This document shows, piece after piece, positions 1 through 32,124 of a DNA stretch of 32,124 nt. The notes beneath the pieces were generated by a model, which had not been told where the DNA came from, did not search any database, and saw only the letters and a list, made by a program, of their open reading frames with translations. Location of the stretch: the IMG/VR virus record IMGVR_UViG_3300028840_002437, positions 1 through 32,124 of that record, one strand, 5' to 3'. The stretch's first letter is position 1. Each line of letters starts with the position of its first letter. The stretch is from a virus. A program made the translations under genes and the position numbers.

Positions 1-136
1 TTGTATCATATATAATTCTGACCCTCCCATCATTCAGGTCTTTTAAGTCAAGCCTGACAGGATCAATGTACTTGACACCATCACCGTTGTCAATACAATA
101 AAATCCGTTTCTGTAATATAGTTTTATGTTTGCCAT
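1..136 (-). CDS. Virion protein, N-terminal part only (cut by window edge)
   Basis: This is the first 45 codons of the 330-aa virion protein encoded in full at 30881-31873; bases 1-136 are identical to 31738-31873. The gene is cut only because the circular genome was opened here. It starts at the ATG read on the minus strand at 136 and overlaps the end of the small basic gene 124-282 by 13 nt. No separate function is implied. Confidence 0.85.
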   Translation of the reverse strand, partial: MANIKLYYRNGFYCIDNGDGVKYIDPVRLDLKDLNDGRVRIIYDT

Positions 137-282
137 AAGTCTTTGAATACTTTAAATTTTCTGCACCTCTCTTTGTCTTCCTTCTTCTTTTTATCGGTTG
201 TGACCATAGGTTTAATCCTGACAGTGTTTTCCCTCCTGTGCTTTCTGTGAAGTTTCAATATGTCTTCCTTATTAATTTTCAC
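124..282 (-). CDS. Small Lys/Arg-rich protein (left allele, 52 aa)
   Basis: I do not recognise this protein. It is 52 aa and highly basic, with a run of lysines near residues 31-34 and a C-terminus ending LWQT. The start is a GTG (280-282) overlapping the TGA of the upstream 91-aa gene as GTGA, which implies translational coupling; no in-frame ATG near the 5' end does better. It overlaps the next gene (start 136) by 13 nt. The right end of the window carries a second allele (31827-32033) with several substitutions and a 14-bp tandem duplication that changes the C-terminus. It belongs to the leftward late operon between two virion-type genes. Confidence 0.6.
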   Translation of the reverse strand: MKINKEDILKLHRKHRRENTVRIKPMVTTDKKKKEDKERCRKFKVFKDLWQT

Positions 283-554
283 AGGTTTAAGAGTTGTCTT
301 ATTTGCTTTGCATAAGGTTTCACCCAGTTCCTATATTTTGGTGTTTCTTCTGCCCTTGCAATCAAGTCATTAAAATAACCCTCCCCAACATCAGTCTTGT
401 CTAATAGGATTGTCCACTGATATAACTTAAGATTATTATTATCAAGTTTAGGTTTAATCCAGTCCCTTAACTCTGTTGTGTTGTCAAATATTCTCTCTGT
501 TGTTGGTGTGTCCAACAGGTCTGACTTTAACCAATATTGTACTATAAATCTCAT
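279..554 (-). CDS. Hypothetical 91-aa protein of the leftward late operon
   Basis: The protein has no motif that I recognise. It is soluble-looking, rich in aromatic residues (repeated W and Y) and carries no signal peptide or membrane segment. Its ATG (552-554) overlaps the TGA of the adhesin gene 551-1426 (ATGA), and its own TGA overlaps the GTG of the next gene, so it is locked into a translationally coupled chain. A position between an adhesin-like gene and another virion gene suggests an accessory or chaperone for tail-fibre-like proteins, but this is inference from place only. A C-terminal piece of it is repeated at the right edge of the window. Confidence 0.75.
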   Translation of the reverse strand: MRFIVQYWLKSDLLDTPTTERIFDNTTELRDWIKPKLDNNNLKLYQWTILLDKTDVGEGYFNDLIARAEETPKYRNWVKPYAKQIRQLLNL

Positions 555-1426
555 ATCAATTCTTTGCTAAAATAAAGTGTTTGAGGCAACTCATTAAAAA
601 ACCTTATATATGTGTATGCAGAACCGTTATTCCAAGTGTATTTAAGTGTATCATTTATAAACAGCTGCCAATTAGTGCCTGAGTGCCTAATATTTGCAAT
701 ATCTCCTGCAGTATATGCTGCTGTGACATACCTGTTTATAGTACCATCTTTAGCATATACACTATTTGCAGATTCAAGTGCAGCCCTATTTAAGTGTGTC
801 CTATTGGCTGCATAACTTGTACTATTTGATAAACCTATTGAGTGCCTTTTACTGCCTTTTGTGGTAATATATCCAATATATTGATTCATTAAATCTGACC
901 AAGTTAAATTATTTGAATATGCCTGACCCCAAACAACAGAACTGATTGCAAGTGTCTCATTTAATGTCACCAGTCCCTGAATATTAACCCAACCATAATC
1001 AATCAATGCACTTGAAATTATAATAATACCTGCATCAGGTGTCAAGTCAGCACAGGCAGCCTGAATTGAGAATGTGTCAGCACCATTTATGACAATATCA
1101 TCAAAGGTTGCAACTCCATTAATAAGGGGCTTTGTGAGAGTGCCTCCGAGAGTTCCTGTTCCTGTCAATATAGACATTGTCACATCACCCTCATATGTCT
1201 CAATCACTCCTCCTGTTGGGTTCTGTGCCTCAACAGTGAAGGGTGTCAGGACTTCTCCATCAATAGAGGTTGACGGGAATCCAATCATTGTGACTCTGTC
1301 AGCAATTGCAAGAGGCAATCCCTGATTATTGGACACAACATTAAATCCTGTGATTGATTTGGACAGATTAAACCCCTTTGAACTATGTCCAATGTTGAAA
1401 CCTGATGGTGTCTTAATTATTCCCAT
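551..1426 (-). CDS. Adhesin-like virion protein with Ig-like domain
   Basis: The 291-aa protein begins with short repeats of a G-F-N motif (roughly residues 9-30). Then comes a stretch (about 42-130) with the alternating, Thr/Gly-rich pattern and conserved positions of a bacterial Ig-like (invasin-type) domain, and a C-terminal region (about 145-291) rich in aromatic, Ser and Asn residues. Such proteins are usually tail or capsid decorations that touch the cell surface. It is coupled to the gene before it (TAATG) and after it (ATGA). A role in host-surface or glycan binding is inferred from the domain type and the neighbours; no specific receptor can be read from the sequence. Confidence 0.6.
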   Translation of the reverse strand: MGIIKTPSGFNIGHSSKGFNLSKSITGFNVVSNNQGLPLAIADRVTMIGFPSTSIDGEVLTPFTVEAQNPTGGVIETYEGDVTMSILTGTGTLGGTLTKPLINGVATFDDIVINGADTFSIQAACADLTPDAGIIIISSALIDYGWVNIQGLVTLNETLAISSVVWGQAYSNNLTWSDLMNQYIGYITTKGSKRHSIGLSNSTSYAANRTHLNRAALESANSVYAKDGTINRYVTAAYTAGDIANIRHSGTNWQLFINDTLKYTWNNGSAYTYIRFFNELPQTLYFSKELI

Positions 1427-1788
1427 TATTGCACTATGTATTGACCCTTTGAAATAAGAACCCTGTCAGTGACATCTGTCTCAAGTCCCTCAAGTTGAAA
1501 ATAGTACACACCCCTTGAGAGTGTATTAATGTCTGATGTTAAGACAAGTGTGAACTTCCCTGCTGCAAACAATAGTGAACTGTCAGCAGTATCAAAGATT
1601 AACACAGGGGTTGTCAGGTTCCAGTGCTTTTTGTAGACCTTCAGTGTTCCTGATGCATACACAGATAAGTCAACAGGATCACCATTCTCATCAGTGACAG
1701 TGAATTCAGCATTATCAGCAGACAGAGCATCACCGTTCTGTGTGATTATGTCTAATTTATAATATCTTGTTGTGTTGCCTGTACTCAT
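1426..1788 (-). CDS. Beta-rich structural protein, BppU/Ig-like
   Basis: The 120-aa product has the hallmarks of a small beta-sandwich: a sequence around residues 25-60 with a D-E-x-G-x-P-V-D-L turn, then a strand pattern ending in a G-x-Y-Y-F-Q-L-E segment (about 92-100). This resembles N-terminal domains of BppU-like baseplate upper proteins and other phage Ig-like modules, which present an extended segment for building adhesins. The ATG (1786-1788) overlaps the holin stop as ATGA and its TAA overlaps the adhesin start. I read it as a connector or baseplate-like partner of the 551-1426 adhesin; the family assignment is tentative. Confidence 0.5.
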   Translation of the reverse strand: MSTGNTTRYYKLDIITQNGDALSADNAEFTVTDENGDPVDLSVYASGTLKVYKKHWNLTTPVLIFDTADSSLLFAAGKFTLVLTSDINTLSRGVYYFQLEGLETDVTDRVLISKGQYIVQ

Positions 1789-2213
1789 TTTTTCTCTCTT
1801 TTTTGGATTATAACATCTTTAAATTGTGGTGCAATCTTCTCAAGACTCCTTCCAATGACATACCCTCCAATCCCTAATTCCAGAAGAGTCCAGATTCTTG
1901 CAGGGAGAGTCACAGCAAACAGCCCAAAACAGTCAAGTAATATCAAGACCAGAAATGTCAACATTGTGATAGGTCTCCAATTCCTTTGCAACCAACTCTC
2001 CCCTTTTGACTCTGTGTTTATTGCACTTGCCTTTACTTCAAGAATCTGTGTCTCATAATCAAGGACTTTTTCTTGAATTTGAAATTCAGCATTTGCAAGT
2101 TCATTGATTAACTTCATTTTCTCTTCCTGAGAAGTGTGCAGATTGTCAACCAACTCTGCTGCTGGTTTGAATATGCTTTTTATTGCTCCAAATATTGTTC
2201 CTATTGCTGACAT
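1785..2213 (-). CDS. Holin, 3TM family
   Basis: The 142-aa protein has an amphipathic/coiled N-terminal half (about 1-75, with a Q-E-E-K-x-K-L-I-N-E segment). It continues with W-L-Q-R-N-W-R-P-I at about 80, a hydrophobic helix (about 89-106), and a G-I-G-G-Y-V-I-G-R-S-x-E-K segment near the C-terminus. That W-R-P helix followed by a glycine-rich G-G-Y-x-x-G-R-S segment is the signature of the 3TM holin family (also in gene transfer agents). It lies two genes downstream of the amidase, as expected of a lysis cassette. It would make lesions in the inner membrane at the time of lysis. Confidence 0.75.
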   Translation of the reverse strand: MSAIGTIFGAIKSIFKPAAELVDNLHTSQEEKMKLINELANAEFQIQEKVLDYETQILEVKASAINTESKGESWLQRNWRPITMLTFLVLILLDCFGLFAVTLPARIWTLLELGIGGYVIGRSLEKIAPQFKDVIIQKREKK

Positions 2214-2219
2214 AATATC

Positions 2220-2405
2220 TTATTTTGATCTTCCATAATTATCAAATCCTGTGAGTGCAACTGAGTGAGGAACCCTGTCAAGGAAAACCCTCCTGTTGTG
2301 ACTTGCACATGTAAAACATACAAGAACGTCATCTCTCTTTTCATACTCTCTTCCAAGTTCAATTGTGTCTCCACACTTAGGACATTTATACTTATATATT
2401 GGCAT
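2220..2405 (-). CDS. FmdB-like zinc-ribbon protein
   Basis: The 61-aa protein has two CxxC pairs (C8/C11 and C30/C33) after an M-P-I-Y-K-Y-K start. This is the pattern of the FmdB/CxxC regulatory zinc-ribbon family, whose members begin M-P-x-Y-x-Y-x-C. Its role in phages is not known; zinc ribbons of this size bind nucleic acid or partner proteins. It sits between the amidase and the 3TM holin, and its ATG overlaps the amidase stop region, so it is co-translated with lysis genes. It is either a small regulator or a lysis-cassette passenger. Confidence 0.7.
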   Translation of the reverse strand: MPIYKYKCPKCGDTIELGREYEKRDDVLVCFTCASHNRRVFLDRVPHSVALTGFDNYGRSK

Positions 2406-2812
2406 TATTCTTTATTTAGATTGTACTCTGTTAAAAATTCACTTACATCAAAGTTGGGGCATGTCTTTTTGCTGAAGTCATAGTGTCCGAACACAGGAAG
2501 GTCTTCACCGTACTTTCCCCAAAGTTTGATGATCAACATGTGTAAAGACTTAAACTGCTCATCAGTGAATGAGTACCTTCCAGACAGACAGATTCCAATT
2601 GATTTTTTATTTTGTCCATAACAATGAGCAGCAACCATTGAGTGATGTCTCCCCTCTTGTATAGTGCCGTCATTCTTGATAAAATAATGGTAACCAACAT
2701 CAGAGAAACCTCTCTCAAGATGCCAAACACGTATGACATCAATGTTGTCATGTTCAGAGATGTCCGAGTCACTACAATGAATAACAATGAAGTTTGTTGT
2801 TTCTCTTTTCAT
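2405..2812 (-). CDS. Endolysin: N-acetylmuramoyl-L-alanine amidase
   Basis: The 135-aa protein is a single-domain Amidase_2 enzyme of the T7 lysozyme type. It cleaves the bond between N-acetylmuramic acid and the first L-alanine of peptidoglycan. Visible zinc ligands are H12 in the I-V-I-H-C-S-D motif, H110 in V-F-G-H-Y-D and C118 in K-T-C-P-N. G40-Y41-H42-Y43 fits the conserved G-Y-H-Y active-site segment, and K116 matches the catalytic lysine. There is no signal peptide, so it depends on a holin (2772-2903 or 1785-2213). The length is typical of the family (about 140-150 aa). The start at 2812 overlaps a small upstream membrane-protein gene. Confidence 0.92.
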   Translation of the reverse strand: MKRETTNFIVIHCSDSDISEHDNIDVIRVWHLERGFSDVGYHYFIKNDGTIQEGRHHSMVAAHCYGQNKKSIGICLSGRYSFTDEQFKSLHMLIIKLWGKYGEDLPVFGHYDFSKKTCPNFDVSEFLTEYNLNKE

Positions 2813-2903
2813 TTTTCATGCATCTTATATGAAACATAATTAAACTGAATAAGTAATTTATTGACATTGCCATCTGGACGAACAACTGAACTATTTCAAT
2901 CAT
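2772..2903 (-). CDS. Tiny membrane protein upstream of endolysin (candidate holin)
   Basis: A 43-aa reading frame starts at the ATG 2901-2903, which overlaps the TGA of the preceding gene as ATGA. It runs 41 nt into the start of the amidase gene in another frame and stops at TAG 2772-2774. It encodes one hydrophobic helix (about residues 4-26, V-Q-L-F-V-Q-M ... Y-L-F-S-L-I-M-F) and a basic C-terminal tail. The coupled start and the place right before the endolysin make it plausible as a second holin or pinholin. It has no family that I recognise, so the reading frame itself is only moderately certain. Confidence 0.45.
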   Translation of the reverse strand: MIEIVQLFVQMAMSINYLFSLIMFHIRCMKNEKRNNKLHCYSL

Positions 2904-3259
2904 TTTATTTTGCCTTTGATTTCCTGATAATTTTGACACAGTTTGTGAATCTGCATTTCCTCAGATATAACCTTCATAAATTCCTTAATTTCAGTCAAGC
3001 CCTCCTTTAGTGCTTTGACATCTTCCTTTATTATAATAACATCCTTCTCCAGCCTTGTCAGTTCATACTGCCTGTCATCAAGTTCCTCATTGACCTTTCT
3101 GACATCCTTCTCAAGGTTTCCAATTTTCTCCTCTCCTCTTGTGACCTTATTAGCAAGTTTACTGAGATATGAGATCACTGGAACAGCAATGCTCACAAGG
3201 AGTCCAAATGCAACCAATAATAAGTGCCACATCTGGAGGGTCACTGCTGCCCCTAACAT
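2900..3259 (-). CDS. Membrane-anchored coiled-coil protein (spanin-like candidate)
   Basis: The 119-aa protein has one N-terminal membrane helix (about 8-31) and then a long, heptad-patterned charged region (about 38-105) rich in E, K, L and V, ending in K-I-K. One helix plus a long periplasmic or cytoplasmic coiled coil, immediately before the endolysin, is the architecture of an inner-membrane spanin. A tail- or holin-associated anchor is equally possible. It overlaps the preceding small coiled-coil gene by 7 nt and the following small membrane gene by ATGA. No outer-membrane partner lipoprotein lies beside it. The nearest short lipoprotein is at 14191-14337. Confidence 0.5.
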   Translation of the reverse strand: MLGAAVTLQMWHLLLVAFGLLVSIAVPVISYLSKLANKVTRGEEKIGNLEKDVRKVNEELDDRQYELTRLEKDVIIIKEDVKALKEGLTEIKEFMKVISEEMQIHKLCQNYQEIKGKIK

Positions 3260-3441
3260 CTCTTTTCAAGTTTTACAGGTTTACCGTCCACAATCTTGAA
3301 TAGCTGTGGTCTTAAATTAAATAGTATCTCTTGGGTGTCCTTATTTATTGCCTCAAGATCAGAGTGAATCTGTTTTAGATCACCCTTGATCTCACTCAGT
3401 CCCTCTGATATTCCCTTCATTTCTTTCTCTACTCTACACAT
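3253..3441 (-). CDS. Small coiled-coil protein
   Basis: A 62-aa soluble protein begins with a heptad-like amphipathic segment (about 1-42, with repeated G-L-S-E-I-K/ L-K-Q-I pattern) and ends in a short basic tail. Its repeat pattern resembles the coiled coil of the next gene product (2900-3259), so the two may pair. It starts 3 nt after the phosphoesterase stop and overlaps the next gene by 7 nt, so it is part of the same translated chain. I do not recognise a family. Confidence 0.6.
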   Translation of the reverse strand: MCRVEKEMKGISEGLSEIKGDLKQIHSDLEAINKDTQEILFNLRPQLFKIVDGKPVKLEKRC

Positions 3442-3443
3442 AT

Positions 3444-4214
3444 TTATATGATTTTATTATTATATTCTGCCCTTCCTTCAATTATTGGATGTGTCCTTCC
3501 AAAGAATATTGGCTTGCTGTCCTTGTTAATATCAAATATCACTGATACAAAACCCTGCATCCAATCAGGAGTCTTTGCTGTTGGGAAGTATTCAACATTG
3601 TTCCCAGACCTCAAGTGACCTGATTCAAACCAGCAATGGGGATGACCAGCATTGTTGATATAAGTTGAGTTGAGTCTGTGAGTGTGACCTGAAGACCCTG
3701 AATTCATTCTCTCAAGGATATTCTTCTCTGCTGCTTTCTTTGCAAGAGAGAGACCATGAATGACATCAAATGTTCCAAAGTAACTCCTTACAGGTTCAGG
3801 GTCAAAGTCAAATCCAATCTCCTTTGCACCAACCATCTCATCAAAGTTTCTTGTTCCATAATGATCCCATAAGTTCACCAACCTTTCCAACTGACTTTGA
3901 GATATTGCAAAGGGGTTGAATGCCCTCTCATCATGATTGCCTAATCTCAAGATTATTTTCTTTTTGGTTGCCTCTCTCAATGGTTTAAGGAAGTTCTCCT
4001 TGACAAGTTCAATCTCCTGCCTCTCTGAATAATCCTTCATCACACCTGATCTTATCAACCTCTGTGAGTGTCTTGACAACAACGGGAAGTCATATGTGTC
4101 ACCATTAATAACAACCTCATCAAAGTTCCCTGCCTTGACAACTCTTATAAATGCATTCACTGCATCCTTGTCCATGTAGATACCATGAACATCACTGCAT
4201 ATAATTATTTTCAT
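3444..4214 (-). CDS. Calcineurin-like metallophosphoesterase
   Basis: The 256-aa protein shows all the metal-binding motifs of the calcineurin-like phosphoesterase superfamily: D8-x-H10 (S-D-V-H-G), G38-D39 (I-N-G-D-T), G92-N-H-D95-E, H153 (V-I-H-G) and G176-H-T-H179. These bind two metal ions and hydrolyse phosphomono- or diesters. No extra domain, signal peptide or membrane segment is visible. Here it is the second gene of the leftward late operon, upstream of lysis genes, which is unusual for a replication or repair enzyme. Substrate could be a nucleotide, nucleic-acid end or signalling molecule; the sequence does not decide. The start at 4214 is 15 nt after the upstream small gene. Confidence 0.88.
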   Translation of the reverse strand: MKIIICSDVHGIYMDKDAVNAFIRVVKAGNFDEVVINGDTYDFPLLSRHSQRLIRSGVMKDYSERQEIELVKENFLKPLREATKKKIILRLGNHDERAFNPFAISQSQLERLVNLWDHYGTRNFDEMVGAKEIGFDFDPEPVRSYFGTFDVIHGLSLAKKAAEKNILERMNSGSSGHTHRLNSTYINNAGHPHCWFESGHLRSGNNVEYFPTAKTPDWMQGFVSVIFDINKDSKPIFFGRTHPIIEGRAEYNNKII

Positions 4215-4229
4215 TCTGTTCCCTTTTGG

Positions 4230-4382
4230 TTAAACTTCTCTTATCTTGAGAGGTCTTGCATCTTTGCCCTTTAATTGCTCCTTCAACACATTATAATATA
4301 TAGTCATAGCATCAGAAGACTCAATCCAGAAGACCCAACTTGTGTTGACCTTCTTAAACAATTGGTATATTGGAACTCTCAT
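4230..4382 (-). CDS. Small 50-aa protein, first gene of the leftward late operon
   Basis: The frame runs from ATG 4380-4382 to TAA 4230-4232 and encodes a 50-aa soluble protein with a hydrophobic/aromatic N-terminal half (V-P-I-Y-Q-L-F, W-V-F-W-I) and a basic C-terminal half. No family is recognised. It is the first gene after the minus-strand promoter-like motif at 4485-4496, with a leader of about 100 nt, and sits 15 nt before the phosphoesterase. Codon use is like that of its neighbours, so I think it is real. Confidence 0.6.
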   Translation of the reverse strand: MRVPIYQLFKKVNTSWVFWIESSDAMTIYYNVLKEQLKGKDARPLKIREV

Positions 4383-4484
4383 TGTCTTATGTTTTTAGTT
4401 GTTTAGTGAGTCAGTCAAGGTGAGGTGACTGTCTTGATAAGAGTATCACAGAATGTCTCACCCTGACTCTCACTGTCTCTTTGT

Positions 4485-4496
4485 TATATAGACGAC
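4485..4496 (-). promoter_or_regulatory. GTCGTCTATATA motif (copy a), leftward late promoter candidate
   Basis: An exact copy of the 12-mer GTCGTCTATATA is read on the minus strand and lies 102 nt before the first leftward late gene (start 4382). It forms the promoter-proximal end of the left 129-bp inverted repeat. The following 102-nt leader holds no obvious gene. If TATATA is the -10-like element, transcription would start near 4475-4480. Confidence 0.6.
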
Positions 4497-4613
4497 GGTG
4501 AACATTGAATGATTGGAAAGGGAGGGGGGATCAAATGATAATGGAGGAGTGCCTACATACCACAGCCCCAGAGGGACTTATACTCCAGACAGTTTTCCAT
4601 GAGGGGTCTTGAT
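4485..4613 (-). repeat. 129-bp perfect inverted repeat, left arm
   Basis: Read on the minus strand, 4613 to 4485 is identical, base for base, to 14804-14932 on the plus strand. It has no long open frame; a 15-codon frame is the longest starting at its ATG. It begins ATCAAGACCCC and ends exactly at TATATA of the promoter-like motif, so it probably carries upstream promoter or regulator-binding elements. The rest of the gene-poor stretch 4383-4865 holds the late leader (4383-4484), an AT-rich segment without visible features (4614-4723), a terminator and motif copy b. Confidence 0.93.
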
Positions 4614-4723
4614 TCTTGATTCTCGAATTGCAAATCACGAATCCATTATTATATGCAACCACATATGATATATGTCAATACACTACTATTATATGTAAAT
4701 GCATACTTGTCACTTTTCTCCTA

Positions 4724-4757
4724 TAACAAAGAAACCCCGTGCATTGCACAGGGTCTC
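4724..4757 (-). terminator. Leftward rho-independent terminator
   Basis: Read on the minus strand, bases 4757-4731 form an 11-bp stem (GAGACCCTGTG with its partner, including three G-T pairs) around a 5-nt loop, followed by a T-rich tail (TTTGTT). It would stop transcription from the lipoprotein gene (4866-5300) and from motif copy b before the 129-bp repeat. Confidence 0.65.
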
Positions 4758-4838
4758 TCACATGAAACTAAACTAAAAAACGTAAAACGAAAAACAGAAC
4801 TTTATGTCCAACCAGATAACAAATGTATAATTCTTCAC
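4724..4838 (-). ncRNA. Putative short phage RNA from motif b to terminator
   Basis: An exact GTCGTCTATATA motif at 4845-4856 points left and is followed, about 90 nt on, by the intrinsic terminator at 4724-4757. In between the only ATG opens a frame that stops after two codons, so no protein is encoded. If the motif is a promoter, it would yield an RNA of about 110 nt ending in the hairpin. The 5' end given here is a guess, placed 7 nt past TATATA. The existence of the RNA is inference. Confidence 0.35.
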
Positions 4839-4844
4839 TTCATT

Positions 4845-4856
4845 TATATAGACGAC
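4845..4856 (-). promoter_or_regulatory. GTCGTCTATATA motif (copy b), orphan
   Basis: This is an exact minus-strand copy with the CAAC prefix that it shares with copies e and f. It lies 9 nt past the stop of the lipoprotein gene. No gene follows before the terminator at 4757, so it is the only copy without an obvious protein-coding target. Confidence 0.55.
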
Positions 4857-4865
4857 GTTGAGACT

Positions 4866-5300
4866 TTAATGACTAAACAAATCATAAAGACAATCATTGT
4901 CACACTGTTTAAACCAATATGCATTAAACTCATGTGTTTCATAATCAACAATAATAATACCTGAAATTCTTGATTGATTAAATTGACCATCAAAAATCCA
5001 TCTATTGTCAGGACTTCTGAATTCAATGTTGTTTCCTTTTGCAATCACAGTGAAGAGACTTGATCTGTTGTCATAGGTGACAACAATATCATAAATATCC
5101 TCTGAACCTGTTGCATGAACATCAAACTCAAGCCTGATTGATTGTTCTTGAGAATTAATGACATCAACCTTATAAACACCCTCCTTCATTATATATGTGT
5201 GAGGTTCTTCAATCTCTTTCTCACATGATGTCAATGCTATAAATCCAAGCAATGCAATCAGCATCACTCCAATAATCTTAACTATTTTTAATGCTTTCAT
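4866..5300 (-). CDS. Phage-encoded lipoprotein
   Basis: The 144-aa product has a positively charged start, a hydrophobic core (about 6-22) and the lipobox L-T-S-C with the cysteine at 26, so it should be lipidated by signal peptidase II processing. The residues after the cysteine, E-K-E-I-E-E, are acidic, as in the export signals that place Bacteroidota lipoproteins on the cell surface. The rest is beta-rich with no known family. I chose ATG 5298-5300; an upstream ATG at 5342 would put the promoter-like motif c inside the coding sequence. It is a lone leftward gene with its own motif and terminator. A superinfection-exclusion or surface-changing role is plausible but is inference. Confidence 0.75.
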   Translation of the reverse strand: MKALKIVKIIGVMLIALLGFIALTSCEKEIEEPHTYIMKEGVYKVDVINSQEQSIRLEFDVHATGSEDIYDIVVTYDNRSSLFTVIAKGNNIEFRSPDNRWIFDGQFNQSRISGIIIVDYETHEFNAYWFKQCDNDCLYDLFSH

Positions 5301-5324
5301 AATACTTTGTGTTTTTTGTTCACT

Positions 5325-5336
5325 TATAAAGACGAC
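5325..5336 (-). promoter_or_regulatory. GTCGTCTTTATA motif variant (copy c) before lipoprotein gene
   Basis: This minus-strand site matches the motif at 11 of 12 positions and lies 24 nt upstream of the lipoprotein start at 5300. Its position and direction agree with a promoter. It is the reason for rejecting the longer reading frame that starts at 5342. Confidence 0.5.
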
Positions 5337-5356
5337 ATTCACATCTTAATTCAATA

Positions 5357-5712
5357 TTTAGGGAAGGAGGGAACATCAAGTTCCCTAAAATACCCTATTT
5401 AGGGAAGGTAAAAAGCACACCAAGTTCCCTACTTTTTTGTATTATATCAAGAGAGAACACCCATATATAGGGGTTTATTTTGTACTTTACAAGTTTAGGG
5501 AAGGAAGGGAAGCAAAATTCTTCCTATTATATATATATTTCGATGGTAAGTAAGTAAAGTATAAAAAATTATATCATATAGAAGATTTTACGTTCCCTAT
5601 GTTCCCCAAAGTGCTTATACTTACAGGAATCAATGTTTTCACCTCAATTTTAGGGAAGGAGGAGGGAAGGAGAACCCTATTTTAGGGAAGGAGAACCCTG
5701 TTTTAGGGAAGG
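5357..5712 (+). repeat. TTTAGGGAAGG repeat cluster (candidate origin or operators)
   Basis: Six direct copies of TTTAGGGAAGG begin at 5357, 5398, 5494, 5649, 5681 and 5702. Inverted partial copies (TTCCCTAAA at 5381, TTCCCTA at 5425) make hairpins with the first two. The last copies are spaced about 21 nt apart and share an AGGAGAA-type extension. The 586-nt stretch 5301-5886 has no convincing gene. Repeats of this kind between divergent units act as replication iterons or as operators; the sequence alone does not decide which. Confidence 0.6.
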
Positions 5713-5838
5713 AGAAAAGATGCAACACCGTTGCAAGTGTCCGAAAGTGGGACTCAACTGTCTCAAAAATGGACACCACTTTGCACCCTGTTATATATAA
5801 ATGTTCCAAATTTGCCGTTTTGTGTACATTTGGAATTC

Positions 5839-5864
5839 TGGCATGGTGTTTGCTGTATATATGG
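5839..5864 (+). promoter_or_regulatory. Early promoter-like element TGGCATG...GCTGTATATAT (first copy)
   Basis: TGGCATG, a short gap, then TTGCTGTATATAT is found here and again at 6918-6943, in both cases 20-25 nt before an early gene start. The TATATATGG/TATATATTG end is only loosely like the Bacteroides -7 box (TAnnTTTG). It is probably an early promoter read by the host polymerase. Confidence 0.45.
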
Positions 5865-5886
5865 CATGAACGAAACAAACAAGAAA

Positions 5887-6114
5887 ATGAAAAACAGAAA
5901 TTACACAATCAAGAGAGTCTATACAGGAGCATATGACTTTACATTAAAGGATGGGAGGAAGTTTAATGCAGAGAATTGCAGGACTTGTGGTATATCAAGA
6001 GTCAATGAGTGGATTTTGAGAGAAGGTCATATTATGGACTGTGAGACAGGTGACACATACTGTGGTCACTATGACACACTTGAGGAGATTAAAGAAACAC
6101 TTTGTAACCTTTAG
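5887..6114 (+). CDS. Hypothetical 75-aa early protein
   Basis: I chose ATG 5887 because its leader (acaaacaagaaaATGAAAAAC) is nearly the same as that of the next gene at 6163; an in-frame ATG at 5866 is inside the promoter-like element. The protein is soluble, with a lysine/arginine-rich start and five cysteines or histidine clusters (C-R-T-C-G near residue 32, D-C-E and Y-C-G-H further on) that could bind a metal. It has no known family. It is the first gene of the rightward early region, directly downstream of the TTTAGGGAAGG cluster, a place where takeover or regulatory proteins are common. Its stop codon lies in the hairpin element 6104-6133. Confidence 0.6.
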   Translation: MKNRNYTIKRVYTGAYDFTLKDGRKFNAENCRTCGISRVNEWILREGHIMDCETGDTYCGHYDTLEEIKETLCNL

Positions 6115-6133
6115 TGGTTACCTTTCGTATATA
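6104..6133 (+). promoter_or_regulatory. Early regulatory element with GTAACC/GGTTAC hairpin (first copy)
   Basis: A perfect 6-bp inverted repeat (GTAACC 6104-6109, GGTTAC 6116-6121) is followed by CTTTCGTATATA. The core GGTTACCTTTCGTATATA is repeated exactly at 12991-13008. Both copies contain the stop codon of the gene before them and lie 30-38 nt before a new gene, so they look like duplicated early promoters or operators. Confidence 0.5.
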
Positions 6134-6162
6134 AAGAGTATATATAATAAACAAACAAGAAA

Positions 6163-6912
6163 ATGAAAAACGGACAGCAACATATTATTGGATTTGGAGG
6201 ACAGTTCTGGACTCATTGGACTTCATACACTTGGGAAGAATACAGAGCAGATGGGACATCCTTTCAGAGGACAAGTCACACATATTTAAGGAACCTTTCT
6301 CACACACTTGAGGAGGCAGAAGAGGAAATGAAAAGGAGGGGAATTACTGATTATATTATTGATGAGGATTTAAGGGGAGAAAAGTGGACAACTCCAGATT
6401 ATGAGAGAGAGCAGATTGCACCTCATTTATTTTCAATTGGAGAACTGACAAATCAACCAATAATGGAGTCAGACAACTTGAAGTATTTATTTGGTGCATA
6501 TTTCAATGACAGTAATGCAAGAAGGAGAGTGTATGCAAGGAGGAGATTGATTAAACTTGGAGAACTGATCAAGCACCCTCACACTGATGATAATATCAAA
6601 AGGACATATATGTCAACAAAGAGATATAATGCAATTATTGAAAGGGCTGGCAGAAAGCATGGATATTTTTATGAAGATGGTGAAAGAATAGAAATCAAAC
6701 TCAAGGAGGTTGGATCATTCCACTTTGAAACTGTTTACGGTTTCATGTATATAGTGACATACCTTGATGAGACTGACAGAGTATTTAAATATAAGGGGAG
6801 CAATCCTCCTGACATAAGTCTTGATGAGTTTGTTTTGATCAAAGGAACCGTCAAGCATTCAGAATATAAAGGTAAGCAGGACACAATGTTACAAAGAATC
6901 AAAACACTATAA
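6163..6912 (+). CDS. Early protein with C-terminal KGTVK OB-like module
   Basis: The 249-aa protein has an N-terminal aromatic-rich part (1-60), an arginine-rich helical middle (about 105-165, with a R-R-R-V-Y-A-R-R-R-L segment) and a C-terminal beta module (about 185-248) containing D-E-F-V-L-I-K-G-T-V-K-H-S-E-Y-K-G ... T-M-L-Q-R-I-K. That K-G-T-V-K-x-H-x-x-Y-x-G ... T-x-L-x-R pattern recurs at the ends of many phage and plasmid DNA-metabolism proteins and looks like a small OB fold; I know no proven function. It has the same A-rich leader as the gene before it and lies behind the 6104-6133 element. Confidence 0.65.
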   Translation: MKNGQQHIIGFGGQFWTHWTSYTWEEYRADGTSFQRTSHTYLRNLSHTLEEAEEEMKRRGITDYIIDEDLRGEKWTTPDYEREQIAPHLFSIGELTNQPIMESDNLKYLFGAYFNDSNARRRVYARRRLIKLGELIKHPHTDDNIKRTYMSTKRYNAIIERAGRKHGYFYEDGERIEIKLKEVGSFHFETVYGFMYIVTYLDETDRVFKYKGSNPPDISLDEFVLIKGTVKHSEYKGKQDTMLQRIKTL

Positions 6913-6917
6913 ATAAT

Positions 6918-6943
6918 TGGCATGATTATTGCTGTATATATTG
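6918..6943 (+). promoter_or_regulatory. Early promoter-like element TGGCATG...GCTGTATATAT (second copy)
   Basis: This is the second copy of the element at 5839-5864. It starts 6 nt after the stop of the 249-aa gene and ends 22 nt before the start at 6966. The match covers TGGCATG and, 5-6 nt later, TTGCTGTATATAT. Confidence 0.45.
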
Positions 6944-6965
6944 AAAACACTTTAAATAATAAGAT

Positions 6966-7457
6966 ATGAAAACAAAAAAGAACGGACAAAGGGCATTCAA
7001 CAGTCACGACTATGACAAGTATGACTTTCCTGCAAGACAAGCACTCTGGAGTTATATCAGTGGTCTTGGTGACAACTGGACTCTATTATCAATGGAGGAG
7101 GAGTTCTGTGAACCTGACCTGAAGGTCACATGTGGCAATATGCCAATTAATTTTGAAATAGAGGTAAGGAGATGTTTTGACACTTACAAAAAACAGTTAT
7201 ATCATAGTGATCAAGATGCAACCATCACCATCCCTCACAGGAAGTTCCTGAACGGGACACTGAGAAAGACTGACTATTATATTGTAATGAATGAGTCATT
7301 TTCTGAGGCTATTATCATACCAAAGAGAGTCTTCAGGAATTATACATTCAATTTAACAGAGTCGGACTTTGGAGGAAGACTAAAGAAACCAGAACAATTC
7401 ATGAACATTCCAATGTCTGAGTTGTCATATATTGATAATCATATAAAGTTAAAGTAA
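6966..7457 (+). CDS. Hypothetical 163-aa protein, possible PD-(D/E)xK-like fold
   Basis: The protein is soluble. The segment from about 44 to 70 has E-P-D-L-K-V, a short gap, then I-N-F-E-I-E-V-R-R, which resembles the D ... (D/E)-x-(K/E) beta-hairpin core of restriction-endonuclease-like proteins. The order and spacing fit only loosely, and the usual final lysine is not clear, so I do not assign a nuclease function. A later conserved-looking part (about 93-125) has a strand-like T-D-Y-Y-I-V-M-N and a P-K-R-V-F segment, reminiscent of the substrate-side strands of such folds. It has its own promoter-like element and touches the next gene (stop/start at 7457). Confidence 0.6.
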   Translation: MKTKKNGQRAFNSHDYDKYDFPARQALWSYISGLGDNWTLLSMEEEFCEPDLKVTCGNMPINFEIEVRRCFDTYKKQLYHSDQDATITIPHRKFLNGTLRKTDYYIVMNESFSEAIIIPKRVFRNYTFNLTESDFGGRLKKPEQFMNIPMSELSYIDNHIKLK

Positions 7458-7909
7458 TGAAAAGAACAAAGAAACAAGCAGAAGAGTTGAAGTCCAACTT
7501 TTATGAATACCTGAACACTGGAAGTGACAGGATATTCACAAACAAAATTTATCCAGACCTTGTCAGCATCTTCAATGATGCAACAATGTATAAATACAAT
7601 CTAACACATGAAACCCTTGAAGACATCAGACAAGAGGCACTCATTAAGGTTGTGACAAAGGTCACTGTTGAGGCACTTGACAGGGTCAAGAATATTGACA
7701 ACTATCTCTTCAGGATGTTTGACAATTACACAAAGGATTATATCAAGGTGTCAGGAAGATATAAAAAGCATGTCAACAGGGTTGTTGATGGCTATATCAA
7801 GACAGGCAAGGAGTGGAACTCTGGACTCAGTTACAATGAGAATGAATTCCCTCAGTCACCTCATATAATACAGGGAGCAAGCAACCATAAACCTCAGAAG
7901 GATGACTGA
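7457..7909 (+). CDS. Sigma-70 region-2-like protein
   Basis: The 150-aa protein contains a segment that reads like sigma region 2 of small (ECF-type) sigma factors: T-L-E-D-I-R-Q-E-A-L-I-K-V-V (about 53-66, compare the E-D-x-x-Q-E motif of region 2.2) and, after a short loop, N-I-D-N-Y-L-F-R-M-F-D-N-Y-T-K-D-Y-I-K (about 79-97, compare the W-L-x-x-I-A-x-N-x-x-x-D-x-x-R motif of regions 2.3-2.4), then a basic helix. No region 4 follows; the last 40 residues are polar. It may bind core RNA polymerase or -10 DNA and could serve the GTCGTCTATATA sites, but this is inference. The ATG overlaps the stop of the previous gene and the last 8 nt overlap the HNH gene. Confidence 0.5.
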   Translation: MKRTKKQAEELKSNFYEYLNTGSDRIFTNKIYPDLVSIFNDATMYKYNLTHETLEDIRQEALIKVVTKVTVEALDRVKNIDNYLFRMFDNYTKDYIKVSGRYKKHVNRVVDGYIKTGKEWNSGLSYNENEFPQSPHIIQGASNHKPQKDD

Positions 7910-8231
7910 TGGACTCTGGTGGATTAAGGCAGAGAGTAAAGAACTGGAGAGGTTCAGGAGGGCTGTTTATAATTCAAAGGCATGGAAGAATGCAAGAGCA
8001 TATGTCCTTGCATCAAATCCATTTTGTGTCCACTGTGAAAGGGACAAGGGAATCTTGACAAGGGCTGTTGATGTTGACCACATTATCAATCTTGCAGAGA
8101 TCAAGAAGACAGGAAACACAGCACTTGCATTTAGCATTGAGAACCTTCAGGGATTATGCAAGAGTTGTCACAGCAAAAAATCATATAATGAATCATTAAA
8201 TAAAAACAACAATGAAAAGGAGAAAGATTAA
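7902..8231 (+). CDS. HNH endonuclease
   Basis: The 109-aa protein is a compact HNH nuclease. It has the first zinc pair C42-x-x-C45, the catalytic D59-H60 in V-D-V-D-H-I, N81 in I-E-N-L-Q and the second zinc pair C86-x-x-C89 followed by H90. The enzyme nicks or cuts DNA with one metal ion. In HK97-like phages, HNH proteins beside terminase assist packaging cleavage; here it lies in the early region, 6 kb from the terminase, so a role in host-DNA degradation or recombination is equally possible. It overlaps both neighbours (8 nt upstream, 20 nt downstream), which implies coupled translation. Confidence 0.88.
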   Translation: MTDGLWWIKAESKELERFRRAVYNSKAWKNARAYVLASNPFCVHCERDKGILTRAVDVDHIINLAEIKKTGNTALAFSIENLQGLCKSCHSKKSYNESLNKNNNEKEKD

Positions 8232-8499
8232 CAAGAACATTGCACCAGACACAGCAAAGAATATCATTATTGATGATCTGAAGGGAGTGTTTTCAATGGT
8301 GTGTATTGAGAAGGGACTTGTTCCCGTATTTGACTGCATCCCAAAGGGAACATGTGAGGAGACAATTATCTTTGCAACATGTCCAGAGTTTGTCGATGAG
8401 TTTAGCTGTCGTCTATACAGTAGAGAGGCAAAGTTGTCTCAATATCTGGTTTACATAGATGATAAACGTGAATTTTATAAAGACTTTCAAACCATATAA
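8212..8499 (+). CDS. Hypothetical 95-aa early protein
   Basis: The protein starts with a strongly basic stretch (M-K-R-R-K-I-N-K-N) and is otherwise mixed alpha/beta with three to four cysteines; I do not recognise a family. The start overlaps the end of the HNH gene by 20 nt in another frame, which is long but occurs elsewhere in this genome. A one-mismatch copy of the GTCGTCTATATA motif lies inside its coding sequence (8408-8419), where it is read as part of C-R-L-Y-S. It ends 1 nt before the next gene. Confidence 0.6.
   Translation: MKRRKINKNIAPDTAKNIIIDDLKGVFSMVCIEKGLVPVFDCIPKGTCEETIIFATCPEFVDEFSCRLYSREAKLSQYLVYIDDKREFYKDFQTI
8408..8419 (+). promoter_or_regulatory. GTCGTCTATACA, one-mismatch motif copy inside a gene
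   Basis: This plus-strand site matches the late motif at 11 of 12 positions and lies 81 nt before the membrane-protein gene at 8501. It might be a weak internal promoter or might be chance within a coding region. Confidence 0.3.
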
Positions 8500-8500
8500 A

Positions 8501-8761
8501 ATGAATACAGAATTTAAAGAGAAACTCAAGGAACTTGAGGAGGAACAGTCCAAGGGATATGTCCTCACAGTAATTTTAATCTATTATGTATTGATGGCAA
8601 TAGTTTATGCCGTAATATTTTGCACAGTCACAGCAGGTCTGATGCTTGTATTTAACAGTGTCATTGCTGTCATCTTTGCACTTCCGTTTATAACATTTGT
8701 TCAATCTGCTTATGTTGTCGGATTTGTTGCCCTTATTAAATATTTTAAAAACTTAATTTAA
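8501..8761 (+). CDS. Small two-helix membrane protein
   Basis: I chose ATG 8501, one base after the previous stop, rather than the in-frame ATG 8459 inside the upstream gene. The 86-aa protein has a charged start rich in E and K (about 3-18), then two membrane helices (about 20-45 and 48-75) joined by a short turn, with a K-Y-F-K-N end. No family is recognised. Together with the next gene, which has one membrane helix, it forms a small membrane pair expressed early, just before the primase-helicase gene. A role at the host membrane, for example exclusion or replication anchoring, is a guess. Confidence 0.6.
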   Translation: MNTEFKEKLKELEEEQSKGYVLTVILIYYVLMAIVYAVIFCTVTAGLMLVFNSVIAVIFALPFITFVQSAYVVGFVALIKYFKNLI

Positions 8762-8770
8762 CAACGTCTT

Positions 8771-9136
8771 ATGGAACTTTGGTTTGTATTATTAATTGCA
8801 GTGTCTCTCGGTTTATTAGTAGTGTCAATTGTGACAATACCATTTATTAATGATGAAAATGATGAACTTAGAAGAGAGAAAGAGAGGATCATCAGAATAA
8901 TTGATGAGGAACTCGAAAAAAGGAGAATTAGCTTTCATGATGACTTCAGGGGTATTATTGAAAACAAGAAACCAAATGAAGTCAAAGCAAGAGTAAAACC
9001 TGTATGTAAGTGGTGTGGAGAACCTGCAACACATATGGAATACAGAACTTCAGGCAATGTTGTGAGCAGGAACCCTGAATGTGATGAATGCTCGGCACTC
9101 AACACAACATATCTGAGGATCAAACATGACAAGTAA
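8771..9136 (+). CDS. Membrane-anchored zinc-finger protein
   Basis: The 121-aa protein has one N-terminal membrane helix (about 3-25), a charged coiled-coil-like segment (about 28-52, rich in E and R) and a C-terminal treble-clef-like zinc site: C79-x-x-C82 (C-K-W-C-G) and C104-x-x-C107 (C-D-E-C). The C-terminal half resembles short zinc-binding domains of HNH-type or ribbon proteins, but no catalytic histidine pair is present. It is 10 nt downstream of the two-helix membrane protein. I do not know a function. Confidence 0.6.
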   Translation: MELWFVLLIAVSLGLLVVSIVTIPFINDENDELRREKERIIRIIDEELEKRRISFHDDFRGIIENKKPNEVKARVKPVCKWCGEPATHMEYRTSGNVVSRNPECDECSALNTTYLRIKHDK

Positions 9137-9142
9137 AACACA

Positions 9143-9169
9143 GGGAGGAGAATTGAAACACCTCCTCCC
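9143..9169 (+). other. Strong RNA hairpin before primase gene
   Basis: GGGAGGAG (9143-9150) and CTCCTCCC (9162-9169) form a perfect 8-bp stem with an 11-nt loop, 15 nt before the primase-helicase start. There is no T-run, so it is not a standard terminator. It may protect the mRNA end or adjust translation of the primase. Confidence 0.5.
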
Positions 9170-9184
9170 ATTAAACAGATAACA

Positions 9185-11293
9185 ATGAAAGAAATATCAT
9201 TATTTGACAATATAAAGAAGACCACACACCCAACAAAATTAACAGTTGACACGTTTATCAAGTATGTCAAGGAAGGAAAGTGGAGAGATGAGGTTGAGTC
9301 TGTTAGGGAGAAACTAAAGACAGCAACAAACAAGGATGAGAGAGGGAGAGCAAAGTCATCCCTTCCTAATGCAACAATGTCAGGTTACTTTGAGAAGAGG
9401 GGTGCAAAGAATCTTGTCAAGCACTCTGGATATATATTAATTGACATTGATGACATACAAGACAGCATTGACTCTGTGTTCAAACAGCTTAAAAAAGACC
9501 CTTACTCTTATGCAATATTCAAGAGTGTCTCTGGAAATGGACTTGGAGTTGTGGTCAAGATTGACCCTGACAAACATGAGGAGGCATTCAAAGCACTTGA
9601 GGCATATTACTCATTCAGGTATTATATTGAAGTTGACACAGCATGCAAAGACGTGTCAAGGACAAGATATGTCTCATATGACCCTGACACATATATTAAC
9701 AAGAAAGCAGAGGAGTTCAGACAATATATTCCAGACAAGGAGGAAACCAAATCATTTGACAAGGTTGACAATGCCTCACTTTCAGGAGAGGTTCAGAGGG
9801 CTGTTGACTATGTACTTGAGAAGGATATTGATATCACTGACAATTATACTAAGTGGCTGACAGTTGCACTGTCACTGTCCTCAAGTCTCGGTGAAGATGG
9901 GAGAGAGTTCTTCCATCAGTTCTCCTCACTTAACTCTGAGTATGATGAGAAGGTTGCTGATCTAAAATATGACAATTGCTTGCAGACAGGAAATGGTTCT
10001 GTGACAATTGGTTCTCTCTTTCACCTCCTCAGTGAGGTTGGGTTCCAAGTTGATCCCTCAATAAACGGGAAGGGGAACGGAATCAAGAAGGTGATTGACT
10101 ATCTCAACCAGACATATGATATAAGATACAATGAAATAAGCAATGTAATTGAGTGCAGATTGAAGGAGACAGATGATTCATATGAACCAATTAATATTGA
10201 TGATATATATGTCAAACTCAAGCTAAAAAACTATAAAGTCACACTCATTGACCTCAAATCTGTTGTCAGAAGTGAAGAGGTCATCCAAAAATACAATCCA
10301 GTTAGGGAATATTTTGAGGGTCTTGATTGGAATGATGGCAACAACATCGAAGAACTTGCAGCACACTTCAAGACAGATGACAATGAAAGATTCCTGACAC
10401 AGTTAAGAAAGATGCTTGTCAGATCAATTGCATGTGCATTAGAACCAGACACATTCAATAAACATTGCTTAGTCCTCCACTCAACAGGTCAGAATGTTGG
10501 GAAAACTTCATTCTGGAGGTGGCTGTGTCCAGCAGAGTTCAGGCAGAGATATTATTTTGAGGGTCACCTTGATCCTCAGTCCAAAGACTCAATTATGTAC
10601 TTGGGTTCAAGTTTCTTTATTAATCTTGATGAACTTGCCTCAATTGGTAAGGCTGGAATCAATCACCTGAAAGCAATGTTGACTGCAAATGGAACAATGA
10701 TAAGGTTACCCTTCCAGCCTCAGCCACAGTGGATTCAAAGAATTGCAACCTTTGTTGGTTCAACCAATGATGATGACTTCCTCATTGATATAAACAATGT
10801 GAGATGGGTTGTTATTAGGGTTGATGACATTGATTTTGACTACTCTGAATTAGATGTCAATCAAATTTGGGCAGAGGCATATGAAGAGTATAAATGTGGA
10901 TTTGATTACACGTTGAGCAGGGAGGAGATTGAGCAGAATGAAACCATTGCAGATGAGTTTAAGTCCATAAGCACTGAACAAGAACTTATAATGAAGTACT
11001 TTGAAATATCGAGCAAGGAGGATGGTGGAGTGTTTGTCCAGAATGCAGACATTGCATCAATGCTCCAAGACCTTAACCCATCAATCAGGGTTAATATAAA
11101 ATACATTGCAAGTGAGATGAAAAAAGCAAAGTTCTTTAAGTACAAGACCAAGGGAAAATGGGGATATTGGGTGAAGTTCACCGATGATTACAGGGAGGAC
11201 TATGAAAACAGAATTGGTTCAAGGGCATTGCAATTTGAAAAGGAGGCAGGTGTCTCAGAAAATAAGTCAATAAAAATAAACTCACCATTTTAA
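9185..11293 (+). CDS. Primase-helicase (BT4734-N / VirE type)
   Basis: The 702-aa protein joins two parts. The N-terminal part (about 20-180) looks like the BT4734-N/primase-like domain, with a Y-I-L-I-D-I-D-D-I acidic strand (D87, D89), S-G-N-G-L near 116-120 and C-K-D-V-S-R-T-R-Y near 154-162. A linker with a PriCT-like helical segment follows (about 200-290). The C-terminal part (about 370-560) is a VirE/D5-like superfamily 3 helicase with Walker A G435-Q-N-V-G-K-T441, Walker B F-F-I-N-L-D-E-L (477-484), and sensor/arginine residues near 524-540 (G-S-T-N-D-D-D-F-L; N-V-R-W). It should prime and unwind phage DNA at the origin. It is the only replication enzyme visible; the polymerase must come from the host. 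Confidence 0.85.
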   Translation: MKEISLFDNIKKTTHPTKLTVDTFIKYVKEGKWRDEVESVREKLKTATNKDERGRAKSSLPNATMSGYFEKRGAKNLVKHSGYILIDIDDIQDSIDSVFKQLKKDPYSYAIFKSVSGNGLGVVVKIDPDKHEEAFKALEAYYSFRYYIEVDTACKDVSRTRYVSYDPDTYINKKAEEFRQYIPDKEETKSFDKVDNASLSGEVQRAVDYVLEKDIDITDNYTKWLTVALSLSSSLGEDGREFFHQFSSLNSEYDEKVADLKYDNCLQTGNGSVTIGSLFHLLSEVGFQVDPSINGKGNGIKKVIDYLNQTYDIRYNEISNVIECRLKETDDSYEPINIDDIYVKLKLKNYKVTLIDLKSVVRSEEVIQKYNPVREYFEGLDWNDGNNIEELAAHFKTDDNERFLTQLRKMLVRSIACALEPDTFNKHCLVLHSTGQNVGKTSFWRWLCPAEFRQRYYFEGHLDPQSKDSIMYLGSSFFINLDELASIGKAGINHLKAMLTANGTMIRLPFQPQPQWIQRIATFVGSTNDDDFLIDINNVRWVVIRVDDIDFDYSELDVNQIWAEAYEEYKCGFDYTLSREEIEQNETIADEFKSISTEQELIMKYFEISSKEDGGVFVQNADIASMLQDLNPSIRVNIKYIASEMKKAKFFKYKTKGKWGYWVKFTDDYREDYENRIGSRALQFEKEAGVSENKSIKINSPF

Positions 11294-11304
11294 AATACAA
11301 GGAT

Positions 11305-11514
11305 ATGAATACTATATTTAAGAAATATCCCAAGGAATTTTGGGATGATCCAGACATCAGACCGTTAATTGATAGGGAATATTATATCTATTGCAAGTAT
11401 ATTCTTGACATGTCCACATCATGCCACAAGGCAGAGGGTGCATCACATGGAATGAAGAAACTATCTATTGAAATAAGAAAACTCATCAAACAAAAACAGA
11501 AGGAAAATGAATAA
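11305..11514 (+). CDS. Hypothetical 69-aa early protein
   Basis: A small soluble protein with an aromatic first half (F-K-K-Y-P-K-E-F-W-D-D-P, E-Y-Y-I-Y-C-K-Y) and a basic helical C-terminal half ending in K-Q-K-Q-K-E-N-E. No family is recognised. It is 12 nt after the primase-helicase and overlaps the RecB-like nuclease start by 8 nt, so it may be a small partner or regulator of these DNA enzymes. That is inference from position. Confidence 0.6.
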   Translation: MNTIFKKYPKEFWDDPDIRPLIDREYYIYCKYILDMSTSCHKAEGASHGMKKLSIEIRKLIKQKQKENE

Positions 11515-12298
11515 GATACTATTGAACAAAAAGGCTGAACGTGTCCAGATCAGAGACACAAGATACTACACAGCAGACCATGACAAGTTCTTCCCATCGG
11601 TGACAACCGTCTTAAAGATGTGGAGTCCAGAACCACACCTCATTGAGTGGTTTAAGAATAATGGAAGAAACTCTGATATTCTTGTCAGGGAGGCTGGAGA
11701 GAGGGGAACAATTGTTCACAATGCAATTGAAGACCTCGTGAAGGGTGTTAAGTTGAATTATGAGGACATAAACAGACTTGACTGTTGGGAGATGATTGTT
11801 AAGTTCTCTCAGTTTATGGAGGCATATAAACCAACTGTTCAGGCAATTGAAGTCCAAATGGTTGACACTGGACTTGGTGTTGGTGGAACCCTTGACATGA
11901 TATGCACAATTGACGGTGTTGTGTGGCTGATAGACTTTAAGACATCAAACTATTTGTCAGACGTTATGAACATACAACTTGCAGTCTACAAAGAGATGTG
12001 GCAGAATGCATCAGGGATGAAAGTTGATGAGACAGGAATCCTGCACCTCAATGCAAAGACGAGGGGTGTCGTCTATAAAAGTAGGAAGGTTGAAGGAAAG
12101 ACAGTCAAAGAGGTTGACCGTTCAAAGATGCAGGGAAAGGGTTGGCAGGTTGTGCAACCAAAACTGTCACACACAGAACTCATGAAAGATTGGGATAACT
12201 TAAAATCTATTTATGACAGGAGACACCCAACACCTAAACCAGCAGACAGGGAGTTTCCAATGTATATTGAATTAAATAAAGACTCAATATTGAGTTAA
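11507..12298 (+). CDS. PD-(D/E)xK exonuclease, RecB/Cas4-like
   Basis: The 263-aa protein shows the ordered motifs of the RecB-like nuclease family: E65-R-G-T-I-V-H71 with a helix after it, E115 in A-I-E-V-Q, G127-T-L-D130, I-D143-F-K145-T-S and Q157-L-A-V-Y161 with the Q-x-x-x-Y spacing. D130, D143 and K145 should hold the metal-binding centre. No four-cysteine iron-sulfur cluster of the Cas4/AddB kind is visible. The enzyme most likely degrades or resects DNA during replication-linked recombination. It overlaps the preceding small gene by 8 nt and is followed 25 nt later by an SSB-like gene, a common replication-recombination grouping. Confidence 0.82.
   Translation: MNKILLNKKAERVQIRDTRYYTADHDKFFPSVTTVLKMWSPEPHLIEWFKNNGRNSDILVREAGERGTIVHNAIEDLVKGVKLNYEDINRLDCWEMIVKFSQFMEAYKPTVQAIEVQMVDTGLGVGGTLDMICTIDGVVWLIDFKTSNYLSDVMNIQLAVYKEMWQNASGMKVDETGILHLNAKTRGVVYKSRKVEGKTVKEVDRSKMQGKGWQVVQPKLSHTELMKDWDNLKSIYDRRHPTPKPADREFPMYIELNKDSILS
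12068..12079 (+). promoter_or_regulatory. GTCGTCTATAAA, one-mismatch motif copy inside a gene
   Basis: This plus-strand site inside the RecB-like gene matches 11 of 12 motif positions. The next gene starts 244 nt further on. It could be a weak internal promoter for the 12324-12548 gene or chance. Confidence 0.25.
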
Positions 12299-12323
12299 TT
12301 GTATAACGTAAATTTAAAGTATT

Positions 12324-12548
12324 ATGGTAATTGTAGGAAGTATTAATTTGAGCAAGATCGACAAGAACAGATTGTTTGTATCTGAGAAAACTGGTGACAA
12401 GTTTCTTGACGTGGTTATTATTGAGACACCAAACTCAGAGTATAATGACTATATGATTGTTGAATCAATCTCCAAAGAGGAGAGAGATGCAGGAAAGAAG
12501 GGAACTGTTGTTGGAAATGCAAAGAATGCAAGCACTGAACCATTTTAA
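12324..12548 (+). CDS. Small OB/SSB-like early protein
   Basis: The 74-aa protein has the pattern of a compact beta protein: an N-terminal I-x-G-S-I-N-L-S-K-I-D strand-turn, a D-V-V-I-I-E-T middle strand, S-K-E-E-R-D-A-G-K-K-G near the end, and the C-terminal tip T-E-P-F. Similar short proteins, often with an acidic-P-F end like that of single-strand DNA-binding proteins, are common near replication genes of Bacteroidota phages; the N-terminal G-S-I-N-L-S-K-I-D pattern is the one I recall. I infer a single-strand DNA or replisome-binding role. It is the last gene before the 12569-12604 terminator. Confidence 0.5.
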   Translation: MVIVGSINLSKIDKNRLFVSEKTGDKFLDVVIIETPNSEYNDYMIVESISKEERDAGKKGTVVGNAKNASTEPF

Positions 12549-12568
12549 TAATAGTCAGTGAGACTTTG

Positions 12569-12604
12569 AAGGGGTGGTTTTAGATCACCCCTTTATTTTT
12601 TTTT
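12569..12604 (+). terminator. Rho-independent terminator after the SSB-like gene
   Basis: AAGGGGTG (12569-12576) pairs with CACCCCTT (12586-12593) around a 9-nt loop, followed by TATTTTTTTTT. It is one of the clearest terminators of the window and closes the first early transcription unit. Confidence 0.9.
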
Positions 12605-12680
12605 CATTTTTTTAGCCTTGGAATTAGGATTTGTCATTTATTATGACCATCTTAGTACCATGATAAACGATAAAAAAGAC

Positions 12681-12989
12681 ATGAAAAACACACAAAACAC
12701 TGACAATCAGACACTTAGAGTTGGACAAAGGTTTCATTATACAGGTGATATGGCAAACCTTTCAACATTTGGAACAATTACAAAGGTAAGAGAGGACAAA
12801 GGATTTGGAATTTCTTATGATGTTATGTATGACGAACACAGATTTGAAGGTGACACACTCATTGGAGTTGTTGAACACAGGAGTTTCATTTGTGGTGGAG
12901 TTGGACAAAGATTCTTCACTCTGGAGGCATGGAAAGAAGTCCAAAGGAAAGCAAGAGAAAACTTTGCAAAGAAATTTGGCAACCTTTAA
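12681..12989 (+). CDS. Hypothetical 102-aa early protein
   Basis: The beta-rich protein has several Gly-rich turns (V-G-Q-R-F-H-Y-T-G-D, F-G-T-I-T-K-V, G-F-G-I-S-Y-D-V) and looks like a small SH3-like or barrel domain with repeated V-G-Q-R-F segments at the start and end. No family is recognised. Two further in-frame ATGs upstream (12618, 12660) exist; I prefer 12681 because it is nearest the A-rich ATGAAAAAC leader used by other early genes. It follows the 12569-12604 terminator, so it needs a promoter in 12605-12680. Its stop lies in the 12981-13008 regulatory element. Confidence 0.6.
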   Translation: MKNTQNTDNQTLRVGQRFHYTGDMANLSTFGTITKVREDKGFGISYDVMYDEHRFEGDTLIGVVEHRSFICGGVGQRFFTLEAWKEVQRKARENFAKKFGNL

Positions 12990-13008
12990 TGGTTACCTTT
13001 CGTATATA
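12981..13008 (+). promoter_or_regulatory. Early regulatory element (second copy)
   Basis: AACCTTTAATGGTT is followed by ACCTTTCGTATATA, the second copy of the element at 6104-6133. Here the inverted repeat is AACC/GGTT. It spans the stop codon of the gene before it and lies 37 nt before the winged-helix gene at 13046. Confidence 0.5.
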
Positions 13009-13045
13009 TAAAGTATAAACATTAAACAAACTAAAAAACAAGATT

Positions 13046-13714
13046 ATGAAAACTATTAAATTGACAAACTCAGAAAGACACATGTTAGCAACACTTATTC
13101 CAATGCTCTATGCAGAGGCTGGATATTCAGACGTATCCTTCAATGAATTGTATGATGAATTACACAAAGATTATAAACTTAAAGGTGTTAATTATTGGAA
13201 GGGTGTTCTCGGTTCACTTTGTAACAAGGGAGTCCTTCACGTTATTGAAGGTCGAGACATGGGAATCACTGATGACATTATTTACCTTCATTCTGATTAT
13301 TATGGACTGCACAAAAGCTGGAGAGAAGAGGTCGAGTGTGAAGAGGTTGAAGTCATTGCAGTTGGAAATGAACCAAGACCAGAAGATCAGCCAAAGAAAA
13401 CAGCAATCCAAAAAATGAAGACAGGAACACTTGCAAAGAAAGCAAAGGAAATGCTTGACCAGTTTATTGATAATAAGGTCATTGAAGAGGACACAAATGA
13501 AACACTCAAAGCAATTGCAGATGATTTTATCTCTCTGGTTTCTGACTATATGTTTGTTGATAATCTTGAGGAGGATAACAACAGATTCAACTATAAAGAC
13601 ATGGATGAGAGAGTTGAGACTGAACACTTTTATGATGACGTATGTGACAGGCAGAGGATGAGAATGATTGAGAAGTTAAGCACATTAAGGAGAACATTCA
13701 GGAGATCAAAATAA
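13046..13714 (+). CDS. Winged-helix-like early protein
   Basis: The 222-aa protein has an N-terminal domain (about 1-85) with the pattern L-T-N-S-E-R-H-M-L ... A-G-Y-S-D-V-S-F-N-E-L ... W-K-G-V-L-G-S-L-C-N-K-G-V-L, which fits a winged helix-turn-helix: helices followed by a recognition-helix-like segment and a wing strand. Such domains bind DNA or core proteins, and close relatives occur in Bacteroidota phages. The C-terminal part (about 115-222) is helical, rich in K, E and R, with an R-R-T-F-R-R-S-K tail. It may act as a regulator of the early or late switch. It starts a second early unit behind the 12981-13008 element. Confidence 0.6.
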   Translation: MKTIKLTNSERHMLATLIPMLYAEAGYSDVSFNELYDELHKDYKLKGVNYWKGVLGSLCNKGVLHVIEGRDMGITDDIIYLHSDYYGLHKSWREEVECEEVEVIAVGNEPRPEDQPKKTAIQKMKTGTLAKKAKEMLDQFIDNKVIEEDTNETLKAIADDFISLVSDYMFVDNLEEDNNRFNYKDMDERVETEHFYDDVCDRQRMRMIEKLSTLRRTFRRSK

Positions 13715-13890
13715 TGAGAAAGAATTCAAACTGGTGGCAGGATGCATTTGATGCATCCTTTCACCAACTCTCACCAGAGGAGCAGAAGAAAGGAAAAGAA
13801 GAACTTGAGTCAAAGAAGTACTCAGGACACACAGAGAACTTATATGTATTATCAAGAAGACTTAAAAAATTAGCAAATGAAGACTATTAA
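13714..13890 (+). CDS. Hypothetical 58-aa protein
   Basis: A short frame from ATG 13714, overlapping the previous stop as TAATG, to TAA 13888-13890, overlapping the DUF3310 gene by 14 nt. The product is hydrophilic with an N-terminal N-W-W-Q-D-A-F-D-A segment and a basic helical end (V-L-S-R-R-L-K-K-L). No family is recognised. The double overlap and the similar codon use make it probable that the frame is translated. Confidence 0.55.
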   Translation: MRKNSNWWQDAFDASFHQLSPEEQKKGKEELESKKYSGHTENLYVLSRRLKKLANEDY

Positions 13891-14191
13891 GAGAACACAG
13901 ATTGGTGGTGACCATTACAAAGATATGAAGATACAACCATTAGAATTTATCCATGCAAACAATATCCCGTTCATTGAAGGTGCTGTTATTAAGTATGTAT
14001 GCAGACACAGGGACAAGAACGGTGTTGAGGATATTCAGAAAGCAATTCACTTCCTTGAGATGCTGATTAACCTTGAGTATGTTGAAGACCTCTGTGACCT
14101 CTCAAGAACCTCTGAGGAGGCAGATGAACAGAGGGTCTGTGATGAGTATGGATTTATGAAGGGCAAGGATATTGGAGACTTTCACCCATAA
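13877..14191 (+). CDS. DUF3310 protein
   Basis: The 104-aa protein carries the DUF3310 signature: Q-I-G-G-D-H-Y near the start, P-L-E-F-I-H-A-N-N, I-K-Y-V-C-R-H-R-D-K-N-G and D-I-Q-K-A-I-H-F-L-E-M-L-I. This small family is common in phages of many hosts and is sometimes labelled nucleotide-kinase-like from its link to T7-type proteins; an activity is not established. The C-terminal 35 residues are acidic and specific to this protein. It overlaps the gene before it by 14 nt and the tiny lipoprotein gene after it as TAATG. Confidence 0.88.
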   Translation: MKTIKRTQIGGDHYKDMKIQPLEFIHANNIPFIEGAVIKYVCRHRDKNGVEDIQKAIHFLEMLINLEYVEDLCDLSRTSEEADEQRVCDEYGFMKGKDIGDFHP

Positions 14192-14337
14192 TGGAAAAGG
14201 ATATGAAAAGACTGTTGATAATATTGGGAGTAATTTTATTAACCATTACTGCACTGAGTTTCTCAGGTTGCTCAGAGGAGATTCCAGAACCTGAACCAGA
14301 GAAGAAAGTTTATCACCCTTTAGAAAAACATCCCTAA
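14191..14337 (+). CDS. Tiny lipoprotein (48 aa)
   Basis: The frame runs from ATG 14191 to TAA 14335-14337. The peptide has a charged start (M-E-K-D-M-K-R), a hydrophobic stretch (about 8-22) and a lipobox F-S-G-C with the cysteine at 27. The mature part is only 22 aa, acidic and proline-rich (S-E-E-I-P-E-P-E-P-E). This is the build of Rz1-like outer-membrane spanins, and the acidic residues next to the cysteine also fit the surface-export signal of Bacteroidota lipoproteins. It lies in the early region, away from the lysis genes, so an exclusion or envelope-stress role is also possible. Start and stop overlap both neighbours (TAATG each time). Confidence 0.55.
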   Translation: MEKDMKRLLIILGVILLTITALSFSGCSEEIPEPEPEKKVYHPLEKHP

Positions 14338-14507
14338 TGAGATACACAGTAACAGTCACAATCAAAGGTGACCCAATTCCAAAAGTCTTCTTTGATGCTG
14401 TTGACACATTCAAACATAAAAAGAAATTTTATATAACATTTGGACAGCAGGGAAAATATGAGTCATTTGAACTGCACATGATCCAAAAAATAACTGAAAC
14501 ATTTTAA
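14337..14507 (+). CDS. Hypothetical 56-aa protein
   Basis: The frame from ATG 14337 (overlapping the lipoprotein TAA) to TAA 14505-14507 encodes a small, lysine-rich beta-like protein (T-V-T-V-T-I-K-G-D-P, then V-F-F-D-A-V, F-Y-I-T-F-G-Q). No family is recognised. It is placed between the tiny lipoprotein and the gene whose end resembles a tail protein. Confidence 0.5.
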   Translation: MRYTVTVTIKGDPIPKVFFDAVDTFKHKKKFYITFGQQGKYESFELHMIQKITETF

Positions 14508-14517
14508 ACATAAGATT

Positions 14518-14721
14518 ATGGAACACTATCAAGAAATTTATGAGTCATTGCATGAGAAAGGATATAATCTCAAGCACCTGACAGACAAGATCACAGTCAG
14601 CAAGGCAGAATTGATTGACCTGATTGATCATCATGTCCAAAAATTAAGAAATATTGAGTTAAAAAAGGAGACCATTGATGTCACAGCCTTAGGCTCTGAC
14701 CGTTGGAAGAAATTCCTTTAA
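14518..14721 (+). CDS. Small early protein with a tail-tube-like C-terminus
   Basis: The 67-aa protein has an N-terminal helical part (1-46) with no known family. The last 21 residues, beginning I-E-L-K-K-E-T-I-D-V-T and ending W-K-K-F-L, are nearly the same as part of the tail-tube-type proteins at 22762 and 23187 (K-E-T-I-D-V-T ... S-D-G-W-K-E-F-L). At DNA level 55 of 63 bases match the 23187 gene. The similarity ends at the stop codon. It looks like a fragment copied from the tail gene and fused to an early gene, just before the terminator that ends the early region. Confidence 0.55.
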   Translation: MEHYQEIYESLHEKGYNLKHLTDKITVSKAELIDLIDHHVQKLRNIELKKETIDVTALGSDRWKKFL

Positions 14722-14741
14722 ACCATAAGCAGTTCAAAGAG

Positions 14742-14775
14742 GGGAGTTCCAAAGGGTTGAGGCTCCCTTTTTTTT
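14742..14775 (+). terminator. Terminator of the early region
   Basis: GGGAG (14742-14746) pairs with CTCCC (14763-14767), followed by eight T. The loop is 16 nt, so the stem is only moderate, but it is the right place: after the last early gene and before the late promoter region. Confidence 0.65.
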
Positions 14776-14778
14776 ATA

Positions 14779-14811
14779 CCCATCAAGAACCCATCAAGAA
14801 CCCATCAAGAC
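14779..14811. repeat. Three 11-bp tandem repeats beside the right inverted-repeat arm
   Basis: Three copies of CCCATCAAGAA (the last ends in C) run directly into the right 129-bp arm. The left arm has two shorter ATCAAGA copies at the matching border. This could be a binding site for a regulator or a slippage product. Confidence 0.7.
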
Positions 14812-14932
14812 CCCTCATGGAAAACTGTCTGGAGTATAAGTCCCTCTGGGGCTGTGGTATGTAGGCACTCCTCCATTATCATTTGATCCCCCCTCCCTTT
14901 CCAATCATTCAATGTTCACCGTCGTCTATATA
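14804..14932 (+). repeat. 129-bp perfect inverted repeat, right arm
   Basis: This is the plus-strand copy of the sequence at 4485-4613 (minus). It begins ATCAAGACCCC and ends with the GTCGTCTATATA motif (14921-14932), 21 nt before the small-terminase start. It has no gene. Both arms point outward from the early region toward the two late operons, so identical upstream control of both late units is the simplest reading. Confidence 0.93.
14921..14932 (+). promoter_or_regulatory. GTCGTCTATATA motif (copy d), rightward late promoter candidate
   Basis: This exact copy closes the right inverted-repeat arm. The small-terminase start (14954) follows after 21 nt. It would drive the packaging, head and tail genes. 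Confidence 0.6.
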
Positions 14933-14953
14933 GATAAGGAACATGATAAAAAT

Positions 14954-15310
14954 ATGGACAGATACAAGAAGAAAATGAAAGAAATAAAGGACTTCCTAAA
15001 GAGTAAGGGAGTGCTTGAGGATGTTGATACAACCTTGATTGATGAACTTGTGTTCAATCTCAGGTTATCAGACACAGCAAAGAAGGAAGTCTTTCCAGAT
15101 GGACAGGAGCCTGTCATCACTGTGAACATAAGAGAGATTGACAAGCAACCATACTATGTTGCAAACCCTGCAATAAAGATATATAATGAGGCACTCAAAA
15201 CAATCCGTTCAATATCAATCTCACTTGGATTGACACCAGCAGATAGAAAGAAACTTGGACTGCAAGACAAGAAAGAGGAGGAGGATGCACTTGACAAAAT
15301 TCTGAGTTAA
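14954..15310 (+). CDS. Terminase small subunit, P27 family
   Basis: I chose ATG 14954 (118 aa). A frame from 14912 also exists, but it would read through the promoter-like motif. The N-terminal half is basic and helical, as expected for DNA recognition. The C-terminal part contains N-P-A-I-K-I-Y-N-E-A-L-K-T-I-R and S-L-G-L-T-P-A-D-R-K-K-L-G, the conserved end of P27-type small terminase subunits. It should bind the packaging site on phage DNA and load it into the large subunit. It is the first gene of the rightward late operon. Confidence 0.82.
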   Translation: MDRYKKKMKEIKDFLKSKGVLEDVDTTLIDELVFNLRLSDTAKKEVFPDGQEPVITVNIREIDKQPYYVANPAIKIYNEALKTIRSISISLGLTPADRKKLGLQDKKEEEDALDKILS

Positions 15311-15320
15311 TCACATACAC

Positions 15321-15677
15321 ATGGTTGAGAGTATTAAGACAACACAAAGACTGTTCAGTCTTAATCAGTTATATAGTGGAGGACACTGGTCAAAGAGGCA
15401 CAAACTTAAACAGCACTGGAACAGGATATTTCTGACATACATCCTTGCAGAGATGAAGGGATATAAGTATGACACATTTGAGATACATGTAAGATACAAG
15501 GGATATCTTGATGTTGACAATGTCTCAGCAGCAGTCAAAATGTTCATTGATGCTATGAAAGACTCAAAGAAGATCACTGATGATTCACCAACATACTTCA
15601 AAAAACTCACAATAAAATATGATAGTACATTAAAGAAGAATGAAACAATATTCACAATAAGAGATTATGACCCCTGA
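15321..15677 (+). CDS. RusA-like Holliday junction resolvase
   Basis: The 118-aa protein resembles RusA: an early N-Q-L-Y ... W-x-x-R segment, a strand F-E-I-H-V-R-Y, then D64-V-D66-N67-V-S-A-A-V-K, D77 in F-I-D-A-M and D87-D88 in I-T-D-D-S-P. The D-x-D-N motif and the later D-D pair are the metal ligands of this family. The enzyme would cut Holliday junctions, and in a late operon it may trim branched DNA before packaging. It is sandwiched between the two terminase subunits and overlaps the large-subunit gene by 11 nt. Confidence 0.75.
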   Translation: MVESIKTTQRLFSLNQLYSGGHWSKRHKLKQHWNRIFLTYILAEMKGYKYDTFEIHVRYKGYLDVDNVSAAVKMFIDAMKDSKKITDDSPTYFKKLTIKYDSTLKKNETIFTIRDYDP

Positions 15678-17382
15678 TTTATATGCAGAAGAACAGTGGA
15701 ATAAGGCAGAGGAGTTTATCAATGGTGTTGAATCAGGTGATATACTCTCCAATAAGTATGTCAAATTAGCTGTAAAGAGATACAAGAAAGACCTAAAGAG
15801 GGATGATCTAATATATGACAAGGAACTTGTGTTAAGAGTGTACAGATTCTTTTCACTGTTAAGAATTAACATTCAGAATGAGTATAAGCAATTTGAACTC
15901 CTCCACTTTCAGGCATTTATTATTGCAAACATTTATGGTTTTTATTGGAAGGAATCAGGTAAAAGACGTTTCAGGTATTCCTATATAGAAATGGCAAGGA
16001 AGGGAGGAAAGACAACCTTCTCTGCTGCCCTGTCATTATATCACTTCATTGCAGATGGTGAGATTGATGCACAGGTCTTATTCTTAGCCTCAACAAGAGA
16101 ACAAGCATCCATTGCCCTCAGATATGTCAAGGCAATCACATCAAATTCACCAACACTTCAAAAAAGAATTGACATCCTCCAATATCAGTTAAGATTTGAA
16201 TCTGCTGCAAAAGGGAGAAAGAGTGAATCCTTTCTCAAGCCACTCCCAAGTGTTGCAGACAGACTTGATGGATATTCAAATTCTTATGCCCTGATTGACG
16301 AGTATCATGCACACCCAAATGATGAAATTCTAAAGGTCATGAAAAGTGGAATGGGTGCAAGGAGAAACCCAATGATAAACATAATTACAACAGCAGGTTT
16401 TGACCTTGACAAACCTTGTTATTCTTACAGGGAAGGGGTGATCAACTTGCTCAGTGGAGAGGTTGAGGATGACTCATTATTTGGAATAATATTCACACTT
16501 GACAAGGACGACGACTACACAGACCCCTCCTGCTGGGTGAAAGCAAATCCAGCACTTGGACAAATACAGGACATTGATGACTTGATAATTGAGTTCAATC
16601 AAGCCAAAATCACACCATCATTATTGAACAATTTTCTCACAAAAAATCTTAATCTATGGATAAGTAATGAGAATACTTGGATTGAGGAGGAAGACCTTGA
16701 ACGGGTTTATAATCCTGATTTGAAACTTGATGACTTTATTGGTGAGGATTGTTACATTGGTGTTGACTTGTCCTCAACAAGAGACCTGACATCCTTCACA
16801 CTTCTATTTGAAAGGGACATGAAGTTCTTTGCTTTCCCTGTCTGCTATATGGCAAACCAACCATCAAAGAAGATCAGGAAGGGAGGAATTGATTTGTCAA
16901 GATGGATCAAGAAAGGACATATACATGAATGTCAGACCAAAACAATTGACTATGACCTTATGTTTAAGCACTTCGAGAGATGGTCTGAGATGTTTAATAT
17001 TGTTCAGGTTGGATATGACCCCTATAATTCAGACATGTTTGTCCCAAGGGTTGAATCAATTGGTGTTGACTGCACAAAGATGCCTCAGACAGCACCTGCA
17101 TTTAACTTCCCATTGAAGTTTCTTGAAAAGTTGATATATGATGATAATATTGAACTCACAAACCCTGTGACAAAGTGGAATTTCAGGAATGTTGTGTTGT
17201 ACTTTGATGGAAATGAGAACATGAAAATAATGAAGAACAAATCAAAGGACTCTGTTGATATTCCTGTCTCAATGGGAATGGCTGTTGCTATGTGGTTAAA
17301 GATTAATTATGATCCTGAACGTGTTGCAATGGAATCATATATCAGGTCACAGCATAAAGAAGGTTCAACGTCGTCTATATAG
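15667..17382 (+). CDS. Terminase large subunit
   Basis: The 571-aa protein has the two enzyme parts of a packaging motor. The ATPase has Walker A A110-R-K-G-G-K-T-T117, Walker B Y-A-L-I-D211-E212-Y-H and a coupling motif I-I-T-T-A-G (239-244). The nuclease part has the RNase-H-like acidic site G365-V-D367-L-S-S and a later G-Y-D451-P-Y-N. This is the Terminase_1 type (HK97/P27 group). It packs DNA into proheads and cuts it. The last residues, S-T-S-S-I, are encoded by the GTCGTCTATATA motif, whose final bases with the next G form the stop codon. Confidence 0.93.
   Translation: MTPDLYAEEQWNKAEEFINGVESGDILSNKYVKLAVKRYKKDLKRDDLIYDKELVLRVYRFFSLLRINIQNEYKQFELLHFQAFIIANIYGFYWKESGKRRFRYSYIEMARKGGKTTFSAALSLYHFIADGEIDAQVLFLASTREQASIALRYVKAITSNSPTLQKRIDILQYQLRFESAAKGRKSESFLKPLPSVADRLDGYSNSYALIDEYHAHPNDEILKVMKSGMGARRNPMINIITTAGFDLDKPCYSYREGVINLLSGEVEDDSLFGIIFTLDKDDDYTDPSCWVKANPALGQIQDIDDLIIEFNQAKITPSLLNNFLTKNLNLWISNENTWIEEEDLERVYNPDLKLDDFIGEDCYIGVDLSSTRDLTSFTLLFERDMKFFAFPVCYMANQPSKKIRKGGIDLSRWIKKGHIHECQTKTIDYDLMFKHFERWSEMFNIVQVGYDPYNSDMFVPRVESIGVDCTKMPQTAPAFNFPLKFLEKLIYDDNIELTNPVTKWNFRNVVLYFDGNENMKIMKNKSKDSVDIPVSMGMAVAMWLKINYDPERVAMESYIRSQHKEGSTSSI
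17370..17381 (+). promoter_or_regulatory. GTCGTCTATATA motif (copy e) before the portal gene
   Basis: This exact copy, with the CAAC prefix, is embedded in the last codons of the large terminase gene and ends 28 nt before the portal start. Because the motif dictates the last amino acids and the stop of the terminase, it was probably selected at DNA level. Confidence 0.6.
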
Positions 17383-17409
17383 TAAAGAACTTATCATAAA
17401 TTTTAACAA

Positions 17410-18675
17410 ATGGGATTGACAGACAGTTTATTCAACATTATTGTTGGCAGAACTGACAAGGTTTATTCACCTGCTCAAATTTCTGCTGCAATATCTCCAA
17501 ACAAGTTTGACCCCAATCACCCTGAAGTTGTTGCAGTTGCAAACACTTGTGTAAAGATTCTTGCTGAAACAATGGGAAGAATACCTCTTGAGGTTTACAA
17601 GACAGTTGAGGGTGAGGGAAAACTAAAGGACAAAAAGTTTTATTTATATGACATATTGCATACACAACCTAATGGTTGGACTAATGCAAATATGTTTTTT
17701 CAAGCCCTTGAATATCACAGGAACTTCAGGGGCAATGCTTATGCATTTATACACAGGCACCAAGGGTCAGGGAGGGTCACAAGTCTTGAGGTTCTTGATT
17801 CAAGAAGGGTGTGTGGTTATGAGTTAAGGGATGGTGAATTATATTATCTTGTTTCAAAGGTTGACAACCCATCTGATTTTGATGCAATTAATGCAACAGA
17901 AATGCTGCACTTTAGAATGCAGACTGAAGATGGGATTTGGGGAATTCACCCAATGACATCACTGAAAACAAACATGAGTCTTGTTCATAAGGGGAGCCTC
18001 ACAATGGACACATTTTATGAAAACAATGCATTCTCTCCCAAGGCACTCAAGTCAACTGTTGCAAGTGCAAACACTAAACACTTAGATGAGGCACTGAAGG
18101 ACTTTGAGACCCTTTATGCAGGAGCAGCAAAGGCAGGGAAGGTCATCAAACTTCCCCCCAACACAGAGTTGCAAGACTTGGCAATTGACTTTCAGACTGC
18201 TCAAATAATTGAAGGGATGAAGTTGAACAGTCAGCAAATCTCTGCTCATTATGGAGTACCTGTTTTCATGTCTTCTGGAGACTACACACAGAGCAAATTC
18301 AACTCAATTGAGGCAATGCAAATTGGATTTAAGGTTCACACCATTGCACCAATTGCAAGAATGTATAAGTCTGAACTTGAAATGAAGTTATTGACAGACA
18401 AAGACAAGGCACTTGGAAGGGAGATTGAGTTCAACCTCAATAGTCTTGTTGAACCTGACACAAAGACAAAGACTGAGTATTTTAAAAATATGATTTATAC
18501 TGGTGTTATGACACCCCAATTGGCTGCAATCCTTGAGGGACTTCCAGCAAGTGAGGTTCAGGACATTCATCTAATACAGAGCAATATGATGGGACTTGAA
18601 CAGTACAGAACAAAGGGAGCATCAGAGGCAAAACAGCAAACAAACAAACAAAACAATGGCAATAAAGAGAATTAA
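17410..18675 (+). CDS. Portal protein, HK97 family
   Basis: The 421-aa protein follows the pattern of HK97-type portals: an N-terminal part with N-T-C-V-K-I-L-A-E-T-M-G-R-I-P-L, a middle with F-R-G-N-A-Y-A-F-I and L-E-V-L-D-S-R-R-V, and a C-terminal helical region with H-Y-G-V-P-V-F-M. It forms the dodecameric ring through which DNA enters and leaves the capsid. Length is typical (about 400-450 aa). The last 20 nt overlap the start of the next gene. It is the second unit of the late operon, directly downstream of motif copy e. Confidence 0.92.
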   Translation: MGLTDSLFNIIVGRTDKVYSPAQISAAISPNKFDPNHPEVVAVANTCVKILAETMGRIPLEVYKTVEGEGKLKDKKFYLYDILHTQPNGWTNANMFFQALEYHRNFRGNAYAFIHRHQGSGRVTSLEVLDSRRVCGYELRDGELYYLVSKVDNPSDFDAINATEMLHFRMQTEDGIWGIHPMTSLKTNMSLVHKGSLTMDTFYENNAFSPKALKSTVASANTKHLDEALKDFETLYAGAAKAGKVIKLPPNTELQDLAIDFQTAQIIEGMKLNSQQISAHYGVPVFMSSGDYTQSKFNSIEAMQIGFKVHTIAPIARMYKSELEMKLLTDKDKALGREIEFNLNSLVEPDTKTKTEYFKNMIYTGVMTPQLAAILEGLPASEVQDIHLIQSNMMGLEQYRTKGASEAKQQTNKQNNGNKEN

Positions 18676-18985
18676 GGTTATAAGGATATTTTCAGGAGAC
18701 AGCACCTTGTTATATACTGTCACACCATATACACCAGAGGTCAGGCTTGAGCAAATTATCTCAGAGTCAACATACTTGAGAAAGTCAAAACTTCACCATC
18801 AGATCAATGATTTGGTTGAGGCTGGCAAGAGTCCAGAATCTGAGATCATAGGTGAGTGTCTTTCAAGGGATGAGGTCAAACTCATTATAAATCAACACAG
18901 GTCTGCAAAGGTTCCAAAATCTGGAACTGAAAAGAAGACTATAAAAAGAAGGAGAACAACCAAAAAGACAAAGAAAGATGAATAA
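18656..18985 (+). CDS. Small basic head protein of unknown role
   Basis: I chose ATG 18656 (109 aa), which overlaps the portal C-terminus by 20 nt; a longer frame from 18596 would lie deep inside the portal gene. The N-terminal part (about 1-80) is mixed alpha/beta. The last 25 residues are a lysine/arginine-rich tail (K-R-R-R-T-T-K-K-T-K-K). Between portal and protease this may be a scaffold-like or capsid-interior DNA-binding protein. I recognise no family. It overlaps the protease start by 8 nt. Confidence 0.6.
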   Translation: MAIKRIKVIRIFSGDSTLLYTVTPYTPEVRLEQIISESTYLRKSKLHHQINDLVEAGKSPESEIIGECLSRDEVKLIINQHRSAKVPKSGTEKKTIKRRRTTKKTKKDE

Positions 18986-19661
18986 AGAATTAAGATTTCA
19001 GAACACAGATAATAAGGAACTCTCAATGAGGGCAACCAAGTCTGAGGATGGGAAGAGATATCTTGAGGGATATGCAATCCTGTTCAACACAAGAAGTAAA
19101 TTGATTTTTGAGGATGGTGAAATATTTACAGAGGTTATTGAAAGGGGTGCATTGGATGCATTGTTTGCAAGGAAAGATGAACTTGATGTCCTTTATACAT
19201 TCCAGCATAATATGTCAGAACCAATGGCAAGGTATAATCCACTGAAGGGAGCATATTCACTCACATTTGAGCCTGATGATATTGGGTTGAGATTCAAGGC
19301 TGAAATTCCGAATACAACACTCGGAAATGACACATATGAACTTGTGAGGTCTGGTGTATTATATGAGACATCATTTATATTTACAGTTGACAAAAAGGGT
19401 CAGAGATGGGAGAGAACTGATGAGGGACTGTTGAGGCACATCACATCAATCACAGGTCTCTATGATTTAAGCACAGTTGTCAGGGCTGCCTACGATGGAA
19501 CAAGCACTCAGATTGCAAGGGGTGACTTCTCAGAGATGATCCCAAAGGATGATAAACTTATACAGGAGGAGAAAGAACGTGCAGCAGAGGCACAAAGGAA
19601 TGAGTCTGCAAGGCAATTTAAGAACAAAGTCAAGACAAGATTGCACCAGCTTAAAAAATAA
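18978..19661 (+). CDS. Prohead protease, HK97 family (S78)
   Basis: The 227-aa protein is an HK97-type prohead protease. It has a G-Y-A-I-L-F-N strand (about 31-37), the catalytic histidine H77 in F-Q-H-N-M, and the catalytic serine S132 in E-T-S-F-I-F. The third catalytic residue is not certain by eye. It should process the capsid N-terminal delta domain and itself during head maturation. The C-terminal 40 residues are charged and helical, as is common for release or targeting segments. The order portal, basic protein, protease, capsid is standard. Confidence 0.9.
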   Translation: MNKELRFQNTDNKELSMRATKSEDGKRYLEGYAILFNTRSKLIFEDGEIFTEVIERGALDALFARKDELDVLYTFQHNMSEPMARYNPLKGAYSLTFEPDDIGLRFKAEIPNTTLGNDTYELVRSGVLYETSFIFTVDKKGQRWERTDEGLLRHITSITGLYDLSTVVRAAYDGTSTQIARGDFSEMIPKDDKLIQEEKERAAEAQRNESARQFKNKVKTRLHQLKK

Positions 19662-19672
19662 GAAGGTGCAAC

Positions 19673-19684
19673 GTCGTCTATATA
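19673..19684 (+). promoter_or_regulatory. GTCGTCTATATA motif (copy f) before the capsid gene
   Basis: An exact copy with the CAAC prefix lies in the 71-nt gap between the protease stop and the capsid start (19733), 48 nt before the ATG. A separate promoter for the most abundant virion protein is expected. Confidence 0.6.
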
Positions 19685-19732
19685 AGTGAATGACAGAATA
19701 AGTCAATATACAAAACAAAACATTCAGTAAAA

Positions 19733-20965
19733 ATGAACAAAAAAATAGTTGAATTAAAGGAAAAGAGGACATCATTGATTGAAGAGATGACCTCCTTATC
19801 AGATAACAAAGAGTTATCACCTGAAGATTCTCAGAAGAGGTTTGATGAACTTGATTCTGAGGTCACTGGTCTTGATGCACTTATCAAGAAAGAAGAAAGA
19901 ATTGAGAGTCTGAACAAGAGTATTGTTAAGAACACACCTAAGAAAGAAGAGGAGAAGATTAAAGAGAGATTTGATTTAAGCAAGGCACTCGGTGCTGTTA
20001 TGTCAGGTCGACAACTGGAAGGGGTTGAGGCAGAAATGCACCAAGAGGGAGTGAAGGAATTTTCTGAGGCAGGTGTCAATTCTTCAAGAAATGGAAACGG
20101 AATCATCCTTCCTGCAATGCTCTTGAATAAAAGAGCAACTGAGACAAAGACAACTGGTGCATCTGGTGGACATATCCCGACAGATGTTGGAGGTCTTGAC
20201 CTCATTACAACCACTCCATTATATCAGCAGCTTGGATGCACAGTCTATAATGGTCTTAAAGGCAAGATGGATATTCCAAAATCAGATGGACATGATGCAG
20301 ATTTTATATCTGAGACATCGAGTGCATCAGAATCAAGTCCAACACTTGGCAAAATGACACTTTCTGCTGAAAGAGTTCAGGGATGGAAGAATTATTCAAG
20401 GGAATATCTTGCAGAGTCTGTTGTCATGAGTGACATGATAAGTGACATGGTTGATTCAATTGAGAGAGCAATATCTGATCATGTGTTACAGGCTGTAAGG
20501 GATGCAAATGAGTTGACAGGCTTTGTCACTGGAACTGACACAACTGCTGCCATCACTTGGAATGGTGTGTTGGATATCATTGCAGCACTCACAACTGACA
20601 CGTTCAGAAAAGAGGGATTTGTTATGTCAAGAGAACTGTTTTATCACCTTGCTGCAACTGAAAGAGCCTCTGGAACTGCTCAATTCATAGTTAAAGAGGA
20701 AAGAGGTGGAAGTCAGAAGGGTGATATTTTTGGTGTCCCTGCTTATGGTTCCTCTGCCCTTGCTGTTCAGAACACTGATGATTATGCAATTGCTTATGGT
20801 GACTTTTCACGTGCTTATATTGGAAAATGGTCTGGTATTGAGTTACTTGTCAACCCTTATACTAATTCCAAAACAGGTTTAGTTGAAATAACATTCAGTC
20901 AATTAGCTGATTATGTTGTGAACTCAGGTGCCTTTGCATCAAAGACTAATGTTGCAATATCCTAA
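19733..20965 (+). CDS. Major capsid protein, HK97 fold
   Basis: The 410-aa protein has an N-terminal coiled-coil part (about 1-65, repeated E, K, L and D), the delta scaffold domain expected to be cut by the prohead protease, then the main body with G-A-S-G-G-H-I-P-T-D, L-T-G-F-V-T-G and R-E-L-F-Y-H-L-A segments typical of the Phage_capsid family. The order after the protease is standard. No HK97-type crosslinking pair can be assigned by eye. It is preceded by motif f and followed by a strong terminator, which suits high, separately controlled expression. Confidence 0.92.
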   Translation: MNKKIVELKEKRTSLIEEMTSLSDNKELSPEDSQKRFDELDSEVTGLDALIKKEERIESLNKSIVKNTPKKEEEKIKERFDLSKALGAVMSGRQLEGVEAEMHQEGVKEFSEAGVNSSRNGNGIILPAMLLNKRATETKTTGASGGHIPTDVGGLDLITTTPLYQQLGCTVYNGLKGKMDIPKSDGHDADFISETSSASESSPTLGKMTLSAERVQGWKNYSREYLAESVVMSDMISDMVDSIERAISDHVLQAVRDANELTGFVTGTDTTAAITWNGVLDIIAALTTDTFRKEGFVMSRELFYHLAATERASGTAQFIVKEERGGSQKGDIFGVPAYGSSALAVQNTDDYAIAYGDFSRAYIGKWSGIELLVNPYTNSKTGLVEITFSQLADYVVNSGAFASKTNVAIS

Positions 20966-20999
20966 TATTAGGCTGCATATAAATTAATATAAATTGAAG

Positions 21000-21034
21000 A
21001 AAGGGAGGAGGTTCTGAACTCCCTCCCTTTTTTT
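21000..21034 (+). terminator. Terminator after the capsid gene
   Basis: AAAGGGAGG (21000-21008) pairs with CCTCCCTTT (21022-21030), followed by TTTT. The stem is very strong, and the stop region just before it also holds a perfect palindrome CCTAATATTAGG (20961-20972). Genes downstream need read-through or a promoter in 21031-21050. Confidence 0.92.
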
Positions 21035-21050
21035 CATTAATATAAGGAAC

Positions 21051-21605
21051 ATGACAGAACACACAGAAGTAAGTAAACTTACATATCATTTAACCATTGA
21101 AGAGGCACACAAGCAATTAAACTTGGATGATGATTTTTATGATGATGATACTCTTATATCTCAATTGATTGAGGATGCAACCCAAGAGATTGAAAATTAT
21201 ATTGAGTCAGACATTGCAGAAACCTCAAACGTGCTTAATATATATGAGTTTTATGGTTCTGAGATTACTATCAAGAGAAGTCCTTTCCTTTCGTTGACAT
21301 CAATATCATATCTTGACTCAAATGGAGACAGTCAGAGCATAACTGTTGCAGACTGCACAATCAGAAAGTCAGAGCAAAAAATATTTATAATTCTTCCAAG
21401 TTCTGTCAGTACAGAGACATTGACAGTGACATATAAATCAGGGTATTCAGACAGGGACAAAGTTCCGTCTTCATTACTCAGGTTTGTATTAAGAAGAGTT
21501 GCAGACCTGTATGATATTGAAAGAGGTTCTCACATTATAGGAACATCAAAGAGTGATGAGAATTTCTGGAACTCATTGGCATATCACAAGAAAATATATT
21601 TCTAA
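21051..21605 (+). CDS. Head-tail connector protein, gp6-like
   Basis: The 184-aa protein starts with a helical part containing L-T-I-E-E-A-H-K-Q-L-N-L and D-D-D-T-L-I-S-Q-L-I-E-D-A, followed by a beta region and a C-terminal R-F-V-L-R-R-V-A-D-L-Y segment. This is the layout of gp6/YqbG-type adaptors that dock on the portal ring. It is the first gene after the capsid terminator and touches the next gene (stop and start within 1 nt). Confidence 0.82.
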   Translation: MTEHTEVSKLTYHLTIEEAHKQLNLDDDFYDDDTLISQLIEDATQEIENYIESDIAETSNVLNIYEFYGSEITIKRSPFLSLTSISYLDSNGDSQSITVADCTIRKSEQKIFIILPSSVSTETLTVTYKSGYSDRDKVPSSLLRFVLRRVADLYDIERGSHIIGTSKSDENFWNSLAYHKKIYF

Positions 21606-21934
21606 TGCTGGCAGCAACATTAAACAGGGTAATCACTATCCAGAAAAGAACACTGACAGTGGACACACTTGGAACACCTCAAGAGGTGTGGTCTGATATT
21701 AGATCAACAAGGAGTGGAGTTTATTACACTGGTGGTTCAAAGTCTTGGGAGTCTGATCAACAACAGGAACTTCATGTCTCTGCTGTTGTATTTATATTCA
21801 GATATATGAGTGAATTCAATTATGATTGCAGGATCAAGTATGATGGTGATATATATGACATCACCTCAATTGAAAAATTAGGCAGGAGAGATGGTTTCAG
21901 GGTTGTGACAAGGAGGAGGGAATCTGATGACTAA
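21605..21934 (+). CDS. Head-tail joining protein, Phage_H_T_join-like
   Basis: The 109-aa protein has the short beta-barrel pattern of SPP1 gp16 / HK97 stopper proteins: R-V-I-T-I-Q-K-R-T at the start, W-S-D-I-R-S-T-R-S-G-V near 30, and a final I-K-Y-D-G-D-I-Y-D-I-T-S-I-E-K repeat with R-x-G-F-R-V-V. It should close the connector channel after packaging. It overlaps the next gene by 8 nt. Confidence 0.8.
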   Translation: MLAATLNRVITIQKRTLTVDTLGTPQEVWSDIRSTRSGVYYTGGSKSWESDQQQELHVSAVVFIFRYMSEFNYDCRIKYDGDIYDITSIEKLGRRDGFRVVTRRRESDD

Positions 21935-22406
21935 GCAAATTGATGGAATTGAGATTGAGGGAATGAAGGAATTCAATGAGATTCTCAAAGGTCTTCCAAT
22001 GAAGTTCCACCAAGGGGCATTGAAAGCAGTTCACAGAGGAGCAGCAAATCTTGTAAAAAAAGAAATTATTGCAAGGAGTCCTGAAGGTGCAGACAAATAT
22101 GTCAAGGTTGGAAATGATCCTGAGAACCCAACAGCAATTGTGGTTGGAATAAAGAAGAAGTCAGGAAGTGATAAAAGGGGCTTTATATATAGGTTTCATG
22201 AATATGGAACTTCTGAGAGAACCACAAGGCAAAGAATTGGAAAGGGTGTGAGGAGTACAGGTAAAATGTCAGAGAAACCATTTGTAAGACCTGCAATTGA
22301 TGCAAGTGTTGGTGATGTATTAAAATACCTTGCAACTGACTATGGAAAGAAGATTTCAAGATATTTAAAGGGGAGAGTCAGGGCAGTAAATAAAAAGTTA
22401 TTATGA
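21927..22406 (+). CDS. Neck/tail component, HK97 gp10-like
   Basis: The 159-aa protein fits the HK97 gp10 family: an N-terminal helix (I-E-G-M-K-E-F-N-E-I-L-K), A-L-K-A-V-H-R-G-A-A-N-L-V, a beta region with Y-V-K-V-G-N-D-P and the Y-R-F-H-E-Y-G-T-S motif, then R-P-F/F-V-R-P-A-I-D-A near the end. It joins tail to head and is usually placed as here, between the stopper and the tail terminator. It overlaps the next gene by 4 nt. Confidence 0.82.
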   Translation: MTKQIDGIEIEGMKEFNEILKGLPMKFHQGALKAVHRGAANLVKKEIIARSPEGADKYVKVGNDPENPTAIVVGIKKKSGSDKRGFIYRFHEYGTSERTTRQRIGKGVRSTGKMSEKPFVRPAIDASVGDVLKYLATDYGKKISRYLKGRVRAVNKKLL

Positions 22407-22730
22407 TATTTGAGGAGATATACAGTGCTTTGAGTGGAGAATCAACAATCACTGATTTGGTTGGTTCAAATATATTCTTTGAACATCTTCCAATGAATTT
22501 TAAGGTGTCAGATGACTGCCTTGTATATTTTGGGAATGTACAGGAGGCACAACACACAACACAGTTGGAGAACTTTGGTGACTATACAGGCAGTGAAGGA
22601 CTTTTTTAAGACTTTCACCTCCTCAACAATACGTGCAATCTGGTTTGAAAGGGATATCCCAATATATAATGAAGAGGATGACCTTTATATTTTAAATTTA
22701 GATTTCACTGTTGACTTTTGCAATGGATGA
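22403..22730 (+). CDS. Tail completion (terminator) protein, frame broken at a T-run
   Basis: The gene starts at ATG 22403 and is open for 68 codons, then hits TAA 22607-22609 right after a run of six T (22602-22607). If one T is dropped the frame continues for 40 more codons to the TGA at 22728-22730, giving about 108 aa that end in Y-I-L-N-L-D-F-T-V-D-F-C, the beta ending expected of tail-terminator proteins of the DUF3168/gp11 kind. So this is either a homopolymer error in the assembly, a real mutation, or a +1 programmed frameshift. Position between gp10-like and tail tube fits a tail terminator. Confidence 0.65.
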
Positions 22731-22761
22731 AATGAACAATAAACAATAAAAGAATAAAACA

Positions 22762-23169
22762 ATGGCAAATGAACATTTAAGTAAAACAGTCACAATAACC
22801 TATGCAGGAGAACCAATTGCAAGGTTGACAGGATGGAGTCTTGAAGTCAACAAGGAGACTGTTGACATAACAAATCTTGACTCAGATGGTTGGAAAGAAT
22901 TTCTTGTTGATCTCAAGGAGTGGTCAATCAGTTTTGATGGAATTGTTGTGAGACAAAGTGCAGCAGACTCAGAGAAGGATTATGAGGAATTGCTCAATGA
23001 ACTGTTAACAAATGACAGTGCAGTTGCAATCACACTTGTTGACACAGATGCATCAACAACTATTTCAGGAAGTGGATTTCTGACAGGAATTCCTCTGTCT
23101 GGAAGTGTTGGTGATAAGCAGACACATTCAGGGACACTTCAGGGAACAGGTGCATTATCAGTTGCTTAA
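22762..23169 (+). CDS. Tail tube protein (paralogue 1), TP901-1 type
   Basis: The 135-aa protein has the conserved core K-E-T-V-D-I-T ... S-D-G-W-K-E-F-L-V-D-L-K-E-W-S of the TP901-1 major tail family, followed by a second-half strand set with G-S-V-G-D-K-Q and L-Q-G-T-G. Tail tube subunits stack into the hollow tail. The gene right after it encodes a longer paralogue. Length (135) is near the family minimum. The start follows an A-rich leader without a clear ribosome-binding site. Confidence 0.85.
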   Translation: MANEHLSKTVTITYAGEPIARLTGWSLEVNKETVDITNLDSDGWKEFLVDLKEWSISFDGIVVRQSAADSEKDYEELLNELLTNDSAVAITLVDTDASTTISGSGFLTGIPLSGSVGDKQTHSGTLQGTGALSVA

Positions 23170-23186
23170 TATAAACAGTTGCAAAA

Positions 23187-23825
23187 ATGGCAAATGAAAT
23201 TTTAAGCAAGTATTTAACCCTCAAGATTTGGGATGCAACTGCAAACAGTTGGAAGGTTGTTGCAAGGACTACATCTTATAATATTGAGTTGAACAAGGAG
23301 ACCATTGATGTCACATCCTTTGACTCTGATGGTTGGAAGGAATTCCTTGTTGATCTCAAGGAGTGGAGTGTGTCTGGTGATGCACTTGTCTTGAGAACTG
23401 CTGAAAGTGGAAAGATTAATTATGAGCAATTACTTCAGTCATTAATCGGATCAGATGAGAAACTTATTCTCCAGATGATCAATCCACTTGCACTGACAGA
23501 CTCCTCTGATGGGACTCAATATTCTCATGAGGTTGGGACTGTATATCTCACAGGTCTTCCACTTTCTGGAAGTATTGGTGACAAACAGACTTTCTCATTT
23601 ACACTGCAAGGGACAGGGAAACTTGTTTATGTTGCAGCTAAATATGATAGTCAAGCAGAAGCATTTGCAGCAGAAGCATCATTCAGTGAAGGTGATGTTA
23701 TTCTTGTTGTCAATGACATTGGAACAAATAACACTGGTTATTATGAAAGAACCTCAGACGGTTCTCCTGCAAGTTTTGGAGATGCTTGGACTGAGTATTC
23801 ATTTGGATCAGATGTAACAATATAA
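23187..23825 (+). CDS. Tail tube protein (paralogue 2) with C-terminal extension
   Basis: The 212-aa protein shares with the preceding one M-A-N-E, K-E-T-I/V-D-V/I-T, S-D-G-W-K-E-F-L-V-D-L-K-E-W-S, L-P-L-S-G-S-I-G-D-K-Q-T and L-Q-G-T-G-K/A. After about residue 150 it has an extra stretch (A-A-K-Y-D-S-Q-A-E-A-F-A-A-E ... F-G-D-A-W-T-E-Y), likely an exposed, Ig-like or decorating domain. The pair is a tandem duplication: one may be the tube and one a decorating or capping variant. A hairpin terminator (23829-23854) follows. Confidence 0.82.
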   Translation: MANEILSKYLTLKIWDATANSWKVVARTTSYNIELNKETIDVTSFDSDGWKEFLVDLKEWSVSGDALVLRTAESGKINYEQLLQSLIGSDEKLILQMINPLALTDSSDGTQYSHEVGTVYLTGLPLSGSIGDKQTFSFTLQGTGKLVYVAAKYDSQAEAFAAEASFSEGDVILVVNDIGTNNTGYYERTSDGSPASFGDAWTEYSFGSDVTI

Positions 23826-23828
23826 GGT

Positions 23829-23854
23829 GAGGGGTGAGATTCCCCTCTTTATTT
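23829..23854 (+). terminator. Terminator-like hairpin after the tail tube genes
   Basis: GAGGGG (23829-23834) pairs with CCCCTC (23842-23847) around a 7-nt loop, then TTTATTT. It is a likely partial terminator that lowers expression of the tail chaperones and tape measure relative to the tube. Confidence 0.75.
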
Positions 23855-23877
23855 AACACAAGAAAACACAAGAAAAC

Positions 23878-24195
23878 ATGGTAAAAATTTTAAAGTACAA
23901 AGATAAGGAATATCCTTACAGGGTTTCTTTTCGTGCAATTGCTGGACTTCAGAGGGAGACAAAAAAAGACCTCAATAACACTCTTGCACAACTGGACGAC
24001 ATTGACAGCATCACATCTCTATTATATTATTCCTTACAACAGGGTCACAAGGATGAGAAAATAAAACTTCACATCAAGAGAGATGATTGCTATGACTTAC
24101 TTGAGGAGGGAAATTTTGAGACATTTGTTGAATCTGTTGCAGATTTTTTCCTCCAAATGGAGAAAGGAAAGAAAGACAAGAGTCTGAAGAAATAG
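23878..24195 (+). CDS. Tail assembly chaperone G
   Basis: The 105-aa protein is helical, with the order expected of gpG: an N-terminal strand-like K-Y-K-D-K-E-Y-P-Y and then F-R-A-I-A-G-L, L-A-Q-L-D-D-I, L-L-Y-Y-S-L-Q-Q-G and a charged C-terminus. It wraps the tape measure protein during tail assembly. A longer product is made by frameshifting (see 23878-24593). It follows a terminator-like hairpin and an A-rich leader. Confidence 0.82.
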   Translation: MVKILKYKDKEYPYRVSFRAIAGLQRETKKDLNNTLAQLDDIDSITSLLYYSLQQGHKDEKIKLHIKRDDCYDLLEEGNFETFVESVADFFLQMEKGKKDKSLKK

Positions 24196-24593
24196 TCTCT
24201 CATGAGGATGATCAGAATGAGATAGTTATTGATTGGAGCAACCTTGATCATTTATTTTGTCTTGCCGTTGCTCAATTAGGTCTGTCCCGTTCTGATTTCC
24301 TTGACCTCTCTCCCGTTGAGTTTGACAAGACTCTTGAACTCAACAGAAAAATCAATCAAATAAGAAACAATGATATTCTTGAGGTTGCAAGACTTCAGAC
24401 CTTTATGATAATTAATTCACAGAGGCAGAGGAAAGATCAGATTAATAAACCTGAAGATTTGTGGTCTTATGATTGGGATAAGAAAGAAATAGAAAAAAAG
24501 AAACATTATGTGACAGAGTTCACTGATAAGGAGGCACAGGAATTTGAGGATAAGTTTCCAACTCCAATTCCACACAAGAAACAACAAAAATAA
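23878..24593 (+). CDS. Tail assembly chaperone GT (−1 frameshift product)
   Basis: A second frame runs on from the G gene without a start codon of its own: it is open from before the G stop to TAA 24591-24593. A −1 slip on T-TTT-TTC (24144-24150) joins 23878-24150 to 24150-24593 and gives a 238-aa protein. The T part is hydrophilic, with W-S-N-L-D-H-L-F-C-L-A and a lysine-rich end. This is the lambda G/GT arrangement, placed as always right before the tape measure. Confidence 0.82.
24144..24150 (+). other. Slippery heptamer T-TTT-TTC
   Basis: In the G reading frame the codons are GAT TTT TTC, so the heptamer T TTT TTC fits the canonical X-XXY-YYZ pattern in phase. The −1 frame has no stop between it and the T-frame coding region. 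It should produce a few percent to tens of percent of GT fusion; the rate cannot be read from sequence. Confidence 0.8.
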
Positions 24594-24599
24594 AGAGAG

Positions 24600-26330
24600 A
24601 TGCCAAAACAACAATACTTAACAGATTTAACAATGAGGATTGGTGCAGACACTGCATCACTCAGAAAGGGTCTTGATAAGGCAAAGGGACAAGTCAAGAG
24701 GTTCTCTGGGCATATCAAGGGAGCAGGAAAACAAATCAAGTCTTCCTTGAGTTCACTGTCATCAGGACTCACCTCAACACTATCTCCACAACTTGCAATG
24801 ATAAACATGGGATTTAAGACCATTGCAACAACAATCAAGGGAACTGTCATTCCATCAATTGCCTCAATGGGTGTTGCACTTGGGGTTGCAACTGGAGGGA
24901 TCACAATTGCCCTTGCTGCAATTGTTGCAGGTGCAATGGCTGTAAAGACTTGGATTAATAGAACTGTTGAGGGAACTGAACAATGGAGCCTTATCACTGC
25001 AAAGATTGGTGGATATTGGGAAGGGATCATGGACAGGGTTTCACTCGTTGGAAAATACATTTGGGGTCTTGTCACTGGTAACAAGGAAATGAAAGAGGAG
25101 GCAAGTGCAGCTTGGGGAGAACTCAAGACACTTGGTGAGTATGCTGAAGAGAATGTCAAAATCCAGAAGGAGGATAATGAACTTTGGCATAAAAAAATGA
25201 AATATATTGAGGATGCAAAGCAGCTTGAATATGAGGCAGCAGAACTCAAAAAGAAGGCTTATGATGAGGATGCCTACAATGCTGAAGAAAGAAAGGGATT
25301 TATTAATGAGGCAATAAGACTCCAGAAACAAGCAAGTGATAAAAGGATTGAGATTGCTAAACAAGAATATGATTTACAGGTCAGACGGAACAAGATGGCT
25401 GACAGCAATAAGGAAGACCTTGAGAAAGAGAATGAACTTAAACAGGTTTATCTTGATGCCCTGAAGACTGCTGAAAAGAGAGAGACCACACTGATCAGTA
25501 AGAAGGTATCAATTGTCAAACAGGCAAATGCAGAAAAGGAAGCAGTTGAAAAGGCATTAATTGCAGATCGTGAAAGGCTTGCAATTCTGACAAAGAGGAT
25601 GGAGTTATTGACAGGACAGGGAGAGCAGGAGCAATATTTTGGAGGGAAGAAAGCATCTGAGTCACCGTTCATTCCAACTGATGAGGAATCAAGCAAAGCA
25701 CTGACAAAGCAGAAAGACAGGATTGCAGCAATGCAGGAGCAAGCAGATCAGGCAGCAGAGCAAGAAATTCAAAGACTTCAGGAAGTTGAAAACAGGAAGA
25801 CTGCAATAAGAGAAACAGCATTCCAGACAGCATCAAGCATGATGCAAAGTTTGGCAGCAATGCAGTCCTCTGCAATGCAGAGAGAATTGAAAGCTGCTGA
25901 AGGAAATGAGGCAAAGCAGGAGGCAATCAGGAAGAAATATGCAAAGAAAAGGAAAGCAATGGCAATTGGAAATGCTTTGATAAATGGTGCTGTTGGTGTC
26001 ACAAAGTCAATTGCTCAATGGGGAATGCCTTTTGCTGTCCCTTTCATAGCAATGACAGCAGCAGCAACAGCAATGCAGATTGCAGCAATATCATCTCAAG
26101 CCTTTGCAATGGGAGGTGTGAGTCAAGGAGGTCTTGCAATGGTTGGTGAAAGAGGAAAGGAACTTGTAAACCTTCCAAGTGGATCAAGGGTTCACTCTGC
26201 ACATGACACAATGAATATGCTTGCAGGAGCAGGATCATCACAGGTCTTTATTCCTGATTTAAGGATTGAAGGTGAGGACATTTATATCTCATTTAAAGAG
26301 GCTGAAAGGAAGAGAAAAAACACAAGATAA
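24600..26330 (+). CDS. Tape measure protein
   Basis: The 576-aa protein has an N-terminal part with L-R-K-G-L-D-K-A-K-G-Q-V and an amphipathic/hydrophobic block (about 70-120, with A-L-A-A-I-V-A-G-A-M-A). A long charged helical middle (about 180-450) follows. The C-terminal part ends with A-M-G-G-V-S-Q-G-G-L-A-M-V-G-E-R-G-K-E-L-V, the usual end of tape measures. It sets tail length and helps DNA entry. By the usual rule of about 1.5 A per residue, the tail would be short, near 85 nm. It is 6 nt from the chaperone and 5 nt from the tail-tip gene. Confidence 0.9.
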   Translation: MPKQQYLTDLTMRIGADTASLRKGLDKAKGQVKRFSGHIKGAGKQIKSSLSSLSSGLTSTLSPQLAMINMGFKTIATTIKGTVIPSIASMGVALGVATGGITIALAAIVAGAMAVKTWINRTVEGTEQWSLITAKIGGYWEGIMDRVSLVGKYIWGLVTGNKEMKEEASAAWGELKTLGEYAEENVKIQKEDNELWHKKMKYIEDAKQLEYEAAELKKKAYDEDAYNAEERKGFINEAIRLQKQASDKRIEIAKQEYDLQVRRNKMADSNKEDLEKENELKQVYLDALKTAEKRETTLISKKVSIVKQANAEKEAVEKALIADRERLAILTKRMELLTGQGEQEQYFGGKKASESPFIPTDEESSKALTKQKDRIAAMQEQADQAAEQEIQRLQEVENRKTAIRETAFQTASSMMQSLAAMQSSAMQRELKAAEGNEAKQEAIRKKYAKKRKAMAIGNALINGAVGVTKSIAQWGMPFAVPFIAMTAAATAMQIAAISSQAFAMGGVSQGGLAMVGERGKELVNLPSGSRVHSAHDTMNMLAGAGSSQVFIPDLRIEGEDIYISFKEAERKRKNTR

Positions 26331-26335
26331 AATCA

Positions 26336-29300
26336 ATGGCATACGGAACAAAATATCAGGCAAAGTGGATTGACATTCATGGAACTGTCCATCAGATTGA
26401 CATTCTGGAAGATTCCTATTCTGGAGGGATAACAACAATAAGTGACTTTAAAGGAACACCAGTAAATATGAGGAGGAGATCATCAAAGACAGATGGATTC
26501 CTCACCATTGTAGGGACAGAGTTGACATTCTCGTTTATATCATCACCAAGTGACATTGCAACATATGATGCAATATTTGAAAGTGAGTTCAAGGATTATA
26601 GAGTTGACTTCTATGTGAACAGCAGTCTTGAGTTCAGGGGTTTCCTTCTCCCTGAAAACTTCAGCAGGGATTATGTTGACAATGGTGCAAACTATGTAAT
26701 AAAACTAACTGCAACAGATGGTCTTGCAAGATTGAAAAATATTGAGTATGCTGACAGTTCTGGTTTGGGCTATACTGACAGGGTCTCACTAATTACACAC
26801 ATTAAGAGAATCTTGACAGAGTTGGATTTTGTTGACAACCTTGACTTCATGATCCAGTTAAACACCTATGCAACAAACTCAAGTCTGATGACTTCAACTC
26901 AATGTGCATTGGATAAGGTGACAGCAGAGTCAAGGAGATTTGAGAAGGATGACGATGGAAGGAAATATCAGGACAACTGCTATGCTGTACTTGAAGAGAT
27001 TCTCAAGCCTTTCAATTGCACACTGATGCAGTCAGGAGGAAAGTGGTGGATTGTAAATTATCAAGAGCCTAACTCAAAGGTTTATTCTGTCCCTTGGACA
27101 ACACTGACATTCCCCTCATCTCCCTCAACATCTGACTTGAGGATTGACGGTTCATCCCTGAAGTTTCAGGGGAGAGGTTCAACAGAGAAGTTGAGACCAT
27201 TGGAGACAGTTGGTGTGAAGTTTCAGGACAGAAACCTTGGTGACAGTCTTTTTGATGACGGTGGATTTGACACAGGAACAGCAGATTGGAATCAGGGAAC
27301 AGGTCTCTCATACTTTGCAAGGGGTCTTGAGTCTGGAAATTACTATCTTGACACGAGAGCAAACAGTCCGACAACTGCAAAGAAATGGATTTATTCAGAC
27401 ACAGAAACCATCACAGGACTTCAGTCAGGTGATAAGTTAAAGATAAAATTTAGAGCAAGGGCAGGTGACATCACTTATACTGGTGGAGTACCTTATCAGG
27501 AGGCAGTACAAATCAGGGTGAACTTATATCAGGATGACGGTGACACACCAATTGAGGAGAACGGTGTTCTGTTTTCACCACTTGACATCAACACAAGAAC
27601 ACTGACTGAGGGTGAAGACTGGATGAGTGTTGAGGTTAGCTGGTCACTCCCTGTTGGAACTGAGAATTACAGAATAAGAATTGATCTTGAACCAATCTCC
27701 ATCCTTTCTGAGTCAGATTATACTGACATGGCAGCAGAGTTTGACGATTTTGAACTTGTTGTTGTTTATTCTGGTGTTGATATAACATTTGACAGGTATT
27801 ATGGTATTGAGAACACTGACAGTAACAATATTGACAGCAAGGAACTGAAGATCAAGTTTGGTGACTCTGTTCAGGACAGTGATGTTGGTGCTTTCAAGGT
27901 TGGAACAACAAGAACTTCAAGTTGGAACAGGTATGGAAAGACTGAAAATATATCAATTCAGCAACTGTGTGGACAGAACCTCCTTGAGTCATATGCATCA
28001 TATAAGAACTCAAGCAGGGTTAAAATTGTAGATATTAATGACAGCATAAGTCCTCACAACTGCATAACAATTGACTCGATTGATTATAAAATGATTGGGT
28101 TCTCTGTGTCTTTTAATTCTGGAGGATATAAGGTTATAAGTGCAGAACTTGAGGAACTCCTGACAGGTGCAGTGACATCCACAACAACACTGACTCCCCT
28201 TGATACTGTTGACGGGAAGGACACAGGAACTGAGAACCTGACATCTGCTCTGTTGATTCTTGATGACGGGAACACGTCAACTGCCTCCACTTGGAGTTCA
28301 AGCAAGATTGACAGTGAGATCACTGCTGCAAAGCAGTGGCTTGAAACAGGTAATGATTTATATTATACTGCTGGAAATATTGGTATAAACACAACACCAT
28401 CAAATAAGTTGACAGTCAAGTCAGACAAAACGAGTTCAACAACTGTCATTGCTGTGCAGAGGTCAACAGGGGTTGACGTTATCAGATTGAATCAGGATTC
28501 ATCAGGCAGGGGTTACATTGATATAAGGAATGCAAGTGGAGTAGTACAGAACAGGATTTATGGAGGTTCAAGTTCATACTTTCTTGGAGATGTTGGTTTT
28601 GGAACTTCATCTCCCTCAACAGGTTTTATTGATATTGTTGGGAAGACACTAAGAACAAGGGCAGGTGGTTCAATATTGTCAAGACAAGGGACAGCAGGTG
28701 TTGCACAAACATTATTAAACTGTCAGAACTCAACAGGAGGTGCAAGGTGCTTTGTTCAACAGGATTCAACAGACACACCAACATTCACAATGAGGAATGC
28801 CTCAGGGAGTAATAGAATATTCCTGAGACCTGACTCAGACTCATATATGTCCAATAATACAAAGTTGATGATTGGACACTCAACAGAGAAGGGAAGTGTG
28901 TTCTCATTTGAGGTCACTGGAAATGTTGATTTTACAGGATATTTACAGGTTGGGAATGCAACTGGTGGCAAGATACTTTATGACTCACCAACAAGCACAC
29001 TTCAATTTGGTTCAAGTGGAAATGCATATATTGACAATGACGATGACTCTGGATATGCAGCAGATTGGATTGCTACATCTGACAGGAGACTAAAGACAAA
29101 TATTGAATATGACAATAACTGGTCAAACTTGGTTGAGAAGGTTGGTGAGAAGACAGTCCGATTCAATTGGATTGGTGGTTATGGTTCAGCAAGGGATCAG
29201 ATTGGATTCATTGCACAAGACATATTCAGATTTATGCCTGAGGTTGTCTCTGTTGGTGGAAGGGGTCACCTCGGAATCTCATATGATAAAATGATTGCAC

Positions 29301-29383
29301 CGTTATATTCAGCAGTCTCACAGTTGATAAAAGAAAACAGAGTATTAAGGGAAGATATAAAGAAACTTAAAGAGAAAATATAA
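26336..29383 (+). CDS. Tail tip / fibre protein with S74 self-cleaving chaperone
   Basis: The 1015-aa protein joins three parts. The N-terminal part (about 1-300) is beta-rich and probably binds the tail end. A middle region (about 300-640) has carbohydrate-binding-like beta sandwiches. A Ser/Thr/Gly-rich repeat-like shaft follows to about 910. The C-terminus (915-1015) is a Peptidase_S74 intramolecular chaperone: S915-D-R-R-L-K-T-N-I and later G-F-I-A-Q-D ... G-I-S-Y-D-K-M-I-A-P-L. Such chaperones trimerise the fibre and then cut themselves off just before the serine, so mature fibre would end at 914. It likely binds the host surface. Confidence 0.85.
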   Translation: MAYGTKYQAKWIDIHGTVHQIDILEDSYSGGITTISDFKGTPVNMRRRSSKTDGFLTIVGTELTFSFISSPSDIATYDAIFESEFKDYRVDFYVNSSLEFRGFLLPENFSRDYVDNGANYVIKLTATDGLARLKNIEYADSSGLGYTDRVSLITHIKRILTELDFVDNLDFMIQLNTYATNSSLMTSTQCALDKVTAESRRFEKDDDGRKYQDNCYAVLEEILKPFNCTLMQSGGKWWIVNYQEPNSKVYSVPWTTLTFPSSPSTSDLRIDGSSLKFQGRGSTEKLRPLETVGVKFQDRNLGDSLFDDGGFDTGTADWNQGTGLSYFARGLESGNYYLDTRANSPTTAKKWIYSDTETITGLQSGDKLKIKFRARAGDITYTGGVPYQEAVQIRVNLYQDDGDTPIEENGVLFSPLDINTRTLTEGEDWMSVEVSWSLPVGTENYRIRIDLEPISILSESDYTDMAAEFDDFELVVVYSGVDITFDRYYGIENTDSNNIDSKELKIKFGDSVQDSDVGAFKVGTTRTSSWNRYGKTENISIQQLCGQNLLESYASYKNSSRVKIVDINDSISPHNCITIDSIDYKMIGFSVSFNSGGYKVISAELEELLTGAVTSTTTLTPLDTVDGKDTGTENLTSALLILDDGNTSTASTWSSSKIDSEITAAKQWLETGNDLYYTAGNIGINTTPSNKLTVKSDKTSSTTVIAVQRSTGVDVIRLNQDSSGRGYIDIRNASGVVQNRIYGGSSSYFLGDVGFGTSSPSTGFIDIVGKTLRTRAGGSILSRQGTAGVAQTLLNCQNSTGGARCFVQQDSTDTPTFTMRNASGSNRIFLRPDSDSYMSNNTKLMIGHSTEKGSVFSFEVTGNVDFTGYLQVGNATGGKILYDSPTSTLQFGSSGNAYIDNDDDSGYAADWIATSDRRLKTNIEYDNNWSNLVEKVGEKTVRFNWIGGYGSARDQIGFIAQDIFRFMPEVVSVGGRGHLGISYDKMIAPLYSAVSQLIKENRVLREDIKKLKEKI

Positions 29384-29682
29384 TGATAATAAAGTTAAAC
29401 ATACCAGACGAGTACATTCAAGACTTCATTGATTCTGAGTGTTACTGGAATATGTACAGAGACATGATTCCAAATCCTGAGTTTGATGACACACAGGACG
29501 AGAGTGAGGACAATCCAATGTTAATTCCAAACCCTAAAACAAAGGCACAATTTGCAAAGCAGTGCATTCCTTTAGTGTTAGGCAATAGGATGTTAAAGTA
29601 CAAGAGGATTGTTGTAAAGGAACAGACTGACATAAGTACTCAGGCTGAGGTTGATGGTATTAACATACATATTGAAGAATAA
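29383..29682 (+). CDS. Hypothetical 99-aa tail-associated protein
   Basis: A small acidic protein, with D-E-Y-I-Q-D-F-I-D near the start and an internal acidic stretch (D-D-T-Q-D-E-S-E-D). A V-V-K-E-Q-T-D-I-S segment is at the end. I recognise no family. It begins at the stop of the S74 fibre gene and shares its last base pair region with the next gene (start 29682), so it is coupled to tail genes and could be a fibre assembly factor. Confidence 0.6.
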   Translation: MIIKLNIPDEYIQDFIDSECYWNMYRDMIPNPEFDDTQDESEDNPMLIPNPKTKAQFAKQCIPLVLGNRMLKYKRIVVKEQTDISTQAEVDGINIHIEE

Positions 29683-30230
29683 TGAGTGTTGTTTTAAGTG
29701 GTAAAATTGGAATGCTTACTGATGAGACTGATGGAATCGGAAATGACAGGAGCATTGTCAGGGAGATTTATGGTTCTTTGTTGACAAACAAGGCACTAAA
29801 GGCAGACTGCTATAATGATGCAGACCCAACACCATCACTTGCAAACTCTCCAAGTGTTGCAATTACTGATTTTTATGCACACTCACAGTCAGATTATGGA
29901 ACTGTTGAGGCAAGGGACACCTCTTCTTATTCAGGCACTGCATATATAAGAGGGAGTGACAATTCTCAATTTGCTCTGACAGGTTCATTTGTCACTTGGT
30001 GGAATGCCACAGCACCAAAGCAAGACCTTGCAACTATCAGGGTATATAAAAACTCTACTCAGGGCAGTTTCTCAGAACTTGACCAAGTAAAGTTGGTATG
30101 TTCAAGGAGAACAAAGGGGAGTGGATTGTTCAGCATATATCAAACACTTGATCCATATACCTCAGGGGTTGTCTCACTTGTTGTTGAGACTTATGATTAT
30201 AGATTTGATTTACAGGACTCAGGTATTTAA
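29682..30230 (+). CDS. Beta-rich virion protein (182 aa)
   Basis: The protein is beta-patterned and rich in Ser, Thr, Tyr and Gly, with no charged helix, signal peptide or membrane segment. It looks like a small virion or fibre component. No family is recognised. It follows the 99-aa gene by overlap and precedes the small membrane protein gene. Confidence 0.55.
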   Translation: MSVVLSGKIGMLTDETDGIGNDRSIVREIYGSLLTNKALKADCYNDADPTPSLANSPSVAITDFYAHSQSDYGTVEARDTSSYSGTAYIRGSDNSQFALTGSFVTWWNATAPKQDLATIRVYKNSTQGSFSELDQVKLVCSRRTKGSGLFSIYQTLDPYTSGVVSLVVETYDYRFDLQDSGI

Positions 30231-30254
30231 TTAACCTTTAAAAACTATATAAAA

Positions 30255-30443
30255 ATGATTGGTGAAATATTAGGAATTGTAATTGCTCTGTGTGTGTTTG
30301 GTTTATTCATATACAGGTATGTCCAACTGAAGAAAAATGGTTGGAGTATTAAGGATATGTGGAACTTTAAAAAGCACCCTATTAAGAAGGATGTGAAGTC
30401 TGGAGGAGGAGGGTCTTCTAAACAATTAGAACAACAAAAATAA
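30255..30443 (+). CDS. Small membrane protein, last gene of the rightward late operon
   Basis: The 62-aa protein has one N-terminal membrane helix (about 4-24), a basic middle (K-K-N-G-W, K-K-H-P-I-K-K) and a flexible S-G-G-G-G-S-S end. No family is recognised. It may act in lysis as a small holin-like or regulatory protein, because the other late operon's lysis genes run toward it. A terminator follows. Confidence 0.6.
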   Translation: MIGEILGIVIALCVFGLFIYRYVQLKKNGWSIKDMWNFKKHPIKKDVKSGGGGSSKQLEQQK

Positions 30444-30464
30444 TTCTATGTTCCTTGTGTTTTT

Positions 30465-30500
30465 AGGGGAGATGTGGTCAGGCTACACTCCCCTTATTTT
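30465..30500 (+). terminator. Rightward late terminator
   Basis: AGGGGAG (30465-30471) pairs with CTCCCCT (30488-30494), extended inside by TGTGG/CTACA with one G-T pair, and is followed by TATTTTTT. It ends the rightward late operon. The converging leftward operon has its own terminator beside it (30507-30532). Confidence 0.92.
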
Positions 30501-30506
30501 TTGGAC

Positions 30507-30532
30507 AAAAAAAAGAGGACTTAATCCTCTTT
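30507..30532 (-). terminator. Leftward late terminator
   Basis: Read on the minus strand, AAAGAGGA and TCCTCTTT form an 8-bp stem around a 5-nt loop, followed by a T-run (complement of 30507-30514). The loop contains the stop codon of the 30521-30700 gene. It ends the leftward late operon. Confidence 0.88.
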
Positions 30533-30700
30533 CTCTTTCTTTTCTTTCAGAGACTCATCTCTTTCAGCCTTCATTTTTTCTCTTGCTTCCTGTGTCCTTG
30601 CCTGAAAGAATCCAATTAAATTGTGAACCATCTTATAAGGCATTTCTTCAAGCTGCCTCATTATTGAGGTTGCTTCCTGTTCACTGATTTCTATGTTCAT
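30521..30700 (-). CDS. Small charged protein (59 aa), last gene of the leftward operon
   Basis: I chose ATG 30698-30700, which overlaps the TGA of the membrane-protein gene as ATGA and has AGAAGG upstream; a longer frame from 30775 would overlap that gene by 79 nt. The protein is acidic then basic, helical, with E-Q-E-A-T-S-I-M-R-Q-L-E-E-M-P-Y and a K-E-K-K-E-K-E-D end. No family is recognised. Stop and terminator stem overlap. Confidence 0.6.
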   Translation of the reverse strand: MNIEISEQEATSIMRQLEEMPYKMVHNLIGFFQARTQEAREKMKAERDESLKEKKEKED

Positions 30701-30852
30701 ACCTTCTTGTTTAAATAGTTTATTACTCTTCTTTTTGCTCTCTTCAGTTGCTTTTTTATTACTGGTTTCAACCATTTTAATATCTCAACAATAGCAAGTG
30801 CATTGAGAATTGAACCTGTAATAATAACCGACAATAAAATAATTCCTGTCAT
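30697..30852 (-). CDS. Small membrane protein downstream of motif g
   Basis: I chose ATG 30850-30852 (51 aa). It has GGAGG 5-6 nt upstream and lies 14 nt from motif copy g; a longer frame from 30930 would run over the motif and the end of the virion gene. The protein has one hydrophobic helix (about 2-28, I-I-L-L-S-V-I-I-T-G-S-I-L) and a strongly basic tail (K-K-Q-L-K-R-A-K-R-R). No family is recognised. It is one of the few genes here with a clear Shine-Dalgarno-like box. Confidence 0.6.
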   Translation of the reverse strand: MTGIILLSVIITGSILNALAIVEILKWLKPVIKKQLKRAKRRVINYLNKKV

Positions 30853-30866
30853 ATTTCCTCCTTTAT

Positions 30867-30878
30867 TATATAGACGAC
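30867..30878 (-). promoter_or_regulatory. GTCGTCTATATA motif (copy g)
   Basis: An exact minus-strand copy in the 28-nt gap between the 330-aa virion gene and the small membrane-protein gene. It would drive the last two genes of the leftward unit separately. Confidence 0.6.
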
Positions 30879-30880
30879 AA

Positions 30881-31873
30881 TCAAGACTTATCAACAATGT
30901 GACCCTCTGCAACAATAGTAAGTCTGTCAAGCAAAGTCAGGTCATCCTGAACAATGACCTGAAGGTCTTCACCCTGTTCCAGCCTTATTGCAACACCCAT
31001 CTTTCCTTGGGATGCAAATGTCAACCTCATCATGAATCCATCCTGTCCCTGTGTTGGGTTTGTGGCTTGATATACAGTAAAGTCATATGCAATTCCAGCA
31101 AGTTCACCATTGGACTTACAATTCCAGAGGTTCTTATATTTACCGTCAATCTTTCTCATAACAAGACCATTCACAAGTCTTGGAATGTCTCCAAATTTTG
31201 CAAGGTCAACTGCACTGTCAGTCTTACAACCAATCAATATCCTTGTCACATCCATTGCAATGTCAACTCCTTCAGGGGTCTCTGTTGAGTTCCTTAATCC
31301 AAATATCTGAGGGGTCACAGAACCATTGACATTCATATTTGTGTCAGCAATATCAACAAAAGTTCCAGCAGGGTAATCAAAGTCAAGGGGTGTGTCAAGT
31401 GTGATCACATTGCCAACAGCAGCACCAACCTTATAAAATGTTGAGAACCTTTCTGAGGCTGGATGAAATAATACAATATATTTTGCATCCACTGCACCTG
31501 TTGCAGAAGTCAGAGTGATTGTTCTGTCTCCTATTGAACCAGCAGCACTCAGGGTTGTCTGATTAGATATCCTTGACATTTTGGCAATTATTGCATCAGT
31601 TGTCTGATCATTTACGACAACATCACTGTGTCTTGAGACACCCTCAAGAACCTTCTCCATTGTTGAACCATAAGACACACCATCCTCACCCTGAACCTCA
31701 GAATAAAGGTGTTCTGCTGTGACTGTTGCACCTCTTATTGTATCATATATAATTCTGACCCTCCCATCATTCAGGTCTTTTAAGTCAAGCCTGACAGGAT
31801 CAATGTACTTGACACCATCACCGTTGTCAATACAATAAAATCCGTTTCTGTAATATAGTTTTATGTTTGCCAT
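30881..31873 (-). CDS. Virion protein, 330 aa
   Basis: The protein is beta-rich throughout, without signal peptide or membrane segment. Recognisable segments are G-D-R-T-I-T-L-T-S-A-T-G-A near 115-127, F-G-L-R-N-S-T-E-T, the L-A-K-F-G-D-I-P-R-L-V-N-G-L-V-M-R block and a final G-K-M-G-V-A-I-R-L-E-Q-G-E-D-L-Q-V-I-V-Q-D-D-L segment. Similar conserved C-terminal patterns occur in uncharacterised minor virion proteins; I have no name for them. It lies between adhesin-type genes of the leftward operon and is expected in the virion. The 5' end is repeated at the left edge of the window. Confidence 0.65.
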   Translation of the reverse strand: MANIKLYYRNGFYCIDNGDGVKYIDPVRLDLKDLNDGRVRIIYDTIRGATVTAEHLYSEVQGEDGVSYGSTMEKVLEGVSRHSDVVVNDQTTDAIIAKMSRISNQTTLSAAGSIGDRTITLTSATGAVDAKYIVLFHPASERFSTFYKVGAAVGNVITLDTPLDFDYPAGTFVDIADTNMNVNGSVTPQIFGLRNSTETPEGVDIAMDVTRILIGCKTDSAVDLAKFGDIPRLVNGLVMRKIDGKYKNLWNCKSNGELAGIAYDFTVYQATNPTQGQDGFMMRLTFASQGKMGVAIRLEQGEDLQVIVQDDLTLLDRLTIVAEGHIVDKS

Positions 31874-32033
31874 AAGTCTTTTGCCATAAGTCTTTAAATA
31901 ATTTAAATTTCCTGCACTCTTCTTTATCCTTCTTCTTTTTCTTATCGGTTGTCACTGTTGGTTTAGGTCTCACAGTGGTCTCCCTCCTGTGCTTTCTGTG
32001 AAGTTTCAATATGTCTTCCTTATTAATTTTCAC
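31827..32033 (-). CDS. Small Lys/Arg-rich protein (right allele, 68 aa)
   Basis: This is the second allele of the 124-282 gene. It starts at the same GTG (minus strand, 32031-32033). Relative to the left allele it has several changes (for example N to T, I to P, M to T) and a 14-bp tandem duplication that shifts the frame near the end, so the C-terminus continues as K-T-Y-G-K-H-K-T-I-L. It overlaps the next gene by 47 nt. The substitutions keep the frame open upstream, so both alleles look functional. Confidence 0.55.
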   Translation of the reverse strand: MKINKEDILKLHRKHRRETTVRPKPTVTTDKKKKKDKEECRKFKLFKDLWQKTYGKHKTILQKRILLY

Positions 32034-32124
32034 AGGTTTAAGAGTTGTCTTATTTGCTTTGCATAAGGTTTCACCCAGTTCCTATATTTTGGTGTTTCTT
32101 CTGCCCTTGCAATCAAGTCATTAA
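32030..32124 (-). CDS. C-terminal part of the 91-aa protein (cut by window edge)
   Basis: This is the same sequence as 279-373: the last 31 codons of the 91-aa gene. Its TGA overlaps the GTG start of the right-allele small gene. It is incomplete only because the window ends here. Confidence 0.85.
   Translation of the reverse strand, partial: NDLIARAEETPKYRNWVKPYAKQIRQLLNL

Follow-up and report, generated by a model that had tools for sequence, protein, structure and literature searches.

The window analysed here is the whole record of an uncultured virus and comprises 32,124 bases. The ends of the record overlap by about 380 bases (1-373 versus 31738-32124, 91% identity, one 14-base insertion), and the genome, whose unit is about 31.7 kb, must therefore have terminal redundancy or circular permutation. 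Apart from the 14-base insertion, the two copies of the overlap differ over some 110 diverged bases, as though two strain variants had been joined there. The replication genes comprise a VapE-type primase/helicase, an exonuclease and an HNH gene. Since the primase has a BT4734-like_N domain and one ORF reads like a Bacteroidota lipoprotein, the host of this small phage probably belongs to the Bacteroidota. No T7-like single-subunit RNA polymerase was found in the window: the only ORFs longer than 600 aa are those for the primase/helicase and for a 1015-aa protein, which was assigned to the tail region by reading.

The most common 12-mer in the window was GTCGTCTATATA, with six exact copies. 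In 100 genomes simulated with a third-order Markov model the top 12-mer occurred only 2-4 times, which confirmed the overrepresentation claimed by the original prediction. When up to two mismatches were allowed, 11 sites were found versus 0.82 expected, and this number was reached in none of 100 shuffles. A 22-column weight matrix was constructed from eight non-duplicate sites, six from the window and two from a relative. The extended form of the motif was SANYGTCGTCTATATARNWRAR, with the shared columns S-A-N-Y upstream and R-N-W-R-A-R downstream of the 12-mer. Seven sites in the window, the six exact copies and a one-mismatch copy at 5325, reached 25-31 bits with this matrix; the next best site reached 17 bits, and chance maxima in the simulated genomes were as high as 17.6 bits. 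The class had been predicted to have nine members, and for each of them the coordinates, the strand and the number of mismatches were correct. The one-mismatch copies at 8408-8419 (+, 17.3 bits) and 12068-12079 (+, 17.1 bits) are nevertheless within the chance range and are best discarded or treated as doubtful. Both are intragenic, the former inside ORF 8212-8499 and 39 nt before ORF 8459-8761, the latter inside the exonuclease ORF 11507-12298, where it probably arose by chance.

Three of the putative late promoter elements point rightward. The exact copy at 14921-14932 (+, 29.1 bits) is located 21 nt before the small terminase gene (ATG at 14954), the copy at 17370-17381 (+, 30.7 bits) overlaps the end of terL and lies 28 nt before the portal gene, and the copy at 19673-19684 (+, 29.5 bits) occupies an intergenic position 48 nt ahead of the major capsid gene. 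Leftward exact copies are found at 4485-4496 (-, 29.0 bits), 102 nt before a 50-aa ORF (4230-4382) and the lysis/tail operon, at 4845-4856 (-, 28.9 bits), upstream of the former and in the same direction, and at 30867-30878 (-, 27.1 bits), 14 nt in front of a membrane-protein-like ORF of 51 aa (30697-30852). The one-mismatch copy at 5325-5336 (-, 25.2 bits), which contains TTTATA, precedes a lipoprotein-like ORF (4866-5300) by 24 nt. No ORF of at least 40 aa lies directly downstream of the 4845 site, where the next ATG is 462 nt away; this site may feed the same transcript as the 4485 site. The placement described by the original prediction, with five exact copies and the 5325 copy at 14-102 nt from gene starts, was thus found again. 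A same-strand start follows within 110 nt for 5/6 exact copies, versus 8.7% of strand positions (P of about 2e-5, rising to 2e-4 when the duplicated copy is excluded). The sites are directed at packaging, head, lysis or leftward genes, and no convincing site was found in front of the replication genes.

Two of the exact copies, 4485 and 14921, are not independent, since both sit in one inverted duplication. Its arms, 4485-4620 (-, 136 bp) and 14793-14932 (+, 140 bp), are 97% identical, and each ends at its putative promoter, which is directed away from the early gene block. Five independent exact sites and the 5325 site are left. That two copies stem from one duplicated block would also be expected from functionless chance repetition or from the spread of a repeat, but the remaining copies share the motif alone, the motif is overrepresented, and it is retained in a relative (see below). 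We consider such an origin of the whole class extremely improbable. The same phage was found in another sample (L001), and its contig starts inside the inverted repeat. Assemblies can therefore be interrupted at this repeat, and it is uncertain how the 10-kb early block is oriented with respect to the arms. The duplication flanks the whole early block and could allow about 10 kb to invert or mislead assembly from short reads.

Some other repeated elements were observed in and around the early block. A fragment at 14650-14718, before the terminase genes, matches part of the gene 23187-23825 with 88% identity and appears to be a decayed duplicate; this gene and its paralogue 22762-23169 look like tail-tube genes. 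A second promoter-like block is present in two copies with 82% identity, 6091-6163 and 12968-13038 (+), which end at or just before start codons (6163, 13046). They consist of a GTAACC-TTTAGT-GGTTAC palindrome followed by TTTCGTATATA and are possibly early or middle promoters with an operator. In the divergent region between leftward and rightward genes, TTTAGGGAAGG occurs six times on one strand (5357-5712, +), which suggests origin iterons or repressor operators.

Searches of viral contigs with the capsid, portal, primase, phosphoesterase, 6163 and sigma proteins as queries yielded only L001, L002 and L088 as relatives, and two scans of genome contigs yielded nothing but distant terminases. 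L002 has 74% DNA identity to the window over 5.7 kb, and L088 overlaps L002. A motif search in related phages had been proposed as a check of the original prediction: L002 has the identical 12-mer in front of portal and capsid, and L088 has it at the capsid site, which this contig covers. Identical 12-base windows make up 6.7% of all aligned windows with L002. At the intergenic capsid site the identity with L002 ends at the motif edges, and the flanks have diverged. Because the stop codon of terL overlaps with the portal site, coding constraint contributes to retention there, so that the conservation covers one relative and two sites, one of them under this constraint. When 2.9 million viral contigs of IMG/VR were scanned with the extended motif, more than one copy was found only in contigs of this lineage, and the signal is thus lineage-specific. 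The other contigs with the extended motif had single matches at chance level. L087 was a false lead, as its GTP cyclohydrolase-like protein shared nine N-terminal residues. In the Cellulophaga phage phi39:1, which has a distantly related capsid, the repeated 12-mers looked by eye like coding repeats and not like promoters.

The 12-mer is not palindromic, and its orientation relative to transcription is constant. Both features, together with the distance of 14-102 nt to the gene starts (except for 4845) and a common purine pattern after the element, such as is expected close to a start site, argue against an operator, at which a phage repressor or activator rather than the polymerase would make the contact. 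An operator would agree with a sharp 12-bp block before genes on both arms, and we regard it as improbable. All copies lie on the transcribed strand, as would also apply to an RNA signal in late transcripts, such as a processing or antitermination site. No common fold was predicted for the RNA around the sites, however, and no pairs were supported; the 30867 and 5325 copies are only 14 and 24 nt from the start, and the composition is A/T-rich and promoter-like. An RNA signal is therefore very improbable.

No conserved set of columns was present at -35 spacing across the sites. The TAnnTTTG box of Bacteroidota sigma-A promoters, the probable housekeeping type of the host, is missing from the motif, and the full host pattern (TAnnTTTG at -7, TTTG at -33) had 0 matches in the window. 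The motif is indeed unlike the Bacteroides -33/-7 promoter, as originally stated. These results also bear on the possibility that the elements are late promoters read by a host sigma factor, possibly of the ECF type, or by sigma-A together with a phage activator at GTCGTC, the 150-aa sigma-like protein described below being otherwise employed. A host ECF sigma factor would be expected to need a -35 element, the sigma-A box is absent, and the phage encodes a sigma-like protein of its own. We consider the use of a host sigma factor unlikely.

This protein, our candidate for the late sigma factor, is encoded at 7457-7909 (+) in the early rightward operon. It has 150 aa with an ECF-like sigma-70 region 2 and no region 4. 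It matched the NCBIfam models TIGR02937 (sigma70-ECF, 4.4e-5) and TIGR02985 (Bacteroidetes family, 9.8e-5) and the Pfam model Sigma70_r2 (0.0054), all below the curated cut-offs. For calibration we used phi32_gp36, a proven phage sigma factor (TIGR02937 4.1e-5, Pfam 0.002), and T4 gp55 (no match to TIGR02937, Pfam 0.087). The scores of the 7457-7909 protein were comparable to those of phi32_gp36 and stronger than those of T4 gp55, and neither its reversed sequence nor the neighbouring ORFs matched the sigma models. The predicted sigma homology is thus calibrated, yet weak in absolute terms.

When 395 genomes of the phylum were searched in six frames with the 7457-7909 protein, 14 matches were obtained, seven of which read as ECF-like sigma factors. 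Four of these were scanned: two had regions 2 and 4, one had region 2 alone, and one had no Pfam hit. Alignment by hhalign to six ECF sigma factors, which were best hits of the same query, gave 95.9% in region 2 only, versus 0.1% for a neighbouring ORF. The similarity spans region 2 (approximately residues 24-116), and residue 150, the last of the protein, falls where region 4 begins in the full-length ECF relatives. No match was found in the phages or plasmids searched. The single-sequence structure model was poor (pLDDT 45) and unfit for a fold search. The protein thus has the region that serves core binding and -10 recognition in the sigma-70 family, as expected of a phage-encoded member, and it lacks region 4, which ECF sigma factors have in addition to region 2. 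Sigma-like gene and motif were seen together in one phage; the comparison with L002 and L088 is limited to contigs outside the early region.

The closest known arrangement is that of phage phiEco32, in which middle and late promoters (tAATGTAtA) are read by the phage sigma factor phi32_gp36; these promoters consist of a single element, and the missing -35 is explained by a sigma factor lacking region 4 (PMC8948821). The phage studied here likewise combines one conserved block without -35, a sigma-like protein without region 4, nearly equal to phi32_gp36 on the general sigma model, and sites before structural and middle/late-type genes. In contrast to phiEco32, the element has another sequence and length (12 bp with GTCGTC), the protein has 150 aa instead of 214 aa, the phage has a unit of about 31.7 kb and a probable Bacteroidota host, and a gappy alignment of three sequences gave 25% and no clear direct homology, so that we claim likeness for the architecture only. 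The late promoter element of phage T4 differs in sequence from GTCGTCTATATA. T4 gp55 carries a C-terminal sliding-clamp epitope, and T4 also employs gp33 and the sliding clamp gp45, whereas no such partner was found among the proteins scanned here. The T4 late sigma factor gp55 is nevertheless similar in being small and in resembling sigma factors in domain 2 only (PMC2988020, PMC7892883). Within the Bacteroidota, the Flavobacterium psychrophilum motif SM6 represents ECF sigma promoters with a CGT box at -10 (PMC9723704). The motif shares CGT(C) with the -10 region of such promoters, and the nearest relatives of the 7457-7909 protein are ECF sigma factors; these have region 4 and normally contact a -35, unlike the phage protein with its sites lacking a conserved -35.

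We think it likely that the elements form a single-element late promoter class without -35 that is read by host RNA polymerase carrying the 7457-7909 protein. The late, phage-specific promoter class of the original prediction is thereby supported as the best reading of an overrepresented motif that lies on the coding strand upstream of late genes and is kept in L002; the naming of a candidate factor, a sigma-like protein with region 2 only, is new. Promoter function, lateness, the reading by this protein and the start position are all inferred. The protein would be produced from the early rightward operon and bind the host RNA polymerase core, and this complex would open the DNA at GTCGTCTATATA without a -35 contact. 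Transcription would begin a few bases downstream of the element and would switch on the genes for both terminase subunits (small and large), portal, capsid and tail in the rightward direction, and the lysis/tail-region and lipoprotein genes in the leftward direction. The division of the element into TATATA as -10 and GTCGTC as upstream contact, as originally suggested, was not established. Because the motif contains CGTC, which resembles the Flavobacterium CGT box at -10, CGTC may be the true -10 core, with TATATA as the melted stretch and the start in the purine-rich RNWRAR; this and the original division are equally possible.

A more far-reaching version is rather doubtful: the protein could be the smallest sigma-like factor yet seen to drive an entire late programme, and an ECF region 2 without region 4, clamp or coactivator would be enough to select and open promoters with a double-GTC element in a Bacteroidota phage.

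Housekeeping promoters of the Bacteroidota are unusual, and a limited search of open-access text revealed no description of a phage-specific promoter class for phages of this phylum. The 12-bp element and the matching candidate sigma factor of 150 aa represent a directly testable pair, with potential use as an orthogonal switch for expression in Bacteroidota. If the proposed reading is true, sigma factors without region 4 and single-element promoters would have arisen again outside the coliphages, and a tiny phage sigma factor would direct the host RNA polymerase to its promoters, in the manner of the E. coli phages phiEco32 and T4, whose signals are unrelated.

Follow-up and report, generated by a model that had tools for sequence, protein, structure and literature searches.

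A putative late promoter in both arms of a perfect 129-bp inverted repeat around the replication genes of a small tailed phage

Results

Genes of the phage genome

The window, i.e. the whole stretch of DNA that was analysed here, is a virus record of 32,124 bases. Its first 373 bases are repeated at the end, apart from a 14-nt tandem difference and a divergent patch, and the genome is thus circular or circularly permuted with about 31.74 kb. The whole stretch is a nearly closed genome of a tailed phage of about 31.7 kb. The right side carries terminase, portal, major head protein and tail genes, the set of a small tailed phage, with terS, a RusA-like gene, terL and onward as the order of the right late unit. 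On the left side, amidase and holin-like genes are transcribed leftwards, and the middle encodes an HNH protein, a VapE/PriCT-2 primase-helicase, a PD-(D/E)XK nuclease and a DUF3310 protein. The nearest named phages are distant: the top matches of the primase-helicase were in phages of Cellulophaga and Flavobacterium (24-33% identity), and Cellulophaga phage phi39:1 was among the matches of a capsid search. From these matches, the host is likely a member of the Bacteroidota.

1785-2213: holin-like gene, left late unit
2405-2812: amidase, left late unit
3444..4214, minus strand: metallophosphoesterase, close to the start of the left late unit
4866..5300, minus strand: 144-aa protein with a lipoprotein-like N-terminus (ALTSCEKE), no family above cut-off
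9185..11293, plus strand: primase-helicase (VapE-like, PriCT-2), by which the inner region is recognised as replication/early
14954..15310, plus strand: terminase small subunit (PF05119, 8.3e-13), first gene of the right late unit

The last early gene, which adjoins the right arm of the repeat described below, contains a second internal copy: 69 nt of it (14650-14718) recur with 88% identity in a tail-type gene (23280-23348).

A perfect inverted repeat of 129 bp

The earlier note on this DNA had reported a perfect inverted repeat, and it is indeed present: 4613-4485 read on the minus strand equals 14804-14932 on the plus strand at 129 of 129 bases.

4485..4613, minus strand: left arm, outward upstream region of the left late unit, 129/129 against 14804-14932
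14736..14773, plus strand: hairpin resembling an intrinsic terminator, at the end of the early gene run and directly inwards of the right arm
14782..14814, plus strand: inner limit of the duplication, with three units containing ATCAAGA at the edge of the right arm (two at the left arm)
14804..14932, plus strand: right arm, points outward and lies upstream of the right late unit (terS, RusA-like, terL, onward)

The base directly beyond the outer end of the arm is already mismatched, and the final base of the arm is the last base of the 12-mer GTCGTCTATATA; that each arm terminates exactly at this motif and points outwards, as had been described, was seen in both. On the inner side identity returns only in the form of ATCAAGA units, after a gap of 4 nt. 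The arms have a GC content of 46.5% compared to 38% for the window. Twenty order-1 Markov genomes simulated at the length of the window had distant exact inverted repeats of at most 14-17 nt. The longest perfect inverted repeat in 1,294,420 bases of control loci (146 loci minus six window pieces and any with N runs; mostly fragments) was 45 nt, and 25 further loci, again mostly fragments, gave a maximum of 21 nt. Three of these 25 are whole named Bacteroidota phages, phi46:1 and FPSV-S1 chosen from the primase-helicase matches and phi39:1 from the capsid matches; they have no such repeat and their gene order differs.

Neither arm encodes a clear gene, in agreement with the earlier note, and no open reading frame (ORF) of 60 aa is found in either. 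An in-frame upstream extension of TerS (ATG 14912) begins within the right arm. A 25-codon ORF directed inwards within the arms was considered and set aside. A structured RNA in the arm was considered and rejected: both strands fold no better than shuffles (z +1.06 and +2.52). Rfam gave no match anywhere in the window at gathering thresholds.

A contig from a different IMG/VR sample (L001) equals 14810-22564 at 100% and begins 6 nt inside the right arm, so that 123 nt of this arm joined to terS were seen a second time and independently; the left arm is present in the assembly of the window only. The start of L001 hints that the assembly met a repeat at this point, and chance contig ends also occur. 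How the inner region is oriented in the window is itself no more certain than the read pairs that span 129 bp. This region, 10,190 bp between the arms, had been taken for the whole early region. The primase-helicase and other early genes do lie inside, but the description is too wide at the left end, which holds the leftward lipoprotein-like gene (4866-5300, minus strand) behind a one-mismatch motif and a second, exact motif at 4845-4856 (minus strand).

The motif GTCGTCTATATA and its conservation

The window contains six exact copies of GTCGTCTATATA and one with a single mismatch at 5325.

4485..4496, minus strand: GTCGTCTATATA of the left late unit, putative late promoter core, ATG of a 50-aa ORF 102 nt downstream
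4845..4856, minus strand: GTCGTCTATATA without an ORF of 35 aa behind it, followed by a possible small RNA with hairpin and T-rich tail
5325..5336, minus strand: GTCGTCTTTATA, one-mismatch site before the lipoprotein-like gene
14921..14932, plus strand: GTCGTCTATATA before terS, putative late promoter core, ATG 14954, 21 nt downstream
17370..17381, plus strand: GTCGTCTATATA before the portal gene, overlaps the last codons of terL, unchanged in relative L002 at 1247
19673..19684, plus strand: GTCGTCTATATA ahead of the major capsid gene, identical in L002 (3545) and in relative L172 (1437)
30867..30878, minus strand: GTCGTCTATATA at the end of the late region, ahead of a small gene read leftwards (30697-30852); AAAGGAGG, ATG 14 nt past the motif

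With up to two mismatches allowed, 11 sites were found against 0.82 expected. A weight matrix derived from the exact sites together with two sites of L002 favours the exact sites by construction; these six and the site at 5325 stand out from the rest of the window. Further one-mismatch sites at 8408 and 12068 are located inside predicted genes and have lower scores. At six of the seven sites a same-strand ORF of at least 50 aa begins 14-102 nt downstream, and the gene behind the motif at 30867 codes for a membrane-like protein of 51 aa. The possible RNA after the motif at 4845 comprises 119 nt with a terminal 14-bp hairpin (z -2.74; equal stability in 1 of 200 shuffles). Not every motif site is intergenic, since the portal site overlaps the end of terL.

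The close relatives found that have diverged from the window were limited to L002 (5,693 bases, 74% identical by blastn) and L172, which is 99% identical to L002, and neither extends to an arm. Between L002 and the window 1332 of 5622 aligned bases are different, as are 51/122, 60/121 and 50/133 of the fourfold sites (38-50%). The 12-mer is nevertheless exact in L002 before both the portal and the capsid gene, while 13 of the 40 bases that precede the portal site differ; in L172 it is unchanged before the capsid gene. The automatic alignment had placed a gap in the capsid copy of L002, which is intact by direct reading. Conservation is uneven, and the intergenic stretch 20966-21050 differs at just 10 of 74 aligned bases. 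As far as these alignments go, the 12-mer is what selection demonstrably keeps.

The bases directly 5' of the motif are CAAC or CACC at five of the six exact sites of the window, with a private CACC common to both arms, and CAGT at both L002 sites; the exception is the site at 30867, which is preceded by GATT. These bases are alike within a genome and different between genomes, as expected for promoters that evolve with their reader. Because GTCGTCTATATA is unchanged in relatives of about 74% identity, it is very probably the late promoter, an activity that we infer. The proposal of an upstream control region common to both late units is well supported, by the position and orientation of the motif, by the gene content and by the conservation of the motif in L002 and L172. 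Four other exact sites lack the 117 upstream bases of the arm, which consequently is not obligatory for every such promoter.

The search for relatives that carry an arm covered several routes. A scan of viral_contigs with an exact 29-mer of the arm matched L001 only, blastn of 14730-15000 against phages returned ten records at chance level (E 0.3-0.9), and neither the metallophosphoesterase nor the primase-helicase led to a relative. Among the best 80 of 315 TerL matches in viral contigs only L001 and L002 were close, the others having at most 37% identity; genome contigs gave 22 TerL matches of at most 34%. The capsid alignment comprised L001, L002 and L172 as relatives. None of these searches (29-mer, blastn, TerL, capsid, metallophosphoesterase, primase-helicase) found a diverged relative with an arm. 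Scans of viral_contigs for the motif gave 27 and 36 matching stretches, one of which (L133) is the same contig as L172. Among the loci collected, and besides window pieces, two or more exact motifs were present only in L001 and L002, and the remaining single matches look like chance.

A candidate late sigma factor

7457..7909, plus strand: candidate sigma factor of the phage, 150 aa, with region 2 only, encoded among the early genes that run rightwards

One stretch of this protein weakly resembles region 2 of ECF sigma factors and matched the models TIGR02937 (4.4e-5), TIGR02985 (9.8e-5), NF058625 (1.4e-4) and PRK09415 (4.3e-4), all below the curated cut-offs; Pfam Sigma70_r2 (0.0054) was below its cut-off as well, and none of these profile matches was to gp55. 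The match to TIGR02937 reached 23.2 bits against a curated cut-off of 42.9 and was limited to profile positions 9-70 of 165, and with this score and no combination of regions 2 and 4 the protein falls outside the ECF sigma family as defined by that model. One reversed and three shuffled copies of the protein gave no sigma match, and one shuffle an unrelated match of 0.045. A PDB sequence search returned SigW only at E 0.16, beside chance matches. PHROG matches were confined to E 0.058-0.06 and to families of unknown function, and a single-sequence structure model had a mean pLDDT of 45, too poor for a structure search. No true relative was found in viral contigs or phage records. A locus that had been taken up as a relative, L113, proved a false lead, being a GTP cyclohydrolase. 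The protein is accordingly named here as a candidate late sigma factor only. Phage T4 gp55 is a minimal sigma factor without region 4, and T4 late promoters have no -35 element; a sigma factor that consists of region 2 only would fit a promoter without a -35 in the same manner.

Discussion

We propose that a single late-promoter region of this small tailed phage is present in two copies, the two arms. The GTCGTCTATATA at the outer end would represent the core of a late promoter, extended -10-like and without a recognisable -35, and each arm would set this core at the head of one of two opposed late units. The likely reader of the promoter would be the host RNA polymerase together with the sigma-region-2-like protein (7457-7909) made early by the phage, a role for which the weak profile matches make this protein a candidate. 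The other 117 bases would be identical through recent copying from arm to arm or through repeated homogenisation by recombination, presumably by template switching or gene conversion that is bounded by the shared promoter and the ATCAAGA repeats. Both edges of the repeat coincide with short sequences that are present on both sides, as expected if template switching or conversion is limited by local homology. The absence of any difference in 129 bases restricts the divergence of the arms to less than 2.3% at 95%, a small fraction of the fourfold distance to L002, and indicates either a young copy or homogenised arms; the different number of units at the inner edge shows some change since copying. 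The further internal copy (69 nt, 88%) is also counted in favour of copying. Either arm could be the donor, and we cannot tell which. Altogether we regard it as probable, with considerable room for doubt, that a duplicated late promoter has been kept identical by recent copying or homogenisation and is read, probably, by a sigma-like protein of the phage.

The earlier note had left the cause of the identity at gene conversion or strong constraint. Copying or conversion is the half that we favour; constraint on all 117 non-motif bases is unlikely, since the flanks have diverged in L002 and only the 12-mer is exact there. It would require that the 129 bp form a single control element, with activator or repressor sites, that is needed entire at both leading late promoters. 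The arms do head both late units and end exactly at the promoter, and their elevated GC content would be compatible with such an element, but four exact motif sites do without the upstream bases, only the 12-mer is invariant in L002, and identity at every base exceeds what regulatory constraint usually preserves and would be exceptional. We consider this explanation improbable. The exact end of the copied block at the motif could also reflect a function of the whole arm that has escaped recognition. A better candidate, if still an unlikely one, is active isomerisation, in which the 10.2-kb inner region would be inverted again and again by homologous recombination between the arms, so that two genome isomers would exist and the arms would be kept identical. 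Perfect inverted arms on a circular map, as given by the overlapping ends, would suit this process, as would the PD-(D/E)XK nuclease and the RusA-like resolvase encoded by the phage; the outward promoters would allow expression of both late units in either orientation and would never be parted from them by flipping. The break of L001 6 nt into the right arm resembles what assemblies can do at unresolved repeats, but contigs also break at any repeat or by chance (two ends times two arms, about 1.6% by post hoc arithmetic). Moreover, no contig with the alternative junction was seen in viral_contigs, where the exact arm 29-mer matched L001 only, and none of the scanned ORFs was recognised as coding for a single-strand annealing protein.

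An inversion or fold-back that happened once in the past, by a staggered break with fill-in, would leave an extra copy without function beyond its promoter. The inverted duplicates bound one block, and staggered breaks produce inverted duplicates at inversions in Drosophila, according to an excerpt of a study of such breakpoints (PMC4965816). However, no relative with the ancestral order was found and a boundary at the end of the promoter would be a coincidence, which leaves this explanation with little credit. The gap before terS is the usual location of cos or pac, and the right arm lies in it, but it is scarcely believable that the arm holds a cos, pac or replication origin that became duplicated in inverted orientation: with a second, inverted cos the genome would be cut into two pieces, and secondary structure does not exceed chance in either strand. 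Hardly more plausible is a chimeric fold-back join that made the left arm during assembly. The left arm is known from one assembly only, but the right arm is present in two, the window ends overlap as in a circle, and the left junction runs into an ORF behind a plausible leader. The duplication of a promoter region with recent copying or homogenisation is hence the best reading, with inversion isomers as a possible one and constraint alone as an unlikely one.

Late promoters of T4 have a short conserved -10-type element, TATAAATA at -13 to -6, that is used by the phage sigma factor gp55, as given in an excerpt of PMC1524935. The present phage resembles T4 in having a conserved -10-type motif before several late genes on the same strand, but the motif is different, the phage is small and probably infects Bacteroidota, the sigma candidate is weakly detected and two of the promoters are embedded in a 129-bp inverted repeat. 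A clamp or co-activator of the T4 type (gp33/gp45) had no match among 30 ORFs compared with PHROGs and 20 compared with Pfam. The invertible G segment of Mu and C segment of P1 are short tail-fibre segments that are flipped by a dedicated invertase. They share with the present locus a segment of phage DNA bounded by inverted repeats, but here the segment is the early region as a whole and no invertase was recognised: neither an integrase nor an invertase had a match among the ORFs scanned, two unknown proteins of 330 aa and 291 aa set aside. In invertible promoters of Bacteroides the promoter lies inside a segment of 183-186 bp between 10-bp repeats and is switched (excerpt of PMC8375218). Promoters are tied to inverted repeats in Bacteroidota in that case, too, but those described here sit in the arms and would not be switched. 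A transposon with terminal inverted repeats is not indicated either, as there is no transposase among the ORFs scanned and the bases outside the arms form no direct repeat. A literature search, mostly outside subscription papers and with sources available in part, found no description of a phage whose early region is flanked by inverted repeats that carry a late promoter, nor, within the same scope, an equivalent of a late promoter with a minimal sigma factor in small phages of this kind.

In a version of the proposal to which we assign a low probability, the genome would flip-flop: the late-promoter arms would recombine and continually invert the 10-kb early/replication region, and concerted evolution would keep the promoters identical, the counterpart in a phage of the inverted repeats through which herpesvirus or plastid genomes isomerise. 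Should the early region flip, such assemblies would show it in an arbitrary orientation. If a duplicated and homogenised late promoter, the reading that we prefer, is true, a candidate pair of late promoter and minimal sigma factor would be added for small uncultured phages, probably of Bacteroidota, and the two arms would be a clear and testable case of the concerted evolution of promoters within one phage genome.

Small reading frames and a possible small RNA

Each arm of the 129-bp perfect inverted repeat contains an identical 25-codon reading frame directed inward, to the early region, and preceded by a leader with the purine-rich AAGGGAGGGGGG. Two further features lie behind late-type promoter sequences.

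4535-4612 (+): 25-codon ORF of the left arm, with a mirror copy in the right arm
4720-4838 (-): possible small RNA; late-type promoter, no ORF after it, and a 14-bp hairpin whose tail is T-rich
30697-30852 (-): 51-aa hydrophobic protein; upstream lies a copy of the late motif, and the ribosome site is strong

The segment at 4720-4838 may encode a small RNA. The only family match of the 51-aa protein was a weak one to the YonT toxin family (E 0.034).

Last early gene and ends of the window

14518-14721 (+): last early gene; N-terminus weakly matches phrog_769
22762-23169 and 23187-23825: two paralogous tail-type genes in tandem

The N-terminus of the last early gene product is weakly repressor- or helix-turn-helix-like (phrog_769, E 0.0088); its C-terminal residues are shared with a tail-type protein, and the DNA is 88% identical over 69 nt to 23280-23348.

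Comparison of the two termini of the window (1-373 vs 31738-32124) revealed an inexact overlap: they differ by a 14-nt tandem unit, and within one patch of ~100 bp the differences are numerous. This probably reflects strain variation at the point where the circle was cut.

Candidate control sequences of the early region

6101-6163 and 12976-13038 (+): promoter-like 63-nt copies, 84% identical to each other

The copies, with AACCTTTARTGGTTACCTTTCGTATATA, lie upstream of two early genes and form a second promoter-like family; they possibly represent the early promoter, combined with an operator-like dyad. The long stretch 5343-6100 carries no convincing gene, and TTTTAGGGAAGGAG recurs in it, also in inverted forms. 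We regard this stretch as a candidate origin or control region.
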